NCBI GenBank assembly: GCA_022599775.1
Contig: JAHZLQ010000038.1
Location: 1-64,000 of the forward strand
Length of the DNA stretch: 64,000 nt
Direction: 5' to 3'
From: Gammaproteobacteria bacterium
Lineage (GTDB): Bacteria; Pseudomonadota; Gammaproteobacteria; Nevskiales; Nevskiaceae
The notes under the pieces are model-generated. The model worked only from the letters and a program-made list of their open reading frames with translations, did not search any database and had not been told where the DNA came from. The position numbers and the translations under genes were made by a program. This document shows positions 1 to 64,000 of the stretch, one piece after another. Position 1 is the first letter of the stretch, and each line of letters opens with the position of its first letter.

Positions 1-109
1 CACCATCAATCCGGTTACCCCGGAACAACTCGATGCCGGCGTCTGCTCGCAGGTCAATTTCCCGACCCTCACCGCCGTCAAGCTCAAAAGTGAGTTAATT
101 CCTCAGTGA
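1..109 (+). CDS. C-terminal fragment of an unidentified protein
   Basis: An open frame runs in from the left edge in frame 2 and stops at TGA 107-109. It gives about 35 residues containing PEQLDAGVCSQVNFPTL and ending in KLKSELIPQ. The end lacks the terminal aromatic residue typical of an outer-membrane beta-barrel, so a TonB-dependent receptor is not supported. I do not recognise the family. It lies about 270 bp upstream of the TonB-energising operon on the same strand. With so short a piece, even the reading frame is a judgement. Confidence 0.4.
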   Translation, partial: TINPVTPEQLDAGVCSQVNFPTLTAVKLKSELIPQ

Positions 110-380
110 GTGTCCAAAACAGGTTGACACGTTCCGCTTTTGCTGTGCACCGGAAAAGGGCTGGCATTTGCTCAGCGCACCATCTGCGTCGCATGCGCCG
201 TTGTTTTCACCGCCCTGCGGAAAAGCGGGAAATCTTCGAGTCCTCGGGTCGGGTGACTTCGTGGAGCGGCCGTCTATATCAACGAGCGGTGGATATTCCT
301 GTCACCGATCGTCGTCGAAGGCGGGGCGGCGGGGATATCGCCATAGTCGTTCAGATCGAACAGAGGCCTGACAGGCAAGC

Positions 381-1160
381 ATGATGAGAGTGAAGATCAG
401 ACATTTCCGAAGAGCGGCGCTTGCAGCAGTTGGCGTCGTCGTCTTGAACGCCGGTGTGCAATCCGCTTCTGCGCAGCAAGCAGTGGATGCTGCGCTTGCA
501 GAGCAGGTCACAGTTGAAAAGGACGCGCAGGGCTCTGAAAGCCGCGTGGCCAAGCTTGGAGACGAGACCAATGCGATGCTGGCCGAATATCGGCAAGCGG
601 TGGCGGAGTTGCAAAGCCTCAAGGTCTATCACGACCAGCTGGAATTGCAGGTTGAATCGCAGCGCCACGAAATCGGTGACATTAATAAGCAGCTTGACGA
701 AATCGAGACAACCTCGCGCGAAGTGCTGCCTTTAATGCAGAAGATGGTGAGCACCCTCGAACAGTTCGTGAAGTTCGACGTTCCGTTTCTGCCTGAAGAG
801 CGCACCAAGCGCATCACCGATCTCAAGGCATTGATGGCGCGGGCCGATGTATCGATTTCAGAAAAGTACCGACGCATCCTCGAGGCCTACCAGATCGAGG
901 CGGAATACGGACGTACGCTGGAGGCCTACGAAGGTCAGATTGGTAAAAAGACCGTCGAATTTTTGCGGGCCGGACGTGTCGCGGTCCTCTACCAGACCCT
1001 TGACGGCCGCGAGTCAGGGTATTGGGACGCCACGGCCGACGACTGGGTGGTCGACAACAGTTACCGCGGTGCGATGGAGGAAGGTCTGAAGGTCGCGAAG
1101 AAGCAGTCGGCGCCCGATTTCGTAGAGATTGCCGTCCCAGCCGCGCAGGAGGTTCAGTGA
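381..1160 (+). CDS. DUF3450 periplasmic coiled-coil protein of a TonB system
   Basis: A 259-residue protein with a Sec signal peptide (roughly residues 1-31, ending VQSASA-QQ). A long alpha-helical coiled-coil part follows (about 40-130), then the conserved block with VKFDVPFLPEERTKRI and, near the end, the GYWDATADDWV segment. This is the layout of the DUF3450 family, which is regularly encoded beside ExbB/TtpC proteins of TonB2-like systems. It probably contacts the periplasmic domain of the next protein and tunes energy transfer to the outer membrane. The start is ATG 381, followed by a second ATG. The stop overlaps the next start by one base (TGATG), implying translational coupling. The family assignment is firm; the molecular role is inferred. 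Confidence 0.88.
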   Translation: MMRVKIRHFRRAALAAVGVVVLNAGVQSASAQQAVDAALAEQVTVEKDAQGSESRVAKLGDETNAMLAEYRQAVAELQSLKVYHDQLELQVESQRHEIGDINKQLDEIETTSREVLPLMQKMVSTLEQFVKFDVPFLPEERTKRITDLKALMARADVSISEKYRRILEAYQIEAEYGRTLEAYEGQIGKKTVEFLRAGRVAVLYQTLDGRESGYWDATADDWVVDNSYRGAMEEGLKVAKKQSAPDFVEIAVPAAQEVQ

Positions 1161-2545
1161 TGACGCTTTCGATCAGAAGTCTAGGTCCCGTGTGCGCAGC
1201 CCTTGCCGCCGCGATCATGGTGACGTTTATTCCGCTATCGGGCTGGGCTGCGCCGGTCGATCTCAACAAGCTGCTCGAACAGACTCGGGATACGCGTCAG
1301 ACGGAAGCCAAGGCAAACTTGGCGCGTGAAAAGCGGTTTATGTCCGAGCGTGACAAGCAGGCCTCGCTGCTGGCCGATATCCGCAAGCAACTTGGCGCCG
1401 AGCGCAACCGCGGCGTCGAGCTGTCGACGGAATTCGACGGCAACGAGGAAGCCTTGACTGAGCTGCAGGTTGAGCTTGACGGCAGATCCGGCAACCTCGG
1501 AGAAATGTTTGGCGTAGTGCGCCAGGTCGCCAACGACTTCTCTTCGGTGATTCGCGGTTCGATCATCACAGCGCAATACCCCGATCGTGAGGCGTTCATC
1601 GTCGGGTTGTCCGAAACGCGGCTGTTGCCATCGATCGGCGACCTGGAGCGGTTCTGGTTCGAGCTACAGCGCGAAATGACCGAAACCGGCAATGTGGTCC
1701 GCTATGACACCCAGGTGCTGACGCCGGCCGGCACACCGACTGCGGCCGAGGTCATACGCGTCGGGCCATTCAGTGCAGTGACCGATGGCCAGTATCTGCA
1801 ATACCTTCCGAGCCAGAAGCAGCTGGCGATCATGGCGCGGCAACCGGGTGGGCATTTCCAGGACGCCGCCAAGGCACTCGAAGAAGCGCGTGAGGGCTAC
1901 GTCAAGACCGTGGCCGATCCCACTCGCGGTGTGCTGTTGTCGATCTACGCACAGCGCCCGACCTTCCTCGAACGTATCCACCGCGGCGAGGCGGTCGGCT
2001 ACGTCATTATCGCGGTCGGCCTGATCGGTGCCGTACTGGCGCTCTACCAGTTCGGCTATCTGACGATGGTGCGCGCCAAGGTCAAGAGGCAACTCAAGAC
2101 CATCGATACGCCAATGCAGGACAACCCGCTCGGCCGCGTTCTCGCCAGCTTCAAGGGTGATGCGAGGCAGTTGGAAGAAGATGCGGAAGTAGCGGAATTG
2201 AGGCTCTCCGAAGCCGTACTCAAGGAGACGCCAAAGCTTGAACGCTTTCAGCCGTTCCTACGATTGGCGGTGGCGGCCGGGCCATTGCTGGGCCTGATCG
2301 GTACCGTCATGGGCATGATCATCACCTTCCAGAGCATCACCGAGTCGGGTTCCAGCGATCCCAAACTGATGGCCAATGGCATTTCAGCGGCCATGATCGC
2401 GACGCTGCTCGGCCTCGGTATCGCCGTGCCATTGCTGTTCGCCAATGCTTGGCTTGCCTCGCTGTCTAGGGCTGTGACCCAGATTCTGGATGAGCAGTGC
2501 ACCGGCCTGCTCGCCGAGCGGCTGGAAGGACAGCATCATGCCTGA
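1160..2545 (+). CDS. MotA/TolQ/ExbB proton channel protein with periplasmic N-domain (TtpC-like)
   Basis: A 461-residue protein. A signal peptide (about 1-30, ending GWA-APVDL) precedes a coiled-coil periplasmic domain of about 230 residues. A membrane span follows near 272-295 (VIIAVGLIGAVLALYQFGYL), then a cytoplasmic stretch. The ExbB/TolQ channel core is at about 370-440, with LAVAAGPLLGLIGTVMGMI and a second hydrophobic pair. In Vibrio the corresponding TtpC protein is required by the TonB2 system. The chosen start (ATG 1160) overlaps the upstream stop by one base; an in-frame extension to 1022 would run inside the preceding gene and lose the signal peptide. The end overlaps the next gene by 8 bases. 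Confidence 0.9.
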   Translation: MTLSIRSLGPVCAALAAAIMVTFIPLSGWAAPVDLNKLLEQTRDTRQTEAKANLAREKRFMSERDKQASLLADIRKQLGAERNRGVELSTEFDGNEEALTELQVELDGRSGNLGEMFGVVRQVANDFSSVIRGSIITAQYPDREAFIVGLSETRLLPSIGDLERFWFELQREMTETGNVVRYDTQVLTPAGTPTAAEVIRVGPFSAVTDGQYLQYLPSQKQLAIMARQPGGHFQDAAKALEEAREGYVKTVADPTRGVLLSIYAQRPTFLERIHRGEAVGYVIIAVGLIGAVLALYQFGYLTMVRAKVKRQLKTIDTPMQDNPLGRVLASFKGDARQLEEDAEVAELRLSEAVLKETPKLERFQPFLRLAVAAGPLLGLIGTVMGMIITFQSITESGSSDPKLMANGISAAMIATLLGLGIAVPLLFANAWLASLSRAVTQILDEQCTGLLAERLEGQHHA

Positions 2546-3059
2546 GTCCATTTCGCCACTGGATGCGATTCTGCGCATGCGCGAACTGGGCGGACCGATC
2601 GTCATCTGGATCTTTGTCTGCTGCATCGTGATGTGGATGCTGACGATGGAGCGCTTCATGTATTTCAACTGGGTGTTGCCGAAACTGGCGCGTCGGCTGC
2701 TGGATGACTGGAACCGGCGAGCGGAGCGGCAAAGCTGGTCGGCGCATCAAATCCGGCGCGCGATGATTTCGCGACTCAACGCGGGCATGAATGCCAACCA
2801 ACAGTTATTGCGGGTGTTGGTACCGATGTCACCGCTGCTGGGGTTGGTTGGCACGGTTTCCGGCATGCTCAACGTCTTCGACTCGATGGCCGCCAGCGGT
2901 TCGGCCGATGCACGGTCCATGGCGACGGGGGTGTCCGAAGCCATGATCTGCACACTCAGTGGGCTGGCCGTCAGTATCAGCGGGCTCTACCCGGTCTACT
3001 ACTTCCGCCGCCGCGCACTCCGCGAAACCGAACTGTTAGCCGACCGGTTCAAATACTGA
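2538..3059 (+). CDS. exbB: ExbB-type proton channel subunit
   Basis: A 173-residue protein of ordinary ExbB/TolQ core size. The first membrane span is at about 17-37 (GGPIVIWIFVCCIVMWML). The conserved MSPLLGLVGTVSGMLNVFD helix is at about 95-113, and the last span (MICTLSGLAVSISGLYPVYYF) lies near the C-terminus. ExbB pentamers surround an ExbD dimer in the inner membrane and convert proton flow into work on TonB. ATG 2538 lies inside the end of the upstream gene, giving an 8-base overlap, and the next gene starts one base after its stop. This is the second channel-type protein in the operon, beside the TtpC-like one. Confidence 0.92.
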   Translation: MPESISPLDAILRMRELGGPIVIWIFVCCIVMWMLTMERFMYFNWVLPKLARRLLDDWNRRAERQSWSAHQIRRAMISRLNAGMNANQQLLRVLVPMSPLLGLVGTVSGMLNVFDSMAASGSADARSMATGVSEAMICTLSGLAVSISGLYPVYYFRRRALRETELLADRFKY

Positions 3060-3060
3060 C

Positions 3061-3486
3061 ATGCGCTTCCGGACCACTCGATCTTCGCAACAGCATTCCG
3101 CATCCGACGAAACCGGGATCGACCTCGCGCCGATGCTTGATTTTGTCCTTAATCTTCTAATTTTCTTCATCATCACGGCCGTCTTCGTTAAGGAGGTTGG
3201 AATCACGGTGAGCCGTCCGGGCTCGGCCGCCGCCGCCGAAAAGAAGGAATCCAGCAGCATCATCATTGCGATCCGTCCGGACGGCGAAATCTGGGTCGAT
3301 AAGCGTGTTGTCGACATTCGCTCGGTGCGCGCCAACATCGAGCGCCTTCACGCGGAAAAGCCGGAAGATCCGGTGGTCGTGATCGCCGATCAGACCGCAC
3401 ACACCGGTCTGCTCGTTCAGGTGCTGGATCAAGTCCGGCAGGGCGGAGTCGACAACGTGTCGATCGCTGCCGCCGAATCCGGTTAA
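3061..3486 (+). CDS. exbD: ExbD/TolR family biopolymer transporter (first copy)
   Basis: A 141-residue single-span protein. The signature GIDLAPMLDFVLNLLIFF sits at about residues 20-37, with the functional Asp in the membrane span (LDFVLN). A periplasmic TolR-like domain follows (IIIAIRPDGEIWVDKRVVD ... VVVIADQTAHTGLLVQVLDQVRQGG). It should dimerise inside the ExbB ring and deliver proton-driven motion to TonB. It follows exbB by one base. A second, very similar exbD lies 143 bp downstream, so this is a tandem duplication. Confidence 0.92.
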   Translation: MRFRTTRSSQQHSASDETGIDLAPMLDFVLNLLIFFIITAVFVKEVGITVSRPGSAAAAEKKESSSIIIAIRPDGEIWVDKRVVDIRSVRANIERLHAEKPEDPVVVIADQTAHTGLLVQVLDQVRQGGVDNVSIAAAESG

Positions 3487-3629
3487 CGGACGATCGGACG
3501 GTCCACTATTCGCCTGTCCCTACGCCAGAGACGCTCGATGAGGATTCAAATGCAAATGACTATTGGGCCGGCAGGTCGCGTAATGCGGCATGTCCAGCAC
3601 GGCGCCGCCGGATCCTGGAGTCGCGAACA

Positions 3630-4046
3630 ATGATGTTCTCCAGGCACTCGGGTGAGGCAGAAAGCGAGGAAACCGGCATCGACCTCGCGCCGATGCTCGA
3701 CTTCGTCCTCAATCTGCTGATCTTCTTCATCATCACGACTTCCTTTGTGAAGGAGGCTGGCGTCACCGTCACGCGCGAGCAGGCATTCACGGCTGAACAT
3801 ATGGATAACGGCAACATTCTCATCGCGATTCGTCCGAACGGCGAGCTGTGGATGGACAAACGGCAAGTCGATCTACGCGATGTCCGCACAATGATCGAAC
3901 GTCTGCATGTGGAACGGCCCGACGACACCGTCGTCATCATCGCGGACAAGGATTCGGAAACCGGCATGCTGACCAAGGTGATGGACCAAGTGAGGCAGGG
4001 TGGCATCGCCGAAGTTTCGATCGCTGCTGCGCCGCCGGCAGGGTAG
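3630..4046 (+). CDS. exbD: ExbD/TolR family biopolymer transporter (second copy)
   Basis: A 138-residue paralogue of the preceding protein. It has the same GIDLAPMLDFVLNLLIFF membrane signature (about residues 14-31) and the same periplasmic core (ILIAIRPNGELWMDKRQVDLRD ... VMDQVRQGGIAEVSIAA). The two copies are most alike around the membrane span and differ at both termini. Two ExbDs are common in DUF3450/TtpC-type operons, where a heterodimer is conceivable. The start is ATG 3630, followed by a second ATG. The stop is six bases before tonB. The 143-bp gap to the first copy holds no obvious gene. Confidence 0.9.
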   Translation: MMFSRHSGEAESEETGIDLAPMLDFVLNLLIFFIITTSFVKEAGVTVTREQAFTAEHMDNGNILIAIRPNGELWMDKRQVDLRDVRTMIERLHVERPDDTVVIIADKDSETGMLTKVMDQVRQGGIAEVSIAAAPPAG

Positions 4047-4052
4047 TCGACG

Positions 4053-4721
4053 ATGCAACAACAGCAATCATCGCCCTACCGCCTGCTTACTTCGCTGATA
4101 TTGGCGCTCGTGTTCGCCGGAACGTTCTTCACGTTTCTTTCCGCCGTGATCCGTACGCCCGGTCATGGTCCCGACAAGGTCGAACCATTGCCGACGATCG
4201 ACTTTGTCCGGCTCAAGCGCGACAGCCAGGTTGAGCAGTTGCAGCGACGCAAGCCGCCGCCGCCGCCCCCGCCGGAACCGCCACCGCCACCGCAGCAATT
4301 GAAGATCGCGACCGAGGCGGTCGATCAGGCACCGCCGACCCCGTTCAAGGCACCAGACCTAGCCTTGGGTGTCGATGTCGGCGGCGGCCCGGTGGTCGGC
4401 AAGCTCGGTGGCGGCGGCATGCCGGGTGGCGGGGGTGTGTTTGACGGCGACATCATACCCTTGCAGCGCATCCCGCCAACCTATCCTAGTGATGCGCGCC
4501 GCGCCGGCATCACCGGCTGGGTCGTGGTCGAATTCGTGGTGAATCCCGATGGGTCGGTGCGCAGCGCCAAGGCGGTCGAAGCAAAGCCGCGAGGCCTGTT
4601 CGACGCTGCAGCGATTTCCGCAGCCTTGCGCTGGCGGTTCAAACCCAAAACGGTCAACGGCATTCCGGTCGAGCAGCGCGGACAGCAGCGCATTGAATTC
4701 AAGTTGAATAAGACGGGCTAA
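4053..4721 (+). CDS. tonB: TonB energy transducer
   Basis: A 222-residue protein with classical TonB architecture. A short cytoplasmic N-terminus leads into one membrane anchor (about 10-32, LLTSLILALVFAGTFFTFL). A periplasmic spacer follows with a strong Pro tract (KPPPPPPPEPPPPPQQ, about 67-82) and an unusual Gly-rich linker (GGGPVVGKLGGGGMPGGGG). The C-terminal TonB domain is at about 138-222 (PTYPSDARRAGITGWVVVEF ... LRWRFKPK). It couples the ExbB/ExbD motor to outer-membrane receptors. It is followed after three bases by the TPR gene. No receptor gene is complete in the window. Confidence 0.95.
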   Translation: MQQQQSSPYRLLTSLILALVFAGTFFTFLSAVIRTPGHGPDKVEPLPTIDFVRLKRDSQVEQLQRRKPPPPPPPEPPPPPQQLKIATEAVDQAPPTPFKAPDLALGVDVGGGPVVGKLGGGGMPGGGGVFDGDIIPLQRIPPTYPSDARRAGITGWVVVEFVVNPDGSVRSAKAVEAKPRGLFDAAAISAALRWRFKPKTVNGIPVEQRGQQRIEFKLNKTG

Positions 4722-4724
4722 GCG

Positions 4725-5984
4725 ATGAAACACAGTGCTATCGAGTGGCTTACGGGTCTGATTGCCGTTGGTGCCTGCGTTCTGGGCACGCCCGCCCTGG
4801 CGGCTGATTGCGAGCATCCGCGCAAGGCCGGAACGCTGACTGAAGCGATTTATCATGGCGTGGAAGAATCGGCGAAACTGATGTCCGATAAGAAATTCGA
4901 TGAAGCCATCGGTCGCCTCAAGGACATCGTGGACAGTGGCGAAGGCAGTGACTACGAAAAGGCGCTGGTCAACCTGAATCTCGGCTTCGCCTATTCCTCC
5001 AAAAACGACTATGCCGGGGCGGCGGACGCCTTCGGTAAGGCGGTAACACTGAAAGCCCTGCCGCAAAAGCAGCACGAGCAATTGCAGTACAACCTCGGGC
5101 AGATTTACGTCGCAGCCGGCAAGCTGGAACCCGGTATCACAGCTCTGCAGGCCTATATCGCCGAAGCCTGCGAACCGGTGCCGCCGGAGGCGCATCTGTT
5201 CCTCGCCAATGCGCTGAGTGAGGCCGGACATCCGCGGCAAGCCCTGCCGCAGATCGATCTGGCGATTTCGAAGTCCAAGCAGCCCAAGGAGCCCTGGGTG
5301 CAGCTCAAGCTGGCGATTCAGTACGAGCTCAAAGACTATCCTGCCTGCGCTCGTACCCTCGTCATGCTGATCGGCATGTCGCCGGAAAAGACTGAATACT
5401 GGAAACAATTGTCGAGTCTCTACTATGAGATGGAGCGCAACCTGGACTCGGTCGCCGTACTGGCGCTTGCCGAGCGTGGGGAGCTGCTGCAAAAGCCTTC
5501 CGAAATCGACAATCTCTACAATGTCTACATGGGCCTGAACCTTCCATATAAGGCAGGCAGGCTCGTCGCTGAAGCGATGAAGTCCGGCCGCGTTCCAGAA
5601 GACGAAAAGCATATCGAGATGGCGGCCAATGCCTGGATCAATGCCAGCGAGACGCAGCAGGCCGAAGCCACGCTGCAACGGCTTGCAGCAATGTCGGATC
5701 GCGGCGAATATTATTTCCGGCTCGGTGCCATGTACGGTGAGCAACAGCGCTGGAAAGAGTCGGTCGATATGCTCGACAAGGCCCTCAACAAAGGGGGACT
5801 CAAGCAGGCGGGCGAAGCTTGGATGCGCTTAGCTGTTGCGCGTTATAGTCTCAAAGATACCGACGGCGCACGTGCGGCCCTACAGAAGGCGGCCGGTTAT
5901 GAGCGCACCCGAAAGCAGGCCGAGCAGTGGTTGCAACACCTTCGTACGGCACAGGGCGTTGCAGACCAGAATACCTCGACTTGA
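4725..5984 (+). CDS. Secreted tetratricopeptide-repeat protein of the TonB operon
   Basis: A 419-residue protein with a signal peptide (about 1-26, ending ALA-ADCEHP) and a helical repeat body. TPR-like pairs are visible at about 50-115 (YEKALVNLNLGFAYSSKNDYAGAADAF), 125-180, 235-270 and 325-390 (YYFRLGAMYGEQQRWKESVDMLDKAL). Proteins of this type close DUF3450-TtpC-ExbB-ExbD-TonB operons in several gammaproteobacterial groups, and it probably acts as a periplasmic scaffold for the complex. It is the last gene of the operon; the next gene is convergent. The TPR fold is clear, the partner is inferred. Confidence 0.85.
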   Translation: MKHSAIEWLTGLIAVGACVLGTPALAADCEHPRKAGTLTEAIYHGVEESAKLMSDKKFDEAIGRLKDIVDSGEGSDYEKALVNLNLGFAYSSKNDYAGAADAFGKAVTLKALPQKQHEQLQYNLGQIYVAAGKLEPGITALQAYIAEACEPVPPEAHLFLANALSEAGHPRQALPQIDLAISKSKQPKEPWVQLKLAIQYELKDYPACARTLVMLIGMSPEKTEYWKQLSSLYYEMERNLDSVAVLALAERGELLQKPSEIDNLYNVYMGLNLPYKAGRLVAEAMKSGRVPEDEKHIEMAANAWINASETQQAEATLQRLAAMSDRGEYYFRLGAMYGEQQRWKESVDMLDKALNKGGLKQAGEAWMRLAVARYSLKDTDGARAALQKAAGYERTRKQAEQWLQHLRTAQGVADQNTST

Positions 5985-6089
5985 GCATTGCCTGAGGGCT
6001 TACCGCAGTCCCGCGAACTGGGAAGCACCGGGGTAGACGTTGGATCCTCGGCTTCCCCAAAGACCTCGCGCGCAGCGAGAGCTGCTCCC

Positions 6090-6794
6090 TTATTGGCTCC
6101 TGGATCGAAACCTCAGCGTGCGCCGGTCTTCCACCAGTACTGGGCGCCCATGGTATGTGACGGGAACATATCGCCAGCTTCTGGCGACAGTGATCGCAGG
6201 GTCGGCCAGCGCCGGTGCGTCCGCTGCCACCACGACCGGAATGCGGACGCGCCCCTGCTCATCAATCACGTAGCTGATCGTCACGCTGCCATGACCTGAC
6301 ACTCCCCGCAGAATATCGTGTTCGGTATCCTGTGACGTCTGTACGCGTTGCGGCGAGTGCGCTAGCTGGTCACGACGCACGGTAAGGATGCGGCTCGCCG
6401 TCGGCGAGGGGAAGGCCGCCCGCGCGCCGTCGGCATGTGTCAACGTACGCACCGTGCCATCGCGCTTAAAGGTGAACTCGACAAGTTCTCGTCGTGGCGA
6501 GTGGTCGACTGTCGTCGGCTTGAGCCGCCATTTCTGAACGGTGTGGACCAGGGCCTCGGCGAATCGACGGTCGCTGGCCATCAGGGCCACCGCATCAAGG
6601 ACTTCCCCTGAGGAGTCGGCCGTAAACGCGATGACCGCGTAACCGTCGTCGATCGCTTGACTGACCGCTGGCGGCACCGACGGCGCCACGTAGCGGTCGA
6701 ATTCAAGACCGGTTGGGACGGTCGCTGGTTCGGCGAGTCCGGTCGTTGCCAAGGCAAGCAGCAGCCAGGGCGAATGCTTCATAAGTGTCTTCAT
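6090..6794 (-). CDS. Secreted protein with two TonB-C-like repeats
   Basis: A 234-residue protein read from ATG 6794. It starts with a hydrophobic export signal (MKTLMKHSPWLLLALATTGL) and has no Pro-rich spacer. Two weak TonB C-terminal-like modules are visible. The first has VPPAVSQAIDDGYAVIAFTADSSGEVLDAV ... VQKWRLKP, the second GHGSVTISYVIDEQGRVRIP ... ARSWRYVPVTYHGRP. Each shows the DxxGxV turn and the W-R-[FLY]-x-P ending. With a cleavable signal it would be a soluble periplasmic protein and not a true TonB. It is divergent from amidase A1, so the region 6795-7129 probably holds promoters for both. The in-frame ATG at 6782 is an alternative start, and an extension to 6890 is possible but would bury the signal. 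Confidence 0.72.
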   Translation of the reverse strand: MKTLMKHSPWLLLALATTGLAEPATVPTGLEFDRYVAPSVPPAVSQAIDDGYAVIAFTADSSGEVLDAVALMASDRRFAEALVHTVQKWRLKPTTVDHSPRRELVEFTFKRDGTVRTLTHADGARAAFPSPTASRILTVRRDQLAHSPQRVQTSQDTEHDILRGVSGHGSVTISYVIDEQGRVRIPVVVAADAPALADPAITVARSWRYVPVTYHGRPVLVEDRRTLRFRSRSQ

Positions 6795-7129
6795 GGCTCG
6801 GGACGGATCCTCGATCAAGACGTAGCGTTGACGTCGGGCGTCGGGTCTGCTGCGATGTTTACCCGAATCGGCCGAGGACACCTTCCACATCAGACGTCGC
6901 CGACCGCTTTCACATAGTACGGCCTCATCTCATTGCTCCGTAAGGCAAGCTTGGCCGACGGCCCCGTTACTGGAACGGACACAAAGTCAGCCATTTCCCC
7001 CTACCTTGCGGGCCGCCTCGCCCGGGTATGCGCGCAGCCGTGCCGAGAAGGCACAGCCGATTGCGGGCGTGGCATAGGGGAGCGATGCCCCGCTACGTCT
7101 TCTACGCAAGTCCCCGAGGGAGAGCCGGC

Positions 7130-8713
7130 GTGTATCCGAAGCGTAAAAGCCTGATGACGGTCGTCATGATACTGACTCTGGCGCTACCCGCTGTGGTGCG
7201 CGCTTTTGATCTAACGACCGCGACCATCGCAGATATCCAGACACAGATGGAAGCCGGCCGCCTGAGTTCCGAGCAACTGGTCGCTGCTTATCTTGAACGC
7301 GTCGAAGCCTATGACGACCGGGGTCCAAAAGTTCATACCGTCATTACCCTGAATCCCGATGCGTTGGCCGAGGCACGCGCACTCGACGTCGAGCGTAAGG
7401 CCAACGGACCTCGCTCGCTGCTGCACGGTATTCCACTGGTTCTCAAGGACAACTACGACACAGCGAACATGCCCACGACCGCTGGGTCGAGCCTGCTCAA
7501 GGATTCGATCCCGCCCGATGACGCCTACGTCGTCAAAAAACTGCGCGACGCGGGCGCCATCATCTTGGCGAAGGTCAACCTCAGTGAGTTTGCCTCGGGC
7601 GCCGGAGGTCCCAACGGCTTCAGCTCCATGGGCGGGCAGACGCGCAATCCACACGATCTGACAAAGGGCCCATCGGGCTCCAGCGGCGGTACCGGCGCAT
7701 CGATCGCTGCCGCCTTTGCGCAGTTCGGACTCGGTTCGGACACGGGCGGGTCCATCCGCGGGCCGTCCTCGGCCAACGGAATCGCAGGGCTCAAGCCGAC
7801 ACGGGGGCTCATGAGCCGCAGCGGCATCGTTCCATTGGCGCTGTCGTTCGATACAGGCGGGCCGATGGCGCGTTCGGTATACGACCTTGCTGCGGCCCTC
7901 AGTGTGATGGCCGGCGTCGATCCGGACGATCCGGCGACAGCCGCAAGCGCAGATCATGTGCAGCCAAACTATACCGAGTTCCTCAAGCGCGGTGCGCTCA
8001 AGGGTGCCCGCATCGGTGTCGCGCGCGATTTCTTCGGCCGCGACGCCGGAACCGACGCAGTCATGGAGACGGCGATCAAAAAGCTCCGGGTACTCGGTGC
8101 CGAAGTCGTCGACCCGGTGAACTTTCCGGCTTATCTGCTCGATGCCAAGCAATCGATCTACATGGCCCTGCGTGTGCCGGAATTCAAATGGCAGCTCAAT
8201 GATTACCTGGCGACCCTGGGGCCGGCCCAACCAAAGACCCTGGCGGCGCTGATCGAAAAAGCCGAGGCAGCGGGCAGCCGATACAACAATCCGTGGCGGC
8301 TCGAGTCGATGAAGCAATCGCAGGCGGCCGTTGGTCTGGATGATCCGCTTTACCTGGCGGCGAAGCATGAAGGGCTCGCGATGGTCACGGCTGCAGTATT
8401 GGCGACCTTCGAAAAATACGAACTCGACGCGATCGTCTACCCGACTTCGTCGCGCCCCGCGCGTCCGATCGCTCCCCCGGCGCCGGGTAGCGCCGGCGGG
8501 CCGTCCGCGACAAACATCGCCAACGAGACGGGGTTTCCGGACGTGATCGTGCCGGCCGGCATGACACCCCAGGGCCTGCCGGTGACGATTTCGTTCTTCG
8601 GCAAGGCCTGGAGCGAACCAAAGCTGCTGAGCTATGCCTACGACTTCGAACAGGCGACGCACGCGCGCGTGCTGCCGAAGTTCACCCCGCCACTCGCCAG
8701 TGACCGCTGGTAG
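7130..8713 (+). CDS. Exported amidase A1 (amidase signature family, short Sec type)
   Basis: A 527-residue amidase-signature hydrolase that should cleave C-N amide bonds. Expected catalytic residues are Lys106 (IPLVLKDNYDT), the cis-Ser at about 184 (GPSGSSGGTGAS) and nucleophile Ser208 (GSDTGGSIRGPSS). I chose GTG 7130. It has a strong ribosome-binding site (GAGGGAGAG, 7116-7124) and gives a textbook signal peptide (YPKRKS n-region, LTLALPAVVRA-F). An upstream extension to 7028 is Arg-rich and unlike a protein start. The C-terminal FEQATHARV motif is shared with A6 and A7. It is the first member of the array. Confidence 0.88.
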   Translation: MYPKRKSLMTVVMILTLALPAVVRAFDLTTATIADIQTQMEAGRLSSEQLVAAYLERVEAYDDRGPKVHTVITLNPDALAEARALDVERKANGPRSLLHGIPLVLKDNYDTANMPTTAGSSLLKDSIPPDDAYVVKKLRDAGAIILAKVNLSEFASGAGGPNGFSSMGGQTRNPHDLTKGPSGSSGGTGASIAAAFAQFGLGSDTGGSIRGPSSANGIAGLKPTRGLMSRSGIVPLALSFDTGGPMARSVYDLAAALSVMAGVDPDDPATAASADHVQPNYTEFLKRGALKGARIGVARDFFGRDAGTDAVMETAIKKLRVLGAEVVDPVNFPAYLLDAKQSIYMALRVPEFKWQLNDYLATLGPAQPKTLAALIEKAEAAGSRYNNPWRLESMKQSQAAVGLDDPLYLAAKHEGLAMVTAAVLATFEKYELDAIVYPTSSRPARPIAPPAPGSAGGPSATNIANETGFPDVIVPAGMTPQGLPVTISFFGKAWSEPKLLSYAYDFEQATHARVLPKFTPPLASDRW

Positions 8714-9077
8714 GCCGCCCGCGCCATGCCCGATCGTCGCCCTCGGGCCTCTGTATCGCCAGCGGCGACGAGGCCGTCATCGTGTGCCGTCTGCCGAAGA
8801 TCGCGCCGCCGCATGCGGGCGAGATGTCTGCTGCTGAGACGACACGCGCACACCCGGGCGTGCCGGGTGAGCTGGCAATAGATGGTCGGGTCGGGTGGGG
8901 GCTAGGCGAATGTGACCGTCTCATCGGGCAATAGTCGAAAAAGAGACGGGTGCGTACATCGATCTGCAATCGGAGGCGCTGCATTTCCGCGGTGCTGATG
9001 CGGCGTCCCCGCGCGATCGATCGGGGACCGGGATTGTGCCGGTCCAACAGACCACAAGAATGCAGTCGGGAGCTGAC
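8714..9077 (+). other. Intergenic region between A1 and A2 with a G-rich motif
   Basis: These 364 bases contain no convincing gene. The short minus-strand open frame over 8682-9047 overlaps the end of A1 and resembles no family. At 8891-8901 there is a TCGGGTGGGGG tract, one of a recurring set in front of array genes. The last 10 bases before the A2 start hold its ribosome-binding site (GGGAG, 9068-9072). Confidence 0.5.
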
Positions 9078-11075
9078 ATGTTGAACGCATCATTTTCGCG
9101 CCATTGCCGGGTGGGCATCGTTACGCTTCTCCTGGCACTGATAGGCGCCTGCTCCGCCGACATGCCGCGGGCCGCGATAGCCGCACCGTTCCACCTTCAG
9201 GAGGCGAGCATCGGCGATATTCAGAACGCCATCGTCTCCGGAAATCTAAGCTCCGAGTCGCTGGTCGAGCTGTATCTACAGCGGATCAAAGCTTACAACG
9301 GCACCTGCGTCAGTCAGCCCGAGGGCATCCTGGGACCGATCACGACGATACCCCATGCTGGCCAGATCAATGCGCTGTCGACGCTGAATCTACGACCCGC
9401 CACGCGAAAGGCATGGGGATTTGATGCACGCAAGGCGCGCAGCATGACCGCGGTCGCCGACGATGATCCGGACATGCCTGACGCGCTGGAGGTTGCGGCG
9501 GCGCAGGACGCATATTTTGCGAAGACCGGGAAGCTGGTCGGCCCGCTGCATGGAGTCGTCATGGCGATCAAGGACCAATACGATACCTACGATATGCGCA
9601 CGACCTCGGGCGCTGCGGCGTTCTACGCCAACGACCGTCCGCCGGACGACGCCACTTTCGTCAAGCGGCTGCGCGAGGCTGGTGCGATCATTATCGCCAA
9701 GGCCAATCTTGGCGAATACGCTTCCGCGATACCGCGCAGCTCCTTCGGCGGTACTTTTTGCAATCCCTATGACACCGAGCGCGGTCCGCGCGGTTCCAGC
9801 TCGGGTTCGGGCTCCTCGGTCGCCGCGAACCTCGTCACCTGCGCGATTGCCGAAGAGAGCGGCTCGTCGATCCGTGGTCCGGCCAGTGCCAACAATGTGG
9901 TGGGTATCGCCGCAACCGAAGAATTGGTAAGCCGCGACGGCATGATCCAGCAAGGCATCAATACCCGGGTCGGTCCGATTTGTCGCAATGTGGAAGATAC
10001 GGCAAAGGTGCTTGATGTCATCGCCGGTTACGACCCGGCCGATGAACTCACCGCTTTCACGATCGGGCGTATGCCCGAGGCGCCATATCCGCGGTATGCA
10101 AAGCCCGGGCGGCTGGACGGTCTTCGCATCGGCGTGCTGCGGGAGTACATGAACAAGTCTCTGTTCACCGAAGCCGACGCCGAGAGCATCGATATCGTCG
10201 ACCGCGGCATCCACGAACTTGCCGAACTCGGTGCAACCATCATCGATCCCGGGCCCGAAGGCGCGCTGTTCCAGAGCTGTGTGGACCGCTACTACCCGCA
10301 ACTGCAGGACAAGCAGTTCACCTCCCAGTATCCGGACCTGTTTCCGGTCGACGACGGCAAGCCGGCCGCAGACCACATTGCCACGCTGATCGATATGGCC
10401 GAGGACACCGCGCTAGTGCCTGATGGGCTCAACCTGCGCGAGTTCCCGAGGGTGCAGGCCGAGGGCCAGGCCAAGTACTGGCTCAACCGCTATCTGCGCG
10501 AACGGGGCGACACCGCGATCAGGACGAATACGGACCTGATCACCAAGGCGGAATTTCACGACGACCCGAACTTCCCCGACCGGCGTGAATCGCGGGAACG
10601 CACCGACGAGGCGATGCGTTTGGCGATGGCGCAGCGTCTGCAGATGCGTTTCACGGTGCAACAAATTGTGATGCAGTGCATGGCCGAGCAAGGACTCGAT
10701 GCGCTGGTCTACCCGACCAGCAATCTGCCGCCGGCCAAGCTCGGCGCCCCGCGTGGGCCTCGCGTCAATGGCCGCAGCGGTGGTGGTGTATGGACCTTCA
10801 TCGGCGCCCAGGGGTTTCCTGCGATCACGGTGCCGGCCGGTTTCACCAGCGAGGTTTACGACCTCGTGCGGGATTCGTCCTTGCCCAAGGACGAGGACGG
10901 CGAGGCTGGCACTAGGCTGACCGGCCCCACACCGGCGATCCTGCCAGTCGGTATCGACTTCATGGGGAGACCATTCAGCGAGCCGACCCTGTTCAGAATC
11001 GCGTCGGCCTACGAGGCGGCGACCCGGCACCGTGCACCGCCGCCCGATTTCGGGCCGGTGGAGAACGAGCCGTGA
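9078..11075 (+). CDS. Exported amidase A2 (about 660-aa type), putative lipoprotein
   Basis: A 665-residue amidase-signature protein with Lys165 (VMAIKDQYDT), the cis-Ser at about 240 and nucleophile Ser264 (EESGSSIRGPAS). It differs from A1 by a longer N-terminal part (KAYNGTCVSQPEGILGP ... HAGQINALSTLNLRP) and a long insert in the C-terminal half (about 400-500). ATG 9078 is preceded by GGGAG. The export signal ends LLLALIGAC, a good lipobox, so the protein may be lipid-anchored, unlike A3 and A4. The C-tail ASAYEAATRHRAPPPDFGPV is a hallmark shared with A3, A4, A5, A8, A9 and A10. A2, A3 and A4 form one tandemly duplicated trio. Confidence 0.9.
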   Translation: MLNASFSRHCRVGIVTLLLALIGACSADMPRAAIAAPFHLQEASIGDIQNAIVSGNLSSESLVELYLQRIKAYNGTCVSQPEGILGPITTIPHAGQINALSTLNLRPATRKAWGFDARKARSMTAVADDDPDMPDALEVAAAQDAYFAKTGKLVGPLHGVVMAIKDQYDTYDMRTTSGAAAFYANDRPPDDATFVKRLREAGAIIIAKANLGEYASAIPRSSFGGTFCNPYDTERGPRGSSSGSGSSVAANLVTCAIAEESGSSIRGPASANNVVGIAATEELVSRDGMIQQGINTRVGPICRNVEDTAKVLDVIAGYDPADELTAFTIGRMPEAPYPRYAKPGRLDGLRIGVLREYMNKSLFTEADAESIDIVDRGIHELAELGATIIDPGPEGALFQSCVDRYYPQLQDKQFTSQYPDLFPVDDGKPAADHIATLIDMAEDTALVPDGLNLREFPRVQAEGQAKYWLNRYLRERGDTAIRTNTDLITKAEFHDDPNFPDRRESRERTDEAMRLAMAQRLQMRFTVQQIVMQCMAEQGLDALVYPTSNLPPAKLGAPRGPRVNGRSGGGVWTFIGAQGFPAITVPAGFTSEVYDLVRDSSLPKDEDGEAGTRLTGPTPAILPVGIDFMGRPFSEPTLFRIASAYEAATRHRAPPPDFGPVENEP

Positions 11076-11142
11076 GGCGGCGGTGTGCAAGGCTCCGTTG
11101 CCAGATCTCCGTACGACCCGCTGAAATCATGGAACTGTATTG

Positions 11143-13128
11143 ATGCCGAAATTACCTGTCCTCCGGCGCGTATGCGCATACCTCATCCTGCTGGTCGCAG
11201 GAGGCGCGACGCCCGCTATTGCGGCACCCGGCGGCTTCCACCTCGAAGAGGCCACGATCGCCGAAATTCAGGGTGCGATTTTGGCCAAAGATTTGACCAC
11301 AGAACAGTTGATCACCCTCTACCTCAAGCGCATCAAGGCTTACAACGGCACCTGCGTGAGTCAGCCTGATGGCCTTCTCGGGCCGGTGACGCCAATTCCC
11401 CACGCCGGGCAGATCAATGCGCTGCAGACACTGAACCTGCGCCCTGCGGCCCGCAGGCAATGGGGATTCGACGCGCGCAAGGCGCGCAGCATGACCGATG
11501 CCGCGGATGACGATTCCAACATGCCCGATGCGCTGGAAACAGCGCGCGCCCTGGATCGCCGCTTCGCCGAGACCGGCAGACTGGTCGGTCCGCTGCACGG
11601 TGTGGTGATGGCGATCAAGGACCAGTACGACACCTTCGACATGCGTACCACGGCCGGTGCGGATGCGTTCTACGCTAATGATAGGCCGCCCGCGGACGCG
11701 ACCTTTGTCCAGCGTTTGCGCGAGGCGGGCGCGATCATCATCGCCAAGTCCAATCTCGGCGAATTCGCCTCGGCCATCCCGCGTAGTGCTTTTGGCGGAA
11801 CTTTCTGCAATCCCTACGACACCGAGCGCAGCCCGGGTGGTTCGAGTTCCGGTTCCGGTTCGGCGGTTGGCGCCAACCTCGTGACTTGCGCCATCGCCGA
11901 GGAAACCGGCTCGTCCATCCGAGGTCCGGCGTACTCGGCCAACAGCGTCGGGATCGCGCCGACCCAGGAACTCGTAAGCCGGCACGGCATGATTCAACAG
12001 GGTATCAATACTCGTGTGGGGCCGATTTGCCGTACGGTCGCCGATGTCGCGAAGGTGCTCGATGTTATCGCCGGCTACGACCCCAGAGACGAGCTAACGG
12101 CCTTCAGTGTGGGCCGAATGCCGGCGAAGCCGTATGCGAGTTATGCCAAGCCGGGTTCGCTCGACGGTCTGCGTATCGGCGTGGTTCGCGAATACATGGA
12201 CAAGCAGTTGTTCACCAAGGAAGACGAGCAATCCATCGACCTCGTCAGCGCCGCCGCTGCGAAGATGGGAGACCTGGGTGCGACCATGGTCGATCCGGGT
12301 CCCGGTGGCGCGCTGTTCGACGACTGCGTCCGCCGCTACGACCCGCAACTCGAAGACACGCTGTTTACCGACAAGTATCCGGAGATGTTCCCAGTGGATG
12401 CGGATGGCAAGCCCTCGGTCGATCACACCAAAATTCTGATCGATCTTGCCGAGAACCCGACCAAGGTGCCGGAGGAGATCAACTTCAGAAACCTGGGCGG
12501 TGCTCCGACGCCGGGTCAGGGCACGTACTGGCTGGACCGCTACCTGCGTGAGCGCGGCGACGCCAACATCAGGACGGCGGGCGATTTCATCGACAAGGCC
12601 AACTATTATCAAGACCCGAAGTATCCCGATCACCAGCGGCGCCATATTCGCGAAGCCGAAGCGCAAGCGCTCGATATGGCCTTGCGCATGCAGAATCGTT
12701 TTGCGATTCAGTCCATGGTGCTGCAGTGCATGGCCGAAATGAAGCTCGATGCGGTGGTCTATCCGACGAGCAACATTCCGCCGCAGAAGCTCGGCGCTCC
12801 GGGTGGTCCGCGCATCAACAACCGCGCCGGCGATGGCGTGTGGCGGTTCCTTGGCCGTAACGGCTTTCCGGTCATTACCGTACCGGCCGGCTTTACCACG
12901 GAGATGTACGACCGCGTTCGTGTCAACCCGCCCAGACAAACCGACTACGGCGAAGAAGAGGAAACCCGGTTGGTCGGACCGACCACGGCGAGACTCCCAG
13001 TCGGCGTGGACATTGTCGCGCGCCCCTTCGGCGAGCCGGTTTCGCTGCGGATCGCCGCCGCGTATGAAGCCGCAACCCATCACCGTACGCCTCCGTCGGA
13101 GTTTGGACCGCTCGCCGGCGAACCTTGA
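11143..13128 (+). CDS. Exported amidase A3 (about 660-aa type)
   Basis: A 661-residue close paralogue of A2. Lys159 (VMAIKDQYDT), the cis-Ser near 234 and Ser258 (EETGSSIRGPAYS) are present. ATG 11143 gives MPKLPVLRRVCAYLILLVAG and a Sec signal peptide ending AIA-APGG; a TTG one codon earlier is possible. There is no lipobox. It lies 67 bp after A2 with no visible terminator between, so co-transcription is likely. N-terminal block KAYNGTCVSQPDGLLGPVTP matches A2 nearly residue for residue. The C-tail AAAYEAATHHRTPPSEFGPLAGEP is conserved. Confidence 0.9.
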   Translation: MPKLPVLRRVCAYLILLVAGGATPAIAAPGGFHLEEATIAEIQGAILAKDLTTEQLITLYLKRIKAYNGTCVSQPDGLLGPVTPIPHAGQINALQTLNLRPAARRQWGFDARKARSMTDAADDDSNMPDALETARALDRRFAETGRLVGPLHGVVMAIKDQYDTFDMRTTAGADAFYANDRPPADATFVQRLREAGAIIIAKSNLGEFASAIPRSAFGGTFCNPYDTERSPGGSSSGSGSAVGANLVTCAIAEETGSSIRGPAYSANSVGIAPTQELVSRHGMIQQGINTRVGPICRTVADVAKVLDVIAGYDPRDELTAFSVGRMPAKPYASYAKPGSLDGLRIGVVREYMDKQLFTKEDEQSIDLVSAAAAKMGDLGATMVDPGPGGALFDDCVRRYDPQLEDTLFTDKYPEMFPVDADGKPSVDHTKILIDLAENPTKVPEEINFRNLGGAPTPGQGTYWLDRYLRERGDANIRTAGDFIDKANYYQDPKYPDHQRRHIREAEAQALDMALRMQNRFAIQSMVLQCMAEMKLDAVVYPTSNIPPQKLGAPGGPRINNRAGDGVWRFLGRNGFPVITVPAGFTTEMYDRVRVNPPRQTDYGEEEETRLVGPTTARLPVGVDIVARPFGEPVSLRIAAAYEAATHHRTPPSEFGPLAGEP

Positions 13129-13253
13129 GCAGCGGCGGCCGACGTAGGGGTGACTTGCAGCAGTCCGTCTGCCTGATCAGGGACGTTGCCACAGTCCCGG
13201 CGAAGGCCGCAGTTCGCGTGCGTACGAGCACGAAGAAAACCGGAGACCACACG

Positions 13254-15242
13254 ATGTCGATCGAGCTGCCTCGTTACTCCCGTTTACTGCGGTCGATATC
13301 GATCATAGGGGTAATCCTGGGACTGTTGACCGCCACCGCTGAAGGGGCCGCGTCCACGCCCTTTCATCTTGAAGAAGCGACGATCGCCGATATTCAGTAT
13401 GCGATCGCTTCCGGGCAGATCAGCACCGTGGGTGTCGTCGAGCTTTACCTGAAGCGGATCAAGGCCTACAACGGGATCTGCGTCAAGCAGCCCAACGGCA
13501 TCCTCGGCGGCGGTGTCGAAACCATCGCGCATGCCGGGCAGATCAACGCGCTGTCCACCTTGAACCTGCGCCCGAAAGCACGGAAGCGGTGGGGTTTCGA
13601 CGCCCGCAAGGCACGCAGCATGACCGACGAAGTCGACGCGGCCCGGGAAATGCCGGACGCCCTCGAGGTGGCTGCAGCACAAGACGCGCAGTTCAAGAAG
13701 GGCGGCAAGCTGGTAGGACCACTGCACGGTGTGGTACTCGCCCTCAAAGACCAGTACGACACCTATGACATGCGGTCGACCTCCGGCGCCGACGCGTTTT
13801 ATGCCGATGATCGTCCGCCGGACGATGCGACGTTCGTCAGGCGTCTGCGCGAGGCCGGTGCGATCATCCTCGCCAAGGCCAATCTGGCCGAGTACGCCAA
13901 TGGAGGCGCACGCAGCTCGTTCGGCGGGGTGTTCTGCAATCCCTATGACACCGAGCGTTCACCGAGCAATTCGAGTTCCGGATCCGGTTCGTCTGTTGCC
14001 GCCAATCTTGTGACCTGTGCCATCGCCGAAGAGACCGGCTCCTCGATTCGGGGGCCGGCACGGGCGAATAACGCGGTCGGAATTGCCCCGACCCAGGAAT
14101 TGATCAGCCGTGACGGCATGATCCAGCCCGGAATCAATACGCGGGTCGGGCCGATCTGCCGCACGGTCAAGGACGCTGCCCGGATTCTCGACGCGTATGC
14201 CGGCTACGACCCCAAGGACGAACTCACGGTCTACAGTGTCGGCCGCATGCCGGCCAAACCCTATGAAAGCTATGCGGAAACCCGGCGGTTGGACGGCGTT
14301 CGTATCGGCGTGGTGCGCGAACTGTTCGACAAGCGGACACTGACGCCGGCTTCCTTCCAGACCGTCGATATCGTCAGCAAGGCCGTGGGAGATCTCAAAT
14401 CGCTGGGAGCGGACATCGTCGACCCCGGCCCCGGTGGTGCGCTGCTTCGGTCCTGCGTCCGCTCGTACGCGCCGCGGCTCGGCAACATTCTGTTCACCGA
14501 CATGTACCCGGAACATTTTCCGGTGAACGATACCGGAGCGCCGGTCGGCGATCATGTGCAGACCTTGGTCGAGATGAGCATGGATCCCGCCACGGTGCCG
14601 GACGATTTCTCGTTCATGACGCTGCCACGCGGTGCAGCCGACGGCGAAAAGAAATTTGGCATGAATCGGTATCTGGCCGAGCGTGGCGATGCCTCGATCA
14701 AGACCAACACCGATCTCGTCAACAAGGCGAACTGGCTGCACGATCCCAATTATCCGGACTTCGAGAACACACGTATCGAGCAGGACAAGGAAATGCATGT
14801 CGACATGTCCGAGCGCATCCTCGACCGCTTCATGGTTCAGACCACGGTCCTGCAGTGCATGCAGTCGCTCAAGCTGGACGCCATGGTCTATCCAACAGCC
14901 AACCTGCCCCCGGAAAAGCTTGGGTCGCCGCGAGACGCGCGTCGTCGTAGCGGCACCACGTCGAGCACGCTGGGACGCGAAGGGTTTCCGGCCATCACTG
15001 TGCCTGCGGGCTTCACGACCGAAGTGTATGACCGGGAAATCGATCCCAGCGCTTCAGAGCAAGGTGCTGAGCAGGCGACCCGCCTGGTCGGGCCGGTGGC
15101 GGCGAAGATGCCGGTGGGCATTGACTTCGTCGGCCGTCCATTTGATGAGCCGACACTGATCCGGATCGCCTCGGCGTATGAGGCGGCAACGCATCACCGC
15201 CAGGCGCCGCCGGAGTTCGGGCCGCTCAGAGGCGAGCCCTGA
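13254..15242 (+). CDS. Exported amidase A4 (about 660-aa type)
   Basis: A 662-residue third member of the A2-A4 trio. Lys165 (VLALKDQYDT), the cis-Ser near 240 (NSSSGSGSS) and Ser264 (EETGSSIRGPAR) are intact. The start is ATG 13254 with CGGAG upstream; an in-frame extension to 13125 overlaps the end of A3 and looks non-coding. The signal peptide has a long n-region (MSIELPRYSRLLRS) then a hydrophobic stretch ending about AEGAA-STP. It is somewhat further from A2 and A3 than they are from each other (GICVKQPNGILGGGVETIAHAG insert, ILDAYAGYDPKDELTVYS). Confidence 0.9.
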   Translation: MSIELPRYSRLLRSISIIGVILGLLTATAEGAASTPFHLEEATIADIQYAIASGQISTVGVVELYLKRIKAYNGICVKQPNGILGGGVETIAHAGQINALSTLNLRPKARKRWGFDARKARSMTDEVDAAREMPDALEVAAAQDAQFKKGGKLVGPLHGVVLALKDQYDTYDMRSTSGADAFYADDRPPDDATFVRRLREAGAIILAKANLAEYANGGARSSFGGVFCNPYDTERSPSNSSSGSGSSVAANLVTCAIAEETGSSIRGPARANNAVGIAPTQELISRDGMIQPGINTRVGPICRTVKDAARILDAYAGYDPKDELTVYSVGRMPAKPYESYAETRRLDGVRIGVVRELFDKRTLTPASFQTVDIVSKAVGDLKSLGADIVDPGPGGALLRSCVRSYAPRLGNILFTDMYPEHFPVNDTGAPVGDHVQTLVEMSMDPATVPDDFSFMTLPRGAADGEKKFGMNRYLAERGDASIKTNTDLVNKANWLHDPNYPDFENTRIEQDKEMHVDMSERILDRFMVQTTVLQCMQSLKLDAMVYPTANLPPEKLGSPRDARRRSGTTSSTLGREGFPAITVPAGFTTEVYDREIDPSASEQGAEQATRLVGPVAAKMPVGIDFVGRPFDEPTLIRIASAYEAATHHRQAPPEFGPLRGEP

Positions 15243-15303
15243 ACGTGCGCAACGGGCACCGAACATTCGCTGTGACGACTGCCCAACGAACAGGAATCGA
15301 GCG

Positions 15304-17580
15304 ATGAGGACTGCGAGGCGGCCTCTGCAACGATGCGCGCTTGTAGCGCTTTTACTGTTACCCGGCCATGTGTTGGCTAGCGATTTCCGGATCGAGGAGT
15401 CGACAATAGGGGATTTGCACCAGGCGATCAGGAACGGCGAAACGACATGCCTGGATATCGTGCGTACCTATGTTGAGCGCGCCCGCGCCTACAATGGCAT
15501 CTGCACCGCGCTGGTGACGCCCGACGGCGCGCCGATCGCGCCGGCGACAGGCGTCGAGCGCGCCGGTACGCCGCTCCGTTTTCCCCGGCAGACCGTGGCC
15601 GTTAACTCAGTGTTGCCGGACTTCGAACGCTACCATGGCAAGCCGATCGAATACGGACGCATGGAGGCGACCGCGAGCGATCCAAGCGTGCAGCAGCAGT
15701 ACGGCATGGTGACGGGTATTCGTGACTACGCGCAGGTCAATGCCCTGTCCACGCTCAATCTGCGCGGTGAGCGTTCCGTCAGTTGCAAGGCGGAATGCGA
15801 CGCCGATCCGCTCGAGGGCGAGCTGCCCGCACATTGCCCGTCCGCTTGCGAGGCCTTTCGCAGACAACCGGACGCGTTTGAACGGGCCGCTGCGCTTGAT
15901 GCCCGCTATGGACGAGACCCCGACTTGATGGCGCTGCCGATGTACTGCGTGGTGATGTCGTTCAAGGACGTGTACGACACGACCGATATGCGCAGCACGG
16001 GCGGAGGGGACGTCGATTACGCCACCGATTTCGCACCCCGGGATTCGACGGTCGTCGCCGAACTGCGCGACAAGGGGGCGATCATTTTTGCCAAGGCCAA
16101 TCTGTCGGAATACAACGGCGGGTCCGGCGATCCCGGCGGTGATGCCGAGGCAAACACCCGCAGCTACGGAGCCGGCGCGCGCAGCAGCTGGGCCGGTACG
16201 GCGTGCAACCCATACGATTCGGCACGTGAGACAGGGGGATCCAGCTCGGGGTCCGCCGTGTCGGTCGGGGCCAATCTCGTTACCTGCTCGATCTGCGAAG
16301 AGACCGGTGGCTCCTGTCGCCAGCCTGCGTGGCGCAGCGGCGTCGTCGGTCTGGTCACGACCAAGGGTCTGATCGGCTACGGTGGCGCCATCGGCGCCGA
16401 TCCCTACCTCGATCGTGCAGGTATCCATTGCCGCACGGTCGATGACACGGCGCGTGTGCTTGATGCGCTAAAGGATCCCGACCACGGCTATTTCGATAGC
16501 CGCGACATCTATACCGCGCTACCACCGCCGCTGATTGCAGAACAGCCCTACGCATCCTTCGTCTATCCGTCCGGCGACAAGCCGCTAGCCGGCATGCGCA
16601 TCGGCATCGTCCGTGAATACATGGTCAAGCACGCGGCCAACGACGTGGCGGTGAGCGATCGCATCAATTCCGAGATCAAGCGAGTCCTGCGCGACCAGCT
16701 CGGTGCTGAACTCGTCGAGTCCTATGACCCCATGTTTGCGGACGATCCTTCGATTCAGAACATGCAATTCAATTTCCAGGATGCGATCGCGGAGATTCTG
16801 CCGTCCCACATGCCGGAATTCCTGCTGCAGACCGACAAGGATGGCAAGCTAAAGTTCGGAGTCGAAGGTATCGACATCAGTCAGCGCGACTACATGGTGG
16901 CTCTTGCCGAGGGTAAGGCCAAGCTCCCGCCGGCGCTGAATTTGCGCAGTATCAACAGCAAGGGACGCTCGTCGAGCTTCAGCTTTCATATGCAGCAATA
17001 CCTGATGCGCCGTGACGACGCCCGTATCAAGAACTGGGCGGCGCTCAACGCCCATGCCAAGTCTTATACCGACGCCCGACGCGCCGCCATGGAGAACTGG
17101 GCCAACACTCTGGACATCCGCGGTGAGGGAATCGGCAATAGCATCAAGATGCGAGAGGTGATGCGTCTGGCGGTGCTCAAGGTGATGTATGAAAACGACC
17201 TGGACGTGCTGGTCAACCCGACGATCACCCTGCCTCCAGCCTTGATCGGTTTCGCCAGCCAGCCGACCGTCAACGACCGGCCAGGGGGACGGTTCCCGAC
17301 CAGCGCCAATCTCGGCATCCCCGAAATCACCGTGCCGGCCGGTTTCAATGATGTGATTTATGAGCCGTATTACGTTCTGAACGAGGACCGCGACGACTAC
17401 GTGCGCAAGGCCAACGAGGACCGGCCGTCCCGGATGCAGCACTCGATGCCGTTCGGTATCTCGTTCTGGGCAGGGCCTGGCGAAGAGCCGGTGCTGTTCG
17501 AAGTGGCGTCGGCGTACGAATCGGCGACCCACCATCGTAAGCCGCCGCCTGCGCTGGGTCCGGTGACGCCGCGGCACTGA
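15304..17580 (+). CDS. Exported amidase A5 (about 770-aa, Cys-rich insert type)
   Basis: A 758-residue amidase of a larger subfamily. ATG 15304 gives signal peptide MRTARRPLQRCALVALLLLP...VLA-SDF. Lys221 (VVMSFKDVYDT), the cis-Ser near 313 and Ser337 (EETGGSCRQPAW) are present. Beyond the core it has an N-terminal insert with the pattern CKAEC ... CPSAC (about 160-182) before the catalytic Lys, and a second insert after GAIIFAKANLSEYNGG (GSGDPGGDAEANTRSYGAGAR). The nucleophile loop reads GGSCRQ where simpler family members have GGSIRG. Only 61 bp separate it from A4. A hairpin follows its stop. Confidence 0.9.
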   Translation: MRTARRPLQRCALVALLLLPGHVLASDFRIEESTIGDLHQAIRNGETTCLDIVRTYVERARAYNGICTALVTPDGAPIAPATGVERAGTPLRFPRQTVAVNSVLPDFERYHGKPIEYGRMEATASDPSVQQQYGMVTGIRDYAQVNALSTLNLRGERSVSCKAECDADPLEGELPAHCPSACEAFRRQPDAFERAAALDARYGRDPDLMALPMYCVVMSFKDVYDTTDMRSTGGGDVDYATDFAPRDSTVVAELRDKGAIIFAKANLSEYNGGSGDPGGDAEANTRSYGAGARSSWAGTACNPYDSARETGGSSSGSAVSVGANLVTCSICEETGGSCRQPAWRSGVVGLVTTKGLIGYGGAIGADPYLDRAGIHCRTVDDTARVLDALKDPDHGYFDSRDIYTALPPPLIAEQPYASFVYPSGDKPLAGMRIGIVREYMVKHAANDVAVSDRINSEIKRVLRDQLGAELVESYDPMFADDPSIQNMQFNFQDAIAEILPSHMPEFLLQTDKDGKLKFGVEGIDISQRDYMVALAEGKAKLPPALNLRSINSKGRSSSFSFHMQQYLMRRDDARIKNWAALNAHAKSYTDARRAAMENWANTLDIRGEGIGNSIKMREVMRLAVLKVMYENDLDVLVNPTITLPPALIGFASQPTVNDRPGGRFPTSANLGIPEITVPAGFNDVIYEPYYVLNEDRDDYVRKANEDRPSRMQHSMPFGISFWAGPGEEPVLFEVASAYESATHHRKPPPALGPVTPRH

Positions 17581-17588
17581 ACCGTCCT

Positions 17589-17617
17589 GCCCCGCTGCGT
17601 GCGAACGCAGCGGGGGC
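17589..17617 (+). terminator. Strong hairpin after A5, possible terminator
   Basis: A 12-bp GC-rich stem (GCCCCGCTGCGT pairing with ACGCAGCGGGG-GC, one bulged G) closes over a GCGA tetraloop nine bases after the A5 stop. No T-run follows, so this may be a Rho-dependent or attenuating structure and not a classical intrinsic terminator. It is followed directly by the G-rich motif at 17623-17635. Confidence 0.45.
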
Positions 17618-17622
17618 AACGC

Positions 17623-17656
17623 GGGTGGGTGGGGGCCCTGCCGCTACGCGCGTCTA
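17623..17656 (+). repeat. G-rich intergenic motif, copy before A6
   Basis: GGGTGGGTGGGGGCCCTGCC followed by a TCTAAA element. Similar strings stand at 30605-30615 continuing at 32018 after the IS insertion, and at 48992-49025. Shorter GGGTGGGG cores occur before A2, A8 and the acetamidase-family gene. The function is unknown; a G-quadruplex or a regulator site are both possible. Confidence 0.4.
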
Positions 17657-17687
17657 AATAATCGACCCTGCTGCCCAAGAGCGCCTT

Positions 17688-19337
17688 ATGTCGCGGATCA
17701 AGTCTGTCCATCGCCTCACGGCCGCGCTGTGGTTCGCGTGCATGTTGGTCGTACCGGCGCAGGCTGCCAGCCTGAACCTCGCCAATGCATCCATCGCGGA
17801 CATCGAGGCAGCCTACGCCTCGGGACTCAGCGTCGAAGCACTGACCCAGGCGTACCTGGCCCGTATCGCGGCCTACGACAAGCAGGGGCCGGTGATCAAT
17901 GCGGTGATCACGCTCAATCCAGAGGCCTTGGATCAGGCGCGGGCGCTCGACGAGGAGCTTGCACGGGGCAAGGTTCGCGGACCGCTGCACGGTATCCCCA
18001 TCGTGCTAAAGGACAACTACGACACCTTCGATCTGCCGACCACCGCCGGCTCGCAATTGCTCGAAGGGCACATTCCGCCAAACGATGCCTATGTCGTCAA
18101 GAAGTTGCGCGAAGCCGGTGCGATCGTTCTGGCCAAGGTCAATCTCAGCGAGTGGGCGGGTAGTGGCGGTAGTGTGTCCGGAGCCAAGGATCCGGAAGTG
18201 CTCAAGGCGGGCCGTCCACCCAACGGCTTCAGCTCTGCTGGTGGGCAGACTCGCAATCCTCATGATTTGAGCAAGGGACCGTCCGGTTCCAGCGGCGGCA
18301 CCGGCGCCTCGATTGCTGCGGTGTTCGCTCAGTTCGGTCTCGGTTCCGACACGGGCGGCTCGGTGCGAGGCCCGTCGTCAGCCAATGGCATTGTCGGCCT
18401 AAAACCGACTCATGGGCTCATGAGCCGCGACGGAATCGTGCCGCTCGCACTGTCGTTCGATACCGGCGGGCCAATGGCGCGGAGCGTTTACGACGTCGCC
18501 GTGTCGCTCGGCGTCATGACCGGAATCGATCCGGCCGACCGCGCCACCGCAAAGAGCAAGGGGCATTTCTACAGCGACTACAGACCGTTCCTCAAGCGCG
18601 GCTCACTCCAGGGTGCACGCATCGGCGTGGCCCGTGATTTCATGGGACGCGATGCGGGAACCGACGCCGTGATGGAACAGGCGATCACCACGCTCAAGTC
18701 GCTCGGCGCCACGGTTGTCGATCAGGTCCGGTATCCCGAATACATCCTCGCGGCCAAGCAGGGCATCTACAACTTGCTGGTCTGGTCCGAGTTCAAGTCG
18801 CAGCTGAGCGAGTATTTGAAGACGACCGGGCGGGGTTTTCCGAAGAGCTTTTACGAGGTTGTGGCGCGGTCCAACGATCCGGCGACTCATTACCGCAGCC
18901 CCGAGAAAGCCTACGCGCTGAAATACACTGCGGCGCGTGCGCTGGATCTCGACGATCCGCTGTATCTGGCCGTGAAGAACGAGCAACTCGCCGCGACCAA
19001 GGCGGCGATTGATGGCCTGTTCGACAAGTATCGGCTCGACGCTATCGTCTATCCGACTTCACCGACGCCCGCGAGCCCGATCGTTCGCCAGCCCGACTCG
19101 GGTAGCCGTGGCGGTTACGGGTCCGCGACCAGCTTCGCCAACCAGACCGGCTACCCGGACCTGATCGTGCCAGCCGGCGTGACCGAGGATGGACTGCCGG
19201 TCACTATCTCGTTCTTCGGACCGGCCTGGAGCGAACCGCGACTGCTCGGCTACGGCTACGACTTCGAACAGGCAACTCACGCGATCCGCGTGCCGACGAA
19301 CACGCCGGCGCTGGCCAGCGATATCCTTGAATACTGA
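17688..19337 (+). CDS. Exported amidase A6 (short Sec type)
   Basis: A 549-residue amidase with ATG 17688 and a signal peptide (MSRIKSVHRLTAALWFACML...AQA-ASLNL). Lys108 (IPIVLKDNYDT), the cis-Ser near 201 and Ser225 (SDTGGSVRGPSS) are present. It is very close to A7: both share the insert AGSGGSVSGA-DPEVL after NLSEW, which A1 lacks, and both end in FEQATHAI and an Ile/Leu-Glu-Tyr tail. A7 starts 10 bp after its stop. It appears to head the transcription unit that continues through A7 into the TonB-C/SPFH/ATPase module. Confidence 0.9.
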   Translation: MSRIKSVHRLTAALWFACMLVVPAQAASLNLANASIADIEAAYASGLSVEALTQAYLARIAAYDKQGPVINAVITLNPEALDQARALDEELARGKVRGPLHGIPIVLKDNYDTFDLPTTAGSQLLEGHIPPNDAYVVKKLREAGAIVLAKVNLSEWAGSGGSVSGAKDPEVLKAGRPPNGFSSAGGQTRNPHDLSKGPSGSSGGTGASIAAVFAQFGLGSDTGGSVRGPSSANGIVGLKPTHGLMSRDGIVPLALSFDTGGPMARSVYDVAVSLGVMTGIDPADRATAKSKGHFYSDYRPFLKRGSLQGARIGVARDFMGRDAGTDAVMEQAITTLKSLGATVVDQVRYPEYILAAKQGIYNLLVWSEFKSQLSEYLKTTGRGFPKSFYEVVARSNDPATHYRSPEKAYALKYTAARALDLDDPLYLAVKNEQLAATKAAIDGLFDKYRLDAIVYPTSPTPASPIVRQPDSGSRGGYGSATSFANQTGYPDLIVPAGVTEDGLPVTISFFGPAWSEPRLLGYGYDFEQATHAIRVPTNTPALASDILEY

Positions 19338-19347
19338 GACTTCCCGC

Positions 19348-21006
19348 ATGCTTCCAGCCCGGCGGCTGTTCCCTGCAATCGGTGTGCTTCTATACGCAGT
19401 AGGCCTCGCCGTCGCGCAGGTCGCGGGCGCGGCGACACTAGATCTCAGGACCGCGACGATCGCCGATCTCGAATCCGCCTACCGGGCCGGTCTGCGTGCA
19501 GAGCAATTGACGCAGGCGTACTTGGTGCGGATCGAGGCCTACGACAAACGGGGACCCACGATCAACGCCGTGATTACGCTCAATCCCCGGGCTCTGGAAG
19601 AGGCACGGGTCCTCGATGCGGAACGTGCACACGGCAAGATTCGTGGCCCGCTGTTTGGCGTGCCGGTCGTACTCAAGGATAACTATGACACCTTCGACCT
19701 GCCGACCACGGCCGGCTCGCAGTTGCTCGAAGGCCACATTCCTCCGGACGACGCCTATGTTGTCAAGAAGCTTCGCGAAGCCGGAGCGATCATTCTGGCC
19801 AAGGTCAATCTCAGTGAATGGGCGGGTAGCGGCGGCAGTGTGTCGGGTGCCACGGATCCGGAGGTGCTGCGGGCGGGTGCGGTGCCGAACGGTTACAGTT
19901 CGGCCGGCGGTCAGACGCGGAACCCGCATGACCTGAGCAAGGGGCCTTCAGGCTCCAGCGGCGGCACCGGCGCCGCGATCGCCGCGGCCTTTGCCCAGTT
20001 TGGCTTGGGTTCGGACACCGGTGGTTCGGTGCGTGGCCCTTCTTCCGCCAACGGCATCAGCGGGCTCAAGCCGACCCGCGGCCTCATGAGCCGCGACGGC
20101 ATCGTGCCGCTCGCCCTGTCATTCGACACCGGCGGTCCCATGGCCCGCAGCGTCTACGATGTGGCGGCTGCGCTGGGTGCGATGACCGGCGTCGATCCGG
20201 CCGATCCCGCCACGCGGCCGAGTAACGTGCATCTCAAGCACGACTACACTCCCTACCTCAGGTTGGGCGCGCTCAAAGGCGCGCGCATTGGTGTGGGACG
20301 CGATTTCATGGGCCGCGACCCCGGCACCGACGCAGTGATGGAGCAGGCGATCGTCACTATCAGGTCTCTGGGGGCGACCGTGGTCGATCCGGTGCGTGTG
20401 CCGCAATACGTACTGGATGCTCAGCGGCCGATCTACAACTTGCTCGTCAGCTCCGAATTCAAGGCGCAGCTGAGCGACTACCTGAAAACGGCCGGTCCGG
20501 GTTTCCCCAAAAGCTTCGAGGACGTTGTGGCTTGGTCGAACGATCCGTCGAACCATTACCGCAGTCCCGAAAAGGCCTATGCGCTGAAATACACGGCGGC
20601 CCGGGCACTTGAACTCGACGACCCGCAGTATCAGGCCTTGAAGTACGAGCAACTGAAGGCCACCAAAGCGGCGATCGACGGGCTGTTCAAGAAGTACCGG
20701 CTCGACGCCATGATCTATCCAACCCTGCCGATGACGGCTGACCCGATCGTGCGCGATCCGGCCAGTGAGCGCGGCAGCAGTTGGTCCGGTGCAGCGGCGA
20801 GTCTTGCCAACCAGACCGGCTACCCGGACCTGATCGTGCCAGCCGGGATGACCGAGGAAGGACTGCCGGTCACGATCTCGTTCTTCGGACCGGCCTGGAG
20901 CGAACCGCGACTGCTCGGTTACGGCTACGACTTCGAGCAGGCAACTCACGCGATCCGCTTGCCGGTGAACACACCGGCCCTGGTCGGCGACCGGATCGAA
21001 TACTAG
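19348..21006 (+). CDS. Exported amidase A7 (short Sec type)
   Basis: A 552-residue tandem duplicate of A6. ATG 19348 gives MLPARRLFPAIGVLLYAVGL and a signal peptide ending AGA-ATLDL. Lys110 (VPVVLKDNYDT), the cis-Ser near 203 and Ser227 (SDTGGSVRGPSS) are conserved. The stop TAG shares its last base with the GTG start of the next gene (TAGTG), so a periplasmic amidase is translationally coupled to the triple TonB-C protein. An in-frame extension to 19189 would overlap A6 and lacks a signal peptide, so it was not used. Confidence 0.9.
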   Translation: MLPARRLFPAIGVLLYAVGLAVAQVAGAATLDLRTATIADLESAYRAGLRAEQLTQAYLVRIEAYDKRGPTINAVITLNPRALEEARVLDAERAHGKIRGPLFGVPVVLKDNYDTFDLPTTAGSQLLEGHIPPDDAYVVKKLREAGAIILAKVNLSEWAGSGGSVSGATDPEVLRAGAVPNGYSSAGGQTRNPHDLSKGPSGSSGGTGAAIAAAFAQFGLGSDTGGSVRGPSSANGISGLKPTRGLMSRDGIVPLALSFDTGGPMARSVYDVAAALGAMTGVDPADPATRPSNVHLKHDYTPYLRLGALKGARIGVGRDFMGRDPGTDAVMEQAIVTIRSLGATVVDPVRVPQYVLDAQRPIYNLLVSSEFKAQLSDYLKTAGPGFPKSFEDVVAWSNDPSNHYRSPEKAYALKYTAARALELDDPQYQALKYEQLKATKAAIDGLFKKYRLDAMIYPTLPMTADPIVRDPASERGSSWSGAAASLANQTGYPDLIVPAGMTEEGLPVTISFFGPAWSEPRLLGYGYDFEQATHAIRLPVNTPALVGDRIEY

Positions 21007-22175
21007 TGCCGAGCCTTCTCAGACGACACCGCGCCGGCGCCGCGCCAACCTGGCAACTGGTGGCTATCGCCTTGGCCACACTGCAGCCGTCGTTGGTCGG
21101 GGCGGCGGACACAGATTGTACCGAGCCGGTGCCGATATCGACGGTTGCACCCGAGTATCCGCCTGCCGCGTTGGAAAGCGGCGAACCTGGAAGCGTGACG
21201 GTTGACGTGCTCGTTGCACCAGATGGTACGGTGCTCGATCTGAGCATCGTGTCCTCATCCAATGCCGTATTCGAGGCGGCGGTGATCGCGGTGCTGGGGC
21301 GTTGGCAATTCACGGCCGGGACGTGTGACGGTGAGCCGGTTCCCAGCCGCAAGCTTCAGCGTGTCAATTTCGTACCCGATGCGCGGCACGAGGCCTACAC
21401 GATCGACGTGCCCAAGACCGGTGAGTGGCCCGAAGAACTACGCTACGACGCGCCTCCGATCGTTACATTCGACCCGGCGCCCGTGTTTCCCCGCGACCGG
21501 CTGCAAGACAATGTGATCACAGGATCGGCAACTGTCAGTGCCCTGATCGGGCCGGACGGACGGGTCCGAGAGAGCCGTATCCTCAAGGCCTCGCACCCAT
21601 CGTTCGGGCTTGCGGCGCGAGCGATGATGGAACAATGGACATTCGAGCCAGCAAAAAAGAATCGCCAGCCGAGCTGGGCGCTGGTATCGCGCGAAGTGCA
21701 ATTCGATTCCCAGACCGAGCACGGCTACGTACCCGAGGATATCCGGCGTATGGCACTGCGCCCGGACGGGCTCGAGAGCTTGCCCCGGGTTACGCAGCTC
21801 GACCGTAAGCCGCAGCCGCTGTTTCAAGCGTCACCGGTGTTTCCGGACACGCTGCGCGACGCTGGCGTCGCGGACACCGTGATCGTCGAATTCGTCATCG
21901 ACCAAGATGGCAGCGTACGCCTGCCGACGCCGATCCGGTACCGCAATGAACAGTTGGCCTGGGCCGCCACGTCGGCGGTAGCGCGCTGGCGCTACGAACG
22001 CCCGACTCTTGAAGGCCGGCCGGTGAACGCGCGCGCAGCCGTACCCGTCCTGTTCGAGATTCCCGGCGCGCGTGTCCCACCTGCCGCCGACGCTTCTTGG
22101 CACGGCGAAAGCCCGGCTGTGAGCATGACACACGAAAGAGAAAGCGGTGAGAGTAGACCTAGACCGGGATCATAG
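21006..22175 (+). CDS. Secreted protein with three TonB-C repeats
   Basis: A 389-residue protein starting with GTG 21006. The N-terminus (MPSLLRRHRAGAAPTW then a hydrophobic stretch ending LVGAA-DTDC) looks like a signal peptide; there is no anchor plus Pro-rich spacer as in TonB. Three TonB C-terminal modules follow at about 40-120 (APEYPPAALESGEPGSVTV ... LGRWQFTA), 150-235 (FDPAPVFPRDRL ... MEQWTFEP) and 275-360 (FQASPVFPDTLRDAG ... VARWRYERP). Each has the P-x-[YF]-P start, DG-V turn and W-x-[FY] end. The last 29 bases overlap the next gene. The repeats could bind TonB-box-like segments or simply act as a periplasmic adaptor; this is inference. Confidence 0.78.
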   Translation: MPSLLRRHRAGAAPTWQLVAIALATLQPSLVGAADTDCTEPVPISTVAPEYPPAALESGEPGSVTVDVLVAPDGTVLDLSIVSSSNAVFEAAVIAVLGRWQFTAGTCDGEPVPSRKLQRVNFVPDARHEAYTIDVPKTGEWPEELRYDAPPIVTFDPAPVFPRDRLQDNVITGSATVSALIGPDGRVRESRILKASHPSFGLAARAMMEQWTFEPAKKNRQPSWALVSREVQFDSQTEHGYVPEDIRRMALRPDGLESLPRVTQLDRKPQPLFQASPVFPDTLRDAGVADTVIVEFVIDQDGSVRLPTPIRYRNEQLAWAATSAVARWRYERPTLEGRPVNARAAVPVLFEIPGARVPPAADASWHGESPAVSMTHERESGESRPRPGS

Positions 22176-24036
22176 GTCGCTGAGTGACCTGCCGAGATTT
22201 CAGCAGGCGCCGCTGCACGAGCGGCGCCTGCGCCGCTTGACAACGGGGATCGGTATCGCGGTGCCGCTGGTGCTCCTAGCCGCGGTCGTGTCCCGGCAGG
22301 CGCTGCCAGAATCTGTGGTCGCGCCGCTGCTTGGTAACGCCGTGGCTGCCTTGCTGCTGCTGATCGCCGGCTTGTATTCGGCATTCCGTGTTGCGCGCTG
22401 GCGCCGTTGCGCGCGGCGAGCGCCCACGGTCCAAAGCCGGCAGGGATCCGCCGTGCTCGTGCTGAGCCTGGGCTTATTGCGGAGCGAAGCCTTGGGGCTG
22501 TGTCTGCTCACCGGGTTTGCGCTATTGCTCGTCGTGCTGTCCTGGCACGCTGCGGCGATCGCCGTCGCCAGCCTGCCGGGTTTGGTCGCGCCATTGCTGG
22601 GCGGAACCATGTTGCTCGCCGCCTTCGGGCTGCTGGTATTGGAGCGCGGATTCGCCGACGCCGGGGACAGCGGGTGGCCGGAAGCGGCGGCGCTGGTGCA
22701 GCTCGCACGTGTGGCCATCGTCGTGTTGCTTCTGGGGGCGCTGAGCCTGTTCTTGCACGCGGACGGCGGTCCATGGCCGTTCCGCCTGCAACGGCTCTCG
22801 GCCAGCCTGGTGGGCGTCGTCGCGTTGGAGCTGTGGCTGCGTGCAGCGCTGTCGGCCTTCGACCGGCGAGGTGGACGCATGGAGCCGCGCCTGCTGGCTG
22901 ACAGCGCTGTTGCCGGTCTTCTATGTTGGCCGCCGCGCTCACTGCAGACGCTGCAGGGCGAATTGCAGGTTCGTTTGGGCATCGATCTGCGGCAGAGTTG
23001 GGCGTTCTCGTTCATGCGACGCGCGTTGTTGCCGGTGACGGCGGCTCTGATGCTGCTGGGCTGCGCGCTCAGCGGCGTTACCGAGGTGCCGATACAAGAG
23101 CGTGGAATATACGAACGCTTCGGCGCTCCGGTGGCAGTGTGGGCTCCGGGCTTGCATTTCGGCTTGCCGTGGCCGCTGGGGCGGGTGCGGCCTGTCGAGA
23201 ACGGTATCGTTCATCAGGTCGCGGCGTCTCTTCGGAGTGAGGGCGGCGACGAGTCGGATCTCAGCGGGGCGGAAGGGCCTGCGCCGGAAAGCGCCAACCG
23301 GCTTTGGGACACCTCGCACCTGGCCGAGAATTCGCAGGTCATCGCCAGCGAAACGGGCGGGAGCCAGGGCTTCGAGGTCATCAGCATGGATGTGCGCTTC
23401 GTGTATCGCATCGCCCTGGACGACCGTTCGGCGCTCGCGGCAACCTACAACAGCGCCGACATTCCGGCGCTGATTCGTAGCATTGCCGGCCGCGTGCTGG
23501 TACGGGATCTGGCGTCGCGAGACTTGGACGGACTCCTCGGTGGTCAGCGAGCGCAGCTTGCGCGCGAGATCGGCAAGACCGTGCAAGACCAACTCGACGC
23601 GCTGTCGAGCGGCGTCGAAATCCTCAGCAGCCTGATCGAGTCGATTCATCCACCGGCTGGCGCGGCCGACGCCTATCACCGAGTCCAGGCGGCGTTGATC
23701 AAGTCGCGCGCCACGGTCGCACGTGAGCGCGGCCGGGCCGCCGAGCAGACCAACGATGCCCGGATGCGGGCCAGCATGGCCGGCGACAAGGCGGCCGCCG
23801 CCGCGCGCGAAGCGCAAGCGGAAGCCGAAGTGGCCGATCTGCGCTTTGCTGCCGAGCGTGAGGCCTTCAAAAAGGCTGGCAAGGCCTTTGTACTGGAGCA
23901 ATATCTAGCGCGGCTCAGTCAGGGCCTGAGCACCGCGCAAGTGGTGATCGTCGACCACCGTCTCGATACGGCACAGGCACCGGTGATCGATTGGCGCCTC
24001 AACCGCATGGCGCCGGATGCGGCGACGCTGCCATGA
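22147..24036 (+). CDS. SPFH/Band-7 protein with polytopic N-terminal domain (HflK-like)
   Basis: A 629-residue protein. The first 270 residues hold about six or seven hydrophobic spans (for example 32-52, 62-82, 115-135, 142-165, 180-205). A HflK-like span at about 290-312 follows, then the SPFH domain (VPIQERGIYERFGAPVAVWAPGLHFGLPWPLGRV, SMDVRFVYRI, SIAGRVLVRDLAS) and an Ala/Glu/Arg-rich helical region (about 510-585). GTG 22147 lies inside the previous gene with a purine-rich stretch before it. The stop overlaps the next start (ATGA). Such proteins form large membrane microdomain cages, and classical HflK/HflC regulate FtsH. The polytopic head makes this the long HflK subtype. Confidence 0.85.
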   Translation: MRVDLDRDHRSLSDLPRFQQAPLHERRLRRLTTGIGIAVPLVLLAAVVSRQALPESVVAPLLGNAVAALLLLIAGLYSAFRVARWRRCARRAPTVQSRQGSAVLVLSLGLLRSEALGLCLLTGFALLLVVLSWHAAAIAVASLPGLVAPLLGGTMLLAAFGLLVLERGFADAGDSGWPEAAALVQLARVAIVVLLLGALSLFLHADGGPWPFRLQRLSASLVGVVALELWLRAALSAFDRRGGRMEPRLLADSAVAGLLCWPPRSLQTLQGELQVRLGIDLRQSWAFSFMRRALLPVTAALMLLGCALSGVTEVPIQERGIYERFGAPVAVWAPGLHFGLPWPLGRVRPVENGIVHQVAASLRSEGGDESDLSGAEGPAPESANRLWDTSHLAENSQVIASETGGSQGFEVISMDVRFVYRIALDDRSALAATYNSADIPALIRSIAGRVLVRDLASRDLDGLLGGQRAQLAREIGKTVQDQLDALSSGVEILSSLIESIHPPAGAADAYHRVQAALIKSRATVARERGRAAEQTNDARMRASMAGDKAAAAAREAQAEAEVADLRFAAEREAFKKAGKAFVLEQYLARLSQGLSTAQVVIVDHRLDTAQAPVIDWRLNRMAPDAATLP

Positions 24037-25028
24037 GTGCCGACAAACCGTCAGCGATACTGTCGGGCGACGCAGAGCCTGTCGCGCCGCAGGCGCCGCG
24101 ATCCGCATGGCGCCTGTTGATCGCGGCCCTGGTGATTGCGGTGACCGTGGCCACTGGCAGTCTGGTGCAGGTGCGCGCGGGCGAAGCCACCGTGGTGACG
24201 CGCTTCGGCAAGCCGGTGCGTGTTTTGCTGGAGCCTGGCTTGGCTTGGCGCCTGCCGGCTCCGATCGACACCGCGATCCCGGTGGACCTGCGTCTTCGTA
24301 CCACTTCCAGCGGTCTGACCGATGTCGGCACGCGTGACGGTCTGCGCATCATCGTGCAGGCCTACGTGGCCTGGCGCGTTCCGGCAGACGCGGGCAGCGT
24401 CGAGCGCTTCATGCGCGCCGTGCAGAACCAGCCGGACGAAGCTGCGCGGCAGATCCGGACATTCATCGGCTCGGCGTTGGAAATCGCCGCCAGCGCCTAT
24501 GCGTTGCCGAGCCTGATCAATACCGATGCTGCACAGGTGAGACTCGATGAATTCGAACTGCGATTGCGTGCGCAGATTGAGCAGCAGCTGCTGGCGACCT
24601 ATGGTCTCGGCGTGGTGCAGGTCGGTATCGAGCGCCTGACGTTGCCGTCGGTCACGCTGGCGGCCACGGTCGACCGAATGCGTGCCGAGCGCGAAACCAT
24701 CGCCACCGAACGCACGGCGATCGGCAAGCGCCAAGCGGCCGAAATTCGCTCGGCCGCCGAGCGCGACGCACGCGTTATCGAAGCCGGAGCAACCGTCAAG
24801 GCTGCCGCAATCGAGGCCGAATCGCGAGTGCAGGCGGCGGAGATCTACGGCCGGGCCTACACCGGCGCGCCGGACCTCTACGAATTGCTGCGCTCGCTGG
24901 ATACGCTCGGCACCATTGTCGGCCCGAATACCCGGCTGGTCTTGCGCAGCGACGCCGCGCCGTTCCGCGCCTTGGTCGATAGTCCGGAAGCGATTGAGCA
25001 GGCGCCGACACCAACTGGCGAGCCCTGA
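24033..25028 (+). CDS. SPFH/Band-7 protein (HflC-like)
   Basis: A 331-residue protein starting at ATG 24033, four bases overlapping the previous stop. One membrane span at about 26-46 (LLIAALVIAVTVATGSLVQV) is followed by the SPFH domain: VRAGEATVVTRFGKPVRVLLEPGLAWRLP, then IIVQAYVAWRV and the HflC-type helical stalk (AERETIATERTAIGKRQAAEIRSAAERDA). It ends in a short Pro-rich tail. It resembles HflC in size and topology, with most of the mass in the periplasm. It probably co-assembles with the flanking SPFH proteins. No ftsH or hflX lies nearby, so this is not the housekeeping hfl operon. Confidence 0.85.
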   Translation: MSADKPSAILSGDAEPVAPQAPRSAWRLLIAALVIAVTVATGSLVQVRAGEATVVTRFGKPVRVLLEPGLAWRLPAPIDTAIPVDLRLRTTSSGLTDVGTRDGLRIIVQAYVAWRVPADAGSVERFMRAVQNQPDEAARQIRTFIGSALEIAASAYALPSLINTDAAQVRLDEFELRLRAQIEQQLLATYGLGVVQVGIERLTLPSVTLAATVDRMRAERETIATERTAIGKRQAAEIRSAAERDARVIEAGATVKAAAIEAESRVQAAEIYGRAYTGAPDLYELLRSLDTLGTIVGPNTRLVLRSDAAPFRALVDSPEAIEQAPTPTGEP

Positions 25029-26075
25029 GTGCGTGCACGCAACAAACCCTGGCTCCAGGCGGCGCGCTTGTCTTTTGTCGCCTTCTACGCCGTGACGCTT
25101 GCGGTGGCGCTGCGCTGGGCGGTGTCCAATGTGCACCAGATCGGGCCGCAGAGCCGGGTCGTGGTCATGCGCATGGGCCGGCTCGACCGTGTTCGCGAAG
25201 CCGGTCTGCTGCTGGCTTGGCCCGAGCCGTTCGAACGCCTGCTACCGTTGCCCGCCGCGGAAACGGTGATCGAGCGCCAAGTGCAAGCGCTGTTGCGGTC
25301 GCAGGCAGCACAACAGGCCGAAATGTCATCCGACGACGACGACGACGCCGAGCCGCTTGACGATGCGCTCGCAGGTTCCGGCTACCTGTTGAGTGGCGAC
25401 GCCGGCATCGTGCAACTGGACGTGCGCGTCTTCTACAGCGTTACCGACCCTTACGACTACGTGCTGCAGAACACCCATGTCGTGCCAGCGCTCGACCGGT
25501 TGGTGACGCGGACCGTCGTCGCGGTATGCGCTGCGCGCGATCTGGACACTATCCTTGTGGCGCGACCTGAGCTGGTTAGCGTCGACTCCGATGCTGCCGA
25601 GCGGCGCGAGCGTTTGCGCGGCGAACTGGTGCAGCGGATCAACCGCAGACTCTCTGCGTTGCAGCGAGAGGGCGCGGGTCTGGGTATCAAAGTTACGCGT
25701 GCCGATGTGCAGTCGAGTCTGCCCCGTGACACCGTCAGCGCCTTCAACGCCGTGCTGACGGCGAGCCAGCAGGCAGACCGCCGGCTTGCCGAGGCGCGCA
25801 ATGATTCGGCCTGGATCGTGCAGAACGCCAATCAGTCGGCCGACCGCAGTCTGCAGGTGGCCGAAGCCCAGGCCTCGGAACGCGTCGCCCGGGCGCAGAC
25901 CGATACCACCGCCGTGCTCGAGCTTGCGCGTTCCATCGAGCAGCGGGTCGACCCGGGTCTCGCGCAGCGTCTCTATCGCGAACGCATGAGCCGGATCCTC
26001 GCACAGGCCGGATCAGTGACGAGTGTGGACCCTGACGACGAGTCCCGCCTGATCATCAGCGGGGGGCGCCAGTGA
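25029..26075 (+). CDS. Third SPFH/Band-7 protein (HflK-like, short)
   Basis: A 348-residue protein with GTG 25029 directly abutting the previous TGA. One membrane span at about 12-32 (LSFVAFYAVTLAVALRWAV) is followed by an SPFH core (VVVMRMGRLDRVREAGLLLAWPEPFERLLPL). An acidic insert (SSDDDDDAEPLDDAL, about 98-112) follows, then VQLDVRVFYSVTDPYDYVLQN and an alanine/arginine-rich helical tail. The acidic insert is not usual for the family and might bind cations, which would fit the adjacent P-type ATPase; this is speculation. The stop overlaps the ATPase start (GTGA). Confidence 0.82.
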   Translation: MRARNKPWLQAARLSFVAFYAVTLAVALRWAVSNVHQIGPQSRVVVMRMGRLDRVREAGLLLAWPEPFERLLPLPAAETVIERQVQALLRSQAAQQAEMSSDDDDDAEPLDDALAGSGYLLSGDAGIVQLDVRVFYSVTDPYDYVLQNTHVVPALDRLVTRTVVAVCAARDLDTILVARPELVSVDSDAAERRERLRGELVQRINRRLSALQREGAGLGIKVTRADVQSSLPRDTVSAFNAVLTASQQADRRLAEARNDSAWIVQNANQSADRSLQVAEAQASERVARAQTDTTAVLELARSIEQRVDPGLAQRLYRERMSRILAQAGSVTSVDPDDESRLIISGGRQ

Positions 26076-27970
26076 GCTTGGCGAGCGGCGGCATGCTCAC
26101 GCGTGACGAGCAAAGCGCGGCTGCGCGTCAGCTGAGCCTGGCCATGCTGGCGCTGGGGCTACTTGGCATGGGATTGGGGTGGACCATGTTGGCGCCCCGG
26201 CAGCGCGGTGTCGGCCAGTTGATTCTCGGCGCGGCCGCACTATTGGTGGCACTACCGGTGATGCGGGCCGGCTGGCACAGCCTGCGCAAACCGGATCTGC
26301 ATGGCGTCACCGACCAACTGGTCGCGTTGGCGATGCTTGCCGCATGGGCGACCGGAGACCTGCTGACCGCGGCGCTGCTGCCGATCATCATGATCTTCGC
26401 CCAAGTGTTGGAAGAGCGCAGTGTGCTGGGCTCGCAGCAGGCGATCGGGGCGTTGGCCGGACTGACGCGTAGTCGCGCACGTCGCATCGGTGCCGATGGC
26501 CGAATCGAGGAGGTCGAAAACTCCGAACTGCGTTCCGGCGACCACGTTGAGGTGCGTGCCGGCGACCGTGTGCCCGCCGATGGCCGTGTGCTGGACGGGC
26601 AGGCAAGTCTCGACACCGCCCCGATCACGGGAGAATCGCTCCCGTTGGAGGCGGCTGCCGGCGTGGACGTGTTTGGAGGCACGATCAATCTCGATGGTCT
26701 GCTGCGGGTGGAAGTCACGCGCGTCGGGGAGGCGTCGACGCTCGGCAAGGTCATCGGTCTGATGCAGCGTGCAGAGCGTTCCAAGCCGGCAATCACCCGC
26801 TTGTTGGAACGTTACGCCGGTCGCTATCTGGTGTTGGTGCTGTTGATCGCCGCCGTCACCTGGTTTACCGGCAACGATGCGGCCGCGATGCTGGCCGTGC
26901 TGGTGGCGGCCTGTCCGAGTGCGCTGGCGCTGGCCGCGCCGGCCACCGCGATCGCGGGAATCGCGGCGGCGGCACGCCACGGTATTTTGATCCGGGGCTC
27001 AGCATTTCTCGAAGAGTTGGCCGAAACCAGCATGCTGATCGTGGACAAGACCGGGACGCTCACGGTGGGTGCTCTACGTCTGCATGAGATTGTCGCCGCG
27101 GACGGCGTGCCGCAGCCGCGCATTGTGCGGTTGGCCGCCAGTCTCGGTGCCGTCAGCAGCCACCCGGTGAGCCGTGCAATGGCCAGTCTGTCGGCCAGCG
27201 AGGCCCGGCTCGATCTGTCTGATATCCGTGAGCGGCCGGGTCTGGGCGTCAGTGCCCGCACTTTGCTCGGCGAAGCCGTGCTCGGAAGGGCGGAGCTGTT
27301 CGAGCAACTCGGCATCGCCACGCTCGGCGTACCGCAGCACGATGGGCCGATCGCCGGCCTGGCGCTCGATGGTTGCTTCCTCGCCTGGCTGTTGTTGGCC
27401 GACAGCGTGAGACCCGAGGCGGGGGCGGCTCTGGACGATCTGCGTGATTTGGGCATGAACCGCCAATTGCTCCTGACCGGTGACCGTTTCAGCGTGGCGC
27501 ATGTGCTGGCCCGGCAGCTTGGCATCGAACAGCTTCAGGCGGAGGCGCTGCCGGAAGACAAACTGCTTCGCGTGCAAGCCGAGAGCGAGGCCGGATTTCG
27601 TCCACTGGTGGTCGGGGACGGCATCAACGATTCACTGGCGCTCAAGGCTGGAGCCGTCGGTGTTGCGATGGGCGTCGGTGGCGCCGATATCGCGTTGGCC
27701 TCTGCCGATGTCGTGCTGATCAGCAGCGATTTGCGTCGTCTCGGAACCTGTGTCCGGCTGAGCCGTCGTTGCCGTCACACACTGCTGATCAACGTCGCGA
27801 TCGGACTCGGCTGGACCCTGGCAATCGTCGCGGCTGCGGCCTTCGGCCTGCTCGGTGCCGCGGGGGCGATGATCGCCGCGCTGTTGCACAATCTCAGCAC
27901 TCTGCTCGTGCTCGGCAATTCCGCTCGTCTACTGCGTTTCGATGAGCCGCTGTCGGTCCCGGAGCCGTAG
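26072..27970 (+). CDS. P1B-type (heavy-metal-type) cation-transporting ATPase with CPS motif
   Basis: A 632-residue P-type ATPase starting at GTG 26072 within the previous stop. Motifs in order: actuator TGES (PITGESLPLE, about 188-197), membrane CPS (VAACPSALALAAPAT, about 278-292), phosphorylation DKTGT (IVDKTGTLT, about 325), the P1B-type SHP (SSHPVSRA) and hinge GDGIND (about 516). Two spans close the protein. It has no N-terminal metal-binding CxxC domain. The transmembrane triplet reads CPS, not the CPC of copper/silver or zinc/cadmium pumps, so the ion cannot be assigned. It is the last gene of the coupled A6-A7-TonB-C-SPFH unit. Confidence 0.87.
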   Translation: MSLASGGMLTRDEQSAAARQLSLAMLALGLLGMGLGWTMLAPRQRGVGQLILGAAALLVALPVMRAGWHSLRKPDLHGVTDQLVALAMLAAWATGDLLTAALLPIIMIFAQVLEERSVLGSQQAIGALAGLTRSRARRIGADGRIEEVENSELRSGDHVEVRAGDRVPADGRVLDGQASLDTAPITGESLPLEAAAGVDVFGGTINLDGLLRVEVTRVGEASTLGKVIGLMQRAERSKPAITRLLERYAGRYLVLVLLIAAVTWFTGNDAAAMLAVLVAACPSALALAAPATAIAGIAAAARHGILIRGSAFLEELAETSMLIVDKTGTLTVGALRLHEIVAADGVPQPRIVRLAASLGAVSSHPVSRAMASLSASEARLDLSDIRERPGLGVSARTLLGEAVLGRAELFEQLGIATLGVPQHDGPIAGLALDGCFLAWLLLADSVRPEAGAALDDLRDLGMNRQLLLTGDRFSVAHVLARQLGIEQLQAEALPEDKLLRVQAESEAGFRPLVVGDGINDSLALKAGAVGVAMGVGGADIALASADVVLISSDLRRLGTCVRLSRRCRHTLLINVAIGLGWTLAIVAAAAFGLLGAAGAMIAALLHNLSTLLVLGNSARLLRFDEPLSVPEP

Positions 27971-28214
27971 CAGGCTGTCGGACTCAGGGTGATCTACGGC
28001 GTTGGCCCCGCGGCCGAAAATTATGGGCGTCCTCGTGAATAATTTCCGCTACGTCTCGTCGACGCGCCTTGCCAGTCACGAAACTTTTCGGCGCGGCACG
28101 CGGGTTGCCGCGCCGTTCGGGTGGGGGGCGGCGTCGGACCGACGTCCAAATTCCGTCGGAGTACGAAAGCGCCCGCACGGGTGGCGATTCCTACGTAATC
28201 GTGGAGAAACGGCT

Positions 28215-30551
28215 GTGCACAGAACCATCGCAGCAACACGTCGCCAATACGGGACTCGGCGCCGGGTGGCGGTCGTGCTGGCCGGTGTCTTCGCCCTGAT
28301 CGTGAACTCCCCGGCGGTCGCGGGCCCATTCAGTGTAGTGGAGGCCAGCATCGAGGACATTCACCAGGCTATCAAGAGCGGGCAGGCGAGTTGCCGGGAT
28401 GTGGTCGAGGCCTACATCGACCGGGCGCGGGCCTACAACGGTGTGTGCACGCGGCTGATCACCGCCGATGGCAAGCCGGTACCTGCTGAAACCGGGTATG
28501 TGTGCGCGGGTGCCGCGATCAGTTTTCCTACGAGCACCCTGGCGGCTTCGAGTTTTCTGCCGAAACTGGACCAGTATTCCGGTTTGCCGCTTGACCTTGG
28601 ACACATGGCGGCCACCGTCTCGGACCCCACGGTGCGGCAGCAATACGGCATGGTAGCCGGCTGGCCTCATGCCGGACAGCTCAATGCATTGGAAACGATC
28701 AACATTCGTGGCGAGCGTTCCGTGTCATGCAAGGCCGAATGCGATACGCATTCTGCCCAAGGCGCGTTGCCGGCGCATTGCCCCGCGGCCTGTGAGGCCT
28801 TTCGTCGTCAGCCCGACGCGCTCGAGCGCGCCGCCGAGCTCGATGCGCAATATGGCCACGATCCCGATCTGGATATGCTGCCGATGTACTGCGCCACGGT
28901 CTCCGTCAAGGATTGGTACGACGTGAAGGACATGCGCTCGACCGGTGGCAACGATGTCGACTACGCGATGGACGCCGCGCCGCGCGATTCGACGGTGGTG
29001 GCGGCGCTGCGCGAAAAGGGGGCGATCATCTATGCCGTGAGCGTGGCGGCGGAAATGGGGCACGGCACCGACGGTCCGATTAAACCCGCGCGCGCCTTCG
29101 TCGGCGGTAGCGGCAGCATCCGCAGTTCATGGGGTGGGCATGTCTGCAATCCCTACGACACGGATCGTTCCGCGGGACCGTCGAGCGGCGGTGCAGGCGC
29201 CTCGGTTGCGGCCAATCTGGTGACGGTGGGCATCTGCGAAACCACTGGTGGCTCGTGCCGAGAGCCGGCCAACCAGAATGCGGTCGCGAGTCTGGTTACG
29301 ACCAAGGGTCTGATCTCCGAGTACAGCACGGCGACGGCACAGTTCGCCAATCACCGGCCCGGGATTCTGGCGCGGACGCTCGCTGACGCTGTGCGCGTGC
29401 TCGATGCAATGAAGGCTCCCGCACGAGACTATTTCGATACGCGCGACCTGTTTACCGCAATTCCGCGAGCGCTGGTCGCGAACACGCCTTATGTCGAAAA
29501 TGTCGTCGATGCACAGGCGCTTCAGGCAGGGCGCCAGCCGCTGCGGGGTTTGCGCATCGGTATCGTGCGCGAGTACATGGTCAAGCATACGGCCAACGAT
29601 GCGGCCATCAGTGCACGCGTCGATGCCGAGATCAAGGCGGTGCTGCGTGACCGGCTCGGCGCTCGGATCGTCGAATCGATCGATCCGCAGTACCCCGACG
29701 ACGCGGATGTGCCAAACATGATCTACACGTTTCAAGATGCGTTGGCCGAAGCCATCGCTCTTGCGGCGCCGGAATATCTGCTCCAAGGGGACGGGGACCG
29801 ACCGGAGTTTGCGGTACCGGGATATGACGTGCGCTCGCGTGAATACCGGCTGGCGCTGGTGATGGGCACAGCGCCGCTATCGGACAAGCTCAACCTGCGG
29901 CGTATCCTCAGCGGCTTCGACGACGGCGATCTGCAGGCCTTCAGCCTGGACCGATACCTGCGTGAACGCGGTGATGCCCGTATCGTCGACTGGCCGAGCT
30001 ACGCTGCCCATTCGAAATGGCGTTCCAACGAGCAGGCGGTGGGCGCCCGCAATGCCGCCCTTGGCGACGCAGGCCTCAGCCGACCGGGTACGGGCCTCGA
30101 CCGCATCAAGATGCGCGCCGTGTTCAGGCTCGCCGTGCTCAAAGTTATGCGCGAGAATCGGATCGATGTGTTCGTCCATCCCAATGTCGGCGTTCCGCAA
30201 TGGAAAATCGGCATTGATCGCGAGCCCACTGTCGATGGCCGTCGCGCCGCCGGCCCCGGGATCACCGATCTGCTCGGTGTGCCTGAAGTCATCGTGCCTG
30301 CCGGCTTCAGCGACATCGTTTACGAACCGCACTACGAACTGAGCGAGGACCACGAGCGCTATGTGCTACGGACCGGGACCCGGGCGTCCACCTTGCCGCA
30401 GCCGATGCCGTTCAGCATCAATTTCTGGGCCGGACCGGGTGACGAGCCGGTGGTGCTCAAAGTTGCGTCGGCTTATGAGGCGGCGACCCGGCACCGCGTG
30501 CCGCCCCCGGACTTCGGACCCGTGCGGTCTGGGGCGGCGACCGGAAACTGA
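28215..30551 (+). CDS. Exported amidase A8 (about 770-aa, Cys-rich insert type)
   Basis: A 778-residue paralogue of A5, A9 and A10. GTG 28215 is favoured: GGAGAA lies six bases upstream (28203-28208) and the product starts with an Arg-rich n-region and signal peptide (VAVVLAGVFALIV...AVA-GPF). The longer in-frame reading from 28002 adds 71 residues of implausible sequence. Lys232 (TVSVKDWYD), the cis-Ser near 323 and Ser347 (ETTGGSCREPAN) are intact. After GAIIYA it reads VSVAAEMGHG where its relatives have KANLSEYNGG, so the substrate pocket loop is changed. The Cys pattern CKAEC...CPAAC is kept. The upstream 244 bp carry a G-rich motif (28116-28128). Confidence 0.88.
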   Translation: MHRTIAATRRQYGTRRRVAVVLAGVFALIVNSPAVAGPFSVVEASIEDIHQAIKSGQASCRDVVEAYIDRARAYNGVCTRLITADGKPVPAETGYVCAGAAISFPTSTLAASSFLPKLDQYSGLPLDLGHMAATVSDPTVRQQYGMVAGWPHAGQLNALETINIRGERSVSCKAECDTHSAQGALPAHCPAACEAFRRQPDALERAAELDAQYGHDPDLDMLPMYCATVSVKDWYDVKDMRSTGGNDVDYAMDAAPRDSTVVAALREKGAIIYAVSVAAEMGHGTDGPIKPARAFVGGSGSIRSSWGGHVCNPYDTDRSAGPSSGGAGASVAANLVTVGICETTGGSCREPANQNAVASLVTTKGLISEYSTATAQFANHRPGILARTLADAVRVLDAMKAPARDYFDTRDLFTAIPRALVANTPYVENVVDAQALQAGRQPLRGLRIGIVREYMVKHTANDAAISARVDAEIKAVLRDRLGARIVESIDPQYPDDADVPNMIYTFQDALAEAIALAAPEYLLQGDGDRPEFAVPGYDVRSREYRLALVMGTAPLSDKLNLRRILSGFDDGDLQAFSLDRYLRERGDARIVDWPSYAAHSKWRSNEQAVGARNAALGDAGLSRPGTGLDRIKMRAVFRLAVLKVMRENRIDVFVHPNVGVPQWKIGIDREPTVDGRRAAGPGITDLLGVPEVIVPAGFSDIVYEPHYELSEDHERYVLRTGTRASTLPQPMPFSINFWAGPGDEPVVLKVASAYEAATRHRVPPPDFGPVRSGAATGN

Positions 30552-30604
30552 CGTCGCGGCCCAGATCGGCCGTCGCCATCCATGCGCTGCGGGTCCGTCG
30601 CAGG

Positions 30605-30615
30605 GGGTGGGGGGT
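30605..30615. repeat. IS target-site duplication, left copy
   Basis: GGGTGGGGGGT stands directly before the left inverted repeat and again directly after the right one (32007-32017). If the flanking G is counted, the duplication is 12 bp. A length of 11-12 bp suits the IS4 family. The insertion split a G-rich intergenic motif between A8 and A9. Confidence 0.9.
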
Positions 30616-30636
30616 CATAAGCGCTAAGATAAAAAT
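30616..30636 (+). repeat. IS left inverted repeat (IRL)
   Basis: The 21 bases are the exact reverse complement of 31986-32006. Pairing stops immediately inside this point. Confidence 0.93.
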
Positions 30637-30692
30637 GCCCCGTTGAGTTACACTTTCAGTTCATCGGAAAAACTGGAAGGCGGGGCTGTGAT

Positions 30693-31998
30693 ATGGACGC
30701 GCTCGATGGCGATGTGGATTGGGAAGGGCCGTTCGCCGGGCTGAACGAAGACTGGGCAGTCATTGAGCGGGTGTTGCCCGATGGATGGCAGGAGGCGGCG
30801 CGGCTCACCGGCGCGCTGCGGCGCACTCGTGGTTTCAAGGACGCCGCGACACTGCTACGCGTACTGCTGATCCATTTGGTTGACGGTTGCTCGCTGCGCG
30901 AGACGGCCGTTCGCGCCGACGCGGGCGGTTTGAGTAAAGTATCCGACGTCGCGTTGTTGGGACGGCTGCGAGGAAGTGGCGAGTGGTTCCGGTGGATGAC
31001 GGAGCAGATGAGTCGACGTCTGTCGGCGACGGGCCAGGACGTGCTGCCAAGCAAGCGTGTGCGTCTGGTCGACGCCAGCGTGGTGTGCGAACCCGGGGCC
31101 ACAGGATCGACCTGGCGGCTGCACTACATGATCGACCTGAGCACGTTGGCGTGTGAGCAACTGCAGGTCACTTTGCCTAAGGATGGCGAAACACTGACCC
31201 GCTTTGCCGTGCAGGCCAACGACGTGGTGATGGCCGATCGTGGTCTGGCCCACCGTCGCGGCATCCGCCATGTGGTCAATCATCAGGCCGATGTCATCGT
31301 CCGCATGAACCTGGTCAGCGTGCCGCTGGAAGACAACAAAGCGCGCACGCTGGCCTTGCTGCCCAAGCTGCGCAAGCTCAAGGTGGGCCAAGCGCGGGAC
31401 TGGCCGGCCTGGGTCCGTGACGACCAAGGCACGATCGCGGTTCGCGTCTGCGCGATCAAGAAGAGCACCGAGCAGACCCGCACCTCGCAGCGCAAGCTGC
31501 GCGATGTGGCGTCCAGGAAGGGCCGCAACCTCCAACCGGATACGCTCGAAGCGGCAGGCTACGTCGTCGTGTTGACGACCCTGCCGGACGTGCCGGCGGA
31601 AAAAATCCTTGAGATATACCGCTACCGATGGCAAATCGAGCTGGCCTTCAAGCGCTTGAAGTCACTGCTCCACCTGGGTCACCTGAAGAAGACTGACCCC
31701 GCCGGTGCCAAGGCTTGGCTGCAAGGAAAATTATTCGTGGCCACGCTGATCGAAACACTCATCGCCATTGGCGAACGCTTTTCCCCTTGGGGCTACTTCC
31801 TGCCCCAAGAGTAGAGGCCGACACAGCCGCTGGCGTGAAGTCGCGATGATGCGCTTTCTCCTCGCTCGCGCCGTCAATCCGCAACTGAGCCTGCTCGACG
31901 GTTTGCGCGACTGGAACGGCATTGCCGCCGCGCTACGCGAACCGCCGCGCAAGCGAAGACGGTATCAGGAAGACGATTTAGACCAATTTTTATCTTAG
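30693..31998 (+). pseudogene. IS4-family DDE transposase, frame interrupted near the C-terminus
   Basis: The main frame (ATG 30693 to TAG 31814, 373 residues) has the IS4 catalytic elements: first Asp in RVRLVDASVV, second Asp in DVVMADRGLAHRRG, and the Y-x2-R-x3-E-x6-K signature as YRWQIELAFKRLK. After ERFSPWGYFLPQE it stops, while the +1 frame continues with SRWREVAMMRFLLARAVNPQ ... YQEDDLDQFLS to 31998, close to the right repeat. The switch point lies at a CCCC run around 31802-31808 (TGCCCCAAGAG). One extra base there would explain the break; a programmed +1 frameshift or a sequencing error are alternatives. All DDE residues precede the break, so residual activity is possible. Confidence 0.82.
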
Positions 31999-32006
31999 CG
32001 CTTATG
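31986..32006 (-). repeat. IS right inverted repeat (IRR)
   Basis: Exact complement of the left end, reading ATTTTTATCTTAGCGC onwards on the plus strand. The transposase C-terminal frame ends inside it. Confidence 0.93.
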
Positions 32007-32041
32007 GGGTGGGGGGTCCCTGTGGGACTCGCGTCTCTAAG
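32007..32041 (+). repeat. Right target duplication and remainder of the G-rich motif
   Basis: GGGTGGGGGGT (32007-32017) is the right target copy. Removing the IS restores GGGTGGGGGGTCCCTGTGGG followed by TCTCTAAG, which aligns with the copies before A6 and A16. This is the pre-insertion intergenic motif upstream of A9. Confidence 0.6.
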
Positions 32042-32245
32042 TGCAGTGCAAGTGGCAAAGCGACAGCAGGACCGGTCGAGGGATGTGCAGGCAGATCGAG
32101 GCACGAAGAGAGGTCGTAGCGAGACGATGGCGGCGATGAACCTTGATGCGCTACGACCATGGACCCGGCCGATCTTTAACATGATTTGTAGCAGGCGCTG
32201 CACTAAGAGCACCACGGGTTCGTGCCGCCTTACGGAGATACTGTT

Positions 32246-34588
32246 TTGATCAGGACCGATTGGAGACCGCGTAAAGCGCGCGACTACCGCATGCCGGGTG
32301 TCGCGCCTGCGCTCGTGTTGATCGCCGGGTTCGGTTTTGTCGGGCCGGCGGCCGCTTCGGGGTTTCAAGTCGAAGAAGCCACCATCGACAGTATCCATGC
32401 GGCGATCCAGGCCGGCCAAACTACCTGTCAGGACGTAGTCCAGGCCTACATCGACCGCGCCAAGGCCTACAACGGCGTATGTACTGCGCTGGTCACGTCT
32501 GACGGTGCCGCAGTGGCGCCGGCGACGGGCTACGTTCGCGCCGGCGTCCCACTACGGTTTCCGACGCATACGGTCAGGGCGTCGACGATCTTTCCTCATC
32601 TCGACCAGTACCGGGGTCTGCCGCTGGACTATGGTCGGATGGAGCACACCGTGTCCGACCCCGAGGTCCAGGCGCAGATGGGCATGCGTGTCGGTATGCC
32701 GGATGCGGGACAGCTCAATGCCTTGGAGACTCTGAATATCCGGGGCGAGCGATCGGTCACTTGCAAGGGAGTATACGACGCGCACCCATCGACGGGCCCA
32801 CTGCCTATGGACGCGCCGCCGCCCTGCGACGCATTCCGGCGACAGCCGGACGCCCTCGAGCGGGCCGCGGAGCTCGATGCCCGCTATGGAAACCGTCCCG
32901 ATCTCCAAGCCTTGCCGATGTACTGCATCACCGTCGCTTTCAAGGACCCGTACGACACCAAGGATATGCGCAGCACGGCGAACGACGACGTGAATTTCGC
33001 CATGGATGCGCCGCCCTTCGATTCGACCATCGTCGCGCAGTTGCGCGCCAAGGGCGCGATCATCTACGCCAAATCGGTTGCGCATGAATTCAACGCCGGG
33101 CCGGGTGATCCCGGCGGCCCCTCAAAGCCTCGCAGTAACTGGGTTCGGGGCGGCCAGCAGGTCAGTAGCTGGAGTGGCCAGTCCTGCAATCCCTACGACA
33201 CCGAGCGCGTGGTTCGTGGTTCCAGTGGCGGCTCCGGCGCGGCGGTGTCCGCGAATCTGGTTACTGTCGGTATCTGCGAGCAGTCGGGCGCCTCCTGTCA
33301 GGGGCCGGCGTCCCGCAACGGCATCGCCATGTTGCTGACCACCAAGGGCCTGACGCCGGACAGCGGCGGCATCGGCAACCAGTGGTTCAACGACCGCGCC
33401 GGCATCCACGCCCGCACGCTCACCGACGCCGCCAAAGTACTCGATGCGGTCAAGGATCCCGAGACCGGCTACTTCGACCCGCGCGATCCGTTCACCGCAC
33501 TGCCCGAAGCCTTGGTTCCCAACGCTTCCTACGCCAGTTTTTCGATCGGCGATGGCGTACTCAAGCGTGATCCCAGGCCGCTGAAGGGGCTGCGTGTGGC
33601 GATATTGCGTGAGCATATGGTTACGCCGACGCATAATCACGAGGCGATCAGCCGGCAGATCGATCACGAGATCAAACGTGTGCTGCGCGATGAACTCGGT
33701 GCCGAACTCGTCGAAACGGTCACGCCGGACTATCCGGACGACCCGGATGTTCCGAACCTGCGCTACAGCTTCGCCGACGCCCTGTCGGAACTGCTGCCGC
33801 GACTGATGCCGGAGATCTTTACACGCAGAAACCCTGACGGAAAGCTGGCCTTTGCCGTCCCGGGTTACGACGTCACGTCCTATGAGTATCTGCTCAAGCT
33901 CAGCCGGCACGAGGCACCGCTCAGCAGTGCCGTCGATATCGTCAACTTTGCCCGCTTCGCCGAAATCCCCTGTGATACCAGCTTATGCAGCGACCTCGCA
34001 TTCTCGGTCGATCGCTATCTCAAGGAGCGCGGCGATGCCCGCATTACGGACTGGGCGGCGTGGGTGGCCAATGCCAAGTTCCGCCAGGACAGCTCTCGGG
34101 CCGGTGCCGAGAACTGGGCGGCCTGGCAGGGGCATTTCGCTGCCGGAAAAGCGGACAGGCTGGCGCGCAGCGAGATTGCCCGGCTGGCCCTGCTCAAACT
34201 GATGTACCAGAATGACATCGATGTCTTCGTGCATCCGGAAAATACCGTGCCCACACCGAGAATTCAGGGTCCCAATGTCGGCATGCACAGTCTCGACGGC
34301 ATCACCCCGTTCTTCCAGATTCCGAGAGTGGTGGTGCCGGCTGGTGTCACCGAGGTGGTATACGAACCGCAGTACGTGCTGAACGCCGACAAGACGGACT
34401 ACGTATCGGCACTGGCCCCGGATACACCGAAATCCCGTCTACCGCATCCGATGCCGATCTCGATGACCTTTTTCGCGGGCCAGGGCGAGGAACCGCTTCT
34501 GATCAAGGTCGGCACTGCGTATGAGGCGGCGACCCATCACCGATTCGCTCCGCCGGACTTCGGGCCGCTTTCCGCACATTCACAGTGA
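32246..34588 (+). CDS. Exported amidase A9 (about 770-aa type, insert cysteines mostly lost)
   Basis: A 780-residue amidase. TTG 32246 with GGAGA seven bases upstream gives an Arg-rich n-region and signal peptide (ALVLIAGFGFVG..AAA-SGF); ATG 32291 is the conservative alternative. Lys233 (TVAFKDPYDT), the cis-Ser near 326 and Ser350 (EQSGASCQGPAS) are present, though the usual GGS is GAS. In the N-terminal insert only one of four cysteines survives (TCKGVYD...MDAPPPC keeps the initial and final Cys but loses the pairing pattern). It also has its own insertion with two cysteines (ARFAEIPCDTSLCSDLAF). The tail TAYEAATHHRFAPPDFGPL is kept. The IS lies upstream. Confidence 0.88.
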   Translation: MIRTDWRPRKARDYRMPGVAPALVLIAGFGFVGPAAASGFQVEEATIDSIHAAIQAGQTTCQDVVQAYIDRAKAYNGVCTALVTSDGAAVAPATGYVRAGVPLRFPTHTVRASTIFPHLDQYRGLPLDYGRMEHTVSDPEVQAQMGMRVGMPDAGQLNALETLNIRGERSVTCKGVYDAHPSTGPLPMDAPPPCDAFRRQPDALERAAELDARYGNRPDLQALPMYCITVAFKDPYDTKDMRSTANDDVNFAMDAPPFDSTIVAQLRAKGAIIYAKSVAHEFNAGPGDPGGPSKPRSNWVRGGQQVSSWSGQSCNPYDTERVVRGSSGGSGAAVSANLVTVGICEQSGASCQGPASRNGIAMLLTTKGLTPDSGGIGNQWFNDRAGIHARTLTDAAKVLDAVKDPETGYFDPRDPFTALPEALVPNASYASFSIGDGVLKRDPRPLKGLRVAILREHMVTPTHNHEAISRQIDHEIKRVLRDELGAELVETVTPDYPDDPDVPNLRYSFADALSELLPRLMPEIFTRRNPDGKLAFAVPGYDVTSYEYLLKLSRHEAPLSSAVDIVNFARFAEIPCDTSLCSDLAFSVDRYLKERGDARITDWAAWVANAKFRQDSSRAGAENWAAWQGHFAAGKADRLARSEIARLALLKLMYQNDIDVFVHPENTVPTPRIQGPNVGMHSLDGITPFFQIPRVVVPAGVTEVVYEPQYVLNADKTDYVSALAPDTPKSRLPHPMPISMTFFAGQGEEPLLIKVGTAYEAATHHRFAPPDFGPLSAHSQ

Positions 34589-34714
34589 TCTTTCGACGGC
34601 GGGCGTAGGGGCCGACAGCCGGTGTGCGTCTGATTCCGTAGTGCCTGCCGTGTCTGCGCTTCGGTGGGGAGAGCCGCCCGCATTGTCGCGTGCTTGGCGC
34701 ATGGGGAGAGACAA

Positions 34715-37000
34715 ATGTCGATATCGTCGGGAACTCGCGGTTTGATCTTGCTGGTCGTGATGCTGTGGGCGGCCTCTGCCCAGGCTCAGACTGCGACAGA
34801 GCCCTTCCACTTGGAGGAGGCCACGATCGATGGTCTCCATCAGGCCATACGCTCGGGTCAGGTGAGCTGTCAGACCGTCGTACAGTCCTATTTGGATCGG
34901 GCCAAAGCCCATAACGGAATCTGCACCGCGCTGGTGACCGAAGACGGTGCGACGATCACCCCGGTTCCGGGAGCCGTGCGGGCGGGCTCGCCGATCCGGT
35001 TTCCGACCGAGACGGTGGCCATATCCAAGATCCTGCCAGACTACGACCGGTACAAGGGTCTAGTCCCGGACTACGGCCGCATGGAGCCGACGGCAACGGA
35101 CCCTGCGGTGTATCAGCAATACGGCATGGTTGTCGGCATCCCCAACGCCGGGCAGGTCAACGCACTGGAAACCATCAATCTGCGCGGCGAGCGCTCGCAA
35201 TCATGCAGGGCCGAATGTGATGCGGCTACCGGTCCGCTGCCGGCCAGCTGTCCTAAGGAATGCGACGCTTTCCGCAAGCAGCCGGATGCGCTGGAATACG
35301 CGGCGAAACTCGACAAGCAGTACGGCACTCGTCCGGACATCCGGGCGATGCCGCTGTACTGTGTGCCGATGTCGTTCAAATCGGTTTACGACGCCAAGGA
35401 TATGCGTTCGATCGGTGGCGGGGACGTCAACTACGCGATGGATGTGCCGCCTCAGGATTCCACCCTTGTGGCACGGATGCGCAAGGCCGGCGCAATCATC
35501 TATGCCAAGGCGCACAATTCCGAATACAACGGTGGCAGCGGAGACCCGAAAGGAGATGCCAAGGTCGAACATCCGACGATCGGCCGCGGTGGTTCGCGCG
35601 AGTCCTGGGGCGGCACGACTTGCAACCCCTACGATACGACGCGTGAAACCGGTGGATCGAGCGGTGGGTCGGGAGTATCGGTGGCCGCCAATCTGGTGAT
35701 GTGCTCGATTTGCGAAACCACAGGCGGTTCGTGCCGCAATCCGGCGAACCTCAACGGCGTGGTCAACCTGGTGCCTACCAAGGGCACGATCTCGTTCGGC
35801 GGCGGCATCGGTGCAAATCCGTTCCAGGATCGACCGGGCATCAACTGTCGCACGGTCAAAGACGCGGCCACGGTGATGGATGCCTTCCGCGATGCGGATT
35901 CAGGTTTCTTCGATCCACGCGATCCATATACCGCGCTGCCGCACATGACCGCACCAGCCGAGTCCTACGTCAGCGCGCTGACTCCCCCGGGCAAGAAGAA
36001 GCCGCTCGCCGGCATGCGAATCGGTGTGGTTCGTGAGTTCACGGTCAAGGATGTGCCTGCACATGCAGCGATCGTCGACGGCTTCAATCGCGAATTGAAA
36101 GTGCTCAAGAACCTGGGCGCACAGATTGTCGAGACGATCGATCCGAAGGTTCCCGACGACCCTTCTATCCCGAACATGGCGTTCACGTTCCAGGATGCGC
36201 TGGCCGAGATCATTCCGTTCCATATGCCCGAGATCCTGTCGTGGAAGGACGAGGACGGCAAGCCGGAATTCAAGGTGCCTGGCTACGACGTAACCAGCCG
36301 CGATTATCTGGTCGCCGCATCGATCCACAAGGCGCCGTGGCCGCAGGAGCTGAGCATCCTGCGCATGATTGGCCGGCCGCCCGAGTCCTACGATCCGGTC
36401 AGCGGTTACACATTCGCGTTCAACTTCGCGCAATACCTGATGTTGCGCGGGGACCGCCGTGTCTACGATTGGAAAACTTTGAACGAAAACGCCAAGTACT
36501 TCAGTGACGCACGTCGCGCGGCGATGAGCAATTGGGAGAATAAGGCGATCGACATCCGCACCAATGCGGTGACCTACACGATGAAGCGGCGCTACGTGCT
36601 GCGCATGGCGCTGGCAAAGGTGCTCGAACAGAACAAGATCGATGTACTGGTTAGCCCGTCGTCGACCACGGTCGCGGCCAAGCTTGGCGGCCCCGCCGAG
36701 CCGAATCGGGCGTCGTTTGGTTATGGGGCGGTGATGGGTATTCCTGAAGTGTTCGTTCCCGCCGGCTTCGTAGAAACGGTTTACGACCCCAGCTTTGTGC
36801 TGTCCGAGGACGGCACCGAGTATGAATCGCTCACTTCGACCGAGCCGGCCCGGCCGACAGGACCGCTGCCGTACAACATCGGCTTCTGGGCAGCACCCGG
36901 CGACGAGCTGACCGTCGTCAGGATTGCCTCGGCGTATGAGGCGGCAACCCATCATCGTCGGCCTCCGGCCGGCTTCGGTCCGGTTGCCGACGAGCCATAG
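34715..37000 (+). CDS. Exported amidase A10 (about 770-aa, Cys-rich insert type)
   Basis: A 761-residue member of the A5/A8/A9 group. ATG 34715 follows a strong GGGGAGAG (34703-34710) and yields signal peptide LILLVVMLWAASAQA-QTATE. Lys222 (PMSFKSVYDA), the cis-Ser near 315 and Ser339 (ETTGGSCRNPAN) are intact. Here the residue after the catalytic Lys is Ser where all others have Asp. The Cys pattern CRAEC...CPKEC is complete. The insert after NSEYNGGSGDP resembles that of A5 most. The C-tail ASAYEAATHHRRPPAGFGPVADEP is conserved. It is followed by 287 bp without a gene, then the acetamidase-family gene. Confidence 0.9.
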   Translation: MSISSGTRGLILLVVMLWAASAQAQTATEPFHLEEATIDGLHQAIRSGQVSCQTVVQSYLDRAKAHNGICTALVTEDGATITPVPGAVRAGSPIRFPTETVAISKILPDYDRYKGLVPDYGRMEPTATDPAVYQQYGMVVGIPNAGQVNALETINLRGERSQSCRAECDAATGPLPASCPKECDAFRKQPDALEYAAKLDKQYGTRPDIRAMPLYCVPMSFKSVYDAKDMRSIGGGDVNYAMDVPPQDSTLVARMRKAGAIIYAKAHNSEYNGGSGDPKGDAKVEHPTIGRGGSRESWGGTTCNPYDTTRETGGSSGGSGVSVAANLVMCSICETTGGSCRNPANLNGVVNLVPTKGTISFGGGIGANPFQDRPGINCRTVKDAATVMDAFRDADSGFFDPRDPYTALPHMTAPAESYVSALTPPGKKKPLAGMRIGVVREFTVKDVPAHAAIVDGFNRELKVLKNLGAQIVETIDPKVPDDPSIPNMAFTFQDALAEIIPFHMPEILSWKDEDGKPEFKVPGYDVTSRDYLVAASIHKAPWPQELSILRMIGRPPESYDPVSGYTFAFNFAQYLMLRGDRRVYDWKTLNENAKYFSDARRAAMSNWENKAIDIRTNAVTYTMKRRYVLRMALAKVLEQNKIDVLVSPSSTTVAAKLGGPAEPNRASFGYGAVMGIPEVFVPAGFVETVYDPSFVLSEDGTEYESLTSTEPARPTGPLPYNIGFWAAPGDELTVVRIASAYEAATHHRRPPAGFGPVADEP

Positions 37001-37287
37001 CTGGCGCCGTGCCACCGGACACGCGTCTACGATCCACCGATACAGGCGTCTGAACACGATCGGATCGGTCGTGGCGATATGACATCTTGCGGCCCGTTTA
37101 CTGGCCGTGCGGGTGTAGAGCCGGATGCACGAACTCTAGGCTTCTACGCGACATCGTCCAGGGCGGCCTACGGCTGCGGCTCCGACTGAAACGAGTTTTC
37201 GCGACGCTTTCGGGTGGGGTTGTGCCGATTAGGCACGTCCCATCAGCAGTCCGGCAATTCCTGCCACCAAAACAAGGATCGGGACAG

Positions 37288-38391
37288 ATGCTTCGAGGTC
37301 TTGCGGTTCGTGGTTTCGCCTGTGGGGCTCTGCTGACGGTCAGCTCGGTATTGCTGGCGGAGCCAGCCTATGATCACTATGTCCATCTGACGCCGGACAA
37401 CGCGGCCATTGGCAACTTCCCGGCGCAGAAAGCGCCGATCCTCACCGTGAAATCAGGCGCTGTCGTGCGCATCGATGGGGGAGGCGGCAACCGCTGGGGC
37501 GATCGCGATCCGTTCGATTGGCTCAAGGAAAACGATATCGCGGTCACCGTCGCCCAGGCCGATGCGATTCGGGAAACCGCGCGGGTGATCAAGGACACGA
37601 CTTACTACGCCGGTATCAAGCGCGGACATCTGCTGGTCGGTCCGATCGCGATCGAGGGCGCGATGCCGGGAGATGCGGTCGAGATTCGCATACTTTCGGT
37701 CAAGCCGCGCATTCCTTATGGAACCGTCTCGGCCCGGCCCGGGCGCGGAGGAATTCCCGATGACGTCAAGACGACCTACACGAAAATTGTAATGCTCGAC
37801 TTGCAGCGCGAAGTGGGGGTGTTCGAACCCGGCATCGAAGTGCCTCTGGCACCGTTCATGGGCGTCATGGGACTGCTGCCGCCGGACGAAGACGGGCCTA
37901 ACCGTCGCAGCGGGCCGCCCGGCGTGTTTGGCGGGAACCTCGATTGCAAGGAACTGACGGCCGGCACTTCCCTGTACTTGCCGGTATTCCATCCCGGCGG
38001 CCTGTTCTTCACCGGCGACTCGCACGCCGCCCAGGGCGATGGCGAGGTCACGATCAATGCCATCGAGACCGCGAATACCGCTGTCCTGCAATTCGTTCTG
38101 CACAAGGGCATGCGCCTAAGTGCACCGCGCGCCGAAAATGCCACGCACTACATGGCATTCGGCCTGGATCCGGACCTGGACAAGGCCATGCAAATGGCGA
38201 TTCGCGAGACCAACCGCTATCTGCTGGATCTGAAGGGGCTGGATTTTTCGCGGGCGTTCACGTTGTCGAGCATCGCTGTGGACTTCCGAGTCACGCAGGT
38301 GGTCGACGGAACCCAGGGGATCCATTCGATGATTCCGAAGCAGTTGTTCGGTGACGAACGACAAACCTTCTGGTCGAGCTCGATTCGCTAG
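37288..38391 (+). CDS. Exported acetamidase/formamidase-family protein
   Basis: A 367-residue protein of the FmdA/AmdA family, which is unrelated in fold to the amidase-signature enzymes and hydrolyses short amides such as formamide or acetamide. Family features include HYVHLTPDNAAIGN near the N-terminus, AIEGAMPGDAVEIRIL, the segment GGNLDCKELTAGTSLYLPVFHPGGLFFTGDSHAAQGDGEV, and a C-terminal helical part. ATG 37288 is preceded by AAGGATCGGGA and gives a signal peptide (MLRGLAVRGFACGALLTVSSVLLA-EPA). Export is unusual because well-known members are cytoplasmic. A GGGTGGGG core lies about 75 bp upstream (37213-37219). Confidence 0.88.
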   Translation: MLRGLAVRGFACGALLTVSSVLLAEPAYDHYVHLTPDNAAIGNFPAQKAPILTVKSGAVVRIDGGGGNRWGDRDPFDWLKENDIAVTVAQADAIRETARVIKDTTYYAGIKRGHLLVGPIAIEGAMPGDAVEIRILSVKPRIPYGTVSARPGRGGIPDDVKTTYTKIVMLDLQREVGVFEPGIEVPLAPFMGVMGLLPPDEDGPNRRSGPPGVFGGNLDCKELTAGTSLYLPVFHPGGLFFTGDSHAAQGDGEVTINAIETANTAVLQFVLHKGMRLSAPRAENATHYMAFGLDPDLDKAMQMAIRETNRYLLDLKGLDFSRAFTLSSIAVDFRVTQVVDGTQGIHSMIPKQLFGDERQTFWSSSIR

Positions 38392-38464
38392 GGCAGAAGA
38401 AGCGGCCGGGCCGCGCTCCCGCCTGCGGGAACGGGCACGCCGTTCACCATGACGGGGAATTCCC

Positions 38465-40057
38465 ATGCTGCACAAATGGTTTTGCGTTTTGGTTCTGTGT
38501 GCGGGCCTGCCGCTGGCGGGTGCCGCTGAGCTGGATTTGGAAACCGCGACGATACTCGACCTGCAAAAGGCCTATGACGCCGGCCTGAGTTCGGAACAGG
38601 TGGTTGCCGTCTATCTCAAACGGATCGCGGCCTACGACAAGCAAGGTCCCAGTCTTAACGCAATACTCACGATCAATCCCAATGCACTGGAAATTGCGCG
38701 CGCCCTCGACGCCGAACGCAGGGAAAAGGGACCACGGTCGCTGCTCCACGGCGTGCCAATTCTGGTCAAGGACAACTACGATACCGTCGACATGCCCACG
38801 ACGGGCGGCGCCAAGGCGCTGGCCGGCATGTCGCCGCCGTCGCGCGACGCCTTCACGGTGCACCGCTTGCGCGAAGCGGGCGCGATCATTCTGGCAAAGA
38901 CCAATCTCGACGAATTCGCACGCGGCGGAACCGGTACCAGTTCACTGGGGGGACAGGTGCGCAACGCCTACAATCTCAAGAAAATTCCAGGCGGCTCGTC
39001 GAGCGGCAGCGGCCAGGGTGTGACAGCTCTGTTCGGACAGGTCGGGCTCGGCACCGAAACAGGATCTTCAATCCGTAATCCGTCGACCAAGGCCAATCTC
39101 GTCGGGTTCTCGCCGTCCGAAGGGCTGGTCAGCCGGGCCGGCATCATCCCGATCTCGATTACCTACGACCGTGCGGGACCGATGGCGCGCAGCGTGACCG
39201 ATGCCGCGATCACGATGAGCGTGATGGCCGGAACCGATGCTGCTGACCTGTACTCCTACGGCGGGCTCGGGCATACGCCGTCGGACAACTATCGGTCTGC
39301 GCTGCGCGCCGATGGCCTCGGTGGCGCACGTATTGGTGTGCTGCGCGGCCTGTTCGGTACGGCCAAAGAGGATCGGCCAGCAGTGGAACTGATCGATGCC
39401 GCGATCGAGACGCTTGAGAAGCAGGGGGCGGTCGTGATCGACCCCCTGCCGACGGGTGGCGCCGACCTTTGGCAGATCGTTCGTGACACGAGCTACGATC
39501 TGGCCGAAAACCGTCCGGCGTTGGAACACTACTTTGCGTCGCGTGGCCCCGATTTTCCGATCCAGACGATCCCGGATCTGCTAGCCGATGGCGGTATCCT
39601 CGGCCGACTCAAAAAGCGCTACGCCAACGAGCAGGCCGCAGCCGATATGACCGGTAACGCCGAATATGTCGGCAAGCACGCTAGCCGTATCGCCTTGCGT
39701 CGCTATGTGCTCGGCCTGATGAATGACTGGCGGCTCGACGCGCTGGTCTATCCGCACGAAACACAGCCGGTCAGGACCTTGGCGCAGGCGGTTCCCGACG
39801 GCGGTGCGAGCGCAAGCAGCAACGATTCGCATCGGCCCGGCGAAGGCAATCGCCTCAGTACCGCGACCGGCCTGCCGACGATGACGGTGCCGGCTGGTTT
39901 CAACACCGACGGCGTGCCGGTCGGTATGGAGATCCTGGGTCGTCGTTATGACGAGGCCACGGTAATCCGGCTGGCCTATGCCTATGAGCATGCGTCGCCG
40001 CATCGCAAGTTGCCGAAGACGACACCGTTACTCGGTATCGAGAAGATCGAATACTGA
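38465..40057 (+). CDS. Exported amidase A11 (short Sec type)
   Basis: A 530-residue amidase. ATG 38465 with GGGGA upstream gives MLHKWFCVLVLCAGLPLAGA-AEL; the LVLC could also be read as a weak lipobox, but a Sec signal is simpler. Lys102 (VPILVKDNYDT), the cis-Ser near 178 and Ser202 (TETGSSIRNPST) are present. It is related to A1, A6 and A7 at the N-terminus (ATILDLQKAYDAGLSSEQVVAVYLKRI), but the core is distinct (TTGGAKALAGMSPPSRDAF; RNAYNLKKIPGGSSSGSGQG). It ends in LLGIEKIEY. The asparaginase pair follows after 136 bp. Confidence 0.9.
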   Translation: MLHKWFCVLVLCAGLPLAGAAELDLETATILDLQKAYDAGLSSEQVVAVYLKRIAAYDKQGPSLNAILTINPNALEIARALDAERREKGPRSLLHGVPILVKDNYDTVDMPTTGGAKALAGMSPPSRDAFTVHRLREAGAIILAKTNLDEFARGGTGTSSLGGQVRNAYNLKKIPGGSSSGSGQGVTALFGQVGLGTETGSSIRNPSTKANLVGFSPSEGLVSRAGIIPISITYDRAGPMARSVTDAAITMSVMAGTDAADLYSYGGLGHTPSDNYRSALRADGLGGARIGVLRGLFGTAKEDRPAVELIDAAIETLEKQGAVVIDPLPTGGADLWQIVRDTSYDLAENRPALEHYFASRGPDFPIQTIPDLLADGGILGRLKKRYANEQAAADMTGNAEYVGKHASRIALRRYVLGLMNDWRLDALVYPHETQPVRTLAQAVPDGGASASSNDSHRPGEGNRLSTATGLPTMTVPAGFNTDGVPVGMEILGRRYDEATVIRLAYAYEHASPHRKLPKTTPLLGIEKIEY

Positions 40058-40193
40058 TTGTGGTGTCGCCGTCCAGGCTGGCGGTAGGGGAACGATACGC
40101 CGCGCCGTCACAACAGTGTGTGCTCAGGTCGGCAGATCTCTTGGCGTCTCCAGGCGATCGACCGTCGCATCCTTGTCTCAACCGAATCCAAGA

Positions 40194-41228
40194 ATGAAGC
40201 CATTGTTCCGTAAGTTTTCGCTGTTGTGTGCTCTGGGTCTGCTTGCCTTCAATGTATCCGCGGCGCCCTTGCCGCTAATCGGCTTGTTCACGACCGGCGG
40301 CACAATCCAGAGCAAGGGTGATCACCGTCAGAAGCTGATGGAGTACAACGCCGGCCGCGTCACCCCGGCCGAGCTGCTCGCCGACCTGCCGGAGCTCAAG
40401 GACCTCGCTGACATTCGGGTCACTGAGATCGCCAACATTGGGTCCGGGGGAATCACGTACGCGCACCTGCTGGAACTTGCCAAGGCGATCAATGCCTGGC
40501 TTGCTCGACCCGAAGCGACCGGCGCGGTGGTCACACACGGTACCAGCACACTGGAAGAGACTGCCTACTTCCTGAACCTGACGGTCAAGTCCGACAAGCC
40601 GGTCGTGCTGGTGGGTGCGATGCGCCCCTGGACGGCAGTCAGCCGTGACGGGCCGTTCAATCTGTACAACGCCGTGCGTGTGGCCAGTACTCCTCAGGCC
40701 CGGGGCAAAGGCGTGCTGATCATGCTCAACGACGAGATCAATGCGGCCCGGGACACGACCAAGACCAACACCTATCGCATGAATACCTTCGTGGCTCGCG
40801 ACCTAGGACCGCTCGGTTATGCCGATTCCGATCGCGTGGTGTTCTATCGCAAGCCGATCTACCGGCACACCTACCAGTCGGAGTTCGACGTCAGTCAGCT
40901 CGACACGCTGCCGCGTGTCGACATTACCTATGCGTATCAGGAGAACGACGGGGTCGCGATCGATGCATTTGTCGCGGCCGGTGCCGATGGTGTCGTGCTG
41001 ACGGGTAGTGACGCGGACGCGGTACGGCGCGGCCAGGCTCGTGGAGTGGTCTTCGTCAAGAGTGACCGCAAGGGCTCCGGACGTGTCGTCGAAAGTGCGA
41101 GGCAAATGCAGCGTGGCATCGTGACTTCGGACAATCTACCGCCGCACAAGGCGCGAATCCTGTTGCGTCTGGCGCTGACCAAGACCACCGATCTCGAAGA
41201 AATCCAACGGATGTTCAATGAGTACTGA
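40194..41228 (+). CDS. Exported L-asparaginase-like protein 1 (type II fold)
   Basis: A 344-residue protein with signal peptide MKPLFRKFSLLCALGLLAFNVSA-APL from ATG 40194. Asparaginase landmarks: Thr34 in TTGGTI (nucleophile position of the type II enzymes), HGTSTLEET with Thr117, and Lys190 in DTTKTNT. The residue after Thr117 is Ser118, whereas classical asparaginases have Asp there (TDT motif), which helps bind the substrate amino group. Activity on amides is plausible, but specificity for asparagine is uncertain. It overlaps the next gene by 11 bases, so the two are translationally coupled. Confidence 0.87.
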   Translation: MKPLFRKFSLLCALGLLAFNVSAAPLPLIGLFTTGGTIQSKGDHRQKLMEYNAGRVTPAELLADLPELKDLADIRVTEIANIGSGGITYAHLLELAKAINAWLARPEATGAVVTHGTSTLEETAYFLNLTVKSDKPVVLVGAMRPWTAVSRDGPFNLYNAVRVASTPQARGKGVLIMLNDEINAARDTTKTNTYRMNTFVARDLGPLGYADSDRVVFYRKPIYRHTYQSEFDVSQLDTLPRVDITYAYQENDGVAIDAFVAAGADGVVLTGSDADAVRRGQARGVVFVKSDRKGSGRVVESARQMQRGIVTSDNLPPHKARILLRLALTKTTDLEEIQRMFNEY

Positions 41229-42360
41229 GGCAAGACCGACCTTGAGGTATCCGACGGCGCGCGCTGCATGGGTTCTGTGGCTGCTGTGTCCGGTGCTGTG
41301 GGCCCAGGAAATTCCGACCTATGTACCGCCGCCGCCGATGCCGGCGCAGCGAGCCGATTTGCCTACCGTGGTGCTGATGTCGATGGGGGGCACGATCGCC
41401 AGCCGCGGAACCCCGCGGCTCAACATCACCAATTACGGCGGTGACGGCAACAAGCGCGTCGATCCGCAGGATTGGGTCGACGACCTGCCGGAGCTCGCCG
41501 GCATCGCCAATATTCGCCTTGATGACCAACGCGCTCCCCGCGATCGCACCTCGGGTTCCGAGACGCACGAGGACTTTGCACGCGTTGCGAGGCGACTCAA
41601 TGAGCTTGCCAAGGATCCGGACATCGACGGCTTCGTCGTCACCCATGGCACCAATACCATGGCCGAAACTGCTTGGTACATGAATCTCACAGTACGGACC
41701 GACAAACCGATCGTGTTCGTCGGTTCACAGCGCCCGTGGACCGGGCTGTCCGGCGACGGTCCTCGCAATCTCTACGATGCGGTCCGTGTCGCCGCGTCGA
41801 AGGCGGCGTGGGGCAAAGGTGTGCTGCAGTGCATGAACCAGTACATCAATACCGCACGCGATGTCGACAAGACCATTGCCTATCGCGTCAATACATTTCA
41901 GGGCGTCGATGTCGGAGCCATTGGATTTGCTGATCCGGACAAGGTCGTGTTTTACCGCGAACCGGTTCGCCGCCACACCTATCTTTCGGAATTCGCCGGG
42001 ATGGACCTGCCGTCGGTACCCGACGTGGAAGTCGCTTTCGCTTATCGAGACGCGCCCGGCTATCTGATCGATGCAATGGTCGCGCGTGGTGTCCGCGGCA
42101 TCGTTGTCGAGGGCACCGGGGCCGGCAGCGCCACGACCAGTCAGCGCGATGCGATCAAGCGCGCTCAGGAGCAAGGCGTGGTTGTGGTGATGACCGCGCG
42201 TACACAGGGCGGACGTGTTCAGGATACCCCGCGCCGCCGCGCGGCCAAAATTGTGCCGGGCGACAACCTGCTGCCGGAGAAGGCCCGCATCCTCTTGCAG
42301 TTGACGCTGACCCAGACCAGCGATCTGGCTGAAATCGAGCGCATATTCAACGAGTACTGA
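41218..42360 (+). CDS. Exported asparaginase-like protein 2 with altered active site
   Basis: A 380-residue paralogue of the preceding protein, with ATG 41218 inside its end. The N-terminus has a signal peptide (AAWVLWLLCPVLWA-QEIP) and a short Pro-rich linker. At the nucleophile position the sequence is SMGGTIAS, so Met56 replaces the catalytic Thr. In the second motif HGTNTMAET it has Asn146 instead of Asp. Lys218 (DVDKTIAY) is kept. It may be a non-catalytic partner of protein 1, or use different chemistry. Both end in the same FNEY tail, showing recent common origin. A12 starts three bases after its stop. Confidence 0.85.
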   Translation: MSTEARPTLRYPTARAAWVLWLLCPVLWAQEIPTYVPPPPMPAQRADLPTVVLMSMGGTIASRGTPRLNITNYGGDGNKRVDPQDWVDDLPELAGIANIRLDDQRAPRDRTSGSETHEDFARVARRLNELAKDPDIDGFVVTHGTNTMAETAWYMNLTVRTDKPIVFVGSQRPWTGLSGDGPRNLYDAVRVAASKAAWGKGVLQCMNQYINTARDVDKTIAYRVNTFQGVDVGAIGFADPDKVVFYREPVRRHTYLSEFAGMDLPSVPDVEVAFAYRDAPGYLIDAMVARGVRGIVVEGTGAGSATTSQRDAIKRAQEQGVVVVMTARTQGGRVQDTPRRRAAKIVPGDNLLPEKARILLQLTLTQTSDLAEIERIFNEY

Positions 42361-42363
42361 GCG

Positions 42364-43932
42364 ATGGATATAAACACGCCTAGCTTACTGTCCACGCGAC
42401 GTCAGTTTCTCAGCGGCCGGCGGGGACCGGTCGGCGCGGCCGCTGCCGGGCTGCTGTTGACCCAGTGCACACCGAAGGCATCGCCGGACGTGACGGCATC
42501 GAGCGATGCGAGTGATGAACTGATCTTCATGTCGGCGACCAAGCTGGCGAGTCTGATCCGCAGCAAGCAGTTGTCGGCGGTCGAGGCTGTAGAGGCATAT
42601 ATCGCGCGCCAACTCGTGGTCAACGACCTGCTCAATGCGGTCGTAATGAATGCCTACGCTCGCGCTCGGCAGGAAGCCAAGGCGCTGGATGCCCGTGCGG
42701 CGAGGGGCGAATTCGTCGGCCCCCTGCATGGTGTGCCGATCACGATCAAGGACTCGATCGACACCGAGGGCATTATCAGCACCGGTGCAACCTATGGTCG
42801 CCAGCAGTTCGTTCCGGAACGGGACGCCACAGTGGTTGCACGGCTGCGCAGCGCCGGTGCGATCTTGCTCGGCAAGACCAATACGCCGGAATTCACGCTG
42901 GGTGGGTTGGGCGGCATCAGTACCACGAGCAATCTGCTTTACGGTTCCTCACACAATCCCTACGACCTGACGCGTAGTACCTCGGGGTCGTCCGGCGGCG
43001 CCGGCGCGATCGTCGCTGCGGGCGGGTCGGCTTTCGACATCGGTTCGGATTGGGGTGGGTCGATTCGTGGCCCAGCCCACAACAACGGCATTGCCGGCAT
43101 TAAGCCGACCAGCGTTCGTGTCCCACGAACGGGCCACATCGTCGACTACGGCGGTGTCTTCGATTTGTGGCAGCAACTCGGCCCGCTAGCGCGGCGCGTG
43201 GAGGACCTGAACTTGGTCACCCCGATCATTGCTGGGCCGGACTTCCGCGATGCGGCCTGTGCGCCGGTGCCCTGGGCCGATCCCGGCGAAGTGGATCTCA
43301 AGCGTCTGCGTGTGGCGTTCTGTGACGATAACGGCGGCACTGGCCGTAGTGCCACTGACGATGACACTCGAAAGACCGTTCGCCAAGCCGCAGCCTGGCT
43401 GCGCGGCTCGGTCGCCAGCCTTGAGGAAACGGCGCCGACGGCGATTCTGAATCAGCTACGCGACGCGCGGTCGACGCTTATCAGCGGTGACGGTTGGGCG
43501 TTCTACAAACGGCTGGTCGACAAATGGGGCACGGTCAATTTCTCGCCGCGACGCGAACAGGCGATGGAGGAGGCCAAGCCCGTCAGCGCGGCCAGGATGG
43601 TGGAAGCGTGGGAGCAGCACGATGAGGCCAAGTCGCGGATGCTCGCATGGATGCGGGACTACGACGTCTTCCTGTGCCCAGTGTCGTCGACGCCTGCGCG
43701 GCCGATCGATGTCGAGACCAACGAAGGCGGCGGCAGTAGCGGCTGGTCGTATACCGGCAGCTTCAACTCCACCGGTTGGCCGGTGGTCGTGGTGCGCTGC
43801 GGCTCCTCGGAGGACGGCAGCTTGCCTATCGGAGTACAGGTAGTGGCTGCACCGTGGCGCGAGGATATCTGTCTCGCTGTCGCAGGCTTTCTGGAAAGCC
43901 GGTCCGAAGGCTGGCAGAAGCCGCCGATCTGA
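42364..43932 (+). CDS. Tat-exported amidase A12, putative lipoprotein
   Basis: A 522-residue amidase with a twin-arginine signal (STRRQFLSG, residues 10-18) followed by AAAAGLLLTQC, a lipobox-like end, so a Tat lipoprotein is likely. Lys129 (VPITIKDSIDT), the cis-Ser near 209 (TSGSSGGAGA) and Ser233 (SDWGGSIRGPAH) are present. After the signal it shares SDELIFMSATKLASLIR with A14, its closest relative (A12/A14 pair). The end reads WREDICLAVAGFLESRSEGWQKPPI. The start is three bases after the asparaginase pair, so it is presumably in the same transcript. Confidence 0.9.
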   Translation: MDINTPSLLSTRRQFLSGRRGPVGAAAAGLLLTQCTPKASPDVTASSDASDELIFMSATKLASLIRSKQLSAVEAVEAYIARQLVVNDLLNAVVMNAYARARQEAKALDARAARGEFVGPLHGVPITIKDSIDTEGIISTGATYGRQQFVPERDATVVARLRSAGAILLGKTNTPEFTLGGLGGISTTSNLLYGSSHNPYDLTRSTSGSSGGAGAIVAAGGSAFDIGSDWGGSIRGPAHNNGIAGIKPTSVRVPRTGHIVDYGGVFDLWQQLGPLARRVEDLNLVTPIIAGPDFRDAACAPVPWADPGEVDLKRLRVAFCDDNGGTGRSATDDDTRKTVRQAAAWLRGSVASLEETAPTAILNQLRDARSTLISGDGWAFYKRLVDKWGTVNFSPRREQAMEEAKPVSAARMVEAWEQHDEAKSRMLAWMRDYDVFLCPVSSTPARPIDVETNEGGGSSGWSYTGSFNSTGWPVVVVRCGSSEDGSLPIGVQVVAAPWREDICLAVAGFLESRSEGWQKPPI

Positions 43933-44016
43933 GGGACGGGTTGGAGGGCGGCGGCGACCGTCCGCTCTGATCAGGTAGTACGGAAACAATAATTGGGACC
44001 AGTGAGGACTTGATTC

Positions 44017-45552
44017 ATGGAGACGTCAACAGCCGAAGCCGACGACGGGGCCGCATTCGGCCCCGGCTATACGCGTCGGCGCTTTCTCGGTACGGCAGCA
44101 CTGGCCGGAACCGGGTTGGCGCTCACGCAGTTCAGCTCGCGGGCCCTCGCAGCACCGGATGCGCTGCTGACAAGGTCGGTGACCGAGATTGCGGCGATGC
44201 TGCAAAACGGAAAGATCGGATCGCTCGATCTGGTCAAGGCTTGTTACGCTCGCATCGACGAGGTCAACCCCACGATCAATGCCGTGGTCATGCAATGTCG
44301 CGAGCGCGCATTTGCCGAGGCGGCCGAAGCCGATGCGCAAATGGCCGCCGGCATGTCGCTGGGACCGCTGCACGGTGTACCGTTCACGATCAAGGATTCG
44401 TTCGATACCGTTGGCGTCGTCAGCACCGGCGGAACGCTAGGTCGCAAAGATTTCATTCCGGGTGAGGATGCCACCGTAGTTGCCCGTCTACGCGCCGCGG
44501 GTGGCATCCTGCTAGGCAAGACCAACACTCCGGAATTCACATTGGGGGGTGGCGCCCGCGGCACCTACAATTTGATTTACGGTCAGACCCGCAATCCCTA
44601 CAACACCGCCTATACGCCGTCCGGTTCTTCGGGCGGAGCCGGCGCGATCGTCGCGTCGTGTGGCTCCTTCTTTGATGTCGGTACGGACTACGGAGGGTCG
44701 ATCCGCGGCCCCTCCAATGTCAACGGTATCACCGGGATCAAGCCGACGCTGGGCCGCGTTCCGCGCACCGGCCACATCGTCGGCTACGGCGGCCCCTACG
44801 ATTCGTTCCAGGAAGTGGGGCCGATGGCACGACATGTCGGAGATCTGGCGCTGCTGCTGCCGATCCTCGCGGGCCCCGACGACCGCGATGCGGCGATGGC
44901 TCCGGTTCCGCTGGGCAATCCTGCCGACGTCGATCTGAAGTCCCTGCGTGTGGCCTATTACACCAGTAACGGAGTGACCGACCCCAGCGATGAAATCCAG
45001 GCGATGGTCGAGCGCTGTGCCGGCTATTTTTCGAAACTGGGTTGCAAACTCAAATCGGATATGCCACCCCGGATGCAGGCGTTGTCCGACGCGCGCCGCG
45101 CATTCAGCGGAGCCAGCGGCGGGGACAACCGTCGGCGCATGCTTGAGAAGTACGGTACAAAGCAGGCTTCGCCCGGCCTCAACATCGGCGGAGAGACGAT
45201 CAGCAGTGCCGAGTTCACCGCGGCGTGCGAGGAAATGGATGCGATCAAGAGCGAGCAACTCGCCTGGTTTGAGCAGTACGATCTGATCCTCTGCCCGAGC
45301 AGCGCCACGGCGCCGGACAAGATTCCGCCGGAATTCGTGCGTCCCCGCGGCCGTCGTGGCCTCAGTTACAACAGCCAGTACAACACCACGGGCTGGCCGG
45401 CGGGAGTCGTGCGTGCCGGTACCTCGGAAGACGCGCCGGGTCTTCCGCTCGGAATCCAGGTCGTCGCGCAACCGTGGCGGGACGACGTGGCGCTGGCAGC
45501 GATGGCCCACATAGAAGGTAAAGCGGGCGGCTGGCAAATGCCGCCGATTTAG
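44017..45552 (+). CDS. Tat-exported amidase A13
   Basis: A 511-residue amidase with Tat signal YTRRRFLGTAALAGTGLALTQ and cleavage near ALA-APD. Lys126 (VPFTIKDSFDT), the cis-Ser near 204 (PSGSSGGAGA) and Ser228 (TDYGGSIRGPSN) are intact. It is nearly twin to A16: GARGTYNLIYGQTRNPYNTAYTP, SGGDNRRRMLEKYGTKQASPGLN and GWQMPPI are shared. A14 begins nine bases after its stop. The conserved Tat route suggests folding, or cofactor or oligomer assembly, before export, unlike the Sec-type amidases upstream. Confidence 0.9.
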   Translation: METSTAEADDGAAFGPGYTRRRFLGTAALAGTGLALTQFSSRALAAPDALLTRSVTEIAAMLQNGKIGSLDLVKACYARIDEVNPTINAVVMQCRERAFAEAAEADAQMAAGMSLGPLHGVPFTIKDSFDTVGVVSTGGTLGRKDFIPGEDATVVARLRAAGGILLGKTNTPEFTLGGGARGTYNLIYGQTRNPYNTAYTPSGSSGGAGAIVASCGSFFDVGTDYGGSIRGPSNVNGITGIKPTLGRVPRTGHIVGYGGPYDSFQEVGPMARHVGDLALLLPILAGPDDRDAAMAPVPLGNPADVDLKSLRVAYYTSNGVTDPSDEIQAMVERCAGYFSKLGCKLKSDMPPRMQALSDARRAFSGASGGDNRRRMLEKYGTKQASPGLNIGGETISSAEFTAACEEMDAIKSEQLAWFEQYDLILCPSSATAPDKIPPEFVRPRGRRGLSYNSQYNTTGWPAGVVRAGTSEDAPGLPLGIQVVAQPWRDDVALAAMAHIEGKAGGWQMPPI

Positions 45553-45561
45553 GAATCGTTC

Positions 45562-47127
45562 ATGAATTTGCCAGTCAGTCTGTTTCCAAACGTTCCGGAC
45601 GGCATGAGCCGTCGCGCCCTGCTGGGCATGCCGCGTTCGCCAACGCTGGTAGCCGCCACGGCGAGTGTGTTACCCGCTGCCGCCCACGCAGTATCGACGG
45701 ATTCGTCCGACGAACTGGTCTTCATGTCGGCGACCAAGCTGGCCGGCCTCATCCGGCGCCGCCAAGTCTCAGCGCTGGAGGTCGTGGACGCCTATATCGC
45801 ACGTCAGATCGCCGTCAATGATCGGCTCAACGCGGTCGTCATGAACTGCTATGAGCGCGCGCGCGCAGAAGCCCGGGCGATGGACGCGCGAGCAGCGCGC
45901 GGAAACTGGGTCGGGCTGCTGCACGGTGTACCAATGACGATCAAGGACTCGATTGACACCGTTGGAGTCATCAGTACCGGTGCGACGTTCGGCCGCCAGC
46001 AGTATGTGCCCGAGCGCGATGCCACCGTGGTTCGGCGCGTGCGCGAGGCCGGTGCAATCCTGCTGGGCAAGACCAACACGCCGGAGTTCACGCTCGGTGG
46101 TCTCGGCGGAATCAACACCGCCAGCAATCTGCTCTACGGGTCTTCGCACAATCCTTATGATCTGAAGCGCAGCACCGCCGGTTCCTCGGGCGGTGCAGGT
46201 GCCATTGTGGCCGCCGGAGGAGCGGCCTTCGATATCGGTTCGGACTGGGGCGGCTCGATACGAAGCCCCGCGCACAACAACGGAATTGCTGGCATCAAGC
46301 CGACTAGTGTCCGTGTTCCGCGCACCGGCCATATCGTTGATTACGGCGGCATCTTCGACCTGTGGCAGCAACTGGGGCCGATGACGCGCCGCGTCGAGGA
46401 CTTGGCCCTGATTACGCCGATCATCGCTGGGCCGGATTTCCATGATGCCGCCTGCGCACCGGTGCCTTGGGGCGATCCGGCCGATGTGGACCTGAAACGC
46501 TTGCGCGTGGCCTTTTGCCCCGACAATGGCGGGACCGGCAGCGACGCCACCAGCGAGGACACCAAGGCCGTCGTACGACAGGCCGCGAAGTGGATGCAGG
46601 ACCTTGCAGAATCGGTCACCGAAGATGCGCCGTTGGATGTGCTCAAGGCGTTGACCGAGGCACGCGGCAAGCTGTCACGCGGTGATGGAGGTGCCTTCTA
46701 CAAGCGCTTGGCCGATAAATGGGGAACGCACAATTTTTCACCCGCGCGCAAGGCCGGCATGGAGAAGCTCATACCGCTGAGCAGCGCAGAAATGATCGAA
46801 GCCTGGGAGAACCAGGACGCGTGCAAGTCGAAGATGCTGCAGTGGATGAATGCATATGACGTATTTCTGTGTCCGGTGAGGGCCACGCCCGCGGCGCTGA
46901 TCGACGCCGAGCACGGGCCGGAAACCGGCGAGCGCGGCTGGTCCTACCGGGGAGTGTTCAATTGCACCGGTTGGCCAGTAGTGGTGGTGCGAGCGGGCAG
47001 CTCGTCCGACAAAACGCTGCCGATCGGCGTACAGGTAGTGGCGCCGCCCTGGCGTGAAGATATTTGTCTGGCTGTGGCTGCGCATATCGAAAGCCGCTCG
47101 GGAGGCTGGAAGAAGCCCCCGATCTGA
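45562..47127 (+). CDS. Tat-type exported amidase A14
   Basis: A 521-residue amidase, the close paralogue of A12. The N-terminus has MSRRALLGMPRS at residues 15-26, a weaker twin-arginine signal, and a probable cleavage site at AHA-VST. Lys128 (VPMTIKDSIDT), the cis-Ser near 208 and Ser232 (SDWGGSIRSPAH) are present. The core NPYDLKRSTAGSSGGAGA, the VPRTGHIVDYGGIFDLWQQLGP block and the end WREDICLAVAAHIESRSGGWKKPPI match A12 almost throughout. A12-A13 and A14-A16 look like a duplicated pair of genes, with A15 inserted in the second pair. Confidence 0.9.
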   Translation: MNLPVSLFPNVPDGMSRRALLGMPRSPTLVAATASVLPAAAHAVSTDSSDELVFMSATKLAGLIRRRQVSALEVVDAYIARQIAVNDRLNAVVMNCYERARAEARAMDARAARGNWVGLLHGVPMTIKDSIDTVGVISTGATFGRQQYVPERDATVVRRVREAGAILLGKTNTPEFTLGGLGGINTASNLLYGSSHNPYDLKRSTAGSSGGAGAIVAAGGAAFDIGSDWGGSIRSPAHNNGIAGIKPTSVRVPRTGHIVDYGGIFDLWQQLGPMTRRVEDLALITPIIAGPDFHDAACAPVPWGDPADVDLKRLRVAFCPDNGGTGSDATSEDTKAVVRQAAKWMQDLAESVTEDAPLDVLKALTEARGKLSRGDGGAFYKRLADKWGTHNFSPARKAGMEKLIPLSSAEMIEAWENQDACKSKMLQWMNAYDVFLCPVRATPAALIDAEHGPETGERGWSYRGVFNCTGWPVVVVRAGSSSDKTLPIGVQVVAPPWREDICLAVAAHIESRSGGWKKPPI

Positions 47128-47221
47128 ACAATCGGCTCGCCCGGCAATGCAGCGGGGTAGGGTGGACTCGGCGGCGGTCCGTCCACGCTAAGGACTGGCC
47201 CGGAAAGGACCGAGCATACGC

Positions 47222-48961
47222 ATGAACGATATCGCGGCGTCGCGCCGCCGGTTCATCACCGGCTTCGCGCAACTGGGTCTGGGGTCCAGCCTGCTGCCAG
47301 GTGTGCTGTGGGCACAAATGGAGCATACCGGCACGCGCAGGGTCTCTCCGGGGATGATGAAGTCGGCCGCGGCACTGTCTGGCCTCGAACTCAGCGACGC
47401 GGATTGCGAGACGATTGCGGAGTCGGTAAACGAGAATTTCGAGCGCATCACGGCGCTGCATTCGGTGCGGATACCGAACGACGTCGCACCGCCGTTCTAT
47501 TTCAGCCCGCTGGTACCGGGCATGAGGGTTGAGCGAGCGCAGCTGCCGTTTCGAACAAGCAAGGTGTCGGGCCTAAGGCGTCCGGCCGATCTGGAGGAGA
47601 TCGCGTTCTGGCCAGTGAGGCGACTTGCCGAGCTGGTCCGGACGCGGGCTGTCACTTCCACCGAACTGACACGCATGTATCTGTCGCGGCTGCACCGGTA
47701 TAACCCAAAGCTCAATTGCGTCGTGAGCTTTCTTGACGACGTGGCGCTGGCACAGGCGAAAAAGGCGGACGCCGAAATTGCCGCCGGCCGCTATCGGGGA
47801 CCGTTGCACGGCATTCCGTGGGGCGCCAAGGACATTATGGCGTTCAAGGGTCACAAGACCACCTGGGGTTCGGCTGTATATTCGGATCGCGTCATCGACG
47901 AGACGGCGACAGTGATCCGGTTGCTCAGTGAGTACGGCGCCGTGCTGTTGGCAAAACTGTCGACTGGGGAATTGGCCGGGGGGGATCAATGGTTTGGCGG
48001 GCGCACCAACAATCCGTGGAATCTCGACGAAGGGTCCAGCGGTTCTTCGGCTGGTTCTGCGTGCGCCACTGCGGCGGGTTGTGTCGCGTTCGCACTGGGC
48101 ACCGAAACCAGTGGTTCCATCCTGAGTCCCTCTGGCCGCTGTGGTGCGACTGGTCTGCGACCGACCTTTGGTCGCGTCAGCCGTTACGGCGTCATGGCGC
48201 TATCGTGGACACAAGACCGCATCGGCCCTATCTGTCGGGACGTTGAGGACTGCGCCCTAGTGATGAACGTGATTGCGCGGCCAGACGGTCGCGATCTGAG
48301 CGTGTCCGAGCTGCCGTTCAATTGGGACGCCGGCCTCGATTTGCGCCGTGTGCGTGTCGGCTACGTCAAGGAGGCGTTCGCGGATGCGGATCGTTATCCC
48401 GAATGGGTGCGCAACGATCATGACAGCATCGAGCAGCTGCGGTCGTTGGGATTCGACCTGTCGCCCGTTACGCTGCCTGACTTTCCGACCGAATCGCTAC
48501 GCCTGAGCGTCGAAGCCGCTGTCTTCCATGATGAGCTCCTGCGTTCCGGACAATACAAGCAGATGACCAATCCGTCGCGCGGCGAGCGTATGCTGGCCAG
48601 CCGCCTGATTCCCGCCGTGGAATATCTGCAGTCGCAGCGCCTGCGCTCGATGATGATGCAACAGCTGGCGCACGCGACCGCTGGTGTAGACGTCTATCTG
48701 GCACCGTCGACGCACGGCGCCCCGAGAAATCGCACCACCGATGCGCCGGCAAGCCGCAGCCGTGATCATTTCAACATGGCCAATCTGGCCTGCTACCCAG
48801 CGCTGGCGGTCCCCAACGGCTTCACTTCGGCAGGCACGCCAACCAGCATCAGTTTCATGGCTCGCCCGTATCGCGAAGCCGAATTGCTGGCTGTGGCCAA
48901 GGCCTATCAGGACGCAACCGGTTTTAACACCAGACAACCGCCGGCGTTCGCCGCCGCATAG
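47222..48961 (+). CDS. Tat-exported amidase A15, divergent member with GatC-like N-region
   Basis: A 579-residue amidase, the odd one out. The Tat signal is SRRRFITGFAQLG with cleavage near LWA-QME. Residues about 45-105 (AAALSGLELSDADCETIAES ... PPFYFSPLVPG) resemble the helical GatC-like region seen in front of some amidases. The core has Lys203 (IPWGAKDIMAFK), the cis-Ser near 275 (GSSGSSAGSA) and Ser299 (GTETSGSILSPSG), closer to GatA of the tRNA amidotransferase than to the other array members. No GatB is present and the protein is exported, so a tRNA role is unlikely. Confidence 0.88.
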   Translation: MNDIAASRRRFITGFAQLGLGSSLLPGVLWAQMEHTGTRRVSPGMMKSAAALSGLELSDADCETIAESVNENFERITALHSVRIPNDVAPPFYFSPLVPGMRVERAQLPFRTSKVSGLRRPADLEEIAFWPVRRLAELVRTRAVTSTELTRMYLSRLHRYNPKLNCVVSFLDDVALAQAKKADAEIAAGRYRGPLHGIPWGAKDIMAFKGHKTTWGSAVYSDRVIDETATVIRLLSEYGAVLLAKLSTGELAGGDQWFGGRTNNPWNLDEGSSGSSAGSACATAAGCVAFALGTETSGSILSPSGRCGATGLRPTFGRVSRYGVMALSWTQDRIGPICRDVEDCALVMNVIARPDGRDLSVSELPFNWDAGLDLRRVRVGYVKEAFADADRYPEWVRNDHDSIEQLRSLGFDLSPVTLPDFPTESLRLSVEAAVFHDELLRSGQYKQMTNPSRGERMLASRLIPAVEYLQSQRLRSMMMQQLAHATAGVDVYLAPSTHGAPRNRTTDAPASRSRDHFNMANLACYPALAVPNGFTSAGTPTSISFMARPYREAELLAVAKAYQDATGFNTRQPPAFAAA

Positions 48962-48991
48962 AGCTATAGATCTACGGGAGCATCCGAGCGC

Positions 48992-49025
48992 GGGGTGGGG
49001 GGCTGGGCCCTGCCGCAGTCTCTAC
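48992..49025 (+). repeat. G-rich intergenic motif, copy before A16
   Basis: GGGGTGGGGGGCTGGGCCCTG followed by CCGCAGTCTCTAC. It is the counterpart of the copies before A6 and A9 (the last split by the IS). It lies 42 bp upstream of the A16 start. Confidence 0.4.
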
Positions 49026-49066
49026 AAGGGCAGCGCCTTCATCGGGCGTTCAACGGAGACAATGAC

Positions 49067-50596
49067 ATGAGCACAGACTTGGCGCGCGCGCGGCGGCCGG
49101 CGAATGTTTCGACACTGACACGTCGGAGCTTCTTGGGTACGGCGGCCAAGACCGGAACAGCTGTCGCGTTGACGCGATACAGTCCGCGTGCACTTTCTGC
49201 GCCGGATCAGTTGCTGCGCCAATCGGCGACGCAGATCGCGGCCCAGCTGCGCAGCGGCCAGCTCAAGGCGGTGGATGTCGTCAGGGCATGTTACGCGCGT
49301 ATCGACGAGGTTCATGCCAAGCTCAACGCGGTGGTTATGCAATGCCGGGAACGCGCTCTCGCCGAAGCCGCGGAAGCCGACGCCCAACTCGCCGCCGGCA
49401 AGATTCTGGGGCCGCTGCATGGTGTTCCGTTCACGATCAAGGACTCGTTCGATACGGCGGGCGTGATCAGCACTGGTGGTACGTTGGGGCGCAAATCATT
49501 CATTCCAGGTGAGGATGCGACGGTGGTTGCGCGGCTGCGCGCGGCCGGAGGAATTTTGCTGGGCAAGACGAATACTCCGGAGTTCACTCTGGGTGGTGGT
49601 GCGCGCGGCACTTACAACCTGATCTACGGGCAGACCTACAATCCGTACAACACAGCCTATAGTCCGGCCGGTTCCTCGGGCGGGGCTGGAGCCATCGTTG
49701 CAGCCTGCGGCTCATTTTTCGATATCGGATCCGACTATGGCGGATCGATCCGTAGTCCAGCCAATTTCAACGGGATTGCGGGGATCAAGCCCACGCTGGG
49801 TCGTGTGCCGCGTACCGGGCACATCGTCGATTACGGCGGACCGTACGACTCGTTCCAGGAGACCGGTCCTCTGGCGCGCTACGTTGAAGACCTGACGCTG
49901 TTGCTGCCGATCATCGCCGGTCCAGATGGCCGCGACGCGGCGATGGTGCCGGTGCCGCTCGGCAATCCGCAAATGGTCGAGCTCAAGAAGCTGCGCGTGG
50001 CCTACTATACGAGCAACGGAGTAACTGATCCGACGCGCGAGATACAGGGACTGGTCGAGCGATGCGCCGACCATTTTTCGAAGCTCGGCTGCAAGCTGAC
50101 ACGGGATATGCCGCCGAAGATGCAGACGCTGGCGGATGCACGCAGCCGATTCAGCAATGCCAGTGGTGGCGATAATCGTCGGCGAATGCTCCGGAAGTAC
50201 GGGACTCGTCAGGCGTCGCCCGGGCTGAATCTCAGCGGAACCGTAATCAGCAGCGCGGAGTTCACTGCCGCCTGTGAAGAGATGGACGCGATCAAAAGCG
50301 AGCAACTCGGCTGGTTCAAGCAATACGACCTCATCGTCTGTCCCGCACGTGCGTTACCGCCGCGGCCGGTGCCGCCGGAATTCGTCCGCAAGCAGAGTCG
50401 CGGACTCAGTTATACGAGTCAGTACAACACCACGGGCTGGCCTGCTGGCGTCGTGAGGGCAGGCACCTCAACTGAGGAAAAGGGCTTGCCTCTCGGTATC
50501 CAGTTGGTGGCGCGACCGTGGCGGGATGACGTCGCCCTGGCGGCGATGGCGCTGATTGAGCAACAAGCAGGCGGTTGGGAAATGCCACCCGTGTAG
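49067..50596 (+). CDS. Tat-exported amidase A16
   Basis: A 509-residue amidase, the last of the array. ATG 49067 has CGGAG upstream and gives MSTDLARARRP then Tat signal LTRRSFLGTAAKTGTAVALTR and cleavage near LSA-APD. Lys125 (VPFTIKDSFDT), the cis-Ser near 203 and Ser227 (SDYGGSIRSPAN) are intact. It is closest to A13. An in-frame extension to 48995 is possible but would hide the Tat motif. A terminator-like hairpin about 100 bp downstream closes the array. Confidence 0.9.
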   Translation: MSTDLARARRPANVSTLTRRSFLGTAAKTGTAVALTRYSPRALSAPDQLLRQSATQIAAQLRSGQLKAVDVVRACYARIDEVHAKLNAVVMQCRERALAEAAEADAQLAAGKILGPLHGVPFTIKDSFDTAGVISTGGTLGRKSFIPGEDATVVARLRAAGGILLGKTNTPEFTLGGGARGTYNLIYGQTYNPYNTAYSPAGSSGGAGAIVAACGSFFDIGSDYGGSIRSPANFNGIAGIKPTLGRVPRTGHIVDYGGPYDSFQETGPLARYVEDLTLLLPIIAGPDGRDAAMVPVPLGNPQMVELKKLRVAYYTSNGVTDPTREIQGLVERCADHFSKLGCKLTRDMPPKMQTLADARSRFSNASGGDNRRRMLRKYGTRQASPGLNLSGTVISSAEFTAACEEMDAIKSEQLGWFKQYDLIVCPARALPPRPVPPEFVRKQSRGLSYTSQYNTTGWPAGVVRAGTSTEEKGLPLGIQLVARPWRDDVALAAMALIEQQAGGWEMPPV

Positions 50597-51047
50597 ACGT
50601 TTTGATATACCAGCCTGGGGCCGCCGAGTGAACTGGACGGCCGCGCAATGTCGTTCCGGTTGAAAAAAGCGCCGACGGCCCTGACTGGTTGTTCTCGCCG
50701 CCCTCCCTGCGGTCACCTCTCCAAGGGCGGCGCCTTTTATTCGTAGGCCGAAGCTGGTCGAGAGTGGATGTCGTAAGTTAGCGAACCGACTACGCGGACA
50801 CTTTCGTCGCGGGAGCCCTAGGCATGGGTCACGAACGCACCAGCGGTCACAGCCGAGCCCTCGTCGCCATTCAGTACAAATTGAGCTTTCTGATCGTATC
50901 GCTCCTCTCGGTCGGTGTCGGCGTGCGGCATTGTTCGAGCCGGATTCAGTGAAGCGGCGCTAATGTGGTAGCGGCGCCGTGAGCGTTGACGGTGTGCTGG
51001 CGCGCACGACTGCGCAAGTAGCGACATTTCTCGGAATGAGGGGCGAC
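50597..51047 (+). other. Intergenic region between the amidase array and ku
   Basis: These 451 bases hold a likely terminator (50696-50740) and no convincing gene. The sequence to 50695 is probably the 3' untranslated part of the array transcript. The ku promoter should lie in 50750-51040, but I cannot point to a clear -35/-10 pair. The purine-rich GAGGGGCGA just before 51048 is the ku ribosome-binding site. Confidence 0.5.
50696..50740 (+). terminator. Probable terminator closing the amidase array
   Basis: CGCCGCCCT (50696-50704) pairs perfectly with AGGGCGGCG (50724-50732) over a 19-base loop and is followed by CCTTTTATT. The long loop lowers certainty, but the position after the last amidase and the T-rich tail fit an intrinsic terminator. 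Confidence 0.55.
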
Positions 51048-51950
51048 ATGGCCAGACCGATCTGGACCGGAACCATCTCCTTCGGCCTGCTGCATGTGCC
51101 GATCCGCCTGTACACGGGCGAGCGCAGCGTCGATCTGCATTTCCGCATGCTCGACTCGCGTGACAAACGCCCGATCCGTTACGAGCGCGTGAATTCCGAG
51201 ACCGGGCGGGAAGTCGCCTGGAAGGACGTGGTCAAGGCCTTCGAATACAAGAAGGGCAGCTACACGGTGATCGATTCGGATGCCATCAAGAAGGCGGCAC
51301 CGGAGGCCACGCAAACCATCGATCTGGAAACCTTCGTCGAACGCGAGGCGATCGATCCGCGCTATTTCGACAAGCCCTACCTGTTGACGCCGGATCGCAA
51401 GGCCGACAAACCCTACGTGCTGCTGCGTGAAACCCTGAAGAAAACCGGACGCGTCGGCATCGCCAAGGTGGTGATCCGCACGCGCCAGCACCTGGCGATG
51501 CTGATGCCGCACGACGATGCCCTGGTGTTGATGCTGATGCGCTTTCCGCAGGAGCTGGTCGATCCGGGCGACTACCGGATTCCGTCCGGCAAGCTTTCGG
51601 ACTTCAAGCTGACGCGCAAGGAAATCGACATGGCGGCGCAGCTGATCGACTCCATGAGCAGCGCATGGCAGCCCGACGAATTTCACGACGACTTCCGCGA
51701 GCGACTGCGCAAGCTGGTCGAGAAGCGCGTCAAGGACGAGGGCGAAGCCGAGCCCGAAGACATCGAGGACGAAGCACCGCCGTCCGGTAACGACGAGGAC
51801 TTCATGGCCTTGCTGCGCGACAGCCTCAAGTCGAAGAACCGTGGCAAGCCGGCGGGACGCAGCAGTCGTGGCAACACTCGTCGCCGCAGCACGCGCAAGA
51901 AGGCCGCGGGCAAGAAATCGTCCAAGTCCGCGAGGAGCAAGTCGGCATGA
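51048..51950 (+). CDS. ku: Ku DNA-end-binding protein
   Basis: A 300-residue bacterial Ku: MARPIWTGTISFGLLHVPIRLYTGE at the N-terminus, then the ring-forming core (YERVNSETGREVAWKDVVKAFEY, DPRYFDKPYLLTPD, ALVLMLMRFPQEL). A Lys/Arg/Ser-rich C-terminal tail (about 265-300, RRRSTRKKAAGKKSSKSARS) probably binds DNA. It encircles double-strand break ends and recruits LigD for non-homologous end joining. ATG 51048 is preferred over the upstream in-frame GTG 50979 because the family starts at MARPIWTG and GAGGGG lies just before it. The stop overlaps ligD by four bases. Confidence 0.96.
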   Translation: MARPIWTGTISFGLLHVPIRLYTGERSVDLHFRMLDSRDKRPIRYERVNSETGREVAWKDVVKAFEYKKGSYTVIDSDAIKKAAPEATQTIDLETFVEREAIDPRYFDKPYLLTPDRKADKPYVLLRETLKKTGRVGIAKVVIRTRQHLAMLMPHDDALVLMLMRFPQELVDPGDYRIPSGKLSDFKLTRKEIDMAAQLIDSMSSAWQPDEFHDDFRERLRKLVEKRVKDEGEAEPEDIEDEAPPSGNDEDFMALLRDSLKSKNRGKPAGRSSRGNTRRRSTRKKAAGKKSSKSARSKSA

Positions 51951-54355
51951 GCATCCAGACCTATCGCGAAAAGCGTCGGGAAGGCACGCCCGAACCGCGC
52001 GCCGCTCGCAAGAGCGCGCGGCGCAGCGGCCGGCCGCGTTTCGTGGTGCAGTTGCATCACGCCAGCAGCCGTCACTACGACTTCCGCCTGGAAGTGGATG
52101 GGGTACTCAAGAGCTGGGCGATCCCCAAGGGACCGAGCCTCGACCCCGGCACCAAGCGTCTGGCCGTGCAGGTGGAGGATCATCCGCTGGACTACGCCGG
52201 CTTCGAAGGCGAGATCCCGAAAGGCCACTACGGTGCCGGCCAGGTGGAGATCTTCGACGAAGGCGACTGGACACCCGAAGGCGATCCGCAGCAGCAGCTC
52301 GACAAGGGCCATATCAGTTTCGAGCTCGACGGCCGGATGCTGCATGGCGGCTGGGATCTCGTGCGTACGCGCATGAACGGCAAGCAGCCGCAGTGGCTGC
52401 TGATCAAGCGGCGCGACCGCTACGCCGGCGCACGCGAGGCGGACGATTTCACCGATGTCGGCGGACACCTCAAATCCGGCAAACCCGAGGCCTCCGGGCG
52501 GACAGCGAAGCGGCTATCCACGTCGGCGAAATCGGCCGGCAAGGCCAAGCCGTTCGAGCCGCAACTCGCCAAGCTTGTGGGCACGCCGCCCGAGGGGCGG
52601 CAATGGCTGCACGAACCCAAGTGGGACGGCTACCGGCTGCTGACGACCCTCGTCGACGGCGAACCCCGGCTGTGGTCCCGCAACGGCCTGGACTGGACCG
52701 AGCGCCTGCCGGATATCGTCGAGGCGCTGCGCAAACTCGACACCGACGATGCCGAACTCGACGGCGAACTGGTGGTGCTGCGCCGCGGCCGCAGTGACTT
52801 CAATGCTTTGCAGGCCCGCCTCGCAGGGCGCTCCAAGGCGTCGCTCAGCTATCAGCTGTTCGACCTGCCGCGCCTGAACGGGGAAGACCTGCGCGAGCAA
52901 CCGCTGAGCGAGCGCAAGCAGCGCCTGCGCAAACTGCTGTCGCGCAAGACGCGCGGCGCGCTCGCCTACAGCGAGCATCATGCCGGCGACGGCGACACGG
53001 TGTTCGCCACCGCCGAAAAATTCGGGCTCGAAGGCATCGTCAGCAAACGTGCGGACAGTCCCTATCGCGCCGGTCGCGGCGATGACTGGCGCAAGATCAA
53101 GCGCGAAAACTCGGACGAATTCGTCATCGTCGGCTACACCGAGCCCAAGGGCAGCCGCCACGGCTTCGGCGCGCTGCTGCTGGCAGAGCCGGATGCCGAC
53201 GGCGGCTGGCATTACGTCGGTCGCGTCGGCACCGGCTTTTCGGACGCGCTGCTGAGCTCGCTGTCCGCGAAACTGAAGACGCTGCAACGCAAGACCCCGC
53301 CGGTCAGCGAGGCCAGCCTGGCCGAACGCGAAACCGGCAAGCCGATCTGGGTGCGCCCGGAGCTGGTTGCGGAAGTCAGCTACCGCGACATCGCCGGCCT
53401 CGGCCTGCTGCGCCAGGCCGCATTCAAGACCCTGCGCGAGGACAAGACCGTGAAGCAACTCGAACCGACGGTAGCCAAGGTCGCCGACCTCAAGCTGACG
53501 CATCCTGACCGCGTGGTGTTTCCGGACGCCGGCCTGAGCAAGGCCGATGTCGCCGACTACTACCGAACAATGGCCGAGCCGCTGCTGGCCGAGATCGCGG
53601 GCCGCCCGCTGTCGGTGCTGCGCTGCCCGGACGGAATCGACGGTGAGCACTTCTTCCAGAAACATCGCGGCAAGGGCATGGGCGAGCACGTGCACACCGT
53701 GCCGATCGAGGAAAAGAACGGCAGCAGCGACTACCTGATGGTCGACAGCGTGGAGGGCATCGAGGAACTGGTGCAGATGAACGTGATCGAGTTCCATCCC
53801 TGGGGCGCCACCGCGAACAAACCCGACCAGTGCGACCGCCTGGTGTTCGACCTGGACCCGGCGAACGATCTGCCGTTCAAGCGAGTGATCGAAGGGGCGC
53901 GCATGTTGCGCGATCGCCTCAAGTCCCTGGACCTCGAATCCTTCGTGCGCACCACCGGCGGCAAGGGCCTGCACGTGGTGGTGCCGCTGTCGCCGGCCGC
54001 CGACTGGGATGCGGCCAAGGATTTCGCACACGCACTGGCTTCGGCCTGCGCAAAGGCCGAGCCGAATCGCTACGTCGACGTGGCCAGCAAGGCCAAGCGC
54101 GACCAGCGCATCTTCATCGACTATCTGCGCAACAGCCGCGGCGCCACCAGCGTGGCCTCGTACTCGCTGCGCGCCCGTCCCGGCGCGCCGGTGGCCGTAC
54201 CGCTGCGCTGGGAGGAACTCGGCCGGCTAGACAGCGCGGCCAAGTACGACGCGCAATCTGCCCCGAGCCGCTTCAAGCGGCTCAAGCGCGATCCCTGGGA
54301 TGGTTTCGACCGCTGTCGACAATCGCTGACGACCGCGCTGAAACGGCTGGATTGA
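51947..54355 (+). CDS. ligD: DNA ligase D (phosphoesterase-ligase-polymerase)
   Basis: An 802-residue three-domain LigD in the order 3'-phosphoesterase (about 1-190; RFVVQLHHASSRHYDFRLE, then FEGEIPKGHYGAG), ATP-dependent ligase (about 210-500; nucleotidyl Lys225 in EPKWDGYR, then LDGELVVL, LEGIVSKR and WRKIK) and polymerase/primase (about 515-802; HPDRVVFPDAGLSK, VFDLDPAND, RTTGGKGLHVVVPL). This order is the Pseudomonas-type arrangement. It processes and seals Ku-bound ends. It is coupled to ku through a 4-base overlap. The cassette-like island starts about 210 bp downstream. Confidence 0.97.
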   Translation: MSIQTYREKRREGTPEPRAARKSARRSGRPRFVVQLHHASSRHYDFRLEVDGVLKSWAIPKGPSLDPGTKRLAVQVEDHPLDYAGFEGEIPKGHYGAGQVEIFDEGDWTPEGDPQQQLDKGHISFELDGRMLHGGWDLVRTRMNGKQPQWLLIKRRDRYAGAREADDFTDVGGHLKSGKPEASGRTAKRLSTSAKSAGKAKPFEPQLAKLVGTPPEGRQWLHEPKWDGYRLLTTLVDGEPRLWSRNGLDWTERLPDIVEALRKLDTDDAELDGELVVLRRGRSDFNALQARLAGRSKASLSYQLFDLPRLNGEDLREQPLSERKQRLRKLLSRKTRGALAYSEHHAGDGDTVFATAEKFGLEGIVSKRADSPYRAGRGDDWRKIKRENSDEFVIVGYTEPKGSRHGFGALLLAEPDADGGWHYVGRVGTGFSDALLSSLSAKLKTLQRKTPPVSEASLAERETGKPIWVRPELVAEVSYRDIAGLGLLRQAAFKTLREDKTVKQLEPTVAKVADLKLTHPDRVVFPDAGLSKADVADYYRTMAEPLLAEIAGRPLSVLRCPDGIDGEHFFQKHRGKGMGEHVHTVPIEEKNGSSDYLMVDSVEGIEELVQMNVIEFHPWGATANKPDQCDRLVFDLDPANDLPFKRVIEGARMLRDRLKSLDLESFVRTTGGKGLHVVVPLSPAADWDAAKDFAHALASACAKAEPNRYVDVASKAKRDQRIFIDYLRNSRGATSVASYSLRARPGAPVAVPLRWEELGRLDSAAKYDAQSAPSRFKRLKRDPWDGFDRCRQSLTTALKRLD

Positions 54356-54576
54356 TCGAGCGCAGAACGGCAGCGGCAGCTCGGTTCAGACCGAGTACGC
54401 CGATCTCGCAAGCGTCGGTGCGTTCCCCGCTCCAGAAGTTCGGCCCGCCTGAAGGATTCGCAATGCAAGCCCGCTGCCGACCCGATGCGTTTTCGCCTTG
54501 TGGCGCTTTCAAAATCTGTGGAATATCGCAGCGATGGCCGCCTGCGGGCCGCGGGTGAACCGGGGCGTTGGACGCC

Positions 54577-54605
54577 TTGCTGATTGTACGTCTCTGACGT
54601 ATGAT
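54577..54605 (+). promoter_or_regulatory. Sigma-70 promoter with palindromic operator, toxin-antitoxin operon
   Basis: TTGCTG (54577-54582), a 17-base spacer and TATGAT (54600-54605) make a good promoter. Inside the spacer and reaching the -10 box is the palindrome TACGT-CTCTG-ACGTA (54587-54601), a likely operator for the XRE antitoxin. Transcription would begin around 54611-54613, at or next to the toxin ATG, so the mRNA may be leaderless. Confidence 0.65.
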
Positions 54606-54610
54606 GTGGC

Positions 54611-54928
54611 ATGTTTACCGTCATAGAGACACCCACCTTCTCAAAGCTTTGCCCTGATTACTGGACCGAAGACGAGCGCGGTGCCCTTGCTGCGTGGATA
54701 GCGGCACACCCGGAAATGGGAGATGTTATTCCAGGTTCCGGCGGGTGCAGAAAAGTACGCTGGTCCAGAGCAGGCATGGGCAAACGTGGCGGTGTTCGGG
54801 TCATCCATTACAACCAGATTCCAGATGGGCGCATTTACTTGCTGCTCATCTACGCCAAAGGTGTGCAGGACAACATTGCACCACAGGTGCTACTGAAGAT
54901 TAAGGAGGCACTCAATGCCCATGACTGA
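54611..54928 (+). CDS. RelE/HigB-type toxin
   Basis: A 105-residue basic protein of the RelE/HigB superfamily: MFTVIETPTFSKLCPDYWTEDERGAL, then GSGGCRKVRWSRAGMGKRGGVRVIHY and IYLLLIYAKGVQDNI. The R-K-x-R-W and GKRGGxRVIHY strands are typical of this family, whose members cleave translated mRNA. Toxin precedes antitoxin, the HigBA order. The last 14 bases overlap the antitoxin gene. It sits inside an integron-like cassette, a place where toxin-antitoxin pairs are common. Specific target unknown. Confidence 0.85.
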   Translation: MFTVIETPTFSKLCPDYWTEDERGALAAWIAAHPEMGDVIPGSGGCRKVRWSRAGMGKRGGVRVIHYNQIPDGRIYLLLIYAKGVQDNIAPQVLLKIKEALNAHD

Positions 54929-55226
54929 GAAAGAGTTGAAAGCCAGAGATAGCAAGCGAGACCTTGGCGCAGAGCTATTGGCCTCCGTGTTGGAGATGAA
55001 GTCTCAGAAGGTAGGCCGGGTCCATACAATCACGCTTTCCGAGGTCACACAGGCACGCGCCAAGTCCGGCCTGTCGCAATCACAGTTCGCTCAGGTGCTT
55101 GGAGTATCAACCCGCACGCTTCAAGAGTGGGAGCAGGGCCGGCGCAAACCATCCGGGGCTGCTCAGTCTTTGCTGGCCATCGCTGCCAAACGGCCCGAGG
55201 TCATCCGTGAAGTCTTTATGTCGTAA
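54915..55226 (+). CDS. XRE-family antitoxin (HigA-like)
   Basis: A 103-residue protein with a helix-turn-helix of the XRE/Cro type in its C-terminal half: ARAKSGLSQSQFAQVLGVSTRTLQEWEQGRRKPSGAA (about 52-88). It should neutralise the toxin through the N-terminal part and repress the operon through the palindrome at 54587-54601. The start ATG 54915 lies inside the toxin gene, preceded by AAGGAGG (54902-54908), a near-consensus ribosome-binding site. Confidence 0.88.
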   Translation: MPMTEKELKARDSKRDLGAELLASVLEMKSQKVGRVHTITLSEVTQARAKSGLSQSQFAQVLGVSTRTLQEWEQGRRKPSGAAQSLLAIAAKRPEVIREVFMS

Positions 55227-55235
55227 GGCGGAGTC

Positions 55236-55320
55236 GTCCAACCATCGGTTCCAGCCGACGGTTCTGCCTCCGCTTGCATCTTCGCTGCGGCAGGCCCGCG
55301 GCCGAACCGGGGCGTTAGCC
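55236..55320 (+). repeat. attC recombination site
   Basis: The R'' box GTCCAAC (55236-55242) and R' box GTTAGCC (55314-55320) flank an imperfect palindrome. An outer arm pairs CGGTTC (55246-55251) with GAACCG (55304-55309). Inner complementary segments (GCCG/CGGC, CTGCC/GGCAG) surround a short loop. The 3' half (GCGGCCGAACCGGGGCGTTAG) resembles the sequence before 54573 (CGGGTGAACCGGGGCGTTGG), so the upstream cassette junction carries a related half-site. Confidence 0.7.
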
Positions 55321-55370
55321 CTACTTGTTTGCCCAGCAGCTTCATCAGGCCGAGCAATTGGTGAAAACTC

Positions 55371-55601
55371 ATGAGCACCGCATCCACACCGCTTGGAACG
55401 AGCACTTCGGAAGCTGAAGTCACTCATATCTCTAAGCACGGCATTTGGCTGTTGCTGGGAAATAGAGAGCTATTCATGTCGTTTGCACATTTCCCGTGGT
55501 TTCGTAGTGCATCTGCCGGCGCCATCCAAGAGGTCCAGTGGCCGCACGCAAGGCATCTCTACTGGCCACAGCTCGATATTGACTTGCGGTTGAGTCAATA
55601 G
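55371..55601 (+). CDS. DUF2442-family protein
   Basis: A 76-residue protein: EAEVTHISKHGIWLLLGNRELFMSFAHFPWFRSASAGAIQEVQWPHARHLYWPQLDIDLRL. This matches the DUF2442 pattern (VTHISKHGIWL, FxxFPWF, hLxWPxLDIDLxL). Members are often next to toxin-antitoxin genes or carried on cassettes. Here the gene starts 51 bp after the attC boundary, as expected for the next cassette. Its own attC is not recognisable; the group II intron remnant directly downstream may have disrupted it. The biochemical role is unknown. Confidence 0.78.
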   Translation: MSTASTPLGTSTSEAEVTHISKHGIWLLLGNRELFMSFAHFPWFRSASAGAIQEVQWPHARHLYWPQLDIDLRLSQ

Positions 55602-55646
55602 AGCATCCAGAACAGTTTCCGCTTGTGGCCAAGGCCCAATCGGAGA

Positions 55647-55709
55647 AGGGCTGACGTTAAATCAGCCCTCCCCACACCACCCGGCATGCGGGTCCGGACC
55701 GGGCGGTCC
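55647..55709 (-). other. Probable group IIC intron 3' end (domains V and VI), remnant
   Basis: Read on the minus strand, 55709-55676 (GGACCGCCCGG ... CCGGGTGGTG) folds into a long hairpin like domain V of bacterial group IIC introns, with one inner mismatch relative to the version I remember. It is followed by a perfect 8-bp stem, AGGGCTGA/TCAGCCCT (55647-55669), in the domain VI place. No reverse transcriptase frame is present, so the intron is truncated. Group IIC introns are known to enter attC sites in the opposite orientation, which fits this position. The identification rests on recall, not on a search. Confidence 0.5.
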
Positions 55710-55806
55710 AGAACCGCTGTTGACGCTGTTTCAGACGTAGCCTTGCGCCTGCCTTCGCGGTAGCATCAACCCCGTCACGGTGGGGCGGCGTCTTCTCCAG
55801 CACGCA

Positions 55807-55977
55807 TCACATACGGCCGATCAGCGGCTTCACCCAATGTTCGTGCCGCCACTTCGGAGCGGCGGCGTGCTTCAAGGCGGGCCGGCGTGAATGACGACCA
55901 ATGAGCTGTTCAGCCGACCCCGTGTTGCATGCGACAAAACCGCGAGCGATGCTCGCTCGTCGGCGCACAAGACTCAT
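55807..55977 (-). CDS. Hypothetical small basic protein (56 aa)
   Basis: An ATG-started frame of 56 residues: MSLVRRRASIARGFVACNTG, then SAEQLIGRHSRRPALKHAAA and PKWRHEHWVKPLIGRM. It is strongly basic, with a Trp/His-rich end. I do not recognise a family. It lies between the intron-like hairpins and the EF-hand gene, on the intron strand, so it may be part of the mobile element or not translated at all. Confidence 0.3.
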   Translation of the reverse strand: MSLVRRRASIARGFVACNTGSAEQLIGRHSRRPALKHAAAPKWRHEHWVKPLIGRM

Positions 55978-56070
55978 AAAGCTGAACTGTCGGGTTCACA
56001 GTGAATTCAATGCCCGCCGCCTAAGGTGAAGTCTCTACCACAGCACGCAGAATCGTGAAGGAGACGCACT

Positions 56071-56541
56071 ATGAAAAAGCACATCATCTGGGCCGCTCTG
56101 GCGGCGACAGGTATGAGCGCTGGTCCGGCATTGGCGCAAGGTGAACTCGACAGCACCATGGGCGCGTCGGATACGCCGAAGGCGGCCGCGCTTGCAACGG
56201 ACCGTAACGGTGACGGCATGATTTCTCGCGACGAAGTGACGCCGGGAACGAATCTGGCGAACCGCTTCGACGACCGGGATCAGAACGGCGACGGAATGTT
56301 GACGCAGGATGAGTATTACCTGCCACAGATGGGGCCTGGTGTGAACAACGCCGACGAGATTTATCGCGAGCAGCAAGACGGAGCGCCGATGCAAGGCATG
56401 GCGCCGGGTGGTGCCGGCCAGGACTGGGCAACGAACCCTGAGTCCGATCCTGTTCATCGCGCACAGCCAGGACACGGCGATGGCGGCTCGATGGCTCGCT
56501 CTGACGCCGGTGGAGCAGGCGGCGAGGGTGGCGGCGGCTGA
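56071..56541 (+). CDS. Secreted EF-hand protein
   Basis: A 156-residue protein with a signal peptide (MKKHIIWAALAATGMSAGPALA-QG). Two EF-hand calcium loops are visible: DRNGDGMISRDE (about 48-59) and DQNGDGMLTQDE (about 70-81), each with Asp/Asn at the ligand positions and the closing Glu. The C-terminal half is Gly/Met/Gln-rich and probably disordered (GGAGGEGGGG end). It is likely a periplasmic calcium binder of unknown role. It has its own ribosome-binding site and a clean intrinsic terminator, so it is probably monocistronic. Confidence 0.85.
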   Translation: MKKHIIWAALAATGMSAGPALAQGELDSTMGASDTPKAAALATDRNGDGMISRDEVTPGTNLANRFDDRDQNGDGMLTQDEYYLPQMGPGVNNADEIYREQQDGAPMQGMAPGGAGQDWATNPESDPVHRAQPGHGDGGSMARSDAGGAGGEGGGG

Positions 56542-56570
56542 TCCCCGCGACATGCAAGACTTGAAACGAA

Positions 56571-56594
56571 AGGGCCGGTCCAACCGGCCTTTTC
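56571..56594 (+). terminator. Intrinsic terminator after the EF-hand gene
   Basis: GGCCGGT (56573-56579) pairs with ACCGGCC (56583-56589) over a CCA loop and runs into TTTT. An A-rich lead (GAAACGAAAG) precedes it, so it could also work on the opposite strand. Confidence 0.8.
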
Positions 56595-56685
56595 CTTGCC
56601 CGTCCTGCGGGCTGAGCCTGTCTGTTCCCGGGCGATTCAGTCGGCACCAACTACGCTGGACGGCCCCACTGGGCGAGTGTCAGGC

Positions 56686-57837
56686 ATGAAGGCGCGTCAG
56701 CGAACGATCCCAGGACGTAAGCGCTTCCAAGGGCGGATGAGTTTGCCGGATCACTCGAACGCCCGGGTCGCGGACCCTCGGCAGGCGCGGCAGCTGCGTC
56801 GTGTTGGGTTGATCCATGTGTCGGATCAGGAGCGCGGAATCCGGCGTGTTCGACGCGGCAAGGGCTTCAGTTATGTCGGCCTGTCCGGCCGGCCGCTGCG
56901 CGACGAAAGAATTCTCGAACGCATCCGCAAGCTGGCGATCCCGCCCGCCTACGAAGACGTCTGGATTTGCCGTGACGCCAATGGCCACCTTCAGGCCACC
57001 GGACGGGATGCGCGCGGACGCAAGCAGTATCGCTACCATCCGTTGTGGCGCGAACTGCGTGATCACACCAAGTACGATCGACTGCTCGATTTCGCCGACG
57101 CGCTGCCGGCGCTGCGCAAGCGGGTGGATGCCGATCTCAGGCAACAGGGTCTGGGACGCGACAAGGTTCTGGCCAGCGTGGTGCGGCTGTTGGAGACCGC
57201 GCTGATCCGCGTCGGCAATCAACGTTATGCCGACGAGAACCGCGCCTACGGTCTGACGACCTTGCGCGGTCGCCACGTGGACGTTCACGGCGGGCGTCTG
57301 CGCTTTGCGTTCCGCGGCAAGAGCGGTCAGCCGCGTGAGGTCGCGGTGGACGACCGGCGTCTGGCCGGAATTGTGAAGCGCCTTCAGGATCTGCCCGGCC
57401 AGTCGCTGTTCCAGTATCTGGACGACGAGGGGAAGCGCCACACGATCAGCTCTTCGGACGTGAACGACTATCTGCGCGACGCGACCGAGTCGGATTTCAC
57501 GGCCAAGGACTTCCGCACCTGGGCCGGCACCTTGTTGGCGGCACATGCCTTGGCCGAAGCGAGCTGCGGTGACAGCGAACATGCCCGGAGGACCGCAGCC
57601 GCTGATGTCATGCGCACCGTTGCCAAACGGCTCGGCAATACCGCTGCGGTGTGCCGCAAATGCTATGTGCACCCGGCGGTGCTCGATGCCTGGATGGCAG
57701 GCGATTATTCGAAGCTGATGCAGCGAGCGCGTGCCGTGGCAACGCGCTCGCCGTCGGATCGAATGCTCGAAGAGGACGAGCGTGTGATCTATGCGCTGCT
57801 CGAAACGCTTGGAAAGGCCCGTCGGCCAGCACGCTGA
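56686..57837 (+). CDS. DNA topoisomerase IB
   Basis: A 383-residue type IB topoisomerase of the bacterial/poxvirus kind. The N-terminal domain has GFSYVGLSGRPLRDERILERIRKLAIPPAYEDVWIC. The catalytic domain has RVGNQRYADENRAYGLTTL (Arg of the pentad), FRGKSGQPREV (the Lys loop), DFTAKDFRTWAGTLLAA (second Arg region) and the active-site Tyr in CRKCYVHPAVLDAW. It relaxes supercoils by transient 3'-phosphotyrosine cleavage. ATG 56686 is chosen; ATG 56737, preceded by AAGGGCGG, is an equally possible start. Its end forms a hairpin with the convergent small gene (57832-57849). Confidence 0.92.
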   Translation: MKARQRTIPGRKRFQGRMSLPDHSNARVADPRQARQLRRVGLIHVSDQERGIRRVRRGKGFSYVGLSGRPLRDERILERIRKLAIPPAYEDVWICRDANGHLQATGRDARGRKQYRYHPLWRELRDHTKYDRLLDFADALPALRKRVDADLRQQGLGRDKVLASVVRLLETALIRVGNQRYADENRAYGLTTLRGRHVDVHGGRLRFAFRGKSGQPREVAVDDRRLAGIVKRLQDLPGQSLFQYLDDEGKRHTISSSDVNDYLRDATESDFTAKDFRTWAGTLLAAHALAEASCGDSEHARRTAAADVMRTVAKRLGNTAAVCRKCYVHPAVLDAWMAGDYSKLMQRARAVATRSPSDRMLEEDERVIYALLETLGKARRPAR

Positions 57838-57843
57838 GCCGCC

Positions 57844-58104
57844 TCAGCGCTCCTGATACTGAGCACGGCCGCCGACGGTATTGCCGCCGCTGGGCCGGCC
57901 TGAGCGATGCGGTTGTGCCTGCTGGGCCTTGTGTCCGCGCCCGGTGCTCTGGTCGGCTGGCTGGTCGGGATCCGGCGCTTCATTGCTGGCGTTGTCGTCC
58001 CGCTGTAGGCCTTTCTTGGTCTTGTCCGCGTTGGAGTCCAGGCGATGTTCCAATTCGACCTTCTCTGCGCCGGGTCCGCGATCCTGCTCCTGTCTATCCG
58101 CCAT
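57844..58104 (-). CDS. Hypothetical hydrophilic protein (86 aa)
   Basis: MADRQEQDRGPGAEKVELEH followed by a low-complexity, Asp/Gln/Pro/Arg-rich remainder without any hydrophobic core. ATG 58104 is preceded by AGGAGC with eight bases spacing, which supports translation. It looks intrinsically disordered; no family recognised. It is convergent with the topoisomerase, sharing the hairpin CGCTGAG-CCGC-CTCAGCG (57832-57849). The 268 bases upstream to the GH13 stop contain nothing convincing. Confidence 0.55.
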   Translation of the reverse strand: MADRQEQDRGPGAEKVELEHRLDSNADKTKKGLQRDDNASNEAPDPDQPADQSTGRGHKAQQAQPHRSGRPSGGNTVGGRAQYQER

Positions 58105-58372
58105 GAGTGTGCTCCTGCTGGTAGTGATGGTGCGGCCGCTGTCGAGCTGCCGCATCAATCAGGCTAAGCCGGCGTGATGTGCGAGGACTGAACGCGGCCG
58201 TTCATGTGCAGGAACCTGGGTCGGAAAGCTCAGCCAAGGAAGCTCAGCCGAAACAGACCCTGCGACGGTGGTGCGCAAGGCTCCCGCCGCCATCGCCAGC
58301 CGGACCGCTGTGTGGGGACTGTCGTCAGCCTTGCACGAGACCAGTCCGGTCGAACCGCGCAGCGCGCTATCT

Positions 58373-60229
58373 CTACAGCGAGTGGGGCGAATACCTGATT
58401 CCGGTCAATGCGGACTCGGTCTGTTCCGGTTCTCTGCGCCCGCGCGGGCCGGTACCCGATCCATCCGGCGGCTCGCCGCTATTGGGGTGCCACAGGTCCG
58501 CGAAGAAAATGCCCCAGGGCGGCAGGCGCAGGCCGCGTGTCTGCGGTGACCATTCGAAATCGAAGCTCAGGCCGCGTGCGGGAATGGGTTCGTCGAAGCC
58601 GCTCAGGTCGGCGTCGACGGTGTCGGCGGAAACATTGAACAGACACAGCAGGCGCTGTTCGTCGTACTCACGGACCATTCCGAACAAGGGCTCCGGCACA
58701 TCCGCCACCTGCATCGTCCCGGCGTGCAGCGCCGGCTGCCCGACGCGCCAGTACAGCAGTTCGCGCCAGGTGTTGAGCAGGGAATCCGGATCGGCGTTCT
58801 GGCGGCGCACCGAGCGGGAACGGTGCGAGTCCGGAATCGGCAGCCAGGCCTGATCGGCATCGGTGAAATCGAACTGCGGCAGACGGTCGTCCCACGGCAT
58901 CGGCGTGCGCGAGCCGTCGCGGCCCTTGTGCTGCGGGTACTCACGCCGTCCCACCGGGTCGCGCAGGCGTTCCGGCGGAATATCCTCGGGGATGCGCGCC
59001 TCCGGCAGCCCCAGTTCGTCGCCTTGCCACAGACACAGCGCGCCCGGCATCGTCAGCAGCGCGGCCGCCATCATCCTGAAGAACGAATCGGGCGATTCGG
59101 TTTTGGTACCGCTCCACAGCGAGCGCATGCGTCCGTAGTCATGGTTGCCGGCCATGGCGCAGGCGCCGCCGCGCGCGAAGTGGTGTGCGGTTTTCTCGAT
59201 GACTTGGCGCAGGTGCGCCGCCGTGATCGGCTCATCCGAGATCAGGCCGCTGTGATACGCCAGATGCAGGCGATCGTCGCCCTGGGCGAAGTCGGCGGCG
59301 GTGGCGATGGAGTCCTCGCTCAGCGTGACCTCGCCCAGCAGGATCGTTCCGGGATAATCGTTGCTCAGCGCGCGCAGTTCGCGCACCACCTCAAAGCTTT
59401 CGGGCTGGTTGATGCTGTGCACGAATTTGAGATCGACGGCAGGCAGGTTTAGGTCGATGCCATCCGGTTTGCCGTCCTCGGCAGCGCGCGGCGGATCGTC
59501 GCGGAACTGCGGGTCGTGGCAATAGAAGTTGACGGCGTCGAGGCGCATGCCGTCGATGCCCTGGTCGAGCCAGAAACGCGCCACGTCCAGAATCTGGTCG
59601 CGCACTTCCCGGTGGTACCAGTTCAGATTGGGTTGCATGTGATAGAAGTTGAACAGGTAGTACTGGCCGCGCGATTCCTCGTAGCGCCAGGCCGAGCCGC
59701 CGGTCAGCACCGAGCGCCAGTTGTTCGGCGGCCCGCCGTCCGGTGCCGGGTCGCGCCAGACGTACCAGTCCGCCTTTGGATTGTCGCGGCTGCTGCGGCT
59801 TTCAAGAAACCAATGATGCTGGTCGGAAGTGTGGTTCCACACCATGTCCATGATCAGCTTGATGCGGCGTTGATGAACCAGACGCAGCAGTCGCTGAAAC
59901 TCGTCCATGCTGCCGAAGGCTTCGTTGATCCCCCGCAGGCCGCTGACGTCGTAGCCGAAGTCGGTGCCGGGCGAGGGGTAGATCGGCGTCAGCCAGATCG
60001 CGTCCACGCCCAGCGAGGCGATGTAGTCGAGCCGGCGCACGATGCCGGCAAGGTCGCCTTTGCCGTCGCCGTCGGAATCCTGAAAGCCCCAGGACGAAAG
60101 TTGGTAGATCACGGCATTCTGGTACCACTCGCCCTTGTGCACGATCTTGCGCGCGTCGCGCCAGGTCCAGGCGCGCAGGTTGAGAATCGGCAGGTTCCAC
60201 CAGGCGCGACGATGCAGATCCCGGCTCAT
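58373..60229 (-). CDS. GH13 alpha-glucosidase / alpha-amylase family protein
   Basis: A 618-residue glycoside hydrolase of family 13. Conserved regions in order: YQLSSWGFQDSDGDGKGDLAGI (about 44), DMVWNHTSDQHHWF (region I), GMRLDAVNF with nucleophile Asp231, LLGEVTLSED with acid/base Glu300, and AGNHDYGR (region IV). The TSDQHHWFLESRSS signature suggests an exo-acting alpha-glucosidase such as oligo-1,6-glucosidase. No signal peptide, so it acts in the cytoplasm. ATG 60229 overlaps the upstream stop by four bases (ATGA). The open frame extends to 60883, but that part lies over the SDR gene and is not counted. Confidence 0.9.
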   Translation of the reverse strand: MSRDLHRRAWWNLPILNLRAWTWRDARKIVHKGEWYQNAVIYQLSSWGFQDSDGDGKGDLAGIVRRLDYIASLGVDAIWLTPIYPSPGTDFGYDVSGLRGINEAFGSMDEFQRLLRLVHQRRIKLIMDMVWNHTSDQHHWFLESRSSRDNPKADWYVWRDPAPDGGPPNNWRSVLTGGSAWRYEESRGQYYLFNFYHMQPNLNWYHREVRDQILDVARFWLDQGIDGMRLDAVNFYCHDPQFRDDPPRAAEDGKPDGIDLNLPAVDLKFVHSINQPESFEVVRELRALSNDYPGTILLGEVTLSEDSIATAADFAQGDDRLHLAYHSGLISDEPITAAHLRQVIEKTAHHFARGGACAMAGNHDYGRMRSLWSGTKTESPDSFFRMMAAALLTMPGALCLWQGDELGLPEARIPEDIPPERLRDPVGRREYPQHKGRDGSRTPMPWDDRLPQFDFTDADQAWLPIPDSHRSRSVRRQNADPDSLLNTWRELLYWRVGQPALHAGTMQVADVPEPLFGMVREYDEQRLLCLFNVSADTVDADLSGFDEPIPARGLSFDFEWSPQTRGLRLPPWGIFFADLWHPNSGEPPDGSGTGPRGRREPEQTESALTGIRYSPHSL

Positions 60230-61350
60230 GCGTCGCGTCCGAGACCGTCGGAGGATTCGCGCAGCCGCCGCGCCGGTTTTCGATCGCCGGCGAACGCGTT
60301 GGCGGGATCGTCGGTGGTGGATCTCGGCGCGCGCGTCTTGCGGCGCTGATAGGCGCACGCCGCGGCACCGGGAATCAACAGTGCAGCGCCGATCAGCAGC
60401 CCGGCGCCGATTGCCCGGCGATGTTCCGTGAACCACAACTGCGGGCTGTGCGCCTTGGCACGACTGTCGAAGCGGCCATGCGTGCCGTGGTCCCGTACCA
60501 CCGGTTCGAACAGATTGTCGGGCCGGTCGGCGGGCAGGGGCGCTTCGTCGAGCTGCCCGGAATAGCCCTGGCTGCGCAGCACGCGGTCGGCAAACCAGGG
60601 CGCCAGCTTGTTGCCAAGGATGGCCTGAACGGCGGAGCGGCCGACCCAGACCTCGCGCCGCCCGGCATCGGCCGCGAAGGCGATACCGCGCGCCGCGACT
60701 TCCGGCTGGTAGATCGGCGCAACCGGTTTCGGGCGGCGCGGCATGCGCGTACGCGCCCATTCGAACTGCGGCGTATTGAAGGCGCCGAGCTGCACCATCG
60801 TCAGCTGCACGGCGCTGCGTTCGTGCTGCAGTTCCACCCGCAATGCGTCGGTGAAGCCGCGAATCGCGAACTTGGCGGCGCAATAGGCCGACTGCAGCGG
60901 GATCGCGCGATAGGCCAGCGCCGAGCCGACCTGGACGATGCGTCCGCGATTGCGTGCACGCATGCGCCGCAGCGCGGCCTGCGTGCCGTGCACGGTGCCG
61001 AGGTAGGTGACGTCGGTGGCGCGCCGATATTCGTCGGCGCGTATCCGGTGCACCGGCGCGAAGATCGTCGCCATCGCGGCGTTGACCCAGACCTCGATCG
61101 GCCCGAGTTCGCGTTCCACGCGCTCGGCCGCATCCTCGACGGCCTCGGCATCGGCCACGTCCAGCGGCAGCAGCAGGGCCTGCGCACCCAGCGCCTCGAT
61201 CTCGCGGCGCGCTCCGTAAAGACCTTCGTGCCCGCGCGCGATCAGCGCCACGCGCGCGCCGCGTCTGGCGAACTCGATGGCAGCGGCGCGCCCGACGCCG
61301 GCCGAGGCGCCGGTCACGACCACGGTTCGCGGTGTGGCCACGCGTGCCAT
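60226..61350 (-). CDS. Short-chain dehydrogenase/reductase with C-terminal membrane segment
   Basis: A 374-residue SDR with nucleotide-binding TGASAGVG (about 14-21), an altered NNAG position reading NAAM (about 89-92), and the catalytic Ser in VGSALAYRAIP with Tyr-x3-Lys in SAYCAAKFA. Beyond the usual 250-residue core, an extra C-terminal part contains a hydrophobic helix (about 320-340, AIGAGLLIGAALLIPGAAACAY) and a basic tail, so the enzyme may be membrane attached. Substrate unknown. It sits between the rhodopsin-transducer-like gene and the glucosidase in a tight operon. Confidence 0.88.
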   Translation of the reverse strand: MARVATPRTVVVTGASAGVGRAAAIEFARRGARVALIARGHEGLYGARREIEALGAQALLLPLDVADAEAVEDAAERVERELGPIEVWVNAAMATIFAPVHRIRADEYRRATDVTYLGTVHGTQAALRRMRARNRGRIVQVGSALAYRAIPLQSAYCAAKFAIRGFTDALRVELQHERSAVQLTMVQLGAFNTPQFEWARTRMPRRPKPVAPIYQPEVAARGIAFAADAGRREVWVGRSAVQAILGNKLAPWFADRVLRSQGYSGQLDEAPLPADRPDNLFEPVVRDHGTHGRFDSRAKAHSPQLWFTEHRRAIGAGLLIGAALLIPGAAACAYQRRKTRAPRSTTDDPANAFAGDRKPARRLRESSDGLGRDA

Positions 61351-61351
61351 C

Positions 61352-61738
61352 TCAGCTCGCTCCGAAGGCGACGGTGGACATCAGCGCCGGCGAGCCGGTG
61401 CGCATGTCGAGACGGGTGTGCTGCACGATGATCGGTTCGTCCGAATCGATGATGCTGGCAAAGTCGGTCTCGCGCGGCAGCGGCTCGGGTTCGATCAGAT
61501 CGTCAAAACGAAGGTGCAGCACGCGCCGCGCCGGCACGCTCAGATTGAAGGGGCCGGCAGGCTCGCGGTCACCGAAAAATACGGTCAGTGCGATCCGCGC
61601 ATCGCGCGGACCGGCGTTGAGAATGCAGGCGGCCTCGTGGCTGGCCAGTGCGCGATCCTCGGGGTGCGGCCCCTTGGGCGGCAGCCAGCCCTCGGCGATG
61701 ACCCAGCGGGTCTTGCCGATCTCATCGAAGTTTCTCAT
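61352..61738 (-). CDS. Sensory rhodopsin transducer (ASRT) family protein
   Basis: A 128-residue protein closely matching the Anabaena sensory rhodopsin transducer family: GKTRWVIAEGWLPPKG, SHEAACILNAGPRDARIALTVFF, REPAGPFNLSVPARRVLHLRFDDL and DEPIIVQHTRLDMR. The cyanobacterial protein is a soluble tetramer that binds a rhodopsin and DNA. No rhodopsin gene is visible here, and relatives in non-phototrophs may serve in sugar metabolism, which would agree with the glucosidase in the same operon. It overlaps the upstream gene by four bases. Confidence 0.88.
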   Translation of the reverse strand: MRNFDEIGKTRWVIAEGWLPPKGPHPEDRALASHEAACILNAGPRDARIALTVFFGDREPAGPFNLSVPARRVLHLRFDDLIEPEPLPRETDFASIIDSDEPIIVQHTRLDMRTGSPALMSTVAFGAS

Positions 61739-64000
61739 CGGGTTTCTCCTTGAAGGTCGAGCGGTTCGAGTCGTCGTCCGCGTTCGCGCAGCGCCCGATC
61801 GAGCAGCTGCGAGAGATTGAGCGACTCGCGCGACGCGCTCTGGGCAAACTGCTCGCGACAGCTGAAGCCGTTGGTGACGATCAATGTGTCGGAATCGGCG
61901 GCGCGCACCGCCGGCAGCGGCCCGAGTTCGCCGATCTGCAGCGACAGCTCATAGCTTTCGGCACGAAAGCCGAACGAACCGGCCATGCCGCAACAGCCGT
62001 GGTCGAGCCATTGGATGTCGAGCCCGGTGGCGTCCAGCAGACGCCGCTCGGCGTCGCTGTCCAGCGAGGCGTGATGATGGCAATGGGTATGCACCAGCGC
62101 CTTGCCGTGCAGGCGCGGCGGCACGTAGCCGCAGCGGTCCAGGAATTCGCTGAGCAGAAAACTGTTCTTGGCCAGCGCGCGGGCGCGTGGGTCGGCGGGA
62201 AACAACTGCGGCAGTTCGTCGCGAAAGCTCGCCACGCAGGACGGTTCCAGTCCTACGATCGGTACGCCGCGGCGCAGCGGCTCGTTGAGCGCGTCGAGTA
62301 TCGCGCCGAGTTGGCGGCGCGCCTGGTCGAGCAGGCCTTCGGCGTACAGGGGCCGTCCGCAGCACAGCGCCTGCTCCGGAATGCGGACGCGATAGCCGGC
62401 GTCTTCGAGTACGCGCACCGCGGCCTTCAAGGGTTCCGGCTGGAAATGGTTGTTCCAGGTGTCCGGCCACAGTACGACCTCGGCCGTGGTCGTGGTCGTG
62501 GCCACGGGCTCGCGCGCGCCGAACCAGGCGCGGAAGCTCTGCCGGGCGTAGCTCGGCATCCGGCGCTGGCGCGCGATGCCGGCCAGCGCTTTGCTGAGGG
62601 CGCCGATGCCCGGCGCGCCCAGCAGGAAATTGACGAACCGCGGCAGCCGCGAGGCGATGCGGCTCCACCACCAGATCAGGCCCATCGAATAGGCCGCGCG
62701 CGGCCGCAGCCGGCCGCGGTAATGGCGCGACATGAATTCGGCCTTGTAGGTGGCCATGTCGACATCGACCGGGCAGTCGCGCTTGCAACCCTTGCAGGCC
62801 AGGCACAGATCCAGCGCCTCGTGCACGTCCTTGCTGCGGAATCCGCCGCGGATCGGGCCGGACTTGAGCATCTCGAACAGCAGGCGCGCGCGGCCGCGCG
62901 TGGAATGGCGCTCCTCCTGCGTGGCGCGGTAGCTGGGGCACATCACGCCGCCTTCCTGCTTGCGGCATTTGCCGATGCCGACACAACGGTTCACGGCGGT
63001 GGCGAAGCTGTGCCGGTCGTCCGGATAGTCGAAGGCCGAATCGATCAGCGGTGGATCGAAGTCGGGGCCGGAACGCAGGTTCGACAGGGCCGGGTAGGGG
63101 TCGACCAGCTTGCCGGGATTCATGCGGCCGCGCGGATCCCACAGCCCCTTGAAGCGGCGGAAGGCGTCGACCAGGGCGTCGCCGTACATGCGGCCCAGCA
63201 GTTCGGCGCGCGCCTGGCCGTCGCCGTGTTCGCCGGACAGCGATCCGCCGTAGCGCACCACCAGGTCCGCCGCCTCGGTGAGGAAGGCGTGCCATTGCGC
63301 GACGCCGGCTTCGGTCTTGAGCTCGTAGCCGATGCGGCAGTGCACGCAGCCGTCGCCGAAATGTCCGTACAGCGAGGCCGCGTAGCCGTAGCGCTGCAAC
63401 AGCGCACGAAAGTCCCGCAGATAGTCGCCGAGGTGCGCCGGCGGCACCGCCGCGTCCTCCCAGCCGGGATGGGTCTCGTGCTCGCCCGGCACATGCGCGG
63501 TGGCGCCGAGCGCGGACTCGCGAATGGCCCACAGTTCGTGTTCTTCAACCGGATCGTCGAACAGCTTGCTGCTCGGCGTGTCTTCGCCCTCATCCACCGC
63601 CTGCTGCAGGCGGTGTGCGCGCTCGGCCGCCTGCTCACGCGTATCGCCGCCGAATTCCACCAGCAGCCAGCCGCCGCCGCGGGGCAGCAGGGCGCGGTTC
63701 GCCGCGTGCATGTGCTTCTTCTTCATGCCCTCGATCAGCGTGTCGTCGATGCCTTCGAGCCCGATCGGATCGTGCTCGAGTACCGCCGGCACGGCGTCGG
63801 CGGCGCGATAGACGTCCGCGTAGCCGAGCACCAGCAGGCAGCGCTGGCGCGGATTCGGCAGCAGGCACAATTCGGCTTCGAGCACGATCATGCAAGTCCC
63901 CTCGGACCCGACCAGGGCGCGCGCCACGTTGAAGCCGTTTTCCGGCAGCAGCTCATCGAGATTGAAACCGGAGACGCGGCGCGGAATGTCCGGATAGTTC
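61735..64000 (-). CDS. FAD-linked oxidase fused to Fe-S/CCG domains (5' end outside window)
   Basis: At least 755 residues, continuing past the right edge. The visible order is: end of the FAD-binding module (GSEGTCMIVLEAELCLLPNP), FAD-oxidase C-terminal domain (GSLSGEHGDGQARAELLGRMYGD), ferredoxin-like Fe-S motifs (GKCRKQEGGVMCPSYRATQEERHSTRGRA then CLACKGCKRDCPVD), and two CCG-type motifs (CCGRPLYAEGLL and DHGCCGMAGSFG). This GlcD-GlpC-like fusion is typical of D-lactate or D-2-hydroxyacid (YdiJ-like) dehydrogenases that pass electrons to the respiratory chain. Substrate not decidable. It is the first visible gene of the minus-strand operon. Confidence 0.9.
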   Translation of the reverse strand, partial: NYPDIPRRVSGFNLDELLPENGFNVARALVGSEGTCMIVLEAELCLLPNPRQRCLLVLGYADVYRAADAVPAVLEHDPIGLEGIDDTLIEGMKKKHMHAANRALLPRGGGWLLVEFGGDTREQAAERAHRLQQAVDEGEDTPSSKLFDDPVEEHELWAIRESALGATAHVPGEHETHPGWEDAAVPPAHLGDYLRDFRALLQRYGYAASLYGHFGDGCVHCRIGYELKTEAGVAQWHAFLTEAADLVVRYGGSLSGEHGDGQARAELLGRMYGDALVDAFRRFKGLWDPRGRMNPGKLVDPYPALSNLRSGPDFDPPLIDSAFDYPDDRHSFATAVNRCVGIGKCRKQEGGVMCPSYRATQEERHSTRGRARLLFEMLKSGPIRGGFRSKDVHEALDLCLACKGCKRDCPVDVDMATYKAEFMSRHYRGRLRPRAAYSMGLIWWWSRIASRLPRFVNFLLGAPGIGALSKALAGIARQRRMPSYARQSFRAWFGAREPVATTTTTAEVVLWPDTWNNHFQPEPLKAAVRVLEDAGYRVRIPEQALCCGRPLYAEGLLDQARRQLGAILDALNEPLRRGVPIVGLEPSCVASFRDELPQLFPADPRARALAKNSFLLSEFLDRCGYVPPRLHGKALVHTHCHHHASLDSDAERRLLDATGLDIQWLDHGCCGMAGSFGFRAESYELSLQIGELGPLPAVRAADSDTLIVTNGFSCREQFAQSASRESLNLSQLLDRALRERGRRLEPLDLQGETR

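Follow-up and report, generated by a model that had tools for sequence, protein, structure and literature searches.

An array of sixteen intact amidase genes beside a TonB2-type energiser in a Nevskiaceae genome: a candidate utilisation locus for peptides and amides

The window analysed here, a 64,000-nucleotide stretch of contig JAHZLQ010000038.1 (C38) of a Nevskiaceae genome (G000), combines sixteen intact amidase genes with a TonB2-type energiser and is likely the right part of a genomic island that spans 69 kb or more. With about even confidence, we read it as a likely utilisation locus, in which peptides or amides would be sensed, imported with the help of TonB, and de-amidated with the release of ammonia.

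A profile search placed 16 PF01425 genes between positions 7130 and 50596, all on the plus strand, confirming the sixteen same-strand amidase genes in 43.5 kb described in the initial annotation. Every one scores well above the PF01425 cut-off of 27 bits (124–333 bits), and an alignment of the 16 sequences bore out the earlier observation that each keeps the catalytic Lys, cis-Ser, and nucleophile Ser. The array starts with A1 (7130..8713; 333 bits) and the mid-length enzymes A2 (9078..11075), A3 (11143..13128), and A4 (13254..15242), followed by the long A5 (15304..17580) and the sisters A6 (17688..19337) and A7 (19348..21006), which share 78% identity. Further downstream are the long amidases A8 (28215..30551), A9 (32291..34588), and A10 (34715..37000), then A11 (38465..40057), and finally A12 (42364..43932), A13 (44017..45552), A14 (45562..47127), A15 (47222..48961), and A16 (49067..50596). 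The whole genome (4.27 Mb) has 23 PF01425 genes (28 match rows, five of which were second stretches of the same gene), 16 of them in the window and two on contig C78; if C78 and C38 form one island, 18 of the 23 lie within ~69 kb.

Several other plus-strand genes interrupt the array. Between A7 and A8 lie an exported-type protein with three TonB_C domains (21060..22175; three stretches of PF03544), three SPFH/Band 7 proteins (PF01145), and a P1B-type ATPase with a CPS motif (26093..27970; TIGR01525, 492 bits, cut-off 346). The first SPFH gene encodes a membrane protein (22147..24036, start uncertain, possibly 22315), and the other two are HflC-like (24033..25028) and HflK-like (25029..26075), with matches to TIGR01932 and TIGR01933, respectively, that stay under the cut-offs. 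An IS element (30616..32006), delimited by 21-bp inverted repeats and its flanks, carries a transposase gene (30693–31814; PF01609). The two asparaginase-like genes and the acetamidase/formamidase-family gene noted earlier were also recovered with Pfam: a type II L-asparaginase, Asn1 (40194..41228; TIGR00520, 367 bits, cut-off 314.3; PDB 9bad, E 6.3e-87), the asparaginase-family Asn2 (41218..42360; PF00710/PF17763), which at 290.5 bits stays under the same TIGR00520 cut-off, and an exported-type FmdA/AmdA-family protein (37288..38391; PF03069; acetamidase PDB 2ii1, E 4.9e-36). H553 could not be assigned to a family by Pfam, NCBIfam, PADLOC, or PDB sequence searches. An anti-phage defence system was discarded as an explanation, as none of the ten proteins tested matches a PADLOC defence family.

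Export of all these enzymes, as previously proposed, is predicted for 19 of 19 (16 amidases, two asparaginases, and the FmdA protein) from a basic/hydrophobic N-terminal segment, called by a simple hydropathy and motif script rather than SignalP. By the same script, A12–A16 have a twin-arginine motif suggestive of Tat export and A2 has a lipobox, while A1–A11 look Sec-type, with A8 also fitting a loose twin-arginine pattern.

A phylogenetic tree resolves about ten old amidase subfamilies in the array, most with relatives in other genera. Several tandem pairs are closer (A6/A7, A12/A14, and A13/A16). The dN/dS values are 0.12–0.26, and these old subfamilies are kept by purifying selection. The initial annotation had named a one-strain duplication without conservation in relatives as a finding that would undermine it; both the tree and the presence of arrays in further genera speak against a recent duplication of this kind, which was rejected. 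Active-site loops are unlike between subfamilies, which is the sole basis for the earlier suggestion that the subfamilies may act on different bonds; within the A11-like and A1-like best-hit groups, the loops are mixed. In G022, two full-length A13-like copies have a Thr in place of the cis-Ser. None of the 11 array amidases scanned against NCBIfam, with its equivalogs of named amidases, reaches any listed cut-off, the best score being 489.8 bits for A1 against 534 for PRK08137; A6 has 462.3 bits against 534. The long form was found in none of 368 other genomes of a class-wide sample, in which up to two candidates per genome were scored.

The peptide amidase Pam, a single gene, is the closest solved sequence for three of the four amidases compared, namely A6 (PDB 1m21, E 5e-97), A2, and A10, and these three share its fold and triad. 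The mid-length and long array enzymes differ from it in size, with 661–778 residues compared to 503–514 in the Pam chains. A structural model of A10 based on an alignment of 98 rows (pLDDT 93.3, compared to 41.5 with 8 sequences) shares 28% identity with Pam over 474 residues; the long amidases are Cys-rich, with conserved cysteines and inserted segments, and this 28% is the identity to their nearest solved relative. For A13, GatA is the best solved match; GatA and urethanase-type amidases rather than Pam lie nearest to it, and its similarity to GatA, urethanases, and ClbL equals or exceeds that to Pam. Judged by these relatives, deamidation of peptides or primary amides appears to fit better than general amide degradation.

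Upstream of the array, a complete TonB2/TtpBCD set lies in one plus-strand run (483–5984). It consists of a TtpB-like DUF3450 protein (483..1160; PF11932, 250 bits), a long, TtpC-like ExbB (1217..2545; PF01618), a second ExbB (2490..3059; PF01618), two ExbD proteins (3133..3486 and 3630..4046; PF02472), TonB (4110..4721; PF03544), and a TtpD-like TPR protein (4725..5984; TPR families). The Vibrio TonB2 system is described as TtpB-TtpC-ExbB-ExbD-TonB-TtpD, with TtpB2 being a DUF3450 protein and TtpD2 containing TPR motifs, and as serving iron and siderophore uptake (PMC6957404). The same gene types are grouped here, but with two ExbD genes and linked to amidases instead of siderophores.

The right island edge is at position 51036, where identity with the congener G001 starts, just before Ku-LigD. 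G001 has no array, and its sequences corresponding to the two island flanks are only 108 bp apart; together with the probable left part on contig C78, this makes the window likely the right part of a larger island. C78 adds two amidases, an ECF sigma factor, FecR, TonB-dependent receptors (TBDRs), and an RND pump. The ends of C78 and C38 share no overlap of at least 15 bases and the contigs are not physically joined; the tail encoded by the first 107 bases of C38 matches none of the proteins called in the loci used for comparison. Only the start of the second TBDR is present in this genome. The ECF sigma factor, FecR, and signalling TBDR are adjacent in G008, G022, G048, G049, G033, and G027, and on C78 in G000. 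This resembles FecI-FecR-FecA cell-surface signalling, with the difference that of the two receptors scanned with Pfam, the one of G008 has an STN domain and the 988-aa receptor of G000 has a Plug but no STN domain; the two align over 967 residues at 56%. Neither a sigma-54 site (one mismatch allowed) nor a Fur box (three mismatches allowed) was found in the window, to which the scan was confined; thus, nitrogen or iron control through these regulators is unsupported and was dropped.

To assess recurrence, we used eight long arrays fetched from the family and a wider set of 14 array genomes compared to 71 others. The sigma factor, FecR, signalling-type TBDR, and an RND pump with its MFP occur in all eight long arrays; seven have a complete second TBDR, and seven have the asparaginase pair together with FmdA and a membrane protein rich in His. 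The co-occurrence with TonB genes suggested earlier holds for the TonB2-type energiser in six of the eight, the Solimonas arrays G049 and G051 having no TonB2 module in the fetched stretch, and TtpC-like long ExbB copies (at least 64% identity) are found in 10 of the 14 array genomes and 2 of the 71 others. The link to the SPFH/ATPase block likewise stands in part: an orthologue of the SPFH-linked P-type ATPase (at least 56% identity) is present in 8 of the 14 array genomes and 0 of the 71 others, and is lacking in 6 of the 14. Gene orientation varies, with 18 of 18 amidases on the same strand here, 14 plus and four minus in G003, and five plus and 11 minus in G022. Arrays occur in Hydrocarboniphaga and Solimonas (carriers of environmental origin include Solimonas flava DSM 18980, S. 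soli DSM 21787, S. aquatica DSM 25927, and Hydrocarboniphaga effusa AP103), their distribution is patchy and island-like, and the G003 locus contains a beta-lactamase-family gene. The literature covered (titles and abstract openings, with most subscription journals outside this coverage) yielded no amidase array of this kind.

For glycans, utilisation loci that combine sensors and TBDRs with arrays of exported enzymes are established. As in polysaccharide utilisation and TBDR carbohydrate loci, a sensor/regulator, TBDRs, and duplicated, diversified hydrolases, here predicted to be exported, are united in one locus; the differences are the amidases in place of glycosidases and an ECF sigma/FecR regulator. 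Among the Pfam-scanned part of the neighbouring genes, no glycan-active enzyme lies inside the island, and an alpha-amylase gene lies outside (58373–60883). From this architecture, we infer regulation, export, and substrate as follows. The signalling TBDR, FecR, and ECF sigma factor would turn on the locus in the presence of its substrate, which the second TBDR would import, powered by the TonB2-type complex. Sec- and Tat-exported amidases, many of the peptide-amidase type, would then strip carboxamide nitrogen together with the asparaginases and the FmdA-family enzyme, each amidase subfamily possibly preferring its own substrate. The products may enter the cell through transporters whose genes lie elsewhere, e.g. 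ABC importers for peptides; none of the 14 array stretches gave a match to the SBP, OppB, and ABC queries. The RND pump and the SPFH/P-type ATPase block may protect or organise the envelope. An operon with three SPFH proteins together is also known from Pseudomonas aeruginosa (PaFlo5-PaFlo6-PaFlo7), likened here by gene arrangement, although 'ATPase' and 'amidase' are absent from the main text of that report (PMC13086221). The utilisation-locus reading of the initial annotation is partly supported: the recurring sigma/FecR/receptor set, second TBDR, TonB2-type energiser, and RND pump strengthen it, as does the presence of arrays beyond this one strain, and its substrate side stays putative. 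An idea that nitrogen limitation in the Nevskia neuston is involved found no citable literature support.

A detoxification island is unlikely; in it, exported amidases would cleave amide antibiotics or toxic peptides, while their expulsion or tolerance would fall to the RND pump, the SPFH proteins, and the P-type ATPase. The RND-MFP pair in all eight arrays, the SPFH-linked ATPase carried by 8 of the 14 array genomes, the G003 beta-lactamase-family gene, and the patchy, island-like spread would agree with it, but enzymes such as asparaginases and FmdA are of the nutrient type, the presence of two TBDRs and their own energiser suggests import over exclusion, and the PADLOC search was negative for all ten proteins.

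Slightly less probable is a xenosiderophore or metallophore locus, with a Fec-type system sensing and importing a peptidic or hydroxamate chelator, amidases dismantling it, and the P1B ATPase handling the metal. ECF sigma factor, FecR, and STN-TBDR form the classic siderophore arrangement, and the solved TBDRs nearest the two receptors are siderophore/colicin receptors, albeit through weak matches mainly to the plug domain; the iron-serving Vibrio systems mentioned above (PMC6957404) also point this way. Against it are the window without a Fur box, the lack of iron reductase or siderophore ABC genes among the Pfam-scanned part of the neighbours, and TonB2 modules away from arrays that pair with peptide importers (five of five hand-picked modules lie near a peptide-binding-protein gene). 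Moreover, 18 amidases and two asparaginases seem beyond a chelator's need.

Less probable again is a role in carbon rather than nitrogen supply through cleavage of secondary amides, e.g. N-acyl amino acids, N-acyl homoserine lactones, fatty amides, or polyamides. The affinities of A13 and the arrays in Hydrocarboniphaga and Solimonas, both hydrocarbon-using genera, are in line with this, but A2, A6, and A10 are nearest to Pam, and primary amides are the substrates of asparaginases and FmdA. Selfish or neutral amplification without a common function, which the tandem pairs and the IS within the array might suggest, is very improbable and already disfavoured by the intact triads, the low dN/dS values, the subfamilies common to several genera, and the partner genes recurring with the arrays.

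Under the preferred reading as a peptide and amide utilisation locus, we propose, more tentatively and at somewhat less than even confidence, a horizontally moving cassette of 50–100 kb in which outer-membrane sensing, TonB-dependent uptake, and up to eighteen diversified exported amidases would mine peptide and amide nitrogen, representing a new class of utilisation locus. If true, the locus would be the nitrogen counterpart of the polysaccharide utilisation locus, and dissolved amide and peptide nitrogen in water and soil would be contested by the genomic logic of glycan loci. The array would also supply a natural set of about ten diverged amidase subfamilies, including the Cys-rich long forms, and would open the question for which substrate such a set was built.

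The initial annotation had described sixteen co-directional amidases with intact catalytic residues and export signals, and all three points held, the last as a prediction. Pfam recovered 16 PF01425 genes (A1 to A16 in gene order), which share the plus strand and span 7130-50596; 16/16 retain the Lys, the cis-Ser and the nucleophile Ser, and export-like N-termini were predicted by a simple script for 19/19 enzymes. Among the amidases lie two asparaginase-family genes (Asn1 and Asn2), one FmdA_AmdA gene (Fmd), three SPFH proteins, a P-type ATPase and a transposase (Pfam), and a run of DUF3450, ExbB, ExbB, ExbD, ExbD, TonB and TPR genes, the TonB2 module, is found to their left. The 24 intergenic gaps among 25 genes range from -11 to 476 bases, with 20 of them below 150, and from this spacing long transcripts are plausible. 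Between the TonB2 module and A1, the minus strand encodes a small TonB_C protein (6090-6890). A protein with three TonB_C domains and a signal-peptide-like start (21060-22175; Pfam and N-terminus script) had no match in the other 19 stretches searched. The metal-site motif of the P1B-type ATPase (26093-27970) is CPS in the window and in the relative G008, and CPC in G003. An intact-looking IS (30616-32006) with a DDE_Tnp_1 transposase, perfect 21-bp inverted repeats and a flanking 11-bp direct repeat is inserted between A8 and A9 and breaks no gene.

The window matches the congener G001 with 95.5% identity across 51036-54490 (Ku-LigD), and this identity ends at 51036, 439 bases past the last amidase. 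The G001 DNA beyond that breakpoint corresponds to 9.8 kb of C78, another contig of this genome, at 94.4% identity, ending at C78:119765; both island flanks are only 108 bases apart in G001. Past its flank, C78 encodes a DUF3228 gene, two further amidases, an MFP and RND pair and H553 (a His-rich putative membrane protein), followed by an ECF sigma factor, FecR and an STN-TBDR (TonB-dependent receptor) homologue; the contig breaks off after the start of a second TBDR. C38, the contig of the window, begins just upstream of DUF3450, which comes after the second TBDR in G003, G008, G022, G048, G033 and G027. Because both flanks, the orientation and the gene order in relatives agree, we infer that C78 and C38 are consecutive parts of one island. 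The flank matches, the C78 gene content and the C38 start make an island of at least 18.3 + 51.0 kb likely. The ends of C78 and C38 showed no overlap, nor could the opening 107 bases of C38 be matched to a receptor tail. The array-free G001 site is compatible with gain in one lineage or loss in the other.

A FastTree tree of 96 amidases (support below 80 on 32/93 inner branches) divides those of the window among about ten subfamilies. Most include members from Solimonas, Hydrocarboniphaga or further genomes, several also from Cellvibrionaceae, and A8 has no close counterpart within this set. A recent burst of duplication is ruled out by these subfamilies shared with other genera; the closer window pairs are A6/A7 (78% identity), A13/A16 (79%) and A12/A14 (75%). 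dN/dS was 0.116-0.160 in five paralogue pairs and 0.164-0.263 in five orthologue pairs, of which only the direction is safe, as dS is near or above 1. Among 123 proteins compared, nucleophile loops are uniform inside several subfamilies and distinct between them (A9-, A10- and A15-like); in the A1-like and A11-like best-hit groups they are mixed, the latter showing four motifs among 8 proteins. Eight proteins gave no K/S/S reading: six partial or masked and two full-length copies of G022. In these A13-like amidases (L109:11090-14281; region coordinates 51090-54281), Thr replaces the cis-Ser. The script places a putative twin-arginine motif in A12 to A16, with A8 also fitting the loose pattern and the remaining enzymes Sec-type-looking. 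In relatives, the motif occurs in 5/8 A12/14-like, 12/15 A13/16-like, 4/4 A15-like, 2/23 A6/7-like and 1/3 Fx proteins.

Across 85 genomes of the order, PF01425 hits number at least 13 in 14 genomes and 1 to 12 in the other 71; counts are lower bounds wherever a genome reached the limit of 17 scored candidates. A long-amidase model (E<=1e-60) matches the same 14/85 genomes, that is 4/21 genera, all of one family; G037 showed only a mid-length match, and G001, with four PF01425 matches, none. In an even class-wide sample, 0/368 genomes outside the 14 had a long amidase, with at most two candidates scored per genome. Of 7995 sequences scored in a protein search, 5156 were relatives at E<=1e-30, and in a named-genome collection relatives were encoded on 325 stretches. 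Of 80 examined, 50 had a single amidase, with many ending at contig ends and many belonging to bins with an Acidobacteria, Marinimicrobia or Rhodospirillaceae label, and 30 had at least two (maximum 11).

Eight array genomes of this family were compared over long stretches, annotated by matching to window, C78 and G003/G008 proteins; those of this genome, G003 and G033 were drawn from two or three contigs each. They encode 18 (this genome), 18 (G003), 10 (G008), 16 (G022), 16 (G033), 9 (G048), 17 (G049) and 15 (G051) amidases. ECF sigma, FecR, the STN-TBDR homologue, RND and MFP are present in 8/8. RND and MFP genes are common, and finding them in a stretch carries less weight than finding the amidase-specific partners. 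The second TBDR is complete in 7/8 (its start alone in this genome), and Asn1, Asn2, Fmd and H553 are found in 7/8, G048 being without them within 60 kb. The suggested co-occurrence of SPFH/ATPase and TonB genes stood in part and is not universal: the TonB2 module is present in 6/8 (absent from the two Solimonas stretches, G049 and G051) and SPFH/P-type ATPase genes in 3/8, with the block of G003 on a separate contig adjoining a mid-length amidase and Fmd. Genome-wide, an orthologue of the SPFH-linked ATPase (>=56% identity) is encoded by 8/14 array genomes vs. 0/71 others (Fisher p 6e-8, relatedness ignored), three of the latter having a relative at 34-37%, and array-type ExbB (>=64%) by 10/14 vs. 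2/71 (Fisher p 2e-8). One of these two, G027, shows the same sigma/FecR/TBDR set together with a partial array that lies at the end of a contig; the other, G024, has no such array. Five further records contain 4 to 11 amidases (a Cellvibrionaceae bin, a Thalassocella bin and three gammaproteobacterial bins); four have at least one of H586, Asn, Fmd or H553, and the Thalassocella record (12.8 kb) has none. H553 (L018:15451-17109), a polytopic-looking protein with many invariant His and no match in Pfam, NCBIfam, PADLOC or PDB, is possibly a membrane metalloenzyme; it adjoins Asn1/Asn2 in G003, G008, G049 and G051, and lies apart from them on C78 here. H586 (L010:7264-9021), a long protein whose asparaginase core scores weakly (64.8 bits on TIGR00520), recurs in several arrays and was not seen in this genome's island.

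Several observations stand against a utilisation locus. The closest matches to the TBDRs among solved receptors bind siderophores or colicin, although most solved signalling receptors are of this type. Neither sigma-54 nor Fur sites were found in the window, and A13 is no nearer to the solved peptide amidase Pam than to GatA, urethanases or ClbL. Peptide ABC importer genes had no match across 14 array stretches, and thus an importer of products was not found.

All component families are known. The nearest energiser to the TonB2 module is the Vibrio TonB2 system, with TtpB2 (DUF3450) and TtpD2 (TPR) (PMC6957404), and one operon with three SPFH proteins is known in P. aeruginosa (PMC13086221). 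The combination of these parts did not appear in the titles and opening parts of abstracts searched, and we rate the locus as a likely utilisation locus with amidases as its enzyme set.
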